A stretch of 64,000 nt of DNA from Boothiomyces macroporosus (lineage: Eukaryota > Chytridiomycota > Chytridiomycetes > Rhizophydiales > Terramycetaceae): assembly GCA_027604185.1 (NCBI GenBank), contig JADGKB010000026.1:1-64000 (forward strand), in the 5' to 3' direction. Positions within the stretch are counted from its first letter, which is position 1. The number at the start of each line of letters is the position of its first letter. The notes beneath the pieces were generated by a model. That model worked only from the letters and a program-made list of their open reading frames with translations, did not search any database and had not been told where the DNA came from. This document shows, piece by piece, positions 1 through 64,000 of the stretch. The position numbers were made by a program, and so were the translations under genes.

Positions 1-677
1 TCAGTGGTTTGTGCTTGATAAGGTTGAGCGGTTGTTGCAACAATTGGAGAGTCAGTGGTTTGGACATAGGCACTCATGGTGGCATATTGACGGTTGCACT
101 TTGATTTAACAACTGGGAGGGAAGTTACTTGTGGTAATACATTATTGCTAGGAGCATTGTAATTTCCAGAGCTGGTTGGCAAATTTTGGGATGAACCATA
201 TGAATTTGCTACTGGCAGATTAGTGTTTGGATTGTATTGGTTGGAGGCAACTGGTAAATTCTGAGAAGATGGAATGTATTGATTTGAAGCAACTGGCATG
301 TTTTGAGCTTGAGGAAGGTTTTGAGTTTGTGGAGCAGATTTTGGAGGATAATTTGGGTTTGGGTTGACTGGTGCAGGTTGATGGTTTTGAGGAACTACTT
401 TAGGAAGCTGTTGAGTGCTTGGCGGAGTAGTTGATGGAATGCTGGTTGGGGCAGAATTTGGTACAGTTGCTGGTTGAGTTGGTTTTGGAGCGACAGTAGT
501 TACTGGCAAGTTGGTAGTATACTGGATTGGTGCTGCAGTTGTTGTTGCTACTACAGGCAAGTCTGTTGTGGTAGTTGGAGCAGGAGCAGCTTGGGAAGTA
601 GTTTGTGATCCAACTTCATAGCCAAATTGGATGGCAGACACGGAAAGAGCTAATACAATTGAAAATGGCTTAATCAT
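1..677 (-). CDS. Secreted Pro/Gln/Thr-rich repeat protein, 3' part missing
   Basis: An open frame runs from an ATG at 675-677 to the left edge (225 codons) without a stop, so the C-terminus lies outside the window. The first residues (MIKPFSIVLALSVSAIQFG) are a clear signal peptide. The rest is low-complexity: Thr/Pro/Ala-rich stretches, then a degenerate repeat around NLPVASNQY (positions about 160-400 of the DNA), then a single cysteine-containing segment near 90-100. It has no stop because the frame is cut by the window edge. Such proteins are usually extracellular or cell-wall, mucin-like and O-glycosylated. No enzymatic motif is visible. The function is unknown; a surface or wall role is inference. 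It is divergent from CFAP44, with 362 bp between the two start codons. Confidence 0.75.
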   Translation of the reverse strand, partial: MIKPFSIVLALSVSAIQFGYEVGSQTTSQAAPAPTTTTDLPVVATTTAAPIQYTTNLPVTTVAPKPTQPATVPNSAPTSIPSTTPPSTQQLPKVVPQNHQPAPVNPNPNYPPKSAPQTQNLPQAQNMPVASNQYIPSSQNLPVASNQYNPNTNLPVANSYGSSQNLPTSSGNYNAPSNNVLPQVTSLPVVKSKCNRQYATMSAYVQTTDSPIVATTAQPYQAQTT

Positions 678-1039
678 TATTTCTATCTAAATTTGTTACC
701 CCGTCATCAAACAGGTACTTTTTTATAACCGTGATGGATGAGGCGTTTGACAGTTGCCTCGTTTGAGCCAACGGGGCAACACAAGCACAAGACAAAACTA
801 GCCAGAAAAGCAACTGCCAGGCGATTAAAATATGGACTACTACTTTTCTCTTGATGCAAATGCAGTAGTTACTTTTGAATTCAGATTCCAGGCATCCATA
901 GTATAAATATACCAAATGAAACATTCTGAAACATTTTAATTACAGTGAGGCGATATCAAACGTGTGATCCGCTTTCTCGTCCCTCGAAACAAACCCACTG
1001 AGTAGCGTGAGTAATGCATATTCTTTTCGCGTCAAAAAA
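678..1039. other. Divergent intergenic region
   Basis: These 362 bp separate the start of the secreted protein (minus strand) from the start of CFAP44 (plus strand) and should hold both promoters. I see no convincing coding frame, RNA gene or repeat. The short minus-strand frame at 670-924 does not look like a real protein. Confidence 0.5.
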
Positions 1040-4000
1040 ATGAATGAAGATGAGGAAGAACAGAGCAATTCAATGTCTCAAAAAATAGATGAATCAAGCA
1101 ATGGCGATAACGCAGAAGATACTTTGAAAATGTACGATAATAAAATCGAAGGGAAAGAGTTTCAGTCAGAGAACGCGAAGGCTCTATTAAAACAAGAAGA
1201 AAAGGTGGACTTGAAAAGAATTGATCCTAACACTTTTAGATTAATGTATTTTCAAACTAACTTAGACATTCCTTTGGGTTTCAGTCCCATAAGCGCTCAA
1301 ATATCCATTTTGTGGAAAACAACATTGTTCTGTCATCAATAGGAAACGTTTTAATTTTCTTGAACTTGGAGACTTCTGCCCACTACTATACACAAGGTAT
1401 TGGCAATGGGTCGATTGGGGCAATTTGCGTTCATCCATCAAAAAGGTTTATAGCAGTAGCGGAAAACGCAGAGTCAGACCCAAGTATCTATATTTATACT
1501 TACCCATCCATGACTCTCTTTCGTGTTCTAAAAGGTGGTGCAGAACGAGGGTACTCTGATATTTCCTTCAACAGCCAAGGTACCAAACTGGCTAGTGTTG
1601 CTTCTGACCCAGACTTCATGCTTACTATCTGGAACTGGAAAGAGGAAGCGATTCTACTAAGAAGCAAAGCATTCTCTCAGGTACTCTTTAATTCATAAAT
1701 AGGATGTATTCCGTGTCAGTTTTTCTCAAGAAAATGATGGTATTCTGACCACTTCGGGAATGGGGCATATCAAATTTTGGAGAATGTCTTCGACATTTAC
1801 TGGCTTGAAACTGCAAGGATATTTAGGAAAGTTTGGCGCTTCAGAATTATCTGACATTGCTTCTTTTATGCAGCTTCCTGACGGAAAGGTATTGTCTAGT
1901 ACGGAAACCGGGAATCTCTTGCTATGGGACGGTGGAATGATCAAGTGCGAAATCGGTGTAAAAGGCAAAAAACCTTGTCACCAAGGCCCTATTGAAATTA
2001 TACTTTTAGGAGAAGGAGAAGTGATTACCGGTGGGGAAGATGGTTTTGTTCGGGTATGGGACTTGGAAACCATAGATAACGCCGATGTCATATCCGCTTC
2101 AGGTGAAGGGGGCAGTTCAGTTTCCATCCCTAGAGTTTTTGAATTGGAACCAATAGACGAAATACTGATTGCAAAAGATGTGAAAGTACTGATTACTAAT
2201 TTAGATTAAATCTATCACCCGATTCCCAAGCACAACCCACGATTACTTGGTTCAGGATCAGCAAGGACATTTAATGAAGTTGGATCTCCATAAGCGAACC
2301 AGTGAGAAAATTCTATCATTCCATTCAGGAGCAGTAGCTGGGGTTGCTACCAGTCCTTTAAAACATCAAATGTCATCTTTGGGAAAAGATGGAAAATTGC
2401 ATGTGTATGACTATGTAGCAAGGAGTATGGTGAATAAGATCCACTATCCACAAGGTGGTAGCTATATCTCGTATGTACCTGCGGTAATTTTGTTTCTAAA
2501 TTAGAACTTGGACGCAATGGGATCAACTGTGGCACTGGGGTTTACAGATGGAGTAATCAGGATAGTTTCTACCGTCTCTACAGGTTTCATTCTTCAATAT
2601 GTCCTCAAACCACATAAAAAAGCAATCAACCAAATATATTTCACAAGCGACGGGAAATACATGATTAGTGCTTCAGAGGATTGCTCGATATTCATATTTA
2701 ATCTTGATTACAAAAGGGACAGTGACGGGAAAATATCCCTTCCTTTTACCAAAAACTCAGTGTCCATATCACCTATTGGCTTTTTAACCTTTGATCATGC
2801 TGTTAAATCTATCTCACAGATAAACTCTCAAGATCAAATTGCAGGTGCTGGAAAGAAAGGTACTGCGATACAAGGAAGAAGACTAATGTTTAACTTGTCG
2901 AACGGGGAAATATTTAGTTGCTTTATTCCAAGTGACTTTTCGTTTGATTCAACCACATCGTACGAAATCAGTCATTCTGTACTAAGGGTGGAGAACTGGA
3001 AATATAAAATACCAGAAAAGGTAGTCAAAGAAGTAGAGGAAGAAAAAAAGGTTGAAGAAACCCAAGAACATGCTTTGGAGAACAAAACAAGTTCCAAATC
3101 CAACCTTTTGTCTAAAAACAATTTGACTTTGTCTGTAGAATCATTGAAAAAGCAGAAGGGATTGCTTTTGAATGGTTCAGCGTTATATTACACAGCATTT
3201 TACGGTCTTGAGGAGGGCTTCTTTTTGTGTTCGGTAATGAATGAAGAAAAAGAGTCGGAAGTGAGAATAAGTCACTATATCAATCCTAGTTGGAGTAAAT
3301 TGATAGCAACAATCCCTGGTAAAGTAATCAACATGCACCCAGACAGCACAAATCAATTTTTATTCTTGGGCACTGCAAATGGTGTTAGCGTGGTGATACG
3401 ATTCGGGTTTGCAAAATATGACCTCAATGCAAGCCATTTGTTGGATTTGCACGAAACATACGCTGACTATTCCAAGAATATGGAAAATTTGATTCAGCAG
3501 ACTCTGATAGCCCTCAAACCAGATATGCCAGAACTGAACATCAAAAACCCTCCTTGGGGTATAGTCATCAACGGGCAAGTATGGATTGGACACTTGCATG
3601 ATATAGTAGCTGGGTCGGTAAGCGCGATAGCAATGTCCTATGACCAGTCCTTCTTAATAAGCTCTGGCGCGGATGGCGGAATATTCTTGTGGAGAAACAC
3701 TACAGTAGAAATCGAAAAAGAATCAGAACTTGAAAATTTTGAAGAACACCTCAATCAATTTGGCCAGCCAGAAGATATTTCAGATCCAAATAGCTATTCA
3801 ATTCAAGAAGCCAAATTAAAATCAGAAAAAGATAAGGAGTTAGAGCAAGCCGAGTTCAGGAAGCAGATTATCAGAAATCAAATTCACGAATTAAGAGTTG
3901 AATTCAACTCCATCATTGCTGAGAATGAAAATGCTCCGGCTGGCAAAAAGTTGGATAGGTCAGAAATATGTGTTGACCTATTTTTGAGACAAGACATTGA

Positions 4001-6774
4001 AAAAATGGCCAAAGAAAAGGAAGAAACGCTCCATAAAGAAATGGCATGGATTTCAGAGAAAGAATCAATCGGCCCCAAAAAGCTCTATAGAAAGTTCTTG
4101 GAGCCTTTGCAAACAGAAAGAATAGAGATCAAGGCGTTCCAAACTCTGGCATCTGTGGCTACATTTAGGACGCTAAAGCTTGGTCAGCAATTGGAAAACA
4201 TACTTCAACCTGTAGTTACCCACAATGAAAAAGCAACAGGCAAAGCGGAAGCAGTTGCTGAAAATGTAGAGAAGGCTCAAGCAGTCACTGAAAGCAAGCA
4301 GGACCAGACAGGTGCAAATTCCAAGCTGAACAACAAGGTAATAGGATCATCTAATTCAGAAAATTAAGAAACTAGAGGCACGCAAACAACTTCGTGCAGA
4401 AAGAACTGCAATTTGGAAGCAGTTAATGGACTCTAAGCCGGATGACAAATACCAAGATCCTAAAGATGTTGCCGCTATAAGACATGCAATTAATAATATG
4501 GGAGATTACAAGTTGAAGACTGCTGCAAATTATATTGTTCCTGGAAGTGAAAGAGTGGATGCCGACAAAAAGAAAAGGCAAATTATGTTATTGAATGAAA
4601 GTGTGAAAAACTTGAAAGAAGTAATTAGTTTTAAATTTAGCAATTCAACGAAAAGGTACTAAATCTAAGAACAAAGAAGGTACAATTGGCAGAGTTGATT
4701 ATAAACAGCAACGAGAAACTGAACGGATTAAACCAAAAATTGATTGCTTTGGGAGAAAGCGCTACCTATGTTGAATATAAACCAGAAATAGAAGAAAGTT
4801 GCTTTCCAGAGAATAGGAATATAATCACTGACGCAGATATTGCACAGTTGCAAAAAGAGGAGTTGGAAAACGCATCTTCCAAAAAGTCGAAAGGCGATGA
4901 TCCTATGGGTTTCGGCAACGTTTCAAAAGAGAAACCAATGCAAAAGCCAGCGAACGTGAAGCCAGAACCAGTTACAGTAGCTGAGTCTCCAACCTCATCA
5001 GATTCAAAAACTTTATTGGATTCTACAAAAAAAGCTGCTGCTACAGAGCAAGAAATGTCAGAGACCAAGATTAAGATTATCCAATTACAATACGAGAAAA
5101 CGAATCTCATCAATGCAAGATGATATTAATTCTAGGAAATCGACGTGGGGATACAGAGATTCGATAAAATGATTGCCTTGCTAGCAAAAGAAAGATTGAT
5201 GCTGGCAGCAGGTACTTTTATTTTAATGTCAGATTTGAAATTCGCAGACATCAAGATTCAACTATTATTTAGAGAATGGGTGTTGCTGAAGGAATTTGAA
5301 CAAACAGACAATGCTTTGGCCGACAAACTGAACGCCAAGAAAGCGGAAAAGCACGAAATAGACACAAAGGTTCTCTTTGTTTAACTCAGCTTGCAGAATA
5401 TCGAGAAAAGCTTAATCTCAAAAAGGCGGAGATTGAGGCCGTTATTCAAAAGGAAAGAGAAATCCATGAAGAATACAAAAAAATTATCGGGGAGAATAAC
5501 AAGAATGAAGAGTTTTTGACCAAAGTGTTCAAGAGAAAAATCAAACGTGCAAAGGTACAGACGTATTAATTCAGAAAAAAGCAAAGGAAGGAAACGAGGA
5601 TGATGAAGATATGGAGGAAGAAGATGAAGACAGTGAATCCGACGCATCATCATACAATAGTGAAGACACTCAAGATATAGAGTTTGAAGAAGTTTGTCCT
5701 CCTGAATGTGATCAACATATTTGGTCAAAAGTATTGGAAATCCGAGAAAGGCGTTTAGACCAAGAGGAAATCCTTTCTGAAGTTCAAAAATCAGTAGAGG
5801 TTCGATATAATTAACCCAGATGTTGAAAAAAGAAAATGATTCGCTCCTAAAGAAGGAAAAAATCATTGATGTGGGATTAAAAAATGCAGAAACTGAAATC
5901 CAAGAGTTCCAGACTCAAAAGCAGAGAAAATTAAATGAACTGGACGTCGTTGTACCTCTTAGATTTAGTCAAATTCAATATCTTGAAAACGAGAATTTCC
6001 CCAAAGATATGAGTTCTTGCTTGGTGTTCTACAATGAAGGACTGATACAATTGAAAAGAAGAATCAGGGAACTACACCAGGAAAAGGCCGATATCAAAAA
6101 GCAGCATAGAGAATTACGAAAGCATCATGTTAGCTTCAACAAGAGCAGAAAAGAGAAGCAGCAAAAAGTTGCAGAACTTTCAGAACGCGCAAAGGATGTC
6201 CAAATGCTGAAATTTGGCCAAATTGTAGATTTAGAGAAGCTGGAACGGCTCAGCGTGAATAAAACTGCAGACGAACTCAAAGAAAAACTCCAAAAAGAAG
6301 ATTTAAAAAGATTGAAAGAAGTTGCTGAAGTAGAGGTAAAGACTTTTAACATAGCATAAAATTAGAGATGAAAAGGAAAGATTGATCAGCGTGATTAGAG
6401 AAAATACAGTCAAGCTGGAGAGTCTGGTTGATCTCCAAAAGCAGAAAGCAGATTTAGAAAAGGCTCTAAATGTTAGTCAGACCGTGGTCACTACTGATTT
6501 ATCTGGACAGCAAAAGAAGGATATCGAAGAAAGGGAACGACTAATTAGACTTGTCCAAACGCAGGCACAGCAAATTGAAGCAGTTAAAGAAGAGATTGAA
6601 AGTCTCATTAGAAAACCGATTTCTCGACAGTATGCAAAGCAGCCTGTTCATACCCATGTTCCAATTACAAGGCCAGAGGCGCTGCCAGACATCAATGAGA
6701 TGAACGAAGAATCGGTTGGGTTCCCTGAAACAGAAAATACTGATAATCAAACCAATAATGGAATGGTAGTTTAA
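1040..6774 (+). CDS. CFAP44: Cilia- and flagella-associated protein 44 (WD-repeat, tether complex)
   Basis: Known family role: with CFAP43 it forms the tether/tether-head complex of axonemal inner dynein arms. I reconstruct 13 exons split by 12 introns of 19-22 nt, at 1246-1265, 1681-1702, 2186-2204, 2484-2504, 4338-4359, 4621-4640, 5115-5135 (GC-AG), 5212-5232 (frame-neutral), 5370-5389, 5555-5574, 5800-5819 and 6336-6354. This gives about 1829 aa, close to human CFAP44 (about 1850). The N-terminal 950 residues are WD40 repeats (for example HSGAVAGVATSP, VINGQVWIGHLHD, SADGGIFLWR-like). The rest is coiled coil with the family block VCPPECDQ followed by REKRLDQE-like residues. ATG 1040 is preferred because the upstream GTG frame is not a normal start. 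It implies a motile flagellum. Confidence 0.93.
5115..5135 (+). other. GC-AG intron, 21 nt, in CFAP44
   Basis: The frame in CFAP44 hits a TGA here. No GT lies in a usable position, but removing 21 nt that begin GCAAG and end TCTAG joins TNLIN to EIDVGIQRFDKM in frame. The family shows continuous coiled coil at this point. It is the only clear GC donor among about 90 introns in the window. Confidence 0.75.
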
Positions 6775-6796
6775 AAATTTACGTATTTTATTAAAT

Positions 6797-7870
6797 CTAC
6801 ACAATTTCATCAGTTTTGGACTTTTTTAGCTGCTGTTGCTGAGCATTCTCTGAACTTCTTTTTGAATAGCTATTTCGGGCGGATAGCTTGTACTGTTGTA
6901 ATTTAGGAGGGGCAATTACTTTTGATGCTGGGGTGAACTCTAAACTGTTTGGCTGTTTGCGTTCGTCTCGGTTATTTCCAGCAGCAGAGTTTCCATTATT
7001 ATTTGCACCAGTATTTTGAATGTCGTCTGTTATATTATTCCCATTATTTGACTCCAGAAACGATGCATTGATACACTCAAGATCTGCATTCATGTATAAA
7101 TCATCATCTAAATTAGAATAATTAACCAGAGTCCATGAATTCATCCTTCTCTATAATTTGCGGTGGTTGGGCTGCTGGTGGGACATCTGCTGGAGGAGGC
7201 ACAGGTGCTACCTTGGCAGCTGTTGGCACGGAAGGTGGAGGAATAGTTTTTGGTGCAGATACATTGGAGCGGAACTCCTTTTGCCGATACAAAGAGTTAG
7301 GATCCAAAGCTCTAGCCTAAATATTACACTCAATCAACCTGGGGAGCACTAATTCGACTGATTTTTTTCAAATAGTCCTTATTATATAAACAATTCCCTA
7401 AGCTATTTCCGAAATGCTTGAAAGCTCTCTTTAATGCATCTGTAACTGACTCTTTTTTCGCCTTTTCAATTGCACCAGCTTTTGACCGACAGTTCTCAAT
7501 ACTGCCATAGCCAACATCCTACAATGAATGCGCAACTACTTCATGATAACTTCCATCCTTGAGCGTAACCCGAACAATGGTTGATATACCAACATTGTAC
7601 TTTCCCTGATCGCAATCCACAAAATCAACCGTTTGATTAACGATAGAGCTTGACCATCCGTTGAACCCAAACTGCTCGTTTGCAAGATTTACCAGCTTCC
7701 ACCCTTCCAAATAATGCAGTTTTGCATTGTTCGGACCTTTTCGTTCAGAAACGTACTCAGCTGAAATTAAGCGAACACTTACGACCAAGCTGAAGTTCAA
7801 GCGAGTTTGTTAAAATGCGAATCTCTTCTTGCGTGTACTGGACATGTCCAAAAGTTACGTCTTGTTTCAT
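6797..7870 (-). CDS. RAD52: DNA repair protein RAD52
   Basis: RAD52 anneals single-stranded DNA and loads Rad51 in homologous recombination. Five exons (7870-7783, 7760-7540, 7518-7339, 7316-7127, 7107-6797) are joined by introns of 22, 21, 22 and 19 nt and give 329 aa. The N-terminal about 165 residues carry the conserved annealing fold: [45 protein letters not shown] (in pieces), DGSYHEDVGYGS, and [11 protein letters not shown]. The C-terminal half is Asn/Gln-rich and poorly conserved, as is usual, ending in a Lys-rich patch (KKSKTDE) that may serve as a nuclear signal. Start: ATG 7870 lies directly before the conserved FGHVQYT block. It lies 22 bp from the convergent end of CFAP44. It is shorter than the yeast or human protein (about 420-470 aa), mainly in the tail. 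Confidence 0.93.
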
Positions 7871-7937
7871 TGGATGTCTGAAAGAAAAACAAAAAACTGC
7901 GACTCATATGACAAGAAAATTCAACCGATTTTTACAA

Positions 7938-9232
7938 TTATTTTGAGACTACAAATGCTTTCGGAAAGATTCCTTTTCTTCCGGCAATTTCTCCTTCGTA
8001 CCAATTCTCATCCACTAAATCAAATTCAGTTTACCTGAAGATATAATTGCAACTTCTTCTCCTACGCGTATTGTCAAGTCACCTTCTTCCATTCCATTGA
8101 ACTCTTTTACCACTTTTACAAATTGTCTCCTTGGTAGCGGAGGAGGTGGGGTTTCCGAATAGGTAGGAGGTGGTCCATGACTGGGATTGGAGGCCAACAA
8201 ATTTGTTTGATTTAAAGGTGGAGGCATGCCTGGTGGGACTTTTGGCTTTGTAAACACTCGTGGAGGAGGTGCTGGTAGCCCTTCCAGGATAGACCTTCCT
8301 TCTGGCTTTGGTTGAACTGGTTGTTTTGGCTGTTTCGGCGGAGTATCATTTTGTAACGATTTTCCAGATATCGGGATTTGGTTTCCTCCAACATCTGCTT
8401 TTACTTGCATACCTCCAATCAATTCTTTGGTGGCACCAGTGCTATGCATTGTTTTTGCAGCTTGCGCAGCTGATTTTGGATCAACAGCAAACGAAACATT
8501 TCCATCAGCCCCTATTTTAGGTTTTATTCCTTTCGCCAACTGGAACGCAGCACCACTTGTTACTGCTTTTTGGGCAACTGAAGCAGCAACCGCAGAATCG
8601 ACTGATACTTCCACAGGAACATCTCCAACTTTAGTTTGAACTGGGATAGATTGGCTTTGCTTGATATTCTTTACAGGTAATTGTGGAGCCAGACTCTGTC
8701 TATTTTGTGGTATAGTATTTGGCTGTATTTTTTCTCTTGATGGAAGTGGAATCGTTGGTTTATTTTCGTTGACTGCAGCATCTCTAGTAGGAAGAGATGG
8801 CTTCATTGGCTCTCTTGCGGGGTTGAATGGTGTAGCTTTTTGTGTATCATTTTCCACTTTTCTAATAGGCATTTCTGGTTTCCTTTGCTGTACTTGTGGA
8901 ATTACTTCTGATTGATCTGCAGTAGGTTTTACATTTCGCGCAAGTTGGATATTTGGCTTACTCTCTTGAATCTCTGGAGCTTTCAACGTGTTATCTGTTC
9001 CTTTTAATGCAGAGGGCGGCGCTGACGGCATCCGAGGCTTTGGCACTGGTTCAGAAGGAGGATTATTCTTACTAGAAATATTTGGGGGTGGTAATAGCTT
9101 TCTCAACTTGGTAACGACATCTTTTTGAATCCATTCTCGCTTTTCCAACTCTAATATTATCCGAATAATACCTTGAATAGAATAATCGATCCGATTTAAG
9201 CAGTAGTTGAATAATTCTTCATCTTTGGACAT
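7938..9232 (-). CDS. Pro-rich protein with C-terminal SH3 domain (Lsb1/Pin3-like arrangement)
   Basis: Two exons (9232-8035 and 8014-7938; 20-nt intron) encode 424 aa. Residues 1-50 form a helical segment (EELFNYCLNRIDYSIQGIIRIILELE) like that of yeast Lsb1/Pin3-type actin-patch adaptors. The middle is rich in Pro, Lys and Ser with short PPxP and PPPPLPRR motifs. Residues about 365-424 are an SH3 domain: VKVVKEFNGMEEGDLTIRVGE, then VDENWYEGEIAGRKGIFPKAFV after the intron. The WY, G and FP residues of the ligand groove are all present. The domain order suggests a role in actin/endocytosis adaptor complexes; that is inference. It shares its 5' flank (23 bp between starts) with DCTN5. Confidence 0.8.
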
Positions 9233-9255
9233 TTCGCGAATTTCTTATTTTTTTC

Positions 9256-9829
9256 ATGGAGCAACCAAAAATACATTACTCGAAAGGAGGATTCTTTTTC
9301 ACAGGAGCGGGGAACAAAATTGCAAAAGACGCTCTTATATATGGAGGGGATAATATAGGGTTGAAGGATCACTGCATTGTTGACAGACAAGCGATTTTAA
9401 GAGGGGATTTGAGAAGATCTGCTGCGGGGCCAGCTGTTGCAATTCAAATGGGATCATATTGCTACACTGGAAAGAATGTGGTGATTAAACCGCCTTTCAA
9501 AGTGTACAAACAAACTTTTAGTCACTTCCCGTGCAAAGTTGGGGATTATGTATTTATTGATGATAACACCCTGGTGGAGGCAGCTGCGATTGGTTCTTTT
9601 GTTCATATAGGCAAAAATTGTGTAATAGTAAGCAGAATTAACCCAGGGGGGATCTGTTGTTATTAAAGACTGTTGTAAAATACTCGACGGGACAATTATA
9701 CCACCAGGCACGGTCATTCCACCGTTTACGATATACGGAGAGTCGCAGGAGGATTGGACGGAAGGTGCAGCAGAGTTGATGGAGTACAAAATGAAGGAAT
9801 TTTATCATGAAAAGTTTGTAGAAATATAG
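9256..9829 (+). CDS. DCTN5: Dynactin subunit 5 (p25)
   Basis: p25 is a left-handed beta-helix subunit of the dynactin pointed-end complex that helps select cargo for dynein. Two exons (9256-9627, 9647-9829) joined by a 19-nt intron give 184 aa, against 182 in human. The protein shows hexapeptide-type repeats with family motifs: FFTGAGNKIAKDALI near the N-terminus, IVDRQAILRGDLRR, KPPFKVYK and, after the intron, GGSVVIKDCCKILDGT and PPGTVIPPFTIY. A 25-nt intron starting six bases earlier would also splice but would drop two conserved residues. It ends 6 bp before the stop of the convergent gene at 9836. Confidence 0.92.
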
Positions 9830-9835
9830 TGAATA

Positions 9836-10262
9836 TTATTTATTTGGAGTATATCCATAGCTAGAAGTAGACCACTTGCCTCTCCCATTTGTCGCAGGAG
9901 CTTGTATTTGGAAACTTGACCCAAATCTTGTTAATTTTCAGTTACCTGTCTTGCTCCTTTTGAAAAGAAGAGTTTCCTTGTGAGCGAGGATCTGGATTAT
10001 CAGAGAAGCATTCTCTATGATAGAACAGCCTCATTTTTCTTCCATCTCGGACAGCTATATCTGCATTCAGAGGAATCAATTTTCTGCATTCGCGACAAGA
10101 AAAGCCATTTCGGCAGCTCTTTCCATAGCTTACTGTCCAATACTCTGATTTCAAATTCGGGGTAGACTTTGAAGTAAGTTTAGGAGATGAGGGATTTTTT
10201 ACAGCCGATTTCGTTGTTTTAGGTCTCGCGGTATTGTTCCTCGCTTCTGCTTTTAGTTGCAT
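9836..10262 (-). CDS. Small zinc-finger protein of unknown function
   Basis: Two exons (10262-9946, 9926-9836; 19-nt intron) encode 135 aa. The start is the ATG at 10262; a longer frame begins only with TTG. The first 45 residues are basic and disordered (Lys/Pro/Ser). Residues about 50-95 contain YWTVSYGKSCRNGFSCREC followed by DGRKMRLFYHRECF, i.e. a Cys-x2-Cys and His-x3-Cys pair like a small PARP/LIM-type zinc knuckle. The tail is Gly/Ser/Thr-rich and ends SSYGYTPNK. I do not recognise the family. Nucleic-acid binding is plausible but is inference. It is divergent from DHCR7. Confidence 0.7.
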
Positions 10263-10448
10263 TGGCAAAACAATGATCAACAGACAACACTTTTTGTCAA
10301 GACCAAGATCCAAGTTTCAAAGATTGGAAATCAATCTCGTCGGAAGCATTGTGGAAGAGCGGATCCATTGCCAAACAACTTCTATCACAAACCATGTGAT
10401 TAAATTGCCTTTAAATTCAGGTGGCTTATGAACCACAACTTTCCCAAA

Positions 10449-11961
10449 ATGTTGGCAGAAAAACAAGATCTGATGGAAGAAATTAATATTCGTTCTAGAA
10501 AGACAGTAAAGGAAGTCAAAAAAGTTCAAGCGGAAACCAAAACCGAAGCTGTGGATGAAAAGGCGACGAATTGGGGTAGATCTTGGGGTACATTCATTCT
10601 AATGTAGAAATCAGTAACTGGACTGTCGCTGGATGTTTCTTTATGATGGCCTTCTGCCCAACAATAGTATTATTCTTTTGGTTGGCATGCGATTCGTTCC
10701 AATGCTCAATCGTCAGCCCAGTTGAATTTGCGGTTCAAAATGGTTGGGAGAAATTCGTGATGGATTATTTCCCAAAGCCAACTGTGTATGGCTTTCAACT
10801 ATACTTTGGATGGCTGTTTTTCCAAGCCGCCCTTTACACATTCTTGCCTGGAAAAATTGGATAGTAGCTCTACATTAATCTTAGCGGTCAAATGACTCCT
10901 GCTGGACACAAGTTACCTTACGTTGTTAATGGATTACTCGCGTGGGTTGTAACCCACGCTTTATTCCTAGTTGGATCTCTCCGCTACAAATTGTTTGACG
11001 CTTCCATCATTGCGGATAATTGGGGATCTTTGATGATTGCAGCCACTGCCTATGGATACTTTTTAACTGGATTTGCTTACTTTAAAGCCCATGTTTTCCC
11101 ATCCCATCCTGCAGATCGCAAATTCTCCAACTCTATAATGTACGATATGTTTATGGGTATTGAATTCAACCCTAGGTTCGGAAAATACTTTGATTTCAAG
11201 TTATTCCACAATGGCCGTCCTGGGATTGTTGCATGGACCTTGATCAATTTGTCTTTTGCTGCTGCTCAATACAACGAGATTGGATATGTTACCAACTCTA
11301 TGATTTTGCTAAACTTTTTGCATGCAGTATACGTATTGGATTTCTTTTACCATGAAGTAATTCTTGTTAATGGTAGGATTGGTATTTGCGGACTATTGAT
11401 ATCGCACATGATCATTTTGGATTCTATCTTGCATGGGGCGACTCTGTTTGGTTACCATATATGGTAATTTATCTCTAAAGCTAGTATACTCTGCAATCAC
11501 ACTTTTTACTTCGCCATCCACTTGATTTATCATTTGAATACTTTACCCTTGTTTTTACAATTGGCATGGTAGGATACTATATTTTCCGTACAGTAAACAA
11601 CCAAAAGGATTTAGTTAGATCAACCAACGGTAAATGCTTGATTTGGGGTAAGCCAGCTGAATACATTCGTACCAACTTTGTTACTTCTGATGGTAAAGTT
11701 CATGGATCTTTGTTACTCACTTCTGGTTATTGGGGAATCAGCAGACATTTCAATTATGTCGGTGATTTACTAATGTCTCTCGCATTCTGTATGACTTGCG
11801 GTTATGGTTACATTTTACCATACTTTTACATTGTCTACATGACAATCTTGCTTTGCCAAAGAATTGAAAGAGACCATTTGAGATTAGTTGGTAAATACGG
11901 CAAATACTGGGACGAATACTGCAAAAAAGTACCATACAAGTTGATTCCATTTATTTACTAA
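10449..11961 (+). CDS. DHCR7: 7-dehydrocholesterol reductase (sterol delta7-reductase)
   Basis: This ER membrane enzyme of the ERG4/ERG24 family uses NADPH to reduce the delta7 double bond of sterols. Five exons (10449-10587, 10608-10863, 10885-11356, 11377-11463, 11485-11961) with introns of 20, 21, 20 and 21 nt give 476 aa, against 475 in human. Diagnostic motifs are [94 protein letters not shown] and the C-terminal [21 protein letters not shown]. The [11 protein letters not shown] and NYVGDL blocks fit DHCR7 rather than delta14- or delta24(28)-reductases. Yeast and most Dikarya lack this enzyme, so it predicts delta5 (cholesterol-type) sterols rather than ergosterol. Confidence 0.95.
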
Positions 11962-11976
11962 ATAAAAATCAGTTGC

Positions 11977-13974
11977 TTATTCATCTCTACTATGCAGTTC
12001 AGGAAAATACTCTTGGACAAACTCTTCAAACTGTTTATCCCTAACATTATAGTCTTGCAAACTAAAATCAAACTCTTTTTCTTTGATTTCAAATATCAAA
12101 TCCTTCTTTTCTTGCAAATCGCCATACTTGAATACCAGTTCAAAATAGTACCTTTGTGCCTGACTATTCAACTGGTAACTGTTTTCCCTAATCATCTTTG
12201 TTACTGTCCTACTAGTTTGTTCTTTGCCTAGTTCTTTGATTGACTGCAACAGCACCTCAATAGCTTTATCTGATGGATTAGTTTGTAACATGCTCCATAT
12301 CTTTATCACCTGAACTAAATTCTTTTCCTTTCTGTATGCATCCATAATCAACAAGAGTAGCTCTGGTGAAGGATTAGGAACAAGTTCTTTGTAAATAGAC
12401 AATAACAACTTTGTGTCTTGGCTCTGTCTGAATAGATTCACCAATAAATTCTGGAACTGAGGAGAATAATCTTTTAGTATCTGTAAATCGGTGTTTTTCT
12501 GCTTGATTATTGGAATTAATCTTAGAATATCTTTGAGTTTTCTAGTGATTAGTCCAAGCTTTAGGACAGACAAAAGAGTTTCTGTCTTTATAGAAAACTT
12601 TGCTTTTTCCATCTGCAGGATTGTTTTTAGACAACCTTCAAAATCACCAGATTTAATCCCCATATCAATCATTTTCGTATAGCTTATTTGATTTGGCTTC
12701 ATTTTCTTGTTTAACATTTCCCAGTATTTATGGAACATTTCCTTGTTGAATTCTTTAACACATCCATCCAGCATTATGTTGTATATTGGTAGAATTGGTT
12801 CTAGTTTCAACTGAGAAAATAAAAAGTGAAATTCATCAAAATGCTGGTCGTTTTTAAGGTGTTCCAGCACAGTTCTAAACATTACCAAAGTGCTCTTTTC
12901 ATTCTTGTTTAATTCCAACAAGAATTCATACGCGCTAAGAGAATTGTTCTTGCATAGTCCTTCGAGAACAGTAAATGTTGATATTGAATTATCAGTTTTA
13001 GAAAGATACTCTTGTACTTTATCAAATTCATTCCTTTTCACATAGTAATTAATGATTGACTGGTTAAGGACAGGATCGACTGCTCTACCATTTAAATAAT
13101 CCAAGACAATATCAATATTTTTGTTTAGTTTAGTAAGATTACTAATCATTATCGAACAAACAAAATTGTCAACCAGCTTTTCGTTTCTGGCATATTGAAA
13201 TATTTCCAATTGTTTTTCATAGTCTTCAGCAAAAAGCTTCAAGAACGTAACAATAGTATATCTACTTGGTTTGAGAGAATTTCCAATTGTTTCATCTTTC
13301 TTTTCTGTCTTGTTTTCATAAATTTGTTTAGAGTCGTCTGTTCCACTCAAGAGAGAAACCAAGTCATCTTCATTACTGGACTTTTTTGCTTTGAAATCTA
13401 TTCCAATTTGATTAAAATATTCCAATGCCAAATCCCTTTTTCCAATTTCCATGAACCCATTGATTAAAGTGTCATAAATAACAATATTGAAATCAATTTC
13501 TTTTTTCATCATTTCAATAAACTGTAGCAATTGGTCTAGCGGCTTTTTAAAATAAAGCTTTAAAAATACATTGTAGACACTATGATTTGGTTCAACCGTC
13601 TTTAACAATTCCAGCGATTCATTACATAATCCAAGCAGAGATATTTTCAAAAGGTAAAATTTTGTATTCGGTTTCAAATCGACTTTTTCCATTGATTTGA
13701 GAATATAATTGAACTGCTCCAAATTACTTTCATTCTTTGCCAACAAACATAGAGTATAAAAATGCTCTGTTTTCAGCTGCTTGATCAACTCTAAATCTTT
13801 GAGAATTTTTGTGAAGTATCCAAAACTGGTGGGGGATTTCTGCTTTAAAGACTCTTGAAATTTGTCAAACAAATCTGTGCTATAGTCGAATGTAGAATAT
13901 AGGCGGATTGCATTACTTCTGGATTGGTATACGCATTTGGTGAACCGTTTTAAATTACTCTGAAAAAGATTCAT
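11977..13974 (-). CDS. Mitochondrial pentatricopeptide-repeat (PPR) protein
   Basis: A single open frame of 665 aa from ATG 13974. The first 30 residues (MNLFQSNLKRFTKCVYQSRS, then NAIRLYSTF) form a basic, Ser/Arg-rich presequence ending in an RLYST-type cleavage context, so mitochondrial import is likely. The body is a chain of about 35-residue helical repeats, for example NIVIYDTLINGFMEIGKRDLALEYF, PIYNIMLDGCVKEFNKEMFHKYWEM and NQISYTKMIDMGIKSGDFEGCLKTI. These are PPR motifs, which bind organellar RNA. The specific target cannot be told from the sequence. It ends 15 bp from the DHCR7 stop. It lacks visible introns, unlike most neighbours. Confidence 0.82.
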   Translation of the reverse strand: MNLFQSNLKRFTKCVYQSRSNAIRLYSTFDYSTDLFDKFQESLKQKSPTSFGYFTKILKDLELIKQLKTEHFYTLCLLAKNESNLEQFNYILKSMEKVDLKPNTKFYLLKISLLGLCNESLELLKTVEPNHSVYNVFLKLYFKKPLDQLLQFIEMMKKEIDFNIVIYDTLINGFMEIGKRDLALEYFNQIGIDFKAKKSSNEDDLVSLLSGTDDSKQIYENKTEKKDETIGNSLKPSRYTIVTFLKLFAEDYEKQLEIFQYARNEKLVDNFVCSIMISNLTKLNKNIDIVLDYLNGRAVDPVLNQSIINYYVKRNEFDKVQEYLSKTDNSISTFTVLEGLCKNNSLSAYEFLLELNKNEKSTLVMFRTVLEHLKNDQHFDEFHFLFSQLKLEPILPIYNIMLDGCVKEFNKEMFHKYWEMLNKKMKPNQISYTKMIDMGIKSGDFEGCLKTILQMEKAKFSIKTETLLSVLKLGLITRKLKDILRLIPIIKQKNTDLQILKDYSPQFQNLLVNLFRQSQDTKLLLSIYKELVPNPSPELLLLIMDAYRKEKNLVQVIKIWSMLQTNPSDKAIEVLLQSIKELGKEQTSRTVTKMIRENSYQLNSQAQRYYFELVFKYGDLQEKKDLIFEIKEKEFDFSLQDYNVRDKQFEEFVQEYFPELHSRDE

Positions 13975-14053
13975 TTTTTTTCAAAAAAAGTTTTTCAATT
14001 AAACTTACAGACTTTACTAGTTATTCACGTGCTAATTAAATATATTAATAATA

Positions 14054-14458
14054 TTATGCAAATGATACTCGTTTCTTTTGTGGCTTTTCTACTACTGGTA
14101 TTTCCTTTTTGACTTTCTTTTTCGCTTCCAAAACAGATTCTTTTGCTTGCTTTAATTTATTCATTTTTTCTTGTTTCAATTTCTTTTTGTTTTCCTGGTG
14201 GATTTTATCCTGCTCTTGCTTTTCCTTATTTCGCTTGATTTTGCTGTTAATATTTTCATCTTCCTTGTTGTTGATTTCATTAATTAATTCAAACATCTCA
14301 TTCGTATCAATGAGTTTCTTTTCCTTCTTTTCCCTCGGTTTCTTTTCTGTACTCTTTTTCGGTTTGTTTTGAATATTCTGAACTTTTTTAATCTGCGATT
14401 TCCTCATTGTCGATGGGCGAGGTTTCTTGTTTCTCAAGTGAATCATCCCAGGCTTCAT
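14054..14458 (-). CDS. Small lysine-rich protein, possibly nucleolar
   Basis: 134 aa from ATG 14458 (MKPGMIHLRNKKPRPSTMRK). An in-frame ATG at 14491 would add 11 hydrophobic residues and seems less likely. About a third of the residues are lysine. A predicted coiled coil covers roughly residues 50-120, and the protein ends KKRVSFA. A basic coiled coil with a terminal VSFA-type motif is common among ribosome-biogenesis factors, but I cannot assign a named family. It is divergent from the karyopherin gene; the start codons are only 39 bp apart. Confidence 0.6.
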   Translation of the reverse strand: MKPGMIHLRNKKPRPSTMRKSQIKKVQNIQNKPKKSTEKKPREKKEKKLIDTNEMFELINEINNKEDENINSKIKRNKEKQEQDKIHQENKKKLKQEKMNKLKQAKESVLEAKKKVKKEIPVVEKPQKKRVSFA

Positions 14459-14497
14459 TTTTGAGATTTTAGTAAACAAAAAAATTTCCATAGAATA

Positions 14498-17113
14498 ATG
14501 CAAATAGAATTGATTCAGGAATATTTCGAGACACAAAATAATCAGAGGAAAAAGGAGCTCGAACCTGTAATTCAGGAATTGAAAACTAAAAAGGAAATTG
14601 TAGATTTCGGATTCGACAATTTCTTTTATTCACCGTTCGCATCATTTTACTTTATTTCTTGTTTTGAAGTAATTTATTTTAATCTAGTACCATCAGATTT
14701 ACAAGGATAAAAAGTACAGAGAAAAGCTGTTTAAATTAAGTTTTAACCCGCTGCCGAATTTCGTTCTCAACAAATTGGGAAAAACAATTTCAATGGCGAG
14801 TAAATGCGATTGGCCAAATTATTTCCACGATTTGTACGAATTGCGAAATATTGATTTCAATAATTTTCTCGTCTTGCTTGCGATATCAATAGAAGAGTAT
14901 CAGAATCACAAAGGAACAAAGCAAGAGAAAATATTTTACAGAGAACAGCTAAAGCAAATATCTCCCGATTTATTAGGCTTGATTTTACATTCTCTGCAAG
15001 ATTCCGAATTACCAACTTTGCCCAATAGCAAGAATATCAAGCAAGAAAAGTTATTTGATTGTCTATATCAACTAATTCAATCGCAAACTGTCCCGGTAAA
15101 AGATGAATTACTTTTGATTTTGTTCAAACATTGTTTCACTGAGCACAAGATTAAATCAATCAATTGCTTGAATGAATTACTGTTGAAAAAACAACCAAAC
15201 CAAAAACAACTGCATCTCTTGATTGATTTTTTTAAATCAATAATCAATGAAATTGACGATGAGGAGTTTCTTCAGTTATTTATAGATTTTACAGATCTAT
15301 TTACAATGCATATAAAGAAACTAGAAATAGACTACCAAGAAATCCTTGTTTTATTCTATAATTTCACAGTTAAATATCTCAATCAAGAACTATTGCCAAT
15401 CCTTAAAATATGGGAAACGTTTGTATCAATTACAAATTCACCAGTATTTATAGACTTGATTTACATTCTTCCAAACCAAGATAATTGCTTGGATTTGATT
15501 GAACAAATTGTATTGAAAAATAAGCACGTTATTGAAATGTTTAACGTCGATGAAAAGGGAATTGTTATTATTGGAAGACTAGCAAACTTGTTTTGTGAAG
15601 AATTTCAAGAAAGGAAACAATTTGTTTTAGATATGTTTACAAAACTAATTAATGCTTTGGAAATTGAATACAGCTCTCCTACTACTGCAACTTCCATAGA
15701 CGGCACTTATGGCTCTCCAATAGAAAAAAACACCACTAGTTTAGTTTATGAAACATTTACATTATTCATTCCATGGATTCAAAGATTCAATACTTTGGAT
15801 CCAGAAAACACTAGTAATCTTGTTTGTCACCTTACAAACTATGCGTTAAAAGCTATCCAAGGTCCACCAAAAACCGCTGAATCTTGCTTGAATTTTATGA
15901 TTAATTTGACGAAAACTCTAAAACCAAATTTACTAAATCTGGAAAGTGTTAATAGTACATTGATGGGAATATACAATACTGATATGAACGAAAAAGTATA
16001 TTCTTTACTGTGGAACTTTGCTACTAACGTGTTTATCTATTTTCCACAAGATGTCAAACCAAACCAATTAGATTGGAAAACCCGAGCGCAACAGTTTAGT
16101 GATTTTTTGAAGCCATGTGTGAACAATATCGAATATTTTTGTAACCTTGAGACGGTAGATAATCCTGAACAAACAAGGAAAAATTTGCTAGTTACTTTCA
16201 ACATTCTTGATTCTGTTTTAACCAGCACTAAAGAATCATCTCTTTCTTCAAGAGAAGTTACGCTGGCAGCCATTCAACCAGTATTCCAACACATTCCAAA
16301 ACTAATATTCGCTTTTCAGAACGATACTGGTAATTGGCTTTAATATAGATGGATTAGAAAGATTATTGAATCTTTCTACGAAATTGATTGAAATGTACAA
16401 GACAAAAATACCAAAGGATACTGTAACGGATCTCACAAAGCTAGTTCAATCATTTGTACTGCAAGACCAGAATCTGCTTTCAAACAAGTTGCATTTATTA
16501 GAAGCAGTGGCGAGAGAAACCTCAAAAATATTTGACCATTTGATTCCATCATTCATTTCTTTTGTCCAAGTGTTTTACCCTCAAGTAACGCACATTAGGG
16601 ATATAGATACGCAGATATTGTATTTTGAATTGGTAGGAAAGTTGATTTTAAATCATTGGAACTACTTTAAAGCTAATACGGGTGATTTTCTCTTGTTGCT
16701 TCAATTACTTGTAGGTTCATTTAATATCCCTGAATTGGATGTAGCTAGAACGAATATTGCAACTATTCAACAGATAAATTCTCAATTTAGGTTTTATGAT
16801 ACTGAATATTTCAAGACTGGTGTGTTCAAACCTCTGCTGTTGTTTATCTTTGAAGTACTGTTGAAAAACTCTCCCTTAAGAGAAGATTTTGTAGAGATGG
16901 TTGTGGATATTATCCAAACAGACGTGGATTTATTCAACACATTGGTAATAATAATTGATTCAGGTTGTATCAGACATTATTCAGAAAATTAATGTTAATT
17001 ACGAACAAAGCACAGTGCTTTACAGTCATTTGATGGTTGAAAAAGATCGGGAGCAAATCCAAAAAGGATTAAATTCCTTCCTGGACGATTACTTTGCATA
17101 CACTCAAGAATAA
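14498..17113 (+). CDS. Karyopherin (importin-beta/exportin superfamily)
   Basis: Four exons (14498-14668, 14688-16329, 16349-16944, 16964-17113) joined by three 19-nt introns give 852 aa. The N-terminal block (SPFASFYFISCFEYHQIYKD, then NKLGKTISMASKCDWPNYFHDL) matches the exportin/importin-13 N-terminal arrangement, in which a KWPxF-like helix follows the Ran-binding repeats. The remainder is an all-helical solenoid of HEAT-like repeats without other signatures. Nucleocytoplasmic transport of a protein cargo with Ran-GTP is the family role. Exportin-6, exportin-7 and importin-13 types are all possible and I cannot choose between them. It converges on the JmjC gene with 14 bp between stops. 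Confidence 0.68.
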
Positions 17114-17127
17114 ACCAACAGATTATA

Positions 17128-18816
17128 TTATACTTGAATACTATGATTAGGAATTACTGGATAGATTATATCTGGTTTTGGGTTGAGTTTACGTTTCTTT
17201 TTGCGTTTCTTTTTTTCCTTGATTTCACCGTCACTATAATCATCGTCGACTTTGACTATTGCCTCATCATTTGAATCTAAGAACTCCATTTCGCTGTCAT
17301 CTGATTCCCATTCAATCTCTGGTGCAAATGGAATGTGCAAGAGCCTGGATCGGAAAGCGGTATTGAGATTATCAAGTAGCAGCTTTATATTCTTAATTCC
17401 TTTTGGTATCGTAGCTTTGACCAATTTGCGATCGTTTTTGGAAGTAGACTGAAAATCATCGATTGTCTTGGATAAAGGAATCAAGTGCTTTATAAGTACT
17501 TGTATCTGTTGCAAATCAATAATTGGGATTGAATTGGAAGAGTCTTTTAGGAGCTTCATGTATTTTTTTGCTGCGTACCAGTGCATTTTGTCGAAATATG
17601 GAAATCTAGGGTGAGCAAAGAGTACCTGAATCTTAATGGAACATTTGTTTCTCGTTCCATTTTGGCAATATCAATCTGCATTTGCGCAGCATACAAATGG
17701 AGATAGTTTCCACCAATCACCATTGTATCTTTAGGGGTATATACAGCATGAATCTTTTGTCAGTCAAATTTACCCATCCTGAAGGAATATGCATGGTATT
17801 TTGAGCTACCAGACGGACTTTAACCACTTTATCCACCAAGTCGCCAAGGAATATGTTTGATTGATCAGGGTCCATTGACCATCTCTTGTAAATATCCAAA
17901 TTGGCTTTTGTAGGCTCTATAAAATAGAAAATCTTTTCCCCACTCAACACATGATAAAATACAGACGATCCCCCAAAATCAATGTGGAAATCGGTGTAGC
18001 TGTCTTGCACACCCATTAAGCAGTACAACTGGACATTGGGGTATTCTGGAGCTATGTCTTTGGACGGCCAAATGTTGTCGATCCAATCCACTTGACGAAC
18101 ATAGCCTGGTCTTTTAATCATTTTCCCAAACTCACCAGACCCAACTTCCAAACTATTTAAGAATTCAAAGTACCTAATGACATTCAATATTCTGGCTCTC
18201 TTTTCTGGAGGCAAATTGAAATATTCTGCCCACTCTCTCAATTTCATTTTCAATCCTTTTTGCGTGGCTACTTGTACAACATCAACATCCTTTTCAGGTC
18301 CGCATATATCTGCGACTTGATTTACAGTCAAATCAGATGGTGGCATAGTCATATCCAGTCCTACATTAAAAATTAGCTACCATCAGGTGTAGGGAAAAGT
18401 ACTGGATTTTTCAGCATTTCTTTATATATCCACTCTGTATTTGCATCCCTGCCATCCATCCTCCGAAAGCTATCCTCCTGGAATTCTCTCTTGGCGAGTA
18501 TTTTTGTCCACTTGTATTCATCCACTTCCCCACTCTCCTGATAACTAATTTTCGCCTTTTCTCTCTCTGACTTTCTTACTTTGCCCATATCTACAGGCTT
18601 TTTTGGTTTAGGCTCCTTTTTCGATTTTGTTGGAGTGGTTGGTGAACCTTTAGTAGGAACAGTATCAGTGGAAGAACCGATGGTATTTGAAACCGCATCA
18701 ATATTATGTACATGGATCACTGGCTCTGATTTAATTTCCATCTCTGAGTGAAGAGGAACACTCTCCATTTTACACTTTTTTCTCTTCAAAAAATTCCATG
18801 ATTCAAAATTATTCAT
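17128..18816 (-). CDS. JmjC histone lysine demethylase (KDM2/KDM7-like), no PHD finger
   Basis: Four exons (18816-18381, 18360-17774, 17753-17626, 17605-17128) joined by three 20-nt introns give 542 aa. Residues about 110-400 match the JHD1/PHF8 group: TPDGLDMTMPPSDLTV, the plant-homeodomain-distal helix with RARILNVIRYFEFLN, then the JmjC core YTDFHIDFGGSSVFYHVLSGEK and [21 protein letters not shown]. The Fe(II) ligands (HxD and the later His) and the 2-oxoglutarate lysine (GEK) are all present, so it should be active on methyl-lysine. The N-terminal 100 residues are Lys/Ser-rich and contain no PHD or CXXC finger, unlike most relatives. The C-terminus is acidic then Lys-rich. Confidence 0.87.
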
Positions 18817-18825
18817 ATATTGGAT

Positions 18826-20931
18826 TTATTGCTTCTTTTTCTTTGGAACCGCTCGAATACCGGTATAACTTTGCTTGTTTATATCTTCACTAGCGACAAA
18901 GATCGACGGCCACACTCCGTACATGGAGTGGTCTGGATTTTCAATGCCACCATGTTCTTCACCTCCTTCAATCCTAGCACCCATCATTTGGAGATCAATT
19001 GCAAATGACAATGGAAGCGATTTGAACATCAATATCGCGCCGGTTTTCGATATAATATAGGAGGATGTACAATGTTTCCAATCTCCCAGATGAGCATATA
19101 ATTGCCGTATTGGTTGCTTGCGTTCCATTCCTTTGTCGTAAGGGTCCACCTTTGAGGCTAAGCATTGCCCCAACTGAATGATTCCATAATTTGGAGGTAC
19201 ATACTTTAGCACATTTGCAAGTGTTGTTTCCGAAGCAGTAGGATGTAGCCAGATGTCATCCTCAATCGTCATTGTATTTTTGTGGTTGTTTAAGAGAAGT
19301 TGGTAATATGCATAAAAACTTTTCACGCTTAGCGATAATTCACCGCCAGATAGTGTATGTCCCTCTTCTTGCCTTTTTAGATATGAAGGCGCTTCTCGAT
19401 CTCCAACTACACATTGTTGAAAACCTTCGGGAATGACTTGTTTATCAAACCCTAGAATGAAATTAGCTTCGATCTGCATTTTCTTGAACAATTTGAGAAT
19501 AAACTCTCTCCTTTTGGATGCTTTCGAGTAGTGCATAATGTGCACCGAATCAACCAACCCTTCTAAAACTCCAAGTCCATCAATTTTTTGTTCTTTTGGT
19601 AAATAGTCGTTTACACTTCGCACATTCTGCATTTCTTCTCTGCTGACCAAATCAAGCATGCATTTGGTACTCTTTTTTCTGATTGCAACATGCTCACAGA
19701 GCCTACAAGGAAAGTTTTTGGTGGAGAAATTTAAAACGCCTTCCATTTCTTTTGTTAAACCCTTCTTTTTAAATGAAAACCCGAATTCCAAAGCGTCTAG
19801 CTCTGACATTTCCATTAGAAATTCCATATCTTTTGCATTGATTTCAAAGTTTAACATTGGTCGTACAATGTTTGGCGGGGCAAGTTTCCATATCCTGTGC
19901 CTCCAGAGATACAAAACACTAGTTCCATAGCTGATTGATTTCCAAAACATTCGTGGGACAAAGTCATCTTCGTATCTAGTATCAATGATAACGGCAGAGG
20001 TAGATTTTTTAAGGAAACAATCCAGGTTATCTTGGCATTCCGAATCGAGCGGGGATCTGCTAGAGAATAAACGGCATTGTGGTGGAAATATCTTTACAGG
20101 GAGATAGGAAATATTTTTTGCTAGTTCATACGCCTTGTATTTGTTTGTATATTCTGTGCAATATCCGTCTTCAAATATAATTGTAGCCATTGGTATCTTT
20201 TTGTTGAAATCAATAGGTTGAAGCAACTGCGCTTTGGTAATGTTTGTATTATAAATTGGAAAGAACATTGGTCTTGCAAATAATTCGCCTGCGTAATAGA
20301 TTGGTACTGGAGCATAGCTTGCAAAGATGTCTGTTCCATACCAATTCCTACTTCTAAGCCAGCGGCCAGTTGGTCGTTCATTACTGGATAGATACACTGT
20401 TTTTGTAAAGTGCAGGGCTGCGTCTTTGACTAATATCCCTTTAGTAATGTTGGTAATGTACGTGTCTGCTTGTTCTGAAACTAAATCATAGTCGTCGGTG
20501 TACATGAATTCACAGGATGGATTGGAGGGACAAAAGTCGTTACTATACAGATTGGTCAAGTCGCTCTTTAATTTGGGGTCAATCATGATTGTTATTTTGT
20601 CCTGTGTTCGATCGAGTGTGCGCTGTATCATTCTAGGGCCATTTTGCAGCATGTATCCATTGTGAGCAGGAGGAAATAAATCATTGGTAAAGGTTTTTAA
20701 ATCAGTTCCATCTGGTATTGGATAATCCGGTTTTCTGTACTCTAGTATGTTGGTATTGTATGGTGCATTTGAGACTGGTTCAACACTCACCATTGTAGAA
20801 CCAGAATTTCGACCAGTGAGGATATATATGCTGATTATAATTATTAGTAATATAATTTTTCTTGGTGTAATTCGAAGCGATAATATCCTCATTGCTTTTT
20901 TTGAAAAAGGAAGTTTTGGGCGTGGAGGCAT
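18826..20931 (-). CDS. Type II membrane glycosyltransferase: GT10-like domain fused to GT25 domain
   Basis: 701 aa, one exon. ATG 20931 is used; the longer frame begins with GTG. A single hydrophobic anchor (IILLIIIISIYIL, about residues 26-38) follows a basic cytosolic tail, as in Golgi type II enzymes. Residues about 100-390 resemble fucosyltransferase family GT10, with the terminal block VIIDTRYEDDFVPRMFWKSI followed by SYGTSVLYL in place of the usual YVTEKLW...AG.VPV pattern. Residues about 430-700 resemble GT25 (collagen galactosyltransferase/LPS transferase type): DSVHIMHYSKASKRREFI, GGELSLSVKSFYAYYQLLL, TIEDDIWL (DxD-like) and the NPDHSMYG segment. Two different transferases in one chain suggests consecutive sugar additions to a surface glycan; this is inference. 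Confidence 0.68.
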   Translation of the reverse strand: MPPRPKLPFSKKAMRILSLRITPRKIILLIIIISIYILTGRNSGSTMVSVEPVSNAPYNTNILEYRKPDYPIPDGTDLKTFTNDLFPPAHNGYMLQNGPRMIQRTLDRTQDKITIMIDPKLKSDLTNLYSNDFCPSNPSCEFMYTDDYDLVSEQADTYITNITKGILVKDAALHFTKTVYLSSNERPTGRWLRSRNWYGTDIFASYAPVPIYYAGELFARPMFFPIYNTNITKAQLLQPIDFNKKIPMATIIFEDGYCTEYTNKYKAYELAKNISYLPVKIFPPQCRLFSSRSPLDSECQDNLDCFLKKSTSAVIIDTRYEDDFVPRMFWKSISYGTSVLYLWRHRIWKLAPPNIVRPMLNFEINAKDMEFLMEMSELDALEFGFSFKKKGLTKEMEGVLNFSTKNFPCRLCEHVAIRKKSTKCMLDLVSREEMQNVRSVNDYLPKEQKIDGLGVLEGLVDSVHIMHYSKASKRREFILKLFKKMQIEANFILGFDKQVIPEGFQQCVVGDREAPSYLKRQEEGHTLSGGELSLSVKSFYAYYQLLLNNHKNTMTIEDDIWLHPTASETTLANVLKYVPPNYGIIQLGQCLASKVDPYDKGMERKQPIRQLYAHLGDWKHCTSSYIISKTGAILMFKSLPLSFAIDLQMMGARIEGGEEHGGIENPDHSMYGVWPSIFVASEDINKQSYTGIRAVPKKKKQ

Positions 20932-21151
20932 CCCTTTCTTTACAAGGACCACTAATGCTCTATGGCATTCGCTATAGTGTAAATACTACTCGATTTGGTG
21001 GCATTTGAGTTTGGATGATCACCATTCGCTGATACCTGTGAGATGTTGGGTTAATCAGCGGCAGAGTTAATGTACCTGCTATTACTATCCCATCCAATTA
21101 CCGCTACATTCTGAAATATTGTTTTCTTATTTCGGACATTGAACATCTGAA

Positions 21152-22400
21152 ATGTCGCTGTTGGAAAGAGCGATTGCGGATTCTGTCAACAAGAGTTCGT
21201 ATAACGGAGTAGAATTGCTGCGTATTGAAGAATACAAAAAGTATAATTTGAAGGATGTCATTCTGTTTGCCAGAAATATCAGAGATCAGGATTCTTACGA
21301 CCCCATTTCAGATCAAGAGGCGAGGTAATTCGACTTGATTCTAGGTAATCAATTATTCACCAGATCACTGTATCAAAGCTGCTTTGAATTGGGGATGACT
21401 GGAACTTTTCTATTTGCGGGACAAACAATAATTGGATTTAAATTGGGACCGCAGAATGAGATTATTACAGTAAAGAAACAAGAATTAGAAGACAATATTA
21501 ATACTTTGAAATTCAAGTTGAATTCAGAAACAGAGCCAACGCTAATCAAACAGTATCAATTGCAAGAAGGCGTTTTCATTCAAACCGTCGAAAAGGAAAT
21601 CCTGGATTCAATCACTTTAATATTCTATGAAATTCCATCAAATGAGGACCTTCAAGAGCAAATCGATTTTTGCACCTCTCTGACTTTTCCGTTCTACTTT
21701 GAAGATTATCAAGATGAATTTATGACAACGGATGGAAAGACTGTGGATGATTTTATTAATGGTGCACAGTTGCTAATATAGAAATAAAGTCCACTGGAAT
21801 GTATAAATCAAAGAAAAAGTTGCATCGAATCAGTTTGGACTTTGTCGACTATTTTTGGCTTTTCCTGCTTGGACTGCGAAATGAAATGCAGCTCGTAGAT
21901 GCAATTAATGCTATTTTCATCCAATTAGAACAGGGATGGAAAGTCAAAGTAAAGGAAATTTAATCAAGGTTGATGAAAATGTCGATTTTGCTAGATTAAT
22001 CAATGAATATTTGGAAAACAGAGACGCCTCGATATTTGAAGTTTACTTGCAGCAACCTATGATGATTATCAGCGATGTGGGAAATGCAGTTTTGGAAAGG
22101 GAGTACGCATACATTACAAAAGATTACTCATCTCATGATCGGACTGCTGCGCAATTGGTGCTCTTCCTGAACAGTTATCCTTTCTCTCTTACTACAAAGA
22201 AACGTATAGTTACCAGTGTTATGAATCGCGATGGTCTTGGTAAAGGTTTCCAAATTGAACTGAACAAATTTGAAAAAAATACATTGGATATGATCAGAGG
22301 ACTAGACATTCGATATTCAGAAGTTCATTGCGACAAATCTAGAGTTTTCACTGACTATGAAAAAAAGGAAACCGAAATATTGCGAAAAGTGTTTTACTAG
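21152..22400 (+). CDS. Conserved-looking protein of unknown function
   Basis: Four exons (21152-21324, 21364-21761, 21782-21948, 21969-22400) give 389 aa. The last two introns are 20 nt each. The first gap is 39 nt and reads as two adjacent complete introns (see the separate entry). Without it the frame stops at once. The start is ATG 21152 (MSLLERAIADSVNKSSYNGV). The protein is largely helical, with no signal peptide, no membrane segment and no motif I recognise. A conserved-looking C-terminal block lies around HDRTAAQLVLFLNSYPFS and RIVTSVMNRDGLGKGFQIEL. The function is not assigned. Confidence 0.62.
21325..21363 (+). other. 39-nt composite intron: 20-nt and 19-nt introns back to back
   Basis: The 39 nt split exactly into 21325-21344 (GTAAT...TTCTAG) and 21345-21363 (GTAATC...CACCAG). 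Each half has its own donor and acceptor and the typical length of this genome, with no exon between. Removing only the first half gives an immediate TAA. Removing both restores the frame (R-S-L-Y-Q). Confidence 0.65.
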
Positions 22401-23333
22401 CAAAAGAGTGAATCCAGAATTTGACAGGACAATAAAATATTTAATATTTCCTAATATATCTTAATTAACGTACGCATGGACACATTCCGCAGTAATGGAA
22501 TGTGAATCTACCAGCAGGATTAAGCATGACGGCATATGATATGTTTCAAAAAACAACTATTATGGGATCTAAAGGGAAAATACATGATAATCACATTTTG
22601 CCATTCATTATTGAGCATTTTGAGGGGTATGGAAAAGCAGACTAAAGAGCTCCGATATTTTGAATCTGTTGGTCTCATGATGAACAGGGAATTTTTCAAA
22701 GGGCTGATCTGAAAAAGCAGACTAAAGAAAACCGAGAAAAAAAGCGACTGAAAGAGGCTCAATATTTTCGGGATTCTTTGCTCCGCTTTTTTCAGCATTG
22801 ATTCAACTCGACAATTTAAGCCAGTGGGCGCCACCAGCCTAATTCTGCCCATTTGAATTGAGCAAAGTTCTCAGCTACTAGGGTAAAGAAATTCATTTTT
22901 TTTGCACTTGCCATTCCCCTTTCTTCCCTCGTTATTTCAGTGCATCAGTTGTTTTTACCACAACTTTTTTCTCCACCAAAAAGGTGGGCTTTTTTGGTTT
23001 AGGCTGATCAACCGTGCCACCAATTAGTTTGACTTTCCTTTTGGAGATGTCACAGACTAAAAATAGTGAAAAATCCCACTAAAACCATGAAATGAAGTGG
23101 AAAAAAAGAGATGATAACATGCTCTCACCGATCCTACTGTATGCAGGGTTTTCGAAAAAAAAACTGGGCCGTTTGGATTTAAGAAAGATTATTCAAGTCG
23201 GTTCATGGTCAGGCGACGTAGAGACATCATTAATAACAAATTGGCACCCACAGTCACACAAAAAATTTTAACGATCATGAGACCTTGCAACCTTCCATAT
23301 AAATATCAAATGGAAATCTGAATCTATATCAAA
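22401..23333. other. Intergenic region, 933 bp
   Basis: This is the longest gene-poor stretch in the window. It is upstream of the hexose transporter, so it should include that promoter. It holds a short direct repeat of the core AAAAGCAGACTAAAG near 22633 and 22713, about 80 bp apart, and several A or T tracts. A minus-strand frame of 110 codons at 22520-22852 looks like chance. I see no RNA gene. Confidence 0.5.
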
Positions 23334-24794
23334 ATGACAAACTACGGTATTATTGTAGCTTTCGCCGCAGCCATTGGTGGTCTGCTCTTCGGTTATGAAA
23401 TCGGTGTTATTGGACAAGTCTTGGGTATGCAATCCTTCAAATCTTACTTTGGATTCGGTTATGTTGACAGTACTGGTACTTATGTCGACTACGCATCCCA
23501 CTCTTCCAACGAGTCTTTCACTACTTTCTCTTTCACTTTCGGTTGTGCCATCGGTGCTTTGTTTGTATCCTACTTTGCTTCTGTTTGGGGTCGTAAAAAG
23601 ACCATTATTTTGTCTGGATGTTTCTTCTTGTTTGGTGCTACCGCTCAAACTTTCTCTTTCGCTTTCTGGTTCTTTGTAGCTGCTAGATTCATCGGTGGAA
23701 TGGGTATTGGTGTATCCTCCGCTGTTGTTCCATTGTACATTGCAGAAACCGCCGCTACTAACGTCAGAGGTACTATGATTGCAATTCAACAGCTTATGAT
23801 TACCATCGGTATTTTGGTTGCTTCCATCATCAACACTATCATTATTAAATCTTACGGAGATGCTAACATGGACAACATTGAATGGAGAATGGCCATTGGT
23901 ATGCAAATGATCCCTGCTGTGCTTTTGATCTTGATCATGACCTACATGCCTGAATCTCCACGTTGGTTAGCTTCTCAAGAAAGAAACAATGAAACCATCG
24001 ATGTGCTCGTCAAACTCCGTGGTGTTCCAGCTGGAGATGCTACCTTGAAGGAAGAATATGAAGAAATCTTTGAAAACGTCAAATTCGAAAAGAGCTTGGG
24101 TAGCGCCTCATGGGGAGAATTGCTTTCCAAGGGTATCTTTATCCGTGTCATCATTGGTGTCGTTTTACAATTCTTCCAACAAGCTTCTGGTATCAACGTC
24201 TTCTTCTACTACGTTTCCTCCTTGCTCACTGCTCTTGGTACTTCTGCCGACTTTGCCAACACTACCTTCCCTATCATTCACAACTTTGTCAACATGGTTT
24301 CTACCTTCCCTGGTATGTATGCTGTAGAAAAGTTTGGTCGCAGAAACCTTTTGATTCTCGGTGGTTTCGGTATGGCTATTGCTCAAATTGGTATCTGGTT
24401 GTTCAAATCCCAAGTTGATAGCAACACTGGAAGAACCCTTGCCGTCGTCTGTGTCGAATTGTTTGTATTGTTCTTTGGATCTACTTGGGGACCAGTCGTC
24501 TGGGTTTACCAATCCGAAATCTTCCCATTGAGAGTCAGAGAAAAGGGTACCTCTGTTGCTACCTTCTCCAACTGGATGTCCGGTGCTATCATCTCCTTCT
24601 TGACTCCTTATGTCAGAGATGCCATCAACGAAAAGATCTACTTTATCTTTGGTACCTTTGCTCTTTGCGGTGCATTGTTTGTAATTGCTTATGTTCCTGA
24701 AACCAGAAACGTCCCATTGGAAGAAATGGATCCATTGTTCGGATCTCCTTCCGACCCAAATGCTCCAGTCAAGGAAGTCAAAGGAAAAGTATAG
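23334..24794 (+). CDS. Sugar transporter of the major facilitator superfamily
   Basis: 486 aa, one exon, 12 predicted membrane segments. Sugar-porter signatures are present: GGLLFGYEIGVIGQV in segment 1, GRKK between segments 2 and 3, RFIGGMGIGVSSAVVPLYIAE (in two pieces), PESPRWLA at the end of the first half, QQASGINVFFYY in segment 7, FGRR, and VPETRNVPLEEMD at the C-terminus. The QQ-SGIN motif and the PESPRWL loop are typical of proton-coupled hexose importers. The gene has no intron and visibly more C-ending, pyrimidine-rich codons (ATC, TTC, GTC, ACC) than its neighbours. That suggests high expression or a different origin. Confidence 0.93.
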   Translation: MTNYGIIVAFAAAIGGLLFGYEIGVIGQVLGMQSFKSYFGFGYVDSTGTYVDYASHSSNESFTTFSFTFGCAIGALFVSYFASVWGRKKTIILSGCFFLFGATAQTFSFAFWFFVAARFIGGMGIGVSSAVVPLYIAETAATNVRGTMIAIQQLMITIGILVASIINTIIIKSYGDANMDNIEWRMAIGMQMIPAVLLILIMTYMPESPRWLASQERNNETIDVLVKLRGVPAGDATLKEEYEEIFENVKFEKSLGSASWGELLSKGIFIRVIIGVVLQFFQQASGINVFFYYVSSLLTALGTSADFANTTFPIIHNFVNMVSTFPGMYAVEKFGRRNLLILGGFGMAIAQIGIWLFKSQVDSNTGRTLAVVCVELFVLFFGSTWGPVVWVYQSEIFPLRVREKGTSVATFSNWMSGAIISFLTPYVRDAINEKIYFIFGTFALCGALFVIAYVPETRNVPLEEMDPLFGSPSDPNAPVKEVKGKV

Positions 24795-24925
24795 ATAGAT
24801 AACATTGAAAATAAACTTGTTTTTGATACGAAATTTCGACGTGACTCAGCTTTAATTTCAAGTGCCTGTCATTCCCAGTAAGTTGAATCAGCTGATTAAT
24901 TTCCACTTTTGATTTTTTCCTCAAA

Positions 24926-26601
24926 ATGAAAATTAGCTCTACCAACGAAACTAATTTCTCCAATTATGACGCATTGGTAATAATCGGAAGCAAGCCAGTG
25001 GAATCCGCCAACTTATTTACCAGTTTTGCTTCTGAATTCCAGGCTGATATTGCCCTGCATTACGAATTGATTGCTTCAGCCAGTTCAGAAACCGTTGTAG
25101 TTATCTCCAAGAATGCGCCAGGAAAAAGGATTGTAATTGCACCAACTGGACCGCTTAACAGAGATACAGATGATGTCAGACGTTTTGGCGATGCTGCAGT
25201 CAGCGCATTGGAAAAGTGCAAGTCCGCAGGGATCAAAAAGCCTCTAATTGTCGTTCAACAACCAGATTTCAAAGGAATTTATGCAGCAGATTTTATCGCC
25301 TCGCAGTATGAAAATTATCTGGCAGTTACCCTGTTGGGATTGCTGTACGCTGTTTATGAACCAATTCAAGTTAGAGAGCACTTTGCAGCAATTGGAAAGG
25401 AAATGCATTTCGAAAGCTTGACACTTTTTGGAAAGAATGAATTGTCCGACAAGGTGTTATCCTGGATTCATGCGGTAGATGAGGGAAGAATAGTAGCCAG
25501 AGGTGTTTATTTTTAACATAGATATTGGTGGGGGCGATCCTGAACGTATGGCACCATTAAAGTGCGCAGCATATATTCAAGAAGCTTTCAAGGATGTGCC
25601 AAACGTCAAAGTTACAATTATCAGAGAGCACGAAACACTAAAGAAAGAATTTCCACTTTTGCACGCAGTTGCTCGCTGTTCTCTAGCAATCCCAGATCAC
25701 TATCCAGTGGTTGTTAGATTGGAATACAAGTCAAAGGTGCAAGAAAACGTAAAAGAAAAGTAAATTATCATTAATATTAGTGTATTTTTGGTTGGAAAAG
25801 GAGTTACCTACGACACTGGAGGTGCTGACATTAAATCTGACGGACATATGCGTGGAATGTCTAGAGATAAATGCGGGGCAGCTGTTGCCGCTGGATTCTT
25901 GAAAACAATTGGCCTTCTTTCACCAACAGATATTAATGTAACTGCAGACCTTGGATTTGTAAGAAACTCTTCCGGTGCAGGCAACTATGTCAGTGATGAA
26001 GTTATCAAAAGCAGAGCTGGGGTTCGCTGCCTGATTGGAAATACCGATGCAGAAGGCAGAATGGTTATGGCTGGTAATTCAAACTAATCAAGATTTGGTT
26101 TGCCTAGCAAAGGAAAGAGCTTTATCTGAAGAATACAAAAGAATTCCTTCTAGAATCATGACAATTGCCACATTAACTGGTCACGCATATTTCGCAGTGG
26201 GTGAAGGATACACCCTATCGCTTGATAATGGTCCAGCAAGATTGGGTAAAGTCACCAAACGATTTACAATTGCTGGGGAACAGTTTGGAGATCCTTGGGA
26301 AGAGTCAACTTTGAGAAGAGAAGATTTCTCTTTTATCGCTCCTGGATCCTCCAGCGAAGATGTATGTCAGGCAAACTCAAAGCCATCCACTGAAACACCC
26401 CGTGGACATCAATTCCCAGCTGCATTCATTTCAGTCGCTTCCGGCATTGATAAACACGGTCTTGATTCAAAGGATCCAATTTCATACACTCATATTGACA
26501 TTGCTGCCAGTGCCGAGTTATCTAATAGTGGACTCTCCTTGCCAACTGTTACCGGACAGCCTTTGATTGCATTGAGTGCGACTTATGCTCCACCGAAATA
26601 A
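24926..26601 (+). CDS. M17 leucyl aminopeptidase-like metallopeptidase
   Basis: Four exons (24926-25502, 25522-25759, 25781-26073, 26093-26601; introns 19, 21 and 19 nt) encode 538 aa. The catalytic half has VGKGVTYDTGGADIKSDGHM and the family signature NTDAEGRMVM, giving the lysine, aspartates and glutamate that bind two metal ions. The variant YDTGGADIK followed by RGMSRDKCGAA resembles the NPEPL1 and worm W07G4.4 branch rather than classical LAP. The N-terminal domain (residues 1-200) is divergent. The likely role is cytosolic removal of N-terminal residues from peptides. No signal peptide is seen. Confidence 0.88.
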
Positions 26602-26681
26602 ATACTTGTTTATCTTCGTGCCATTTACCGTGACAATGTATTATTGCTTTTCTCGGCGGAAACGTCATTTTTTCGTGCCCC

Positions 26682-27548
26682 ATGATAGAATATCTCTCAA
26701 ATGGCAGTCTCATCCTTAGTATTTGCTTTTCAGTACTCTGTATAGGGTTTTTCGTCAGGGCGGAATATCGACATCGACTAATTTACCAATTAGTAATTGC
26801 AACACAATTTGTGAATTTGGCATTATCAATCGCGAGACTCTCCCTAGTATACCAACTACCCTGGTCCAAATATCTTACGGCAGGCCTATCTTTTATGGAG
26901 GACATTGTTATATATTCAATAGTGAATATTGATCTCAACATTCTGCTGTTATTTTCAACATTAGATAACCGCCTAAAGCCGAAATTAATTGTTCGCGCAA
27001 TGTATGTATCGGTTATTTTCGCAATTTGGATAGAGAGCACATATATCGTATATGTAATTACTGGAATAAGGCTTTTCTATGATGTAAACCAAACTTAATG
27101 CAATAGTTATCGAATTATGTGTATTACTTTTATGGGGTGTCGCTTGTGCTGTACTCCAACCTACAAGCACTATATCTGTCACGTCTCATTTATACCAATT
27201 TAAAACGATACTCGGAAGAAACTTCAACTATATTGAAACGAACCATATTTGCAATAATTGTAATGTCACTACTAGATCTAGCAGACTTTCTGTTGTACTT
27301 TTACCAGAACCACTCATCAGACAGTAATTTTTGTTGACATAGTATATCTGGAATACTATTATGTAAATATTTGCATATCGATCACAACTACCCACTCTGT
27401 CTTTGCTTCTTTTCTATTTTTCCAATTCAAAACATTGGCTCTATCACAAGTACGGAAACCGCAGGCGCCTGGCAAGAAAATTAATGAGGTTGCAACTTCA
27501 GCAAAAGCAGTCTATAAACCAGAGCAGACCTTTGTTACTCCAAAGTAA
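26682..27548 (+). CDS. Seven-transmembrane protein, family A copy 1
   Basis: Three exons (26682-27083, 27107-27323, 27343-27548; introns 23 and 19 nt) give 274 aa with seven hydrophobic segments and a short Lys/Pro tail. It is the first of four tandem paralogues. Family features visible here are a short N-terminus leading straight into segment 1, the block SIVNIDLNILLLFSTLDNRL after segment 3, the post-intron LSNYVYYFYG at segment 5, NLQALYLSRLIYTNL on the inner loop, SLLDLADF in segment 6 and THSVFASFLFFQFK in segment 7. The topology is receptor-like, but I recognise no known GPCR class. A sensory role is inference. Confidence 0.8.
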
Positions 27549-28021
27549 TGTATGAGGGGCAGATATCTTCAATTGATATAGGATCATCCTCTTTTGTTTT
27601 ACCAGCAAGAACATGGAGACCTTCAATGGCACTTACCCTAATAATAATTCACAGCTTCTCAAGACAGGCAATTCAGCAGTTGTTATCAAGTAGAGCGTGC
27701 AGTTCCAAAATCGAAAACTCATCTGTAAAACTCTTTCAAATACTAGATCCCACATGGTATTACACGCGATTTAAACCAATAATCAATAATAATTCAACAC
27801 CATATAGATAATAAATACCGTCTATTAGTTTAAATTGTTTTGATATCTAGCTTCACAAAGTTTCGAAAGTGATTTTTAATATTTAGGAAACGGCAAAAAT
27901 TACCTTGTAGCAACCTAAAAGATTCTAAATCCGCATGCTAATATATTGATGAGCCAGATACTCAAAAATTCAGTCTCATTCACCTCACGAGATTTCAAAT
28001 GACCGACGTCACTTTTCTGTA
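27549..28021. other. Spacer between family A copies 1 and 2
   Basis: These 473 bp are AT-rich and directly follow the stop of copy 1. A frame of 87 codons beginning at 27548 has no family similarity and no visible partner exon, so I treat it as chance. I see no remnant of a further gene copy. Confidence 0.45.
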
Positions 28022-28859
28022 ATGCTCGAAATTATATCGTATATTTGTGCTATCATATCAATATTAGTATCAGCGGCATGTATTGGAAGTTTTATTAGGC
28101 TGCCTTATCGAAACAAAATGATTTATAGATTGGTACTGTGTTTACAATTCCTGTCCATTGCATTGATCATAACTAGATTTGCCCTGATTTCACAGCCTCT
28201 TGACAAGTACATATTAGCAATTCTAGCAAGTTCGGCGGATGTTATAATCTATGGTATTGCCTTTGTAGATTTAAACATTCTACTACTATTTCCAGGACTT
28301 GACAGTAGACTAAATCCTACGTGGATTCAAAGAGGCCTGTATGCAAATCTGGGGGCTGCTTTATTCATTGAGATCACATACTACATTTACATTTTCACCG
28401 GGCTGCATTTGTTTTACAATGTAAATAATTCTTATCATAGTGCAGTAACTATTCCTATATGCTTTATGGAGCGATTTTGATTTGCTATGTGAATATTCAA
28501 GCAGGATATTTGTCAAGATTAATCTACCGCAGCTTGAAAAATCATTCACAGAAAACTCGAAAACTGCTAATTCGAACTATTGTTGCAATTATATCAATGG
28601 GAATATTAGATTGGATTGACTTTGGAGTATACGCATACCTTGGTACACTTGGTGATGGTAAGTGATATTTAAAAGAGAAATGCAAGTATACTACTGTGCA
28701 AACATATGCGTTGCAGTGACAGGTATCCATTCAGTTCTCGCGTCGTTTGTGTTTCACCAATTCAAAAGTTTTGTCCTTTCCCAGATTAAAAAACCTTCAA
28801 AAACTCCTCCTCCAGTAATCGAGCTACCAACCATCAGTTCTACTGTTGTAAACACGTGA
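28022..28859 (+). CDS. Seven-transmembrane protein, family A copy 2
   Basis: Three exons (28022-28420, 28441-28657, 28678-28859; two 20-nt introns) give 265 aa. The second acceptor is the AG at 28677, not the one two bases upstream, because only this keeps the frame into EMQVYYCANICVAV. Both introns sit at the same places and phases as in copies 1 and 3 (after FYN and after GTLGD). Blocks shared with the other copies are VDLNILLLFPGLDSRL, CSNYSYMLYG, NIQAGYLSRLIYRSLK, GILDWIDF and GIHSVLASFVFHQFK. The tail is Lys/Pro-rich and probably cytosolic. Confidence 0.8.
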
Positions 28860-29226
28860 ATATCATGGTCATGAATGGGTGAGTGTACTTGATTCTAAAT
28901 ACTCTCAAACACAATCTCTATATATAAATAATCATTTTCAGTCGTAATTAATAGTTTTCTATTGTAATCTGCTGTATCCCGTGTGTGCTTACCACTTGCT
29001 CGTATTAGCATTCATTCTGCTTGATATTGCGTTATATGACTACGCAAATCGGTTAGAAAGGCATAATTTAGGTGAATTTCAATTATGTATTTTTCAAAGA
29101 ATCAATGCCTTCTAACCACTGGTACACTAAATCAAAGGACAGTATACACGCTCCTAACCTTGAAAAATTCCTCATTGTTCCATGGTGTACTCGGTACACG
29201 ATCAGGGAAAATTCTCCACCTTGAAA
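28860..29226. other. Spacer between family A copies 2 and 3
   Basis: 367 bp, AT-rich, probably the promoter of copy 3. An ATG at 29182 in frame with copy 3 would add 15 residues (MVYSVHDQG...). I prefer ATG 29227, because the other copies start close to membrane segment 1. No RNA gene or repeat is seen. Confidence 0.45.
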
Positions 29227-30073
29227 ATGGACATCCTGTCAAACACTTCCCTGATAGTATCATCAATAATTTCAATAATATGTATTTGCTATTTGCTGAA
29301 GCCCCAGTACAGAACTAAATACTTCTATATTTCAATAATTGCAGTTCATTTCATCAACCTTACAAATATTATCTTGCGGGTAAACTTTCCCAATGATCGA
29401 CCAACATACCTGATTTGCCTAATCTCATTTGGAACAGATATAGTACTGTACGGGTTGATTTTCGTGTATTTGAATACGTTGAAGCTGTTTTCAACTCTTG
29501 ATGATCGAATCAACATAAAAATCGTGAATGCAGGATTATATTTGCTTGGACTAGTTGCAGTATGGATAGAGCTGAATTACTATGTATATCTGTACACTGG
29601 TATCCAGCTTCTGTACCAGGTAATTCGTTTTAATGCAGTTTTCAGAGTACGTCTATTGCGCCTTTATAGTGATAGGGGTCCTCTACTACAATGTCCAAGC
29701 AATTTATTTGACTGTGCTGATTTACAACAGTCTAAAGCTTAGAAATAGCCACACAGACAATATATTCCGCACAAGCATTGGAGTAATCATTTTCATATTC
29801 ACATTGAGTTGCTTCAATATCGGTGTATATGGATACGAATTGATCTATCCAACAAGTAATTGAAGACTGATATTAGAGTACAACTTGTACTATTTGGGAA
29901 ACATCAATGTCGCCGCCACTGGAATTGCATGTGCTTTAGCCTCTTTGGTATTCATTCAATTTGAGTCCCTAGCCCTTTCCCAGCTGAAAAAGAAACCTGT
30001 TGGATCACCATTGCTAGATGCTGGCTCCGTAACAGTTAAAGATGTTAAAACAGAAATCAAATTGCTAGAATAA
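29227..30073 (+). CDS. Seven-transmembrane protein, family A copy 3
   Basis: Three exons (29227-29619, 29639-29855, 29877-30073; introns 19 and 21 nt) give 268 aa. Family landmarks are present: VYLNTLKLFSTLDDRI, FSEYVYCAF at the start of exon 2, NVQAIYLTVLIYNSLK, CFNIGVYGYEL in segment 6 (the Asp-Trp of copy 2 is lost here) and GIACALASLVFIQFESLALSQL. Intron positions and phases equal those of copies 1 and 2. The middle exon is 217 nt in all three copies, a strong sign of recent tandem duplication. Confidence 0.8.
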
Positions 30074-30107
30074 ACTTTTATTTTTCTTTGATATATCCAC
30101 GGTAAAA

Positions 30108-30938
30108 ATGTCTGCCCTACCAGATAGCGCAATCGCGATCACCGTAATAACCACAATCCTTTCAATCGCTTGTATAGTCTATTGTCTGCAGCGTCCATAC
30201 CGAAACAAATTTGTTTATCGTTGCATTATTGGAATACAGATTGTCAGCTTACTCGGTATTGGTTTGCGGTTGGGCTATCCTTATGATAGACCAAAGTTTA
30301 TGACTTGTATAATCACATTTTGCACTGATTTTGTGATTTATGCAATCGAATATGTGGATTTCCAGATACTAATACTATTTTCTTGTCTTGACACGCGCAT
30401 TAATACTCACCTTGTGCATTTAGCTATCCTTGGAGTAGCGATAATAGCGATATGGATTGATGTGACATTTTACATTTACTTGTACACCGATTACTCTATT
30501 TTCTACTCGTTTTCAGAGTATCCGTATTTCGTTTATATTGTTGGAGGAATAATCTATGCCAATTGCCAAGAAATTTACCTTACTAGACTGATTTACATCA
30601 ATCTAAAGAATATCACAGAGTATGCCAATACAATACTAAGGATCGCCATCATGGCACTGGTGGCTATGGTAATAATCGATATTAGCAACCTTGCGCTGTA
30701 CTTTTACCAGTTTTACGATACATCATTAGAAACAAAGTTTTATATTCAGTTGATTAATGTATGCAGTACCGGTATGCACTCTATTTTGGCCTCGTACATG
30801 TTTCATCTCTTCAAGAACATGGCACTATCACGGAATATCAGACAGAGGGAGGTTCATCAAGACGAACATACTATAGCAATCACCACAATAAAACTTCCAG
30901 AAAGGGTTCTACACAATTCTCTCGCAAGCCCTAAATAA
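30108..30938 (+). CDS. Seven-transmembrane protein, family A copy 4 (intron-free)
   Basis: A single exon of 276 aa, only 34 bp after copy 3. It aligns along its whole length with copies 1-3: YRNKFVYRCIIGIQ, VDFQILILFSCLDTRI, FSEYPYFVYI, NCQEIYLTRLIYINLK, IIDISNLALYFY and STGMHSILASYMFHLFKNMALS. Both introns present in the other three copies are cleanly missing at the matching residues (before SEYPYF, and after the YDTSLET loop). That pattern points to a copy made or converted from spliced RNA. Seven membrane segments are present, and the C-terminal 40 residues are polar and likely cytosolic. Confidence 0.82.
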   Translation: MSALPDSAIAITVITTILSIACIVYCLQRPYRNKFVYRCIIGIQIVSLLGIGLRLGYPYDRPKFMTCIITFCTDFVIYAIEYVDFQILILFSCLDTRINTHLVHLAILGVAIIAIWIDVTFYIYLYTDYSIFYSFSEYPYFVYIVGGIIYANCQEIYLTRLIYINLKNITEYANTILRIAIMALVAMVIIDISNLALYFYQFYDTSLETKFYIQLINVCSTGMHSILASYMFHLFKNMALSRNIRQREVHQDEHTIAITTIKLPERVLHNSLASPK

Positions 30939-30954
30939 ATGCCACGTTTTTTAT

Positions 30955-31932
<978 letters not shown>

Positions 31933-31966
31933 TCAAATTCTGAAACCAGGAATTTTTATTCACACT

Positions 31967-32754
31967 TTAATGTTCTCTGCATTTGAGGACAACATCATCG
32001 TCGTCATCGCCATGCTTCTTTCTGTCGTAGTGGTGCTTGTTGTATCTCTTGTGTCTCTTTGGAATATCGAGTCTAAAGTACACATGCTTGTTTAAAGATT
32101 CTGGAGTGTCACAAGCTGGCAGCCTAGGATTAGGATAACTTACCATGATGGGTTGACTGTAGTACTTGGGTTGTTTACCAATTTTTGGAATTGGGCTTGC
32201 AGGTTGCCTCCATTCCATGCACTGAGGTCAGGAGTGGTAGCAATGTTACATGCATGAGGGGTAACCCATTTGCTGTCTGGTTTAAAGTGGACATTGTCCC
32301 AGTCAGCAGGAACAGGCGAATTGTACTTTGAGTCATAAGCAACAAACTTTGTATTTGCTACACCAGTTTCAGTGAACAATTTATCGTTGACATAAACCTG
32401 TCCAAAGAACCCTGCAATAACACCATAGTCTTGACCATCAACTGCGACCATGTAAGGACCTCTACCATGTAAATCATAAGTAAAGCTTTTTACATCGGCC
32501 CATGCGTATCCATTCTTGGCCCCCAAAGAGTTTGTAGATCCATCGTTATCTCTTGGACCAACTTCGTGGTGATATTGTTTACCATCGAAAATAGTCATGT
32601 TCCAGATATTATCCACTGTCAAAACAACTTTGAGTTGGTTCTTTCTATGGCCTTCGTTTGGGCTTTGGTAGCCAGAAGGTTGATGTGGTTGGTCATAGTC
32701 TGGAAGGGCAGCAACTAGTTGGAGAAGAGCTAATGAAACGGAAATGAATTGCAT
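31967..32754 (-). CDS. Secreted protein with beta-sandwich-like domain and basic/acidic tail
   Basis: Two exons (32754-32144, 32123-31967; 20-nt intron) give 255 aa. A signal peptide is clear (MQFISVSLALLQLVAALP). The body contains LKVVLTVDNIWNMTIFDGK, AWADVKSFTYDL, GPYMVAVDGQDYGVIAGFF, VYVNDKLFTETG and, near the end, PADWDNVHFKPDSKWVTP. These alternating hydrophobic strands suggest an extracellular beta-sandwich, perhaps ligand-binding. The C-terminus is striking: a His/Lys/Arg/Tyr-rich stretch (KRHKRYNKHHYDRKKHG) followed by five Asp. I do not recognise the family. An adhesive or wall role is inference. Confidence 0.7.
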
Positions 32755-32938
32755 TTTGAATTTGTGAATAAATATTTCTACTCGTCATTTTATAGGATTT
32801 TCTTGTTTATATTTAGTAAATATTTTACGTTCCACGCCAAACAAATAATATAGTATCAAATGGATTCGTCTAAATTGATTTATCGATTACTTGGATAATC
32901 AGGATCTAAATACGCTAAAGATACTAATTTAGCATATA

Positions 32939-34669
32939 TTAGAATTTAATTGGGCCAAGCATTAGTTGCAGTAACCAGTGTTCAAAAGTAAGATGAATAT
33001 GCTGTGCCCGGTATCTCTCTTGTAGCAATTCATAGTTGGGAGTGGTAGCAACTATGTCTTTGGCATGATCTTCGAGCATAGTCAAGTACTTTTGAGCCTC
33101 AAGATCTTGTCCAACTTGAGACACTTGAATACCAACACCATGGCCAAGTCCAAACTTTTGCAAAAATTGCTGGCAATTATCGATTACTTTGATCAATGTA
33201 TCTTCATCTTCACCGCTTGGTTCGCCATCAGTAATAATAAAGACTAGGAGAGGCTTTTTGAACGCTCGCTTAGAGACTGCTTCGTATACCATGGGTGCCA
33301 ATACTTTGGATTCAAGATTAGTACCAATTGGAGTTATACCAACAAATTCAGTTTTTGCAATCAAATTGTCAACTTTTTTTGCATTGGTAATATTATCTCC
33401 CAATTGATCACCATTAAAGAATCTAACTGCAATACCATCATCATCAAATAAAGTACCAATCTGAGCAACTCTTGATAATATTGTTTTCAACGTTTCAATC
33501 CTTTCACCTCCATCTTCAAATTGCATCGATCCAGAGTCATCGGCAAATATTACAATATCATATAACGCAAGAGCAAAGAGATCCTTGCAGATTTCCTCTG
33601 GAACCCCAAAACCTTTTGCAAGCGACGGTACGTCAATGGATTTGATTCTTTTGATCAATTCATTATAACTTCCTGGAGGATAGAATGCTTCCAATTGATT
33701 CTTTGATATAATATTCTCAATTCTAACGGTTACATCATCTTTTGGTGGCGATGGAGGCAAGTTTTGGTGATACCTAATATTTGTAGGAGAGTATGGTCTT
33801 GAATTGGTTGGGGGAGGAGATAACTTTTCAGGGAAACTAGAGTTTAATCTTGGACTTGATGGTTTAGAGTTCTGGATGCTGGCATAGTTTGGAGATGATG
33901 GTCTTGATCCAACAGTGCTATAGTGTGGACTTGGAGGACGGATTGAATTTGGGGAAGGCGGCTTTAAATCAACCCTCTGATCCAAAGAAGAATAGTAAGT
34001 GCTAAGATCACCTTTGGTAGGGGTAATTGGTCGATTTGGAAGTAAAGGTTTCGGAGAAGACGGACGACTTTGAAGCCAAGGACGATCGCTATTTTGAGAG
34101 TGTGGGCTTGGAGGATTACTATGAGCAGGGGAAGATGGAATCTGGTAACTTGATTGATTTCGGCCATCATCAGTTGGATGGACATCAACTACAGGCGGCA
34201 ATGGTTTTACCCAAGGAGAATCATTTTGAACAGGACTGGAAGGTTGTGTATGTACTGGAGTAGGAATTTTGCTGTGCACTGGGGTTGGAATCTTACTTGG
34301 AACGGGGACGACAGTAGCATGTTCAGCTTTAGGTTTTGAGGGATCATTCCATGGCAAAGTGTCACTTTGAGGTGGGCTAGAAGTATAATGCAGAGTATAT
34401 TCACTGTGAATATCAGGAAATCCACCAGGTATAGTTACAGGAGATGCTTCTTCCTTCTTTGGCTCTGGTTTATCCTGCAGATCCAATTTGTGGAGAAAGT
34501 CTGTTGTTTCTTCATAGTCGGTCTTTACTGGATGGGCTGGCGTTTTACTATCCGGTTTGTTGTGTAAAAATCCAAAGAAATTTGTCATGGTGTAACTTGG
34601 TTTTGAGAGAAAAACTGTGTTGGTTTTATTTTCGATTTGGTGGCGAAGTCCTTTGGGAATCATAACCAT
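32939..34669 (-). CDS. Pro/Ser-rich protein with von Willebrand factor A domain
   Basis: One exon, 576 aa from ATG 34669; an internal ATG at 34588 (MTNFFGFLHNKPD) is an equally sensible start. Residues about 60-320 are disordered and packed with SSP, PSSP and SPP motifs, likely phosphorylation targets. Residues about 370-540 form a vWA domain with an intact metal-ion-dependent adhesion site: DIVIFADDSGSMQFEDG (DxSGS), GITPIGTNLE (the Thr) and LLVFIITDGEPSGEDED (the Asp). The C-terminal ERYRAQHIHLTFEHWLLQLM followed by LGP is typical of fungal cytosolic vWA proteins. There is no signal peptide. Ligand and pathway are unknown. Confidence 0.82.
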   Translation of the reverse strand: MVMIPKGLRHQIENKTNTVFLSKPSYTMTNFFGFLHNKPDSKTPAHPVKTDYEETTDFLHKLDLQDKPEPKKEEASPVTIPGGFPDIHSEYTLHYTSSPPQSDTLPWNDPSKPKAEHATVVPVPSKIPTPVHSKIPTPVHTQPSSPVQNDSPWVKPLPPVVDVHPTDDGRNQSSYQIPSSPAHSNPPSPHSQNSDRPWLQSRPSSPKPLLPNRPITPTKGDLSTYYSSLDQRVDLKPPSPNSIRPPSPHYSTVGSRPSSPNYASIQNSKPSSPRLNSSFPEKLSPPPTNSRPYSPTNIRYHQNLPPSPPKDDVTVRIENIISKNQLEAFYPPGSYNELIKRIKSIDVPSLAKGFGVPEEICKDLFALALYDIVIFADDSGSMQFEDGGERIETLKTILSRVAQIGTLFDDDGIAVRFFNGDQLGDNITNAKKVDNLIAKTEFVGITPIGTNLESKVLAPMVYEAVSKRAFKKPLLVFIITDGEPSGEDEDTLIKVIDNCQQFLQKFGLGHGVGIQVSQVGQDLEAQKYLTMLEDHAKDIVATTPNYELLQERYRAQHIHLTFEHWLLQLMLGPIKF

Positions 34670-35185
34670 GTTTTTCCATCTTAATGGAGGAATGGCTATA
34701 CAGGGGTTGATCTACATCTCAAAAAGACACTGGCGGTGATAATAGTGAGATTTTCCACTTGTGGATTTTCATCATCTTCTACCTTTCGAGAAAGTTGCCT
34801 AGCAATTGCACCAGATTGGAAAGTGAACTGGCAGATCTATTTTGTAATCCCTAGACTGAAATTCTACAGTCTGCCGCAGTGTAACTTTCGCGGTTGTTTT
34901 TTGTTCAACATCTTCAGTTCCAACATTAAACCTGGCTGGAGTGGACAATACCCAGAAAGCATTGGTTCGTAATCCTCAGACATTATCTTAAACTATGAGA
35001 CATCACTCTCATTCAAAACAGACCGCGAATTTCAAGCCAATTTGCATGATTCTCGTCTCCAAGGCACTCAGCGCATTTGCATTGGTCCGTTGCCATTTGG
35101 TTAAGGAGTTTATGCAGAATGTTGCATTGCTGCATTGACCTGTCGGGCAGTATATTTCTTCACAAAAAGTTTTTCTCTAATCAAA
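34670..35185. other. Intergenic region upstream of the Crinkler-type gene
   Basis: 516 bp between the vWA gene (minus) and the Crinkler-type gene (plus). It contains repeat copy 1 (34805-34897). The remaining sequence should hold both promoters. I see no coding frame with support. Confidence 0.5.
34805..34897 (+). repeat. 93-bp direct repeat, copy 1
   Basis: It matches 36979-37071 in the same orientation with 5 mismatches and no gaps by my reading, 2174 bp apart. The copies contain a small palindrome (AGACTG, 8-nt loop, CAGTCT). Copy 1 is not followed by an ATG of any recognisable gene. Together the two copies bracket the Crinkler-type gene. Confidence 0.85.
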
Positions 35186-36814
35186 ATGTCAAAACGATTT
35201 CTTAACATTGAATACTCTGGAATCAGAGCTAGAATCAAGGTCGCTGGTATGGAAGATTTGAGTGAAGTTCAGCTGACTATCAAGAACTATTTTGGTGAAG
35301 ACATTCCAGCCTCAGCTTCCCGTATTCAACTCTACACCTGCAACAAGGAGCAGCTTATCAGCACTTGGACTTTATTCAGCTCCCTTACTCAAGAATACTT
35401 TACTGAAGGAGGTTCTTTTGTCGTCATTGGGATTTCACCTTCACTACGAACTAATGAAGCTCAGCTTTCTTTGTTCCAACCTTGTCAGATACCTTTCTAC
35501 AATGATGTTAGTAAAGCTGTCGAACTTGATGGATGGCTTTTATTTCATCAAACAATACCGTCTTCCACCGTGAATCGTCTCTACATTAGAGAAAGCTACA
35601 AAACAATTGCATCAACTATCCAACTGGGAATCAACAAATCCATCATCACTGGCACTCCGGGTATTGGCAAGTCTCTGTTTATTATTTACCTTTTGTGGCA
35701 GCTAGTAAAGGCAAGAAAGCGAGTGCTCCTCATTTATCATCCTGTCACTATTTACTATGATGGCCAAGGAGGTGTTTTCTATTGTCCTGAAGGGTCTCTT
35801 CCATCAAGCAACGAGCTGAATTTTTGGAATGCCGACCTTTGGTGTTTGTTTGATGCTAAAGGTAAGAAAGAACAACAACTTAGTGCTCTTCCTTATGGAT
35901 TTTGCACATTTGTTCTCTCAACCTCACCTAGAAGAGAAATGGTCAATGATTTCAAGAAACCACCTATTCCTCAAGTCTTTTACATGCCGCTATGGAGCAA
36001 GACTGAACTAGAAACTATCGCGCCAGCTTTTCCCGGAGTATCTGACTGGCAAGAACGATTCCGAATCCTGGGAGGAATCCCCAGACATGTTTTTGAAGAT
36101 ACAAGCGAGAATCCGACAGCATTACTAGAAGCTGCATGCGAAAAGTGTGAACTGGATGACTGTATCAAGATAGTAGGTTTAGATTCCACAATTACCGACA
36201 AGTCTAAGGTTGTGCATTCCCTCGTTCATATTAACTCTACATATCCATTCACCAAGTCTTCGGTATCGTACGCCTCTGCCACTGCTTTAGATATTATTGT
36301 TGCAAACAAAGGCGCCAAGGCCAGGCTTAAGATGGTTGAACTCTTGGAATCATCTGCAGGAAATCCTCTTACTGCTTCTTTGTGCGGATATATCTTTGAA
36401 CCTTATGCTTTTGAATTGCTGGAGAAAGGCGGCAATTTCACCTGCCGTCAGCTGGTTCATGGAAATAAGAAATTGAAGCCTGGCGACACTGTCCTTACTA
36501 TTCCTCCGTCAACAAGAATGGTAGCCGACAGGGTTGAACCCGGTCAAACTCCAAATCAGCTCTATGTTCCTAAAACGAAAAATTACACAGCTATTGACGC
36601 GTGGATTCACGGAACAGGTGCATTTCAGATGACTGTTGGAAAATCACACGATATCAAGGGTGGTGCGAAAGATGACCTAGCGTTGTTGGGAGCCAATGGA
36701 AATAAGCTGTACTGGCTACTTCCTCCTCTTTATTACGAATCGTTTACAAAGAAACCTCCTCATGATATAGACCAGTATGCTGTGAAAATTCCATATCCAA
36801 GTGTCGAGAAATGA
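35186..36814 (+). CDS. Crinkler (CRN)-type protein: ubiquitin-like header, P-loop NTPase, nuclease-like C-terminus
   Basis: 542 aa, one exon. ATG 35186 is used because the longer frame begins with TTG. Residues 1-85 look like a small beta-grasp header. A P-loop ATPase follows, with GTPGIGKS at about 156-163, a hydrophobic Walker-B-like strand (DLWCLFDAKGK) and LSTSPRRE. The C-terminal 150 residues have YTAIDAWIHGTGAFQMTVGKSHDIKGGAKDD, whose acidic/Gln/Lys spacing fits the restriction-like nuclease of CRN proteins. This architecture is known from oomycetes, chytrids and other basal fungi, where such proteins are proposed host-directed or conflict effectors. No classical signal peptide is visible. 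It is intron-free and flanked by 93-bp direct repeats. Confidence 0.8.
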   Translation: MSKRFLNIEYSGIRARIKVAGMEDLSEVQLTIKNYFGEDIPASASRIQLYTCNKEQLISTWTLFSSLTQEYFTEGGSFVVIGISPSLRTNEAQLSLFQPCQIPFYNDVSKAVELDGWLLFHQTIPSSTVNRLYIRESYKTIASTIQLGINKSIITGTPGIGKSLFIIYLLWQLVKARKRVLLIYHPVTIYYDGQGGVFYCPEGSLPSSNELNFWNADLWCLFDAKGKKEQQLSALPYGFCTFVLSTSPRREMVNDFKKPPIPQVFYMPLWSKTELETIAPAFPGVSDWQERFRILGGIPRHVFEDTSENPTALLEAACEKCELDDCIKIVGLDSTITDKSKVVHSLVHINSTYPFTKSSVSYASATALDIIVANKGAKARLKMVELLESSAGNPLTASLCGYIFEPYAFELLEKGGNFTCRQLVHGNKKLKPGDTVLTIPPSTRMVADRVEPGQTPNQLYVPKTKNYTAIDAWIHGTGAFQMTVGKSHDIKGGAKDDLALLGANGNKLYWLLPPLYYESFTKKPPHDIDQYAVKIPYPSVEK

Positions 36815-36978
36815 GTGAGTGTCAATATTTGTATTTTACCCTGACAGAATAAAACAAAACTGAGCAAAGTTGCAAATAAATAATATCATGGAATTGTGCC
36901 AGTAATTGGCACCGATTCTCAACATCCTAGGTTCAGTCAATTTGCACATAACCATAACCAAGATTGGGTAGCAAATTA

Positions 36979-37071
36979 ATTGCAACAGATTGGAAAGTGA
37001 GCTGGCAGATCTATCTTGTAATCTCTAGACTGAAATTCTACAGTCTGCCACAGTGTAACTTTCGCGGTTGT
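36979..37071 (+). repeat. 93-bp direct repeat, copy 2 (thymidine kinase promoter)
   Basis: The partner of 34805-34897 at about 95% identity. This copy ends 35 bp before the ATG of thymidine kinase, so it probably contains that gene's core promoter or 5' leader. That makes the upstream copy look like a duplicated thymidine kinase promoter. Confidence 0.85.
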
Positions 37072-37106
37072 GTTTTCTTTTCAATTTTCGGACATTGAAT
37101 CTAAAA

Positions 37107-37725
37107 ATGCTCACTGCAGTCGACAAAACCCCTTTAACATCTGGAAAACTTGAACTCATCATTGGATGCATGTTTTCCGGCAAGTCGACTGAGCTTATCA
37201 GCAGGATCCGAAAGCACAAGATAATTGAAAGCAACTACATTGTGATTAATCACTCCAAAGTACTTTAACTTGACCGTAGGATACCAGATACGATGAAAAT
37301 CAAATCGTTTCGCACAACTTGGACAAGGAAGCTTGCTTTTCTACTACTCATCTGTTGCCTTTTCTAGAGACCAAGGCATACAAAGATCATCATGTATTTT
37401 TCATTGAAGAAGCTCAGTTTTTCCCAGATTTGTTGGATTTTGTAGCTCACGCAGTAGATAGCGACTTTAAACATGTAATTGTTTGTGGATTGGATGGTGA
37501 CTACCAAAGAAGACCAATTGGCCAAGTGTAATTATATGCTAACTTAGCCTTCAGCTGATTCCTATTGCGGATACAGTAGATAAATTGCGAGCATTGTGCG
37601 CGATCTGCAAGGATGGTACGGAGGCGTTGTTCTCCCTTCGTCGCACTTCAGATACCTCTGTTGAATTGATTGGAGGGCTTGATGAATACCTTCCAGTCTG
37701 TAGGTATCATTTTCATCATCACTAA
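37107..37725 (+). CDS. TK1: Thymidine kinase, TK1-type
   Basis: It phosphorylates thymidine with ATP for dTTP salvage. Three exons (37107-37259, 37280-37527, 37548-37725; two 20-nt introns) give 192 aa, the normal TK1 size. Motifs are LIIGCMFSGKSTELI (P-loop GxxxSGKS), the lasso-like DTRYDENQIVSHN, VFFIEEAQFFPD (the catalytic Glu of the DEAQF site, here EEAQF), VIVCGLDGDYQRRPIG (GLDGD), and zinc-ligand cysteines (ALCAICKDG, later CRYH). The end follows directly after CRYHFHHH. Ascomycete and basidiomycete fungi generally lack TK, so it supports a basal lineage or acquisition. The promoter region is duplicated upstream (repeat entries). Confidence 0.92.
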
Positions 37726-38127
37726 TATATCTAATTGGTAAAGTTCTTTATCAGAATTGCCTATAGAGTCTATAGCAAGAATTTGTATGTTTCAAAACAA
37801 TATACCAGTAACTTGCTTGGTATTAATAGCTGGATTGTTCAAAACTCGCGTGCTACTATTTATCAGTTCATTATTAGAACCGACTCCCAGTGTCAGTTGT
37901 TTTTATAATTACGCATAGCGAATCAACTGAAAGAGGTTCTTAGACCAAGGAAATTGGATACTTTATCCTGGGCAATCGAGTTCGTTTATTGGTCAAACTT
38001 TTTGGAAATAGTTCTTCGAGAACGCTCTCTGACTCTTAATACTTTGCATGACTGTGAATTTAAAGTTCCATGGCTAGCTGGTGAGTCACTTTGTCTCCAG
38101 TTTTTGAACTTGGCAAATCTAAAAAGA
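37726..38127. other. Intergenic region upstream of listerin
   Basis: 402 bp, AT-rich. An in-frame extension of listerin exists from 37954, but the conserved N-terminus starts at ATG 38128. I see no RNA gene or repeat here. Confidence 0.45.
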
Positions 38128-41100
38128 ATGTCAAAAAAGCCAAGAGTAAAAGGAAACCCCACCGCAGCAAACAGTGCAAGAGCGCAGCAATTCCTAGGAC
38201 AAAATTATTCTTTCGGACTGGGCTCAGTTGAAGATTACTCTAATTTGGAACCGGAATTGAGAGTGATATTACGCAAATTATCGAAAAAGGACAGCACGAC
38301 TAAAACCAAAGCACTGGAAGAATTACTTTCTTACTTCAATCAGAATGCAGTAGAGAGCGATGCGCTCACTGCTTGGGCAAATATATTCCCAAAGATTGCA
38401 ATAGATATCGATCGTAAAGTGAGGGAAATGTGCTTTGCGGTTCATTTGAAATTGGTTAATTTATCAAAGAAACAATTCGGATTGATTATCAAGCAAATTA
38501 TTGGAACTTGGATCATTTGTAGATTCGATAGTTCAAAGGAGGTTGCTAAACTGGCATCAGAGTCATTCCAGGTTAGTGAAACTAATGCTAGACTGCTTTT
38601 CCAACTGATACTAATAAAACGGAACAAGTGCTAGTATTTTGTTTGCAGGAAGTTCAAGAGTATCTCTCGTCAAATTTACTACATCAAACAGCAGATACAC
38701 TAAGTGATGCGCGATTTGCCACAAAAGATGAGATGGAAGCAAAGTATCATAGAGTTGTTTCTGGATCCATAGATGGATTGGGGTTTGTGATTCAAAATTT
38801 GCCAGTATCAAAGCGAAGCAATGAATTTGAAACATTGCTATCATCAAAAACATTTTGGACCTTTTCTTACCATATATCTAGTCATATTCGAGGGGCAATG
38901 TATAGATTAATCTCCACATTAACCAGAAATGGACAAGGTATATAATGACTAACAAGATATACTTGAAGCACACAAAGAAATGATTGCTTGCCAATTCTTG
39001 GCCAGAGTTTTCAACGATAAGGAAAGCATTGCATATTCTTTTATGTGGGAAGCCATTTTGCTTGTATCGAAGAGCTATCCTGAAATGTGGATTATTGCTT
39101 CGGAAAAGAAGCCCATCCTGCCAAAAGTCTTGCAATTTTTGAAGAGTGGTGCACATGGATCAGGGAAATTATCATATACTTGTTTGCTTCCTCTTATTGG
39201 GCATATTCCGGCTGATTTAATCAATGAATCACCAGATTTTTATACAGACTTCTTTTCCTCATTCTGGATTGGGCACTCCTTGATAGATAGAAATGCATCA
39301 GAAGCCTTTGTAGACGCCTATTATGAATGCTTGTACTATGTTCTTCGAAAAGGTTCAAGTGACAAAAGAAAAGTTTTGTTGACCCAATACTTGTATCTTC
39401 CATTAGAAAACTTGATGCATGGGAAAAGCGTAAATATTGGCTAAAAATAGGGGAAAATTCTTTATGAAGACTTGATGGCGTCCTTCTTGAAGGTATTCAA
39501 ATTAGTGTGGCCAACATTAACTGACGAAGAACGGGACTTGATAAAAATATATACAATCGGAATGCTTGAGAAAGTTATAAACCCAAACCAGTCAAACAGT
39601 GAATTGCAAGCAGCTGATGTTTCCTTGGCCGATTTCTTGAACAGATTATTGGCTGTATCGGATACAGAATCGTTACTTGTAAAATATTGTTTAATTTTAG
39701 GAATATTCTCAATATCTAAACAATTCCTTGATCAATATCATTGTCTTTTTACTGAAATCAACTGAAGAAGAAGAAGGAGTGGAAAAGCTTTTACATTTAC
39801 TAAGTATTATTATCCCTATTGGTAAAATTACCGACGATAATATTGATGTGCTATTAAAGTTTTCGCTAGAATCGGATTTTATGGATTATGACAGATTGAT
39901 TGAACCTGGTATAAGAGCAGTGCTAGAAACACTTTTGAAAGCTGGGGAAGACAAAATTAAAGCAATTCAGCAAGTTTGGAGTGATATTATAACAAAAATA
40001 TCAGCCAAAAATGACTTGAAACTGTTTAATTTACTATTGAAAAGGGTATATTTGTGCTAATATAGCTGAAAAATGCGAAATTGCCAAATCTCCGCTCAGA
40101 GATTTTAGAAACACAACTTTTGACTATTTTAGATTCAACAGATTCTATCAACGAAGATTGCGTCAACTTTGTGGTGAATCTTACGTGGAGCGGTGCCTGC
40201 TTTATTTCTGACAGAGTGCTGGAAACCTTTTATATGAAACTTGGTAATATGATAACAACTGGCCGTGCAAAACTAATGAAGTTTGACACAGAACAAATTG
40301 TACTAGATCCCAATGTAACGCTAAAGTTGGTATTTGGGATACAAGTAGTTAAAGGGCTCTCTAGCCAGCCAAACACAAAGCTGCTAGAGCTGGTATTTGA
40401 ATTGGCTGAACTGGCAAATTGTAAACCGCTTTCTGTTGCAAAGATTGTGTGGACCCCTAGTCTTCCTCCGGGGGCATCTGAATTTGCTATCTTTGAAAAA
40501 CTGTATGACGAGGCAAACAATGCTGTTAACGCTCTCGCTTTGGTGCAACATGAAAAAATCCAACCTTTCATCATAAAATTATTGAAAAGGTGGCATAAGG
40601 AGTCATTTTCAAAGGGCTATTCAGCAAGCGCGTCGGATTGTGTAGCTATCTTGACGACAATTTTAGGTTTTACGAAAGATCTATCTGCAGAGATGGTTCA
40701 AAGTTTAAGTGGCACCAAAGATGAATGGATTAGCCATTTTAATCAATTTATTAACTTTTATGATGACTCGGTTGAATTACACAATGGGATACACAGTTGG
40801 CGAACCGCTGGAGAAAAGAAGGAACCTATAATATATTACGACTTTGATGGAATCTCATCTTATGCAAAACGTGGAATTATCTATTGCACATTGCTGAAAA
40901 AAGACCCAATTGGGAAGCACATACGACAACCGTGGATTCTTTTGGAACTAGAAAGGTTAAAGCAAATCTGCATTTACACCCAGTACACTCCGCACTCTCT
41001 ATTTGATGCCGACTCTCCTATTCAATCTGATCACTTGATCCAGGAGATTGACGAATTACTTCTAAACTGTTTGATAGAGTCAGAAGAAAATACTATAGAA

Positions 41101-43201
41101 TTATTACAAAACATTTTGGAAAAGAATACTAAAGACAGTGGAAATAATGTTCTGTTAGAATCGTATATCTATGCAGCAGTTGAAAGCGATAACATATCAG
41201 TATCAGAAAAAAAGATTAGCGATTGCGAAATATTTGCCTGTTTGCTTGCAAAGTATTTGGAACTATGTCCTCAGCCAGCTATTGTTCTAGTTCGGCTATT
41301 AAATTCTCTCATTGAAAGTGGCGACAGAGTAATTACTTCCGCTGGAATCACATCCATAGTACCATATATCAAGTCCCACCTTGAATTGTCTGCTATATTC
41401 AAAAAGCTTCTGAAACCAGTTTTGGCTATCAAGAAAAGTGATTTGTCTAAAGTTGAAAGTAGGATCGGTGTTACGTTGCTGTTCCATTTCCTATTCCCTG
41501 ATGGAAATCCATTAGAGGAGTCATTTTTCAATGAACAGGACCAAAAGTCTTTTATTCGGTGGGTTCGAACATTGTATGATGCCGACATTTCAGAGGCAGT
41601 AAATGCTCGACATGCTCAGTCGTCTGAGCGTACACTGAACGATGCGCATATTACTGCAATTCTGGCATTCTTTATCGCTGAAATAACTCGGGAGGCATTC
41701 GACCTTGGAGTGAACATGAACCGCTTTGTTGTGGATCTAGCCGTCCACTTCTTTAGAGGATTCAAATTGTCAGAAATCACCCCCGCTTTAGGATGCCACT
41801 TGTATCACTCTATCGCTCTTTGGGACTCTTTAAAAACTGCTTTTGAAGAGGATGAAGATCCATGGGTAAAAGTTGGAGATGTTCAAAGCGAAATTGAGCA
41901 AATCCTATTGCAGCTATTCATTGATACTGGCCATTCAGACAAGTCGAATATCTTGGGTTTTTCTGTTCTTCAAACCAAGCTTTCTCGTGTAATTTCCCAA
42001 CTAGATTTCAATGACCATTATGATGAACTACAAACGCAAGAGGAATTGGTACAATACTTTATTAAATTAGATCTATGGCTTACTATTTACTGATAATGAT
42101 CAGGTTCAAATTAATGCTTACAAGATACTTCAAATGATGGTCGCAAAAGAAGTAGAGAGGAAAACTTTGGAGATAGAAATGAACAAAGTTGACGAAAACG
42201 AAATCTTGACCCTAAATCAGTATTTGACTTCAAATCTCCTTCGAAACGGTGAACCCTCAATGGTTAACTAGCACTAATTTAGAATTACAATTCCAGTTTC
42301 TTTGGGAAACTCCTTTCTTGGATGGTGCTGTTTGACCACTTTAAAGATACCGTACGCTAATTTAATCCTAGACATTTGAACTGCGACAATTGTACATTGA
42401 GCATATTCGAAATTTAGACATTTTCAACAAGTTTTTGGAAATAATCTTTGATTTGTTGAACGTCGGAACGTTACTGCCAACGTTTGATTTGTCAAATTGG
42501 GATATTGAAGAATTTTTGATTGAATACTTTGAAAAGAATTCACCAACCGCAATACCACTTCTTTGCTCGCATCTATATTTGCGTGCATTGAAATCTGTTC
42601 CCACATTGGCACGAATTTGGTTTACCGAATGCAAAAACCGTCAATTAATCCTTGGAGTTGAGAGGTATTTTGGGATTGATTTAGTTTTACGGAAAAGTAT
42701 TTCTCAAAGATATTGATTGCAAACGAGTGTGCTTCTATTCAAACACATGCCGATGATGATTTCTCTGTTAAATTCAATCCGAATTCGCATGAAATCAATG
42801 CAGCTTACAAGTTTGAAGAAGCTGAATTGGACATTGTGATTAAGCTGCCTTCTTGCTACCCATTAAAGCAAATAGATATTTCTGCTGGAACAGCTGGAGG
42901 AAGGCAGGCTGGAATTTCTGAAGCAAGATGGAGAGGATGGCTGCTGAGTATCACATCAGTAATAACTGGCCAAAACGGAACCGTATCTGATGCAATTTAC
43001 TTGTTCAAAAAGAATGTGAAGCTACACTTTGAAGGTATTGAAGACTGTGCGATTTGTTATTCCGTTATTAGTGCAATCGATAGATCTACTCCTCAAAAGA
43101 AATGTAGGGTTTGTAAACATATCTTCCATGGCTCTTGCCTTTTCAAGTGGTTTAAATCATCCAATCAAAACACTTGTCCATTATGTAGACAGCCATTTTA
43201 A
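38128..43201 (+). CDS. LTN1: Listerin, E3 ubiquitin ligase of ribosome quality control
   Basis: Listerin binds the 60S subunit in the RQC complex and ubiquitinates stalled nascent chains. I place 11 exons with ten introns of 19-22 nt, at 38572-38591, 38628-38648, 38938-38956, 39430-39450, 39679-39700, 40046-40065, 42049-42070, 42263-42282, 42352-42371 and 42665-42684. This gives 1622 aa, the usual size. The N-terminus (MSKKPRVKGNPTAANSARAQ, then FLGQ) and the segment DEMEAKYHRVVSGSI are typical. A long HEAT-repeat solenoid follows. The RWD-like region and the C-terminal RING-CH (CAICYSVI, CRVCKHIFHGSCLFKWF, CPLCRQPF) match the family well. Exon 2 is a 36-nt micro-exon encoding TAFPTDTNKTEQ. 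The RING cysteines and histidine are intact. Confidence 0.95.
38592..38627 (+). other. 36-nt micro-exon of listerin
   Basis: The exon lies between introns of 20 and 21 nt and encodes TAFPTDTNKTEQ. The family has a matching AFPSD-like stretch here, so skipping it would break a conserved block. Exon and both introns together span only 77 bp. Confidence 0.8.
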
Positions 43202-43324
43202 TCATTTGCATTTCAATAAAGGTCTCTCCTTTTTAATTATTCGAAACACTCATAACGCTCGAAACAGTTACACAAAAAGTCCGATTTCTACCAAATAATA
43301 TATTTAGAAATACATTCATTCAAT

Positions 43325-45111
43325 TCATTGAGGAATTCGGCTTGCAAGGTATTCCAAAATGGCTCCTGTACCTTTTTGTAGGATCGCACTAATTTAGAAA
43401 TGAATTACGCTCTTGGTACTCTAAAGGTGTTACCCATCAGCTGAAGAGAGCTAAGCTTGAGCAACCCAAGTTCTGGAGGAACCATTGGGATACTGTTGTT
43501 GCTGAGATCCAAAGTTTTAAGTTTTGGCAATTTTTTCAATACTGGAACGTTAATCTCTGATAGAGAATTATCAGATAGCAATAGTACTGAAAGTTCTGGG
43601 AGTTCTAATTCCGGCAAGGTGGATATCCTATTATTATTCAAGTTCAGTTCGTCCAAACTGGGAAATCTTAATACGTCCACTTCAAATGCAGATATCGCAT
43701 TGTTTGATAAATCAAGATGCTTTGTAAGTAATCGTTTATACCTTTAATTTTGGGCATTCAAGTGCAGGGAATTCCTTAATTTTGTTTTTAGATAAAATCA
43801 AAGTTGTAAGTTGACACGAAATGGCGTTTAATGTATCTGGAATAGCTGAGATTTGATTATTGGAGCAGTCGATAGTCGAAGGTGATATTGAATTTGAAAC
43901 GAAAGTTGAAAAATCCAAGACAGCTAGTCCAGTTCGAGCCCAGTCAATATTTTTCCCGTCTCCAGTGTATGCTTTCTCTATAGCTTCCGGGGAAGAGGTT
44001 CTTGAGAGTTCATGATCTTCTTCCTTTGGAATTTTCTTTGCCAGGTATTCCAACAATTTGGTAGTACCTCCAGATGTTGGTAGTCCGCGTAGTGGATTAC
44101 CAGAATAATGGATGACACTTAAATGTTTTAGAAAAGCTAGTTTTGGGGGTAAAAGTGATACACTATTGTTTGTAATATCCAAACGTTTAAGATTCTTTAG
44201 AAACAAGATATCTTCTGGAATACTCCCAATATTGTTATCTCGAATATCAAAAATTTCCAAACTAGAGCAATTCTTAATAGTATTTTCCTTAAAAGCTGAT
44301 ATACTGTTGAATGATAAACATAAATCTTTGAGTGCTGGACATTCTAAAACTGTTTTCCATGATTTGAATTCATTATTTTTTAAATCCAAAATTGTTAATT
44401 TTTGAGAAGATATTGAACAGAGATCCTGCAGTTTGTTTTTAGAGAGATTCAAGTTTGTCAGCATACGCATTTCATTCAATCCAGATATTTCAGAGATTTG
44501 GTTGTCGGAAAGATCAAGATGCTGTAGTGCTGAATTTGTCAAGGTAATTGACCCTTCAATTTGATTTCCTGATAAATCTAAAGTTTGTAGTTTATCCAAA
44601 TTGTTGAACTTTTGTGGTAATTCTGTCAAACAGTTGGAGCCAAGGTTTAATTCATATAAAGGAAGGTTGCACAATTCATCCGGAAAATTAGATATTTCAT
44701 TTGCCTTCAAATTCAAAATTGAAAGGTTGCCTAAATTGGCCATCGAAAGAGGCAGGCTCGTAATGCAATTATTATGCAACTAAGATTAATGTAAATTTAC
44801 GTCCAGCACTGCCAACCCGCCGAATTCACCAATCTTTTCGTTGATTTCTCTGATTGAATTATCAGCAGCAACCAGCCGAGTCAAATCAACAATCTATGTT
44901 ATTCAGAGATTACTTCCCACCATGTCTGTGATTTATTGTCGAAACTATGGTCACTGGTTACTTCAAAAGTAAACAACTTTAGCGGAATTTCCGTCAGGTT
45001 TTGATTAGACAGGTTGATTCTACCTGTGGATCTACTTTGGTCAATGATTTTGTTTAGTATTTGGGAAGGTTCTGGCACGCTTCGTTTCACGGATTGTCTC
45101 CCTTTGATCAT
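43325..45111 (-). CDS. LRRC40: Leucine-rich repeat protein LRRC40-like
   Basis: Five exons (45111-44914, 44893-44801, 44779-43742, 43719-43409, 43388-43325; introns 20, 21, 22 and 20 nt) encode 567 aa (human LRRC40: 602). It shows about 20 LRRs of the LxxLxLxxNxL type. Family-specific parts are the N-terminal block TGRINLSNQNLTEIPL followed by WWEIVDLTRL, the mid-protein break after a GNPLRGLP-type cap with a linker (LLEYLAKKIPKEE), and the C-terminal cap GNTFRVPRAAILQKGTGAIL, then EYLASRIPQ. ATG 45111 is used. The longer frame upstream (to 45285) has no similarity. The protein is probably cytosolic or nuclear; its cellular role is not established. Confidence 0.88.
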
Positions 45112-45560
45112 GAATGTCCGAAAGAAAAAGAAACGCTGTTCACTACATCGTGGAACTCTTCCAGAATACCCATCCAAGTGTCTGATGTATTCGCTTTCAT
45201 TAAATTCATGGCACAGCACCAAACTTCGCCCTTGGCAAAAATTTCGAGACTCGACCAGACTTATACCCGGCAGTGATGGCGACACTAATCAACTGCGGAT
45301 ACTAAGTTATCCTTTGGTTAAAGTGCAAGTCAATTTAACCTAGATTGCTATGCGATCACGGCTTATTACTCTGAACTGAATAAAATACTCCTGATTTAGT
45401 CGAGCGAATAAACTTGGAAACCCTAACATGATTTTATAATCCGTCAGTTATCCCAATCTTCATTTCACAACCAAGTTCTCTGGCCAAGTGGCACAGTAAC
45501 CCAATTAGGAAGCGAAAAGTTTCTCGCCAGAATAAAAGACCAACAGAATTCAACCAAAGT
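45112..45560. other. Divergent promoter region LRRC40 / APSES factor
   Basis: 449 bp between two divergent starts. Several frames cross it, but none continues the neighbouring proteins or shows a motif. I see no RNA gene. Confidence 0.45.
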
Positions 45561-47076
45561 ATGGCAACACAGGTTTATTCTGCGATATATTCGCAAACGC
45601 CAGTGTACGAAATCACTGTCGATGGGATTTTGTTTATGCGGAGGATTCAAGATGGATATATCAATGCAACACAGTTGCTAAAAATTGCTGGACTGCCAAA
45701 GTCTCAGCGGATTAGAATACTCGAGAATGAATTGACAGCTGGTGAGCATTTTAAAGTTAGAGGGGGCTATAGCAAATTCCAGGGCACTTGGTAAATTCGG
45801 AGTTAATAGCAGGGTTCCGTTGGATATCGGGAGAGAGCTTTCGGAAAGATTTGGAGTTGCTGATTCCTTAAAGCCAATTCTATATATGGATGAAAATACT
45901 AAAAGCGAAGTTAAACCAGGAACGAGCGCAAAGTACCTGCAGTTTATATTGGATGGTGCATGTAACAAAATGGGAACTCTGGATGGCCCCAACAAGAACA
46001 AGAAGCGAACGCTGGATACTGATGCTTCAGTGCCAAAGAAGAGGACAAAGGTTCAAGAAACCAAAAGATTTACAGACGTCCCCCCACCAAGCGCAATATC
46101 TTCTATGTATCGTGATCCATTAGACCCAAATTTTACAGATACCAGATGCATATCGGAAAGTGGAGAATCACAGTTGTCAAACTTTTTAAGGATGTCTGCA
46201 AACACTCTTTCGCCAACGCTGCAGCCTTTGACTACTAATAACAGACCCAATTCAATACAACTGAATGGATTGTCAGTCAATAATTTTAGCAATCATTTAT
46301 CCCCTAGTGACATGAATAATTTTCCTCATCCAAGAAATATTGTAAATAATTATCAACCTTTGTCTCCGACTCACCCTCTATCTCCATACAATGAATATAA
46401 TGTGATGTCCCCGAATTCGAATTATAGTACACTTTCACCAACTCACATGATTGTAAACAACTTCAATAACACACTTTCACCAAAGCAGAATTATGGAAAT
46501 CCAATATCTCTGCACAATTCTTTGGCAAATGATATTAGCAACTCAGTACAAAACAGTACTGGAAATACTCTTTCGTCCCCGAATGCATTTCCAGGTGCGG
46601 CGACATTGTCTCCTCGTCACTTTAGTAACCAAGGCAACAACCCATTATCTCCTGGCCAAAACATAGTATCACCGGCTACGACGTATATTTTATCTCCTGT
46701 AATGTCCAATGAAGGCCCAGTTATGGTACTTAGCCCAGTAGCAAACCCACTTTCTCCCAATATGGAACAGCAGTACACGACACCAAAAGGTCTATTTCCT
46801 GCAATGGTTACTAATGATCCGTCTAGCAAGCAACAAAATTCTTATCCAACATTTTTCTTTTCTGATCCAAGAAATCGCCCAATTCATTATGATCCACTGT
46901 TGGACCCAGTGATTCAAAGGAAAATTGCCAAAGGAAAGGTAGTAATCAGCCCAAAACCAAAACTTGAAACTACAGGATTTCAAGAATTGATTGATGCTTT
47001 TGAAAGCCCATTAGAAGAGGCGGGTTCACAGCAAGAATTAGAGAATCTGTTGAAATCTTTGCAAGATAATAACTAA
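45561..47076 (+). CDS. APSES-type (KilA-N) transcription factor
   Basis: Two exons (45561-45790, 45813-47076; 22-nt intron) give 497 aa. Residues about 8-105 are an APSES DNA-binding domain: VYEITVDGILFMRRIQDGYINATQLLKIAG, RIRILENELTAGEHFKVRGGYSKFQGTWVPLDIGRELSERFGV (each block read across the intron). That order (GYINATQ, QGTWVPL) is the Mbp1/Swi4/StuA pattern and is specific to fungi. A basic nuclear-signal-like stretch follows (KKRTLD, PKKRTK). Residues 150-400 are Asn/Ser-rich with more than fifteen LSP or SPT motifs, candidates for CDK phosphorylation. No ankyrin repeats are seen. A likely role is cell-cycle or developmental gene control. Confidence 0.9.
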
Positions 47077-47109
47077 TGTGTAATATAAGCTATGAAGCAT
47101 TTATTATAT

Positions 47110-50100
47110 TTACTGCATTTTAAGAATGAATATCAAATCGTTTTTGGTGACTATTTCACCTGGTCTGCAGTTGGTGTACACGTAAGGTAGGGACTCTGCA
47201 TCAAAAGCTCCTTTGAAAGGCAATGCCCCATTTCTGTAGATACCTAGTGGAATGTATCCAGAATTCAAGCATTTTTGCACAAGTGTCAGGTACTTTTGCC
47301 CGACAAGACTTTCTTTTACAGGCAAGAGTGATACATTTTTGATCAGCCCCCGGAATATATCTATAATATATGGTCTAAAGTAACATTGGCAGAGTATTGC
47401 TTGAACAAATGATGATGATGTGACCATTCCTGCGGCAAAATGGCGGTCGAAATGGTAAACTGGATACGGGCTAAAACCTGAATCTTGTAGTTCCTTTTCC
47501 TCCAGTGCTTTATTCAAATATGCTTCGGTAAGAGTAATTTCTTTTTTCCCTTTTGCTTCTTGTTCTATTTCGTTGGTATCCACCAGGTTGTCAATTGCTT
47601 CATAATCACCTTCTTTTTTCATTTCTCTCTTTTGTGCAGGAGGTCTGATTGCATTAGATTTGCCATCCTTTTCTGTTAGGAACCCAGTGAAAAATTGGAA
47701 TAATTGATATGCTATCATGGTTTTCTCGAGACCTTCTGACCGTAGATTTCTGTATATCGTCTGCCGATCTCCTACGCTCATCGCATAATTGTTCAACACT
47801 GACTGGATACGCAAATTGTTGGTGTCCCATTCCATCTTTCTGGATGATAGATACTTTACATTGGATCCATCTATCAACTCGACCAAGAATTTCACTTGAG
47901 GCCATTCCTAAATTAACGAAATGATTACCTTTTGGAGCAATTTGACCAAAAATACGGATTGAGCGTCAGTTACAGCAGAATTATGCTCCCCTTGCTCACT
48001 CTTCTTTCCAAAAATAACCAGCTTTTTGCACTTTTCAATTTTAGCTCTGGTTAAACTCAGCTTTTCAATAGCTCGACCTTTGATTACATATACAGAATGG
48101 AATGATAGAATTTCTGTCCATATCTCGTTCATCTCTGGGAGCTCTTCTAATAAGCAAACTATTGGAGAATTGGAGTTGAGAGAGGTCTTGTCTTGAACTT
48201 CTTTTGAACCTTGATTTCCAACCCGCAAAAATTGTACAAATAGCAACACAATTCTTGAAGGAATATAACCAGTGATAATTATATGGTCAGCCAAGCCTTC
48301 CGGTATTTTCCCCAATTCCACCTCCCCAAATGCACTTGTTGGAAAAGTGCCAAGGACATCAGGAGAAGAAATAAACGGAGATTCAACCACAGCTTCAGAA
48401 GCCGCCATTTTCACCACTTTTGACATTTCAATTTCCAATTCCTTTTGAGCTAAATCTTCCTTTTTTATGTATTCCTTGTAATGGAGAGCGATTCGAAGCA
48501 TCATTTCATCACCACCATCCGCAATACAAAACGCTATATCATCATGTTTCAACTTGTAGTCTTTTTCAATTTTAAATCGGATTTGGTTTTGATTGAAGCC
48601 TGAATTCACAGCAACCAGGGCAAATATCATACAGTTGAACGACGTAAATAATTCTTCTGCGACTTCTTTAAATTTGATTCCTACAAGTCCAGAAGGGATT
48701 CTGAAAGACTGAATTTGATTCGCAACCCCACACTGGTATTCGTGAGTCCAAAATTCATTCATATTCTCTGGAGCTATATCTTTGTATGAATGAACCAAAT
48801 TCAGCACCAGTGTTTGTATTCCAGGACTGATGCACGTACTTGCAAACAATGAAGCTTTGATTTCATCAATTGGCAAAGACCTATCAATTCCGCAATGAGA
48901 AGAAATGTCCAAAGATTTATAGTCATTGATTTGGGCAAATATTGGCAATCCTGGGAATGCGTTTTTGGCATACAAGGCGTTCATCAAAGTTTTTGTATCA
49001 AATTCTGAAACGTTGGAAGTATCTTCTTCTTCAGATTTGGAAGCAGGAGAGCTGTTTAGCAAGTACATGGCAGATGCATAAGGTGCTTGAGCACGTCTCA
49101 AATCCTGAATTGACATTAAGCTTCCTTGCAAATAAACAATCCTATTTCGATAGAAAGGATGATTCATAAAGCGGACAAATTCCAAAGACGGCTCGTCGTC
49201 ATGCAATATTACAATTGTAGCTACTTCATCTGCAACAAAGAATTCTCTACAGAAATCAATTACCGAAGAGTAAGTCACTGTTCCACCGAGGATTACATGG
49301 GGCACTTCTACATCTGGTGTGTGTTGTGACCTCTGATATTTGTTGTAGCTATTGAATACTTCGATAATTTTACCAGTTTGCCAAGGAACATATATGATTA
49401 CGAGGATAATCAAAAACATTACTACGATTCTGGAAATTGTCGATGAAGGAGTTAAATCCCCAAACCCAATGGTGCTGAAGGTAACCTGGGTTAAATAAAA
49501 TTACCATAATGTAGTACAAGCTGTCGTGCCAGTTTTTTAATGACGGAGGAGCAACTTCAAAATCCAGAGCTTCAGTTGCATTAATTATTGAGGCTAGTGT
49601 TAGTGGAAAATACCTGAAAAGAAAATGAAATTCAAGAAATTCAGCGTAAATAATGTCAACTCCCTTGTTTCTTCGGACTGAGCAAACGATAATAGCCTAT
49701 AAGTTCTAAGAATTCTAGTAGCTCGAAAGATACGAATGAAGCCAATAAACCAAACGTATTTTGTAGGGCTGGCGATAAATAGGTAAACAAAAGGGGATAC
49801 GATAGAAGCCAAGTCAATTAGTGACATTGTGTTAAAGTAGAATCGTAATCGGTCTTCCGCAATGTAAAACGAAAGACAATAATCCATGAGAAATAGCGTT
49901 GCATAAAACAAGTCCAGGTTTTTGATCAGGTTACGTTCATCTCGATCATCTTTGACTGCCAAATACGTGAGTGCAACATAATTCACAATAGCCAATGCTG
50001 TTGTTAGCACCTGAATCGCCATCCAGAAACTTGCCACTCTGGATACTTGAAACCATCGTCTAACTGCTTGGGGCGAAAACTTTTCATACCAAGTCTTTTT

Positions 50101-50573
50101 AGTTTTTTGCCTGATATCTGCGATATAGTTCTCCGCTGCGTGTAATTGCGTCAACTCTATAAAGTTGATTCGCGCTTTAGGCTCTGTTCCTTGTCCCAGA
50201 ATTCGTTCATTCTCTTTATTTCTAGCTGCTTCTGATTCACGGCGCTTGGCTACAAGCTTCTCCATTCTCTGCTGCTCTTTTCTAATTTTGCGAATATCGT
50301 GTGTGTTATCGTAACCTCTCTTAACTTTAAGACCCAATTCAGCCAATGGATCTTGAAACAAGTCGTCCCCTGCGTCAATTAAAATTTACCAAATCCGTAT
50401 TTCTTTGCCTCGTATATTTTCCAAATGTACTTTGTTAAGCGAGCAGCTATAATACCCACTGGAATGAGGACAAATGGGGCAACAAGAAGAATAGTTGCAT
50501 CATAAAATGAGCTGTCTGTCATTGGCGGATCTCCATCAATAGTGCCATTTATTAACACATCTGGATTGTTCAT
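47110..50573 (-). CDS. Slo/BK-type potassium channel with RCK domains
   Basis: Five exons (50573-50390, 50369-49614, 49593-49505, 49485-47929, 47907-47110; introns 20, 20, 19 and 21 nt) give 1127 aa, near animal Slo1 (about 1200). An extra N-terminal membrane segment (ATILLVAPFVLIPVGIIA) fits S0. S4 is FIRIFRATRILRTYRLL with several Arg. The pore has TFSTIGFGDLTPSS, i.e. GFGD instead of the usual GYGD filter. The tail contains two RCK-like units, the first with HVILGGTVTYSSVIDFCREF and ASAMYLLNS, as in calcium/voltage-gated BK channels. No obvious acidic calcium bowl is seen. ATG 50573 is used; the longer frame begins with TTG. Confidence 0.86.
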
Positions 50574-50611
50574 GTTGAATTTGTTTTTGAAACGCGCTTC
50601 AAACTTTTTAT

Positions 50612-51570
50612 TCAAACTTTAGAACTCTGCTCGGTAGTCTTAGTTTCCATAACTGAAGTGCTATCTTTCTTATTGCTGCCCTTAATATTCACTTCCTTCA
50701 AGTATTTGAAAATTAACCCTAAAAATAAAATATGTCCCATTCCTTAATTTAGCAATGCCTTACCTAAAGTTGCACCTATTGCACCAAAGCTGCGACTATA
50801 CTGGGGACCAGCAAACCATGCAACTGTAAACATTATATAACCAATCCAGTCCAAAGAAATTCCAGCACCAATAAGATAATATATTGAATTGAAAGCGTGG
50901 GTTTCATTACTACTTTTACTGGCATTAACCAAACCACGTCTTATCCGAAGTTGCTTTAAGACTGCTCTAGAAACATATATGCTATGCCAGGTTTCATAAA
51001 GTAGAGCTGTTAAACAAAACAGCAAGTATCCATACTGGCAATAATAGCTTAGCCATAACGGTTTTGTAGTAGCGATATAACCGACACTGATGTACAACCC
51101 TCCGATTGAAAGAAAGTGAAATACACAGTAAATAATCTGTACAACTGTTATCCTTTCGACAGTTAGATATTTGCTGGCAACTGCGAATGCTTTGAGTATA
51201 TCCAGCTGTCTATATAAGCACCGATTACCCTATAACGACAAAGCAGACACCCCAACAAGACATTATTCCGTAAAGAAAGTTCACCAAAGGAAAACAAACA
51301 CTACTTAGTCGAACAATCTTGTGAAAATTATCTTACCTGTAATATTTGCCAGACTGTAAAGAGTGAAACCCAGAGACATATGAAGTAGTATACTTTAGAT
51401 TTCTGTATTTTCAAAAATCCTCTGTAGATTAATATAATGAAAATCAATGTCGCTGAAAGGTATATTGCCATTATAATTGCCGCAAGTATAGATACAGGGT
51501 TGCTATAGTCCAAACCAGGTTCAGGCAATCCGTCAACATCGAATCCAATTGAAAGTACATTGACGGACAT
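50612..51570 (-). CDS. Seven-transmembrane protein, family B copy 1
   Basis: Four exons (51570-51337, 51317-51229, 51209-50764, 50742-50612; introns 19, 19 and 21 nt) give 299 aa with seven hydrophobic segments. The N-terminus (MSVNVLSIGFDVDGLPEPGLDY) is polar and probably outside. Shared with copy 2 at 53434-54450 are KSKVYYFI, WQILQ, GQLDILKAF, YLTVERIT-like, the SLDWIGY block in segment 6 and LGMGHILFLGLIFKYLKEVN in segment 7. The last two blocks also match family A. The tail is Ser/Thr/Lys-rich and cytosolic. It lies 38 bp upstream of the Slo channel start on the same strand. Confidence 0.78.
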
Positions 51571-51804
51571 TGTAGGGAAGTTTAGTTTGTAAAAATAGAA
51601 TGACGTGCATTTGAAATTATTATATTTGACAACTTTATCATTTTCAGCTAGCTCTATTATGATTTGGCTCAAATTTATTGCTTTCAAGCACAATGATTTC
51701 CGATATTTTCAAGATCCCTCACCCACTCATTTAATCCAGATAATATAATCCGTGAGCTGATAATGTCTAATTATATGCAAATCAAGTATGATAAACTTAC
51801 AATT

Positions 51805-52563
51805 TTAGTATAATATAATGGAAACAAGTACTAGAGTGGCAATCATCAAAAACACTCTACTCATGAAAGCGGCGTTCTCATCATTATTCCCACCGTTAAT
51901 TCCCTACAATTATCTTTTTCATTACCATTTGCAATCCAAACGGAAAGAAGGGAAACACGCCAATATTGAATGTTATCCCATCAAATAAGGAAGGCTGGCT
52001 TCTTTGACCACTAGGTCGCTTTTCTTTAAACCTCGGATCATCCTGCTCTCTTCCCCGAACATATATTGGTATAATATTTTCCTTTTGGATACCTGATTTA
52101 CAAATAGGACATGTGTTTGATGATGTTTGCCCGGAATTCATCCACTTGGAAATGCTACGTTAGTATTCAATTACCATGGCCAACAGTACAAGTGGCCACA
52201 CATGGTAACTACAGGGTTGGAAGCGGTATCCAGACAAATGTTACATTCGAATAGGATTTCTTCTTCCGTCTTTTCTTTTTCCTTTTCGCTCTGTTTCTCT
52301 ACAGTTTCAGGCTTTCCGCCTTTGTATACATAGGAATAAGCAGCTCGCTTCCTTGGCCGTAATTCTGGCGGAATGGATTCAGAAGAAAGTATTTCCGCAA
52401 ATGGATCCATGTCATCATCAATTACTTGGGTGTTTGGTTCCTGTTTGTTTATAGGATTTGCGAAAGGGTCGACATCACTCTTTAGTTCCGATTCTATTTC
52501 TCCACAGGCGTCGTAAATTGCATTTAGTGTTAGTGATTCGACTGTTGCTTCAAGTTGGCTCAT
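51805..52563 (-). CDS. RING finger E3 ligase with C-terminal membrane anchor (RNF5/RNF185-like)
   Basis: Three exons (52563-52175, 52154-51926, 51903-51805; introns 20 and 22 nt) give 238 aa. A C3HC4 RING spans [20 protein letters not shown], then [12 protein letters not shown] and CPICKSGI, complete after splicing. [15 protein letters not shown] follows, like the RMA1/RNF185 family. The C-terminal exon adds a single membrane anchor ([16 protein letters not shown]). The family members are ER-membrane ligases in protein degradation. The N-terminal 85 residues are acidic and extra compared with RNF185 (192 aa in human). ER localisation here is inference from family and anchor. Confidence 0.88.
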
Positions 52564-52623
52564 TAGTTTTTTCTGGAAAAATTTAGGCTTTCAACAGACA
52601 GTTAAAATACCTCGAAAATTAGT

Positions 52624-53390
52624 TTATTTCATTAGCTCTGTACATGCGGGGCAGTACCACTTTCCTTTAACTGGACCAGTCAATCCAACGCAGTTGTAGT
52701 GGAACCATTCTTTGGCACAGTCATCGTTGTCACAGGCAATCATCTCTCCGAAACTGACTTGGTTACAAATACAATAAATAGGCTCATTCGGATCAACTTC
52801 ATCCTCAACTAAATCTTCAGTTTGGCTGTCCTTTGATTCGCTATTATTAGTAAACCCAACCTCCTTCTAGAAACCATTCTTCTTTCTTTTCTAGGCTGCG
52901 GTCTAGGCTTTACTCTCTCTCTGTACTCTTCATTCTTGCGTTCTTGGTTAGTGCCATAATACTTTTTGGAGTTACTTTTTCTTCCTTTGGCATCACCCTA
53001 GGTCCAGTCATTTGCTCATCTTCAAATTTACTCAAATCCTCATCCAACCGCTTGACATGACGTTCCACGATATCGTAGGTTTGAGTTGCCAAAAGTACTT
53101 TGTCTTGTCCATGTTTGATTAAAGTCTTGTACAGAGTAATAAGTTTTTTGATTTCGTCATGACGGTCTTGATCTGTTAGATCATGGATAGAAGAAATAAA
53201 TTCAGGAGTGCTGGTTGCTGCCTGTTGCATCAGTTCGTGTGCTTGGCAGTCTAATTCGCGCATCTGTTGTTAGTCCCTTGTACTTGTGTGAGCTGCTTTG
53301 TGAGTTCAATTGGTAGCGATTCAAATGCTGAATTAGAATATTTTTACTGTCCAAGTAATCCTCCAGATACGCCATGGTTGTGCTAGTCAT
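52624..53390 (-). CDS. ING family PHD-finger chromatin protein
   Basis: Five exons (53390-53348, 53327-53284, 53263-52963, 52942-52861, 52840-52624), all four introns 20 nt, give 228 aa. The N-terminal ING domain reads [20 protein letters not shown] and then [17 protein letters not shown] basic linker ([20 protein letters not shown]) follows. The C-terminal PHD finger is [20 protein letters not shown], then [12 protein letters not shown] and WYCPAC, with all Cys4-His-Cys3 ligands. ING proteins read H3K4me3 and recruit histone acetyltransferase or deacetylase complexes. The size and PHD fit the Yng2/ING group. Two exons are only 43 and 44 nt long. Confidence 0.93.
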
Positions 53391-53433
53391 TTTTTGTTTT
53401 GCAAAAAATAATCCCTCCAATTCAAGTCAATAT

Positions 53434-54450
53434 TCAAACAGAATTTATTCGTTTTGGCCTTACCGGATCTTTGTTTATATCCGTGGTATTACTTCCTGCT
53501 ACATCAGTGCCAGTGCCTCCGGTAACTTTGGCAGAGCTCTTTTGGTTTACTTGCTTGATGAACTTGAACATTAGTGTAAGGAAAAAGATGTGTCCCATCC
53601 CGATATTCGCTCCAATAATCCTAAATCAAACCAGAAATACGCAAAGGTCGAGCCCAATTTCCCAGTAAAGAACCAAGACACCAACCAAACCAGGCCAGCA
53701 GACCAGTCTATTACCACACCAGCAATTACTAGATAAAATAGTTTGTTTAGCAAGTCAGAGTTTACTTGCTTTTTCGGACTGGAACCTGTTAGCCCTTGTC
53801 TGGCACGATATTGGATAGATACCGCTTTGGCCACATAATATGCATGAAAGGATTCATAAACAATACTAGACAGAGCGAATGCCATGTATCCATAGTTGCT
53901 CCACTCTAGTTAGAAATATACTTACTGTTTTTAACCATGGTGGCCTAGGGTTTCCTAAAGTTCCAATAGTGGTATATAATCCTCCCATCGTTACTACATT
54001 CCAAATGGCGAATCCTATTTGAAAGATAGTGATTCTGCCAGGCGAAAGATATCTGGATCCAGCGACAAAAGCCTTCAAAATATCCAGTTGACTGGGTTAA
54101 TATAACCTACCCTAGTACGGTGAATAGCATTCCTAATTCGCCCAAGACGTTATATCTATTGTTAATAGCCTTTACAGCCAAGAAGCAAATGGAAACGTCG
54201 CATTCGTGTGTACAACAAATTGTAGAATTTGCCAAGCAAGCAAGAGCAAATTCAGTGCCCAGATAAAGTAATACACTTTGGATTTTGCTAAATTCAAATA
54301 TCCTCTAGCTATAGCAAAGAGCATTACTGCCACCAGAATGCCATAGATGAGCATAATAATCGTTGCTATGATATGGCCTGGATATGCGAAATCCATTCCC
54401 GAAAACTGATTTCCTTCCAGGTCATAACCAATTGTGAATGGACCTGGCAT
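53434..54450 (-). CDS. Seven-transmembrane protein, family B copy 2
   Basis: Five exons (54450-54176, 54155-54111, 54091-53926, 53903-53641, 53620-53434; introns 20, 19, 22 and 20 nt) give 311 aa with seven membrane segments. It is a paralogue of copy 1: KSKVYYFIW, WQILQ, GQLDILKAFV, VIDWSAG and IGMGHIFFLTLMFKFIKQVN. Its first intron lies before LYNVLG, whereas copy 1 has its first intron 16 residues earlier. Its third intron, before WSNYGYMAF, has no counterpart in copy 1, but matches the first intron of family A genes (before LSNYVYY and CSNYSYM) in position and phase. The N-terminus has no clear signal peptide. Confidence 0.76.
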
Positions 54451-54947
54451 CTACTAGGAATATTTTCAAAAACTGTTCTTACGTCATTTCTGAATGATCT
54501 ATTTGTCCATTTCTGGTATGTATCTTAATCGTCGCAAGATAATACCCGCAAAAAGATGCAAGCGATTAGTTTCGTTGCAAATGGGATATTTATGTCAAAG
54601 GAAGTTCTTTAGCTACACTTGAAATGTGAGACTAGTTCTATTTCTTTTGCATCTCTATTAATACTAATCCATTCCTTCATTGAATCTAGTGGGTGTCGTT
54701 GCAAAGCGAATCCCCGCAATTCATTTGCCGCTGCGGCAGGCTTTATACTACCAGCTAATAATACTCAATTGTATTCAAAAGACTCTATGCGGATTTGCCG
54801 CACCGCTTTTGTAAAGCCCCATTCACCTCATTCCTTGTATTTCCAACATCCGCTTTTCTTAATCACACGACGTATGCCAAAACCAGTCACGCTCACACTT
54901 CGCTTTCCTTTTTGATAAATTAAAACTTTTTTGAAAATCAAAAAAAG
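54451..54947. other. Divergent promoter region 7TM-B2 / NAD-GDH
   Basis: 497 bp between divergent starts. It includes a short GC-rich patch near 54700-54735 in otherwise AT-rich DNA. A frame at 54619-54915 has no similarity I recognise. I see no RNA gene. Confidence 0.45.
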
Positions 54948-57900
54948 ATGATTCGAATACTTTCCAAACTTCCAAAGAGCACCGCTCGCCTCCCCAATTT
55001 GACCAGGTCAAGGATTCAAGCATTCAAGTGCTACTCCACAATGAACAAATCCTTTGCTTCATTTGCATTCACTGGCAAGTCAGATCAAATGAACAAAGTC
55101 AAAGATTACATCTACGAAAAGGCTTTGATTCCTAAAGAATTGGTAGAGACTGAAGTGCTGTCATTCTACGAGTATAATTGAATTAACCTCGAAATCTAGG
55201 AATCGACGACTTTTACTTTCAGGAAGAATCTGCAGAACGAGTTGGTGAACATATTATTGCATTGTACGGTGCCAAAGTACAGGCGTTTATCAGAAACGAC
55301 ACTCAACCGGAAATCAATTTGAAGCGTCAAACTGATTCTGGAGCTGTATACATTCACACCTCATCTCCAGGTAAATATCATTAAAAAGGCGTTTCCCATC
55401 CAAAAGGATATGAAAAACTAATCGACACTACTTACTTGGATGTCGCATCAGATGAAACTCCATACAGATTGGAAAGTTATCTTTCAACTGGTAAAGTTTC
55501 TTCTTCCGCCGCTGCCACTTTGCGTTGTTACTTGATCCGCAAATGCGATTTCGTCAATCCATTCCCATCAAACGCTGAAATGACTGATATTCAAAGGGTG
55601 GCAGACAAAAACTTTTTGTTCCGTACCACTCCAAAAACCCATGGGTTATTCAAAGATGTAATGGAAAGAGTATTGTCTACTAATGGACCAATCCTTGAAG
55701 TATTTGATCATACATCAACTGGTGAAAGGAGATTGGTTATTGGTTTCAAAAGACGCTCTACCCGTTCATTCTTTTCAGCAATTTCACACGTCTTCCATTA
55801 CTACGGAATCACATCTACCCGCAAATATGTCGACCAGTTCTCTAACGGTGTGACTATTTGCAGTTTTTATTTAAAAGATATTCCTGGAAATGGTAATAGT
55901 CTCGAAGCCGTTATTCAAAATGTCGTTGAAGAAGCCAGTTTATTGTATTGTCTGCCAGTTAATTCACTTCAACAATTCGTTCAGACCAAAGAGCTTTCCG
56001 TACAAGAATGTATTTATGGAAATGTCGGATGGATTTTCGCTCAACATTTCTTGAAGAGATTAGGCTCTGAATATCAAGGTCTTTCTAAAATTGTCGACTT
56101 GAGTAATGTTTCTCATGTTGAAGTATTGACCAATATCAAGAAAAAGCTGCGTTCCGATACTTTTACTAGAGAATACATTCTTGATATTATTGAAAGATAT
56201 CCTTCTCTCGTTCAAGCTTGTTATCAACATTTCAGTGCGCTTCACCACTCTGGAAATGCCAAGGAAGTTAACGACAAGGAGCTCTTGGACAAGATTGCAA
56301 AAGTTGTACAGAACCCAAACGAATTCAAGGTATTTTATTGATAATTCCAGATTTTCGAATCATATATTACTTTTAACAGAGCTATTTTGAAAACCAACTT
56401 TTATAAATCGTCCAAAGTTGCTCTTTCATTCAGACTTGACCCTGCATTCATGTCTGAAATTGAATACCCACGTCCAGTGTTTGGTATGTTTTTGGTTGTT
56501 GGTGCTGGGTTCCGTGGATTCCACCTCAGATTTAGAGATATCGCTCGTGGTGGTATTCGTATTGTTCGTTCCAGAAATTCTGAAAACTATTCCATCAACT
56601 TGCGTAGCTTGCTGGATGAAAACTATGGATTGGCTGCCACTCAGCAACGCAAGAATAAGGATATTCCTGAAGGTGGTTCTAAAGGAACTATTCTTTTGGA
56701 TATTGATCATCAAGACAAACCAAGAGTTGCATTTGAAAAATACTGTGACTCTATCCTTGATTTGTTGATTATGGAAGGCAAGACCAATATTGTTGATTAC
56801 TACAAGCAACCAGAAATTCTCTTCTTTGGTCCTGATGAAGGCACTGCCGATATGATGGACTGGGCTTCACAGCACTCTAGAACTAGGTATATATTAGTTT
56901 AATTAAGAAATTACTCATACTGGAATGCATTTACTACCGGAAAAAGTCAAGCAATCGGAGGTATTCCACACGACACTTTTGGAATGACCACTCGTTCTGT
57001 TCATCAATACGTTTTAGGAATCTACAGAAAACTTGGTTTAAAAGAAGAACATGTTACCAAATTCGTAACTGGTGGTCCGGATGGCGATTTAGGATCAAAC
57101 GAAATCAAGATTTCAAATGACAGAACTATTGGTATCGTGGACGGATCTGGTGTGTTGTACGACCCTAAAGGAATTGATCGTGCAGAATTACTGAGATTGG
57201 CGGAATCTAGATTGACTGTAATCAACTTTGATAAATCCAAGCTTTCTGAAAAAGGATTCTTGGTTTCAGTCGAAGAAAACGATATTACTCTGCCAGGTAA
57301 TTTCCAACTAATGCTAGATGGTACGTTTGTTCCTTCAGGTCTCAAATTCAGAAATGACTTTCACTTGAACCCTCTTTCTTCTGCTGATATCTTTGTTCCA
57401 TGCGGTGGCAGACCAGAATCTATTGGAATCGATAATATCCAGCACATGTTCTTTGACGACGGAACTCCAAGATTCAAGTATATTGTTGAAGGAGCCAACT
57501 TGTTCTTGACCCAAGATGCACGTTTGTTGCTTGAAAAGAAAGGAGTCATCATCTTTAAAGATGCTTCTGCAAACAAAGGAGGTGTAACATCCTCTTCTTT
57601 GGAAGTATTGGCTGCATTGGCATTCAATGATGTTGAATTCCACGAACACATGCAGGTGAAACCTGACCATGTTCCGCAATTCTACAAGGAATACGTAGAA
57701 GCAGTACAAAAGAGCATCGAAAACAATGCCGATTTAGAATTTGAAGCTTTATGGAGGGAATGGAAAGAAACCAAACGTCCAATCTCTATTATTTCTGATG
57801 ACTTGTCATTTGCAATTGTCAAACTTAATGAAGAGTTACAACAAACTTCATTGTGGGATAACATTCCGCTAAGAAAAGTTGTAATGAACGAAGCTTTCCC

Positions 57901-58087
57901 AAAGCTGTTGGTTGACAAAGTCGGCTTGGACACTCTGTTGGAAAGAGTCCCTGAAAACTATGCCAAAGCAATCTTTGGTTCTTACTTGGCTAGTAGATTT
58001 GTCTACAAGTACGGCACCTCCCCAAGTCAATTTGCCTTTTTCGAATACATGAGCCCTTACTTTGCCAAAGTGGTCAAGAACGCCTAA
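54948..58087 (+). CDS. GDH2: NAD-specific glutamate dehydrogenase, large fungal type
   Basis: It converts glutamate to 2-oxoglutarate and ammonia with NAD. Exons are 54948 to about 55171, about 55200-55370, 55389-56329, 56351-56886 and 56908-58087, with introns of about 28, 18, 21 and 21 nt. The protein is about 1016 aa, like yeast Gdh2 (about 1090). The first 30 residues (MIRILSKLPKSTARLPNLTR) look like a mitochondrial presequence. Family blocks are RFRDIARGGIRIVRSRN, QQRKNKDIPEGGSKGTILLD, LFFGPDEGTADMMDWA, GIPHDTFGMTTRSVHQYV, TGGPDGDLGSNEI and FVPCGGRPESIG. The catalytic Lys region (RKNKDIPEGGSKG) is intact. The first intron leaves the frame one base out (separate entry), so that junction is uncertain. 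Confidence 0.93.
55172..55200 (+). other. Unresolved first intron of NAD-GDH (one-base frame problem)
   Basis: The only suitable GT-AG pair removes 55172-55199 (28 nt), but leaves one base too many: the protein would run into a stop within about 20 codons. Removing 29 nt (ending in GG) gives FYEIDDFYFQEESAER, which fits the family. Either the splice site is non-standard or one G is an assembly or sequencing extra. Confidence 0.6.
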
Positions 58088-58139
58088 TAAATTAGTTATT
58101 CAATTACACGTATTTTTGTAATTTTGAAATTTCAAATCA

Positions 58140-61100
58140 ATGAAAGTTCGACCATATCAAATCGAACTGTTGGAACGAGCAATCAAGGAAAATATAATCA
58201 CATATCTGGATACTGGGTGCGGAAAGACTCTAGTTTCAATATTGCTGCTACAGCATTTACTGAAGCCAGGATCACTTGGAATCTTTCTTGCTCCAACGAA
58301 CGCATTGGTTCACCAGCAAGCAAATTCAATAAGATCAGTGACTGAACTATCAGTTGGAGACTATACCTCGCAAAATTCTTCGTTGATTAACTGGAGTCAT
58401 GATGATTGGAAAGCCCAATTTGCATCAATTCAAGTGCTGGTAATGACTCCGCAATTGTGTCTCAATTTACTGAGACATGGATATATAGATTTTAGTCAAG
58501 TAGAACTAGTTATTTTTGACGAATGCCATCATGGGAATAAAGGCCATCCCTATACATTAATCATGAATGAATACTACCACACTCTAGAAGGAAAAAAACC
58601 GAGGATATTAGGCTTAACAGCCTCTCCAATCGGACATGGAATTGTTAACGCTAAACAGCTTCAAGATCGAATGACTGCTCTGCAGAAGCTATTCGATTCC
58701 AAGATTATTACCATAGTTGATCGGGCTCACGTAGGAAGCTATGTAGTTCCCATTACAGGTAAATATTTACTAATCAAGAAATCATTGTGCAATTTGACAG
58801 GTGGTTAGATATGGAGGAAAACTCGGAGTTTAATGAAACCTTCTCCCAACTCACTAGGCAGTTTGAGGAGCAGGGAGAAATCGACACTAAAAAACAGTTG
58901 AATGCGATTAAATATCTAAAAGAACAGTTTGGCTGGCCAGTGACAAGGAAGTTTGTGGAGCTGCAGTTTGGAAATGTCACCAAGAAGAGGAAGGCATCCG
59001 ATATGGAAAGCCCATTTGAACCTTCGTTGCTCCCACCAAAGTTGATTGCGTTAATTAGACTGATTAAAACCCACCACTCTGCAAATGGCCGGTGTATGGT
59101 CTTTGTGGACAGAAAAGCGACTGCTGTAGTGCTGTGCGCTCTTATTAATCAGATATCCTCCAAAGAATTTCCAGAGGTTAGGTGTGGATATCTTACTGGA
59201 TCAAGCGGTGGGATAAAGGAACGGGAAATTAACTTGATTGGCCACAAGGAAACTATCAACTACTTTAGATCCGGCAAGTACAACACGCTAGTAGTTACTC
59301 GTGTTGCCGAAGAAGGCCTTGATATGTAAGAATTTAGGTAATGTTAGTCCTACTTGCAACTTGATTATAATTTTTGATTTATTTAGAAGCAGCATAGGTT
59401 ACATACAGTCTAGAGGCAGGGCACGAAGCCCCAATGGCTCCAAGTACATTATACTGGTAGAAAAGGGCAATTTAGGCAACTGGAAGCATATCGTTGATGC
59501 CAAGAAAACGGAAGATTTGACAAGGAGTGTTGCACTGCAGTTGATGGATGGAGATGCTGATCTTCATCTTGACAAAAATTTCAATGATGATGAAATCATT
59601 ACACTTTTATCGGGAGAAATGGATTTGCCGTTAGAAACCAAAGCAGGAGCAAAACTATTTCCATCTGGATCCATTCAACTTTTACATTGGACATGTGCAG
59701 TGATGCAAGATATAATTGAAGGTGATTCGCTTTTGTATAATCAAGAGATGCCCGGGGAATTAGACTGGGAAAGTATTCTTCAAATTCTACATAGCCAATA
59801 CAGTGATGGTATTGGAAATGAATATGAACTGGAGTTATTACGAAAGCAGGAGCTGGATTTTGGTTATATTTACTCTTGTACTTTTTTGTTGAACGGGAAC
59901 CTGGTCCAGGTGTATGGATATCCGCGAATGAACAAACGTATAGCAAAATTCCACGCAGCTTTCCTTACTTGTTGCTTCTTACATAAGCACAATGTTATAG
60001 ATGACAGACTGTTACCAAAGCAAACAAGCAAGACCACAGTTGAAAGCAGTAAAAGCATCGCAGAAGAAATTTTGGATGATTTTATACCCTCTGCTTTCAT
60101 ACCGACTGCAAAGGTATGTGAATATCATATTACTCCTATTTTGATAGCAGAAAGTGATATTCAGGTATGTATCTTAACCCCTCAGGTTATATCCGCATAT
60201 GATATCCCTCAATTTGACCTGTATTTTGAGCAAAAGAGATTTACTGCAAAGTTTGGACTAAATAAAACAATAACATTCTCTGAAGTTGAGCTATCAACGC
60301 TAGACCAATATAGCAAGACTGTATGGCAATATGCTTTGAACACCAATCAAAAAGTTGCAAATTACGACAAATCGGGATATTTTGGGGAAATTGAATCTAG
60401 AAAATATTATGTTACACCTTTGAAAAACAACATTATTGATTGGCAATCTATCCGAGATGTTATTGGATACAAAAAAGTAACTCTTACAAAAACGAATCTG
60501 TTGAAGGATATGGTTGTATTCACAAAGCATAATAATCGAAAATACTACAACCTTCATTTCCACAATGGAGTGAATAGTAGCTCTGAATTTGAAAAGACCA
60601 CAGGAGCAAAGAAAACTAAAATCTCTTACAAAGATTATTTCGATGATCTGGGTTATACCATTACTGATGCGAGCTTTCCTGTCCGTGCTTATGCAGTTCC
60701 GTTAATTCGAAATTGCTTAATCAATACAGAAGAATCTGCACATAGGGAAGCTATACTCTTGTCAGAAGCCTGCGCAGCATGTCCAATTTCGAAATCAATG
60801 TTGCGATTACTTCACCTAGTTCCAACTATTTTATGGAAGCTTCACATTGGCGCAGCTATTGATGACTTTTTCAACACTTTCGGATACGAGAAATTGCCAA
60901 AATCAATTGTTTATCCTGCCTTTATCACTCCAAATGCTGACGAGTCAATAAATTATGATAGGTTGGAGATTTTGGGCGATGCGTTTCTCAAGTATGCGAG
61001 CTCAATATATCTCTACTCCAAAAAGGAATTGAAAAGTGAAGGTGCTTTATCTAAACAAAGATCAGTAATAGTATCCAACTCTACACTTACAAGGATCGCA

Positions 61101-62167
61101 AAAGCTTTAGAATTCTCTAAATTTCTAACCGTTATACCATTTTCGAGTAGTTTTTGGGCACCACCTGGATTGAAACCTTGGAGACTAGTTAATCCTGATC
61201 CTGACGAAAAGCCTCCACCGAAAATAGCAGGATCCAAAACATTTGCTGACTTTGTAGAAGCGCTGATTGGTGCATATTGGAGGTATTCAAATGAAGAAGG
61301 AGCTTGGTATATTGCATCTCAATTAAAGATTTTGCCAGAGCTCAAAGTGGTTCAAGAAAATTTATCAACTCTTCCAATTAAACAAACCCAAAGCTCATTG
61401 ATTGATTTTGATAGGTTAGAAGCTATATTGGGATACAAGTTTAACCAGAAATCGTTGCTTACTCTATGCTTCACTCATCCCACATTCAACCCAAAATTTA
61501 GTTATGAAAGGCTAGAGTTTCTTGGAGATTCAATATTAGATTTTCTGCTTATCAAATATTGCTTTGAAAAGTACCCTCAGACTACACCAGGGATGTTGTC
61601 AAAGTTGAAACAAGCAGCAGTTAATAACGAGAGTTTGGCAAGATTATCATTCAAACTACAGTTGAACGAATTTGTGTTGATAAACTCTACAATAATTGAA
61701 CGCGAGCTGGAAGAATATACAACTTATTTGAAAAATGGAAACATTTTTATTGATCCATTTGAAACCTTGGTTGAAGGTATCTAATGCTAATCTCAGGTCC
61801 CAAAGTGCTTGGAGATGTCCTGGAAGCCTTACTGGGTGCCATATATATAGATTGTAATTACAGGCTGGATATTGTCTGGCAAGTACTGTATCAACATTGG
61901 AAAGTGTTTGTAGACACTTTTATCACACCAGAAGCTGTCAGTACTAGCCCAGTGAGGCTGATGATGGAGCACTTTCAAGCAGATGCAATCAATTCAAAGG
62001 ATATCTCCTTTAAATATTTTAGCCGCAACCAAGGTGGGAACCTTGACTCTCATGAATGTGTTATATTCTTGAAGGGGTTGGAAATTGCAAGAGGATTTGG
62101 AAACACCAAAGTAATGGCGAAAAAGAGAGCCGCCAAAGAGTGCCTCGAGTGGATGAAAAACAAGTAA
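58140..62167 (+). CDS. DCL: Dicer-like endoribonuclease
   Basis: It cuts double-stranded RNA into small RNAs. Five exons (58140-58758, 58779-59325, 59348-60164, 60186-61776, 61797-62167; introns 20, 22, 21 and 20 nt) give 1314 aa. Domains in order: DExH helicase (DTGCGKT, DECHHG, LTASP, VATRVAEEGLD-like, then YIQSRGRARS) to about residue 440; a Dicer dimerisation region; a PAZ-like stretch ending SYKDYFDDLGYTITDASFP at about 800; RNase IIIa (DRLEILGDAFLKYAS, DFVEALIGAYW); RNase IIIb (ERLEFLGDSILDFLL, GDVLEALLGAIYID); and a C-terminal dsRNA-binding domain (NTKVMAKKRAAKECLEWM). The acidic catalytic residues of both RNase III units are present. It starts 52 bp after NAD-GDH. Confidence 0.93.
60165..60185 (+). 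other. Frame-neutral 21-nt intron in Dicer
   Basis: It starts GTATGT and ends CCCCTCAG, with a TTAAC branch-like element. It contains no stop and its length is a multiple of three, so it also reads as VCILTPQ. By its ends and length it looks like an intron. The coding alternative cannot be excluded without RNA. Confidence 0.65.
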
Positions 62168-62179
62168 TAAACATTCTTT

Positions 62180-63837
62180 CTATTCTTTCTGTTGATTAAT
62201 AACACGGAAGATATCAGGTACATTATCAACAATGATTCCATTAATTCCAGCATTCACTTGGATACGCGCATCTTCAATGTTGTTGTTCTTTCCTCCATAA
62301 GACAATATGTTTAGCCCAAGGTTTTGGATCTTTTTGATCAACGCTGGACAGTCAATAAGCGGGCCGCAATAAGTAACAACCCCGTCGAGTTTGAAATCTA
62401 GAGCTACTTGAACAGCATCGGCCAAACTATTGAGTCGAACATCATAATATTTTTGTGCTCCTGCAACTGTCAAGTAGAAAACAGGATATTTTTTCTATGT
62501 CAACTGATATTACCTGTTTCATTCTCAAAAGTAGACACATCTCTGGGTGGAAACTTGAAAAATACAGCTTTCTTTTCCCGGCATTCCTGAACACAACTTT
62601 TAGTATTTCATCACAGAATGTGTTGATTTCAGCATTGTTTAATGTTTCATCTTGAGCTTCTTCTAGGTTTGGATATTTTACTTCAATATTAAATCCGGTT
62701 TTCAGTGGAACTTTTTGGAATACTTGTAGGAGGGAACAGAATGCAGACTGGATTGTACCTATTTTATTTGTCGTTTACCAGCTCCATTCGGCTTTATGGT
62801 TGCCATTTCTACATTCTTGTTGAAATTGGAAGATGAATTCCTTCTAGAAAGCTTGGGTCTATTTCCAACAAAATCATTGAACTTGATATTGGAAACTGGG
62901 TTGTGCACACCCCATTCAGTTGTAGTGACTATGGTTAACATTACTTACAATCGTGATAAATGACTGGAATGTGGTCTTGAGTAAGCTGAACATCAAATTC
63001 AACAAATTCAGCTCCAAATTCTCCCCCTTTGATCAATGACTGGACAGTGTTTTCTCCCAATTGCAATCGGGATTTTCCTTCTATGTTGATCTTCCGATTA
63101 GCTCCAGCACCCCTGTGTCCAACTAATACAGTTTTGGATCCACCAAATGGATCTCTCTCATCCGTGCCACCAACACAAGGTTTTACCACAGTGTATTCCA
63201 GGGTAACGTTGCCAATAATACCCATATCGAAGGTATATACTGGGACTTCTAATCTGCCGCCAATTGGCTTTTTTTCGTTCCACAAAGAATCCGGAGTAGT
63301 GTTCAGTTTTTGAACAGCTTTCGCGCACACCTTTCCTCCAACTAAAAAATCAAATTCAATCACCGTTTGCCCCACATTTTCAGTGAGAAAATAAAAGTAG
63401 GATGATACCTTGTCTTTGAAATCTGTGAATAGAATCTCTACTGGGTGCAGATCAATGCTGACTGGCTTGCCCTGCTTGGAGTGAATTTTCAGTTTGAAAT
63501 CTTCTAATCCTTCAACAGAAACTTGCTTTGTATCGTTGCGCAAATCAAAGGAACCCAAATGGCAGGCAATCAAGTTTTCAGAGTTTAATATTTTTCTTCC
63601 AGACAACAATATTTCGGTGGGTGTTTGCAGTACCGGTGCTGGTTTAAACCTTGAATCTGCCCCGATAACTTTGATTAGTTCATGCTGAGCATTATAGACA
63701 GCCAATTCGTACGCTGCTGATACGTTGATATCAGTAGCAGATGAAAGAATTTGGGAAACTTGGTCTTTCATCCCTGATTTGACTACTATCATTTACTAAT
63801 TACCTGCTGCTTCTAATCTTTCTTGATCGCTGGCCAT
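62180..63837 (-). CDS. GDE1: Glycerophosphodiester phosphodiesterase, Gde1-like without SPX/ankyrin
   Basis: It hydrolyses glycerophosphocholine to choline and glycerol-3-phosphate. Five exons (63837-63804, 63782-62949, 62928-62779, 62758-62514, 62494-62180) with introns of 21, 20, 20 and 19 nt give 525 aa. The first acceptor is a TAGTAG pair, so an 18-nt intron and one extra residue are also possible. Residues 1-210 match the C2-like domain of Gde1/GPCPD1. The GDPD barrel follows: VLVGHRGAGANRK, LGENTVQSLIKGGEFGAEFV, EFDVQLTQDHIPVIYHDF (HR, ExD and HD catalytic residues), IEVKYPN and YPVFYLTVAG. The SPX and ankyrin parts of yeast Gde1 are absent. It converges on Dicer with 12 bp between stops. 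Confidence 0.9.
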
Positions 63838-64000
63838 TTTTTGCAGGTAAACACGTTTTGGAATTTCTAGGAAACTGTTTTTGAGGGTAGCAAACCCAAC
63901 AGTTGATGCTCAGTTTTGCTCAATCTCACTAATGAAGGTCAGTGGAAGAACGGCCTCTCAAACTTTGTGGTTGAGACAGTTGAACTGCGAGCTGAGACAG

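Follow-up and report, generated by a model that had tools for sequence, protein, structure and literature searches.

Ultrashort introns as the norm have been described in ciliates, in a nucleomorph, in mikrocytids and in dicyemids (PMC9505925; PMC10245619; PMC2483917). Searches of an open-access library yielded no earlier report of a fungus in which they are the norm, in keeping with a preliminary description of the DNA analysed here, which had claimed that no fungus was known to have them as its general state. In Stentor coeruleus every one of the 8806 annotated introns measures 15 or 16 nt; most have the branch A at position 10 of 15, which leaves 5 nt to the last nucleotide, and the most abundant intron starts with GUAAUU (PMC9505925). 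The same report describes canonical U1, U2 and U6 sites, lists homologues of U2AF65 and SF1, lists Slu7 and Prp18 as not found and gives no strong branch consensus (PMC9505925). Cwc25 and Isy1 are also reported to be altered in Stentor. The introns of the chytrid Boothiomyces macroporosus resemble those of Stentor in the spacing from branch to intron end and in the commonest donor, GTAATT, and the two organisms share canonical U1, U2 and U6 as well as U2AF65 and SF1. They differ in that the B. macroporosus introns measure 19–22 nt and carry a readable YTRAY branch motif, and in that both Slu7 and Prp18 are present.

Mikrocytos mackini, an intracellular parasite, has introns of 16–17 nt, 224 of them in 179 genes, and a spliceosome that is down to 17–19 proteins (PMC10245619). 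B. macroporosus shares with it a single, very narrow class of intron length, but its short introns are closely packed (1.35 per kb of modelled coding sequence) and all eight spliceosome parts for which specific models were run are present. Short introns are also the general state in Paramecium, Bigelowiella natans and dicyemids, as they are in B. macroporosus; no branch signature is described for these three, and donors in Paramecium and B. natans are largely restricted to GT(A) (PMC2483917). The donors of B. macroporosus are likewise mostly GTA, whereas its branch motif is clear and stands at a nearly fixed position. Among fungi rich in short introns, Cryptococcus neoformans has an intron average of 56 nt, with those below 40 nt forming a small group that has the highest retention score (PMC11913375); in B. 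macroporosus the norm itself is 19–22 nt.

We conclude, with a probability of roughly 0.88, that the gaps described below are ordinary U2-type (major) spliceosomal introns that have been cut to about 19–22 nt genome-wide. The best reading of the sequence would be an ordinary major spliceosome that works at a near-minimal intron geometry in an intron-rich fungus.

Results

The window is a stretch of 64,000 nt at the start of contig JADGKB010000026.1, and the wider sample comprises 264 kb out of the 15.2 Mb genome. Between positions 1040 and 63803 of the window the final gene models number 25 and contain 82 introns, close to the approximately 90 introns in 27 genes that had been claimed before; no tRNA and no Rfam family was found in the window. 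Lengths of 18–23 nt, which the preliminary description had put forward as the norm, account for 64 of these 82 introns and for 259 of the 347 modelled introns in the 264-kb sample, where they form a narrow peak with the bulk under about 30 nt and a density of 1.35 short introns per kb of modelled coding sequence. The GTA donors, YAG acceptors and short step from branch to AG that had been noted earlier recur across the larger sample. The donor is GT in 258 of the 259 modelled short introns and GC in one, with GTA in 239; the commonest donors are GTAATT (44/259), GTAAAT and GTAAGT. The acceptors comprise 231 YAG, 24 AAG and 4 GAG, the universal AG being built in by a gene model that demands an AG end. 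The model is also mostly blind to stopless introns whose length is a multiple of three, one of which was later fixed by homology, a bias that bears on length modulo 3 and on in-frame stops.

A YTRAY branch motif is present in 192 of the 259 modelled short introns, and a branch-like A, as read from the sequence, lies 5–6 nt ahead of the last G in 237. The same spacing holds for 59 of the 70 introns found without a splice model and for 29 of the 33 homology-fixed introns that were tabulated. This A is mostly intron nucleotide 14 or 15. An A at 14 or 15 combined with a distance of 5 or 6 nt between this A and the last G accounts for 209 of the 259 introns, and these two small choices generate the peak at 19–21 nt. 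With the A so close to the last G (5–6 nt in 237/259), a pyrimidine tract between the branch and the 3′ splice site is absent, and only 1–2 nt separate the degenerate YTRAY motif from the YAG. Many fungi likewise do without a pyrimidine tract, and its absence is therefore not counted as a strict bar to the U2 type.

The spliceosome search covered five proteins and three snRNAs by specific models, with U2AF35 and SPF45 judged by eye. All five proteins (Prp8, U2AF65, SF1, Slu7 and Prp18) and all three snRNAs (U1, U2 and U6) are present. Spliced Prp8 aligns 360 to 360 residues with human Prp8, and with 11 of the 14 distinct solved Prp8 chains that it matched, across introns of 21, 21 and 22 nt. 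U2AF65 carries RRM1, RRM2 and a C-terminal UHM; its match scores under the curated cut-off when unspliced, and the verified set leaves out its first intron, which lies upstream of RRM1 and resisted exact placement. SF1 carries KRKTRWG, which we take to be its U2AF-binding motif. The 5′ end of U1, whose match is just under the gathering score, reads AUACUUACCUG, a canonical pairing site; the U2 pairing site GUGUAGUAUC is intact in both copies, and U6 has the canonical ACAGAG. These eight parts, all searched for by specific models, thus give no sign of a spliceosome strongly reduced in the mikrocytid manner. The preliminary description had proposed a search for homologues of U2AF, SF1 and Prp8, and U2AF65, SF1 and Prp8 were all found; it had also suggested that the spliceosome might be adapted. 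As far as loss is concerned this did not hold for Prp8, U2AF65, SF1, Slu7, Prp18, U1, U2 or U6, but the argument that there is too little room for a normal U2AF tract stands. With 1–2 nt between the branch motif and the YAG, U2AF65 must have another binding place or another mode of action.

An alternative is a modified spliceosome that does without U2AF, with SPF45 for instance in its stead, and that relies on U6 more than on U1 to select the 5′ splice site. We regard this as unlikely, though it has some attraction, since a tract after the branch has no room, and a G at donor position +5 is rare (44/259 modelled short introns) beside a canonical U1, so that the donor may be recognised in other than the textbook way. 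For a subset of short introns in humans, dependence on SPF45 instead of U2AF has been reported (PMC8363638; PMC11913375). Against this, U2AF65 and SF1 both have their main domains, and the U-rich stretch between donor and branch (T 0.44) could bind U2AF65. None of the seven G-patch matches is SPF45-like, and U2AF35 was not seen at the 11 CCCH places read out of 17, both judged by eye on characteristic features; an intron could hide either protein. Under the preferred reading of an ordinary major spliceosome, the donor would be read by U1 and then by U6, the branch would pair with U2, and SF1 and U2AF65 would assist without a tract after the branch. The first AG past the branch would be used at once, which would place intron length near the smallest workable geometry.

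We also weighed whether the ultrashort class, although real, stands beside a large ordinary class of 50–400 nt and is hence not the norm, which we consider improbable. Such a class is suggested by the 88 of 347 model calls that exceed 23 nt, their lengths being spread out with no peak. A gene finder with neither a length preference nor a splice-site model placed 64 of 161 GT-AG introns at 19–22 nt, against 2–9 calls for each of ten other dinucleotide pairs; above 40 nt its 77 GT-AG calls show no excess over the 92–109 of the other pairs. The 264 kb contain 216 copies of the strict pattern GTA...YTRAY-N1-2-YAG at 19–22 nt, where 17.4 were expected, and a motif scan of the window at the same lengths gave 45 against 8.6. 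The strict pattern is in excess at greater lengths too (24 against 12.7 at 38–40 nt, 166 against 83.5 at 41–60 nt and 393 against 251.8 at 61–120 nt, all in 264 kb), but by a rough estimate an excess of this size would arise when true acceptors are matched with chance GTA upstream of them. The window also has slightly too many copies at 27–28 nt (18 against 7.4), which the 264 kb did not reproduce (10 against 8.8).

A short-intron-like unit begins 28 and ends 38 of the 88 long calls. Five long calls, all from the 18 longer calls of the window, were checked by homology, and none was upheld as a long intron. In the gene for listerin LTN1, a 40-nt call proved to be 19 nt and a 109-nt call proved to be two introns of 20 nt each, while a 246-nt call had fused two separate genes, thymidine kinase and LTN1, across their boundary. 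An 80-nt call in GDH2 shrank to a gap of 20 nt that does not end in AG, and a 61-nt call in the Dicer gene became 22 nt. Separately, a 159-nt call in CFAP44 turned into a 21-nt GC-AG intron when GC donors were permitted. Some of the 88 calls above 23 nt may be real.

By homology, 34 introns could be fixed in a total of seven genes; every one measures 18–22 nt (33 GT-AG and one GC-AG), and their removal restores conserved proteins. All window introns in this and the next paragraph lie on the forward strand. The CFAP44 gene (1040..6774) has 12 ultrashort introns. Its match to the public CFAP44 protein of B. macroporosus agrees with a chytrid source, and a parasite, ciliate or rhizarian origin was dropped. 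Homology to P0121–P0123 supports those at 1246..1265 (20 nt), 1681..1702 (22 nt), 2484..2504 (21 nt), 4338..4359 (22 nt) and 4621..4640 (20 nt), and homology to P0121 and P0123 supports that at 2186..2204 (19 nt), after which P0122 has a gap. The GC-AG intron at 5115..5135 (21 nt) rests on the P0121 sequence and the model, the public protein P0123 stopping here. P0121 and P0122 support the introns at 5212..5232 (21 nt), 5370..5389 (20 nt), 5800..5819 (20 nt) and 6336..6354 (19 nt), and P0121 that at 5555..5574 (20 nt). The thymidine kinase introns at 37260..37279 and 37528..37547 (20 nt each) agree with P0241 and P0242, as does the LTN1 intron at 42665..42684 (20 nt). Five further LTN1 introns are fixed by P0241: 38572..38591 (20 nt) and 39430..39450 (21 nt), each followed by a gap in P0242; 39679..39700 (22 nt) and 40046..40065 (20 nt), each preceded by one; and 38938..38956 (19 nt), where the change from the 40-nt call leaves an open frame. 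P0243 and animal listerins support 42049..42070 (22 nt), which is followed by a gap in P0241, P0242 and P0244, and the two introns within the 109-nt call, 42263..42282 and 42352..42371 (20 nt each).

In GDH2, homology to the Terramyces protein P0001 fixes introns at 55371..55388 (18 nt), 56330..56350 (21 nt) and 56887..56907 (21 nt), and homology also fixes a 21-nt intron at 57297..57317 that has neither a stop nor a frame break and whose seven residues are absent from all 11 aligned relatives. The Dicer gene has modelled introns at 58759..58778 (20 nt), across which a solved Dicer chain aligns, and at 61777..61796 (20 nt); at 59326..59347 (22 nt) the solved chain aligns across without a gap. 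It is scarcely credible that these gaps stem from assembly indels, from lesions in pseudogenes or from frameshifting: one GDH2 gap of 20 nt (55172..55191), seen against P0001, starts with GT, contains TTAAC and ends in CG, as a sequence error might yield, and was not counted as an intron, but the GT...AG ends, the nearly fixed branch position, the intact conserved proteins such as Prp8, the lack of a peak for other dinucleotide pairs and the intron at 57297..57317, missing in 11/11 relatives, all stand against it. Minor (U12-type) or other non-major splicing has a similarly negligible chance, the donors GTAATT, GTAAAT and GTAAGT and the YTRAY branch being unlike the U12 consensus, and U1, U2 and U6 being canonical.

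The remaining ultrashort introns of the window come from gene models. On the forward strand they measure 19 nt at 14669..14687, 16330..16348, 16945..16963, 25503..25521 and 26074..26092; 20 nt at 11357..11376, 21762..21781 and 21949..21968; 21 nt at 10864..10884, 11464..11484 and 25760..25780; and 22 nt at 45791..45812. Four more on this strand, at 28421..28440 (20 nt), 28658..28677 (20 nt), 29620..29638 (19 nt) and 29856..29876 (21 nt), derive from weak-score models and are of low confidence. On the reverse strand they measure 19 nt at 7108..7126, 31384..31402, 49486..49504 and 62495..62513; 20 nt at 17606..17625, 17754..17773, 18361..18380, 32124..32143, 44894..44913, 49594..49613, 50370..50389, 52155..52174, 53264..53283, 53621..53640 and 62929..62948; 21 nt at 7519..7539, 9151..9171, 44780..44800 and 47908..47928; and 22 nt at 43720..43741, 51904..51925 and 53904..53925.

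Discussion

If the introns of B. macroporosus are ordinary major-spliceosome introns, the smallest size that spliceosomal introns can take would seem to be reached in a fungus with apparently conserved core splicing parts. It follows that the action of a megadalton machine on 20 nt could be studied without the confusing loss of parts seen in the parasite and ciliate cases. The spacing from branch to exon equals that of Stentor, presumably independently, and points to a physical minimum.

We tentatively propose a more specific scheme, which is possible but doubtful as a whole. In Boothiomyces, and perhaps in all Terramycetaceae, an entire intron-rich genome might be spliced by a fixed ruler, with a lariat loop of 14–15 nt and a branch-to-exon step of 5–6 nt, by an intact spliceosome. 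U2AF65 would act without relying on a tract downstream of the branch. A donor that has lost its preference for G at +5 would, beside an unchanged U1, be chosen mainly by U6. Tightly placed branch points have been reported to go with intron-poor genomes (PMC2483917), and such a ruler, if real, would break that link.

The public gene models of B. macroporosus and its relatives skip exons or end early at some ultrashort introns, which calls for caution over gene counts and claims of gene loss in the group. At some places in LTN1 and CFAP44 the public models of the relatives conflict with ours. The LTN1 exon between the introns at 42263..42282 and 42352..42371 is skipped in P0241, P0242 and P0244. 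The public CFAP44 protein of B. macroporosus itself covers 71% of the query at 100% identity and has six junctions in common with our model, after which it ends early.

Ultrashort introns as the prevailing class

The sample comprised the window (G000:C26:1-64000, on contig 26 of the assembly of Boothiomyces macroporosus, a chytrid of the Rhizophydiales) and one 10-kb stretch from each of twenty further contigs, that is 264 kb on 21 contigs and <2% of an assembly of 15.2 Mb in 216 contigs. The standard genetic code serves here, since ordinary stops end long frames and Pfam families were found in eight of the ten single frames scanned. Genes were sought with a semi-Markov finder whose three-periodic coding model was trained on long open frames, and which admitted introns of 12-400 nt, all lengths equally likely, between any GT and any AG. 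Bases 1-700 of the window were masked in later gene models; positions 1-686 hold, on the minus strand, an open frame that is repetitive, rich in Thr and Pro and secreted in appearance, and that skews coding statistics.

With no splice-site model, 64 of the 161 GT-AG introns in the sample were 19-22 nt long, against 2 to 9 out of 123 to 151 for ten control dinucleotide pairs treated identically, the rare natural pairs GC-AG and AT-AC giving 6 and 5. Above 40 nt there were 77 GT-AG calls vs 92 to 109 for the other pairs, and long calls therefore look like noise. The final model, which learned splice-site tables from its own output and permitted GC donors, returned 124 gene models with a total of 347 introns, of which 259 measure 18-23 nt. 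The preliminary description, which took such introns to be the norm and placed about 90 in the window, is thus borne out, the final model giving 82 there, 64 of them 18-23 nt. A motif scan that relies on no gene model gives 216 occurrences of strict GTA...YTRAY-N1-2-YAG at 19-22 nt in the 264 kb, where 20 third-order Markov copies of the sample predict 17.4; the counts are 4 vs 4.4 at 18 nt and 24 vs 17.4 at 23-26 nt. An excess is also seen at 38-40 nt (24 vs 12.7), 41-60 nt (166 vs 83.5) and 61-120 nt (393 vs 251.8), which we take to reflect chance occurrences of GTA upstream of true acceptors, as a rough estimate allows.

The same description knew of no fungus with this as its general state, and searches of an open-access library yielded no report of ultrashort introns in Boothiomyces or any chytrid, an unseen one being possible; the intron passages of two chytrid genome papers give numbers, not lengths. 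The short introns of Bigelowiella natans are, we assume, those of its nucleomorph. Passages of the relevant papers describe ultrashort introns as the norm in Stentor (15-16 nt; PMC9505925), mikrocytids (16-17 nt; PMC10245619), and Paramecium, B. natans and dicyemids (PMC2483917), while a passage on fungi applies the term to introns <60 nt and gives an average of 56 nt for C. neoformans (PMC11913375).

Introns fixed by homology

Homology fixes 34 introns in seven genes (CFAP44, thymidine kinase, listerin, GDH2, Prp8, U2AF65 and Dicer), with lengths of 18 nt (one), 19 (five), 20 (13), 21 (nine) and 22 nt (six); the genes were picked for available relatives or solved chains and are not a random draw. 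Removal of 21, 21 and 22 nt from Prp8 leaves 360 residues. These match 14 distinct solved Prp8 chains, and in 11 cases, among them human Prp8 (3jcr, 1442-1801), the match runs from residue 1 to 360 and spans 360 residues of the chain; the one alignment displayed is gap-free. In CFAP44, 11 introns join gap-free against the protein of Boothiomyces sp. JEL0866 (83% identity), which continues at a twelfth, a 21-nt GC-AG intron; in that of Terramyces (79%) gaps adjoin two of the junctions. The spliced product is 100% identical to the public B. macroporosus protein across 71% of the query, and since that protein implies six of the ultrashort introns, the annotators' software used them. This public model (P0123) stops at 5115-5135, where the GC-AG intron was read through.

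A 109-nt gap in public listerin models corresponds to two 20-nt introns flanking a 23-residue exon. Boothiomyces sp. JEL0866 alone among the close relatives shows this exon; the public models of B. macroporosus, JEL0838 and Terramyces are without it, yet the place is occupied by residues in four animal and two fungal listerins. For the region at 37107-43201, the public models P0241 and P0242 fuse thymidine kinase with listerin in a single protein and leave out exons of the latter, apparently as a consequence of the ultrashort introns.

For the spliced NAD-glutamate dehydrogenase, identity is 89% with Terramyces sp. JEL0728, 69% with Globomyces and 68% with Kappamyces. The 21-nt GDH2 intron at 57297-57317 contains no stop and breaks no frame, and its seven residues are absent in all 11 aligned relatives; other introns of this kind have likely been missed by frame-based annotation. 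A 20-nt GDH2 gap at 55172-55191 starts with GT, holds a branch motif and ends in CG, as either an uncommon acceptor or an erroneous base call would explain. A further 20-nt intron, in Slu7, is supported by a Pfam score of 262 bits spliced vs 154.6 and 94.7 for the two unspliced pieces.

Intron anatomy

The 259 modelled introns of 18-23 nt begin with GTA (239), GTT (16), GTG (3) or GCA (1), most often as GTAATT (44), GTAAAT (25) or GTAAGT (21), with T (124), A (59), G (44) or C (32) at +5, and end in TAG (172), CAG (59), AAG (24) or GAG (4). A YTRAY-like motif is present in 255; its A precedes the last G by 5 nt in 128 introns and by 6 nt in 109, and it is the 14th nucleotide of 116 introns and the 15th of 100 (jointly 14/5 in 62, 15/5 in 53, 14/6 in 49 and 15/6 in 45). 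These motif counts are partly circular because the acceptor table spans the branch region. The A also lies at 5-6 nt in 59 of 70 introns of 18-23 nt called without a splice table and in 29 of the 33 tabulated homology-fixed introns. Uncalled GTA..HAG segments of similar length (n=2117) hold the motif anywhere in 743 and at 5-6 nt in 207, and some of them may be introns missed by the model. The stretch from donor to branch is U-rich (T 0.44).

By the top-hexamer measure of PMC2483917 the branch sequence is weak, its commonest hexamer being ATTAAT (28/259). In the relevant passages of that paper, a rigid branch position is reported in some intron-poor lineages and not in intron-rich ones; the introns described here share the weak branch sequence of its intron-rich species, but differ from them in the rigid branch position.

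Splicing machinery and proposed mechanism

Removal by the ordinary major spliceosome is the most likely reading. The 5' end of U1 is AUACUUACCUG (score 68.8, just below Rfam's gathering score of 69.5), both copies of U2 hold GUGUAGUAUC, and U6 carries ACAGAG. Unspliced, U2AF65 matches in pieces at 230.7 bits, below the family's curated cut-off of 310.3; after splicing, its match to solved U2AF65 extends over RRM1-RRM2 and the C-terminal UHM. SF1 retains both the helix-hairpin domain and KRKTRWG, which we take to be the U2AF-binding motif. Losses among U2AF, SF1 and Prp8 had been raised as something to look for; U2AF65, SF1 and Prp8 were all found, with no loss seen among them. No U2AF35 was recognised by eye at the 11 of 17 CCCH places read, and none of seven G-patch places resembled SPF45 by eye, both in unspliced frames where a split domain could be missed. 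Slu7 and Prp18 were found in the genome. In yeast, these two factors are less important where the branch lies close to the downstream exon. B. macroporosus keeps both, whereas a passage on Stentor lists them as not found (PMC9505925).

Donor, branch and acceptor are packed with almost nothing between them, and two short steps probably set intron length. Beside the boundaries, motifs and parts observed, we infer the identity of the branch A, the order of recognition, the site of action of U2AF65 and donor choice by U6. The preliminary description saw too little room for normal U2AF binding; this stands in so far as the tract normally bound by U2AF65 cannot lie 3' of the branch, yet U2AF65 and SF1 are present, and the U-rich segment that runs from donor to branch would be one possible site.

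Two pairs of identical-score matches lie 42-45 kb apart on one contig each (G000:C36:45043 and 87227; G000:C20:74242 and 119309), the first on contig 36 being RBM22-like by eye, and represent either segmental duplication or an assembly artefact.

Other genes in the window

Four tandem open frames at 26634-30935, with poor gene models, appear by eye to encode related multi-pass membrane proteins. The single-exon protein at 35186-36814 has no Pfam match, and its start resembles Crinkler-type proteins. A Dicer-like gene at 58140-62167 has helicase, PAZ and two RNase III domains, from which RNA interference is likely present.
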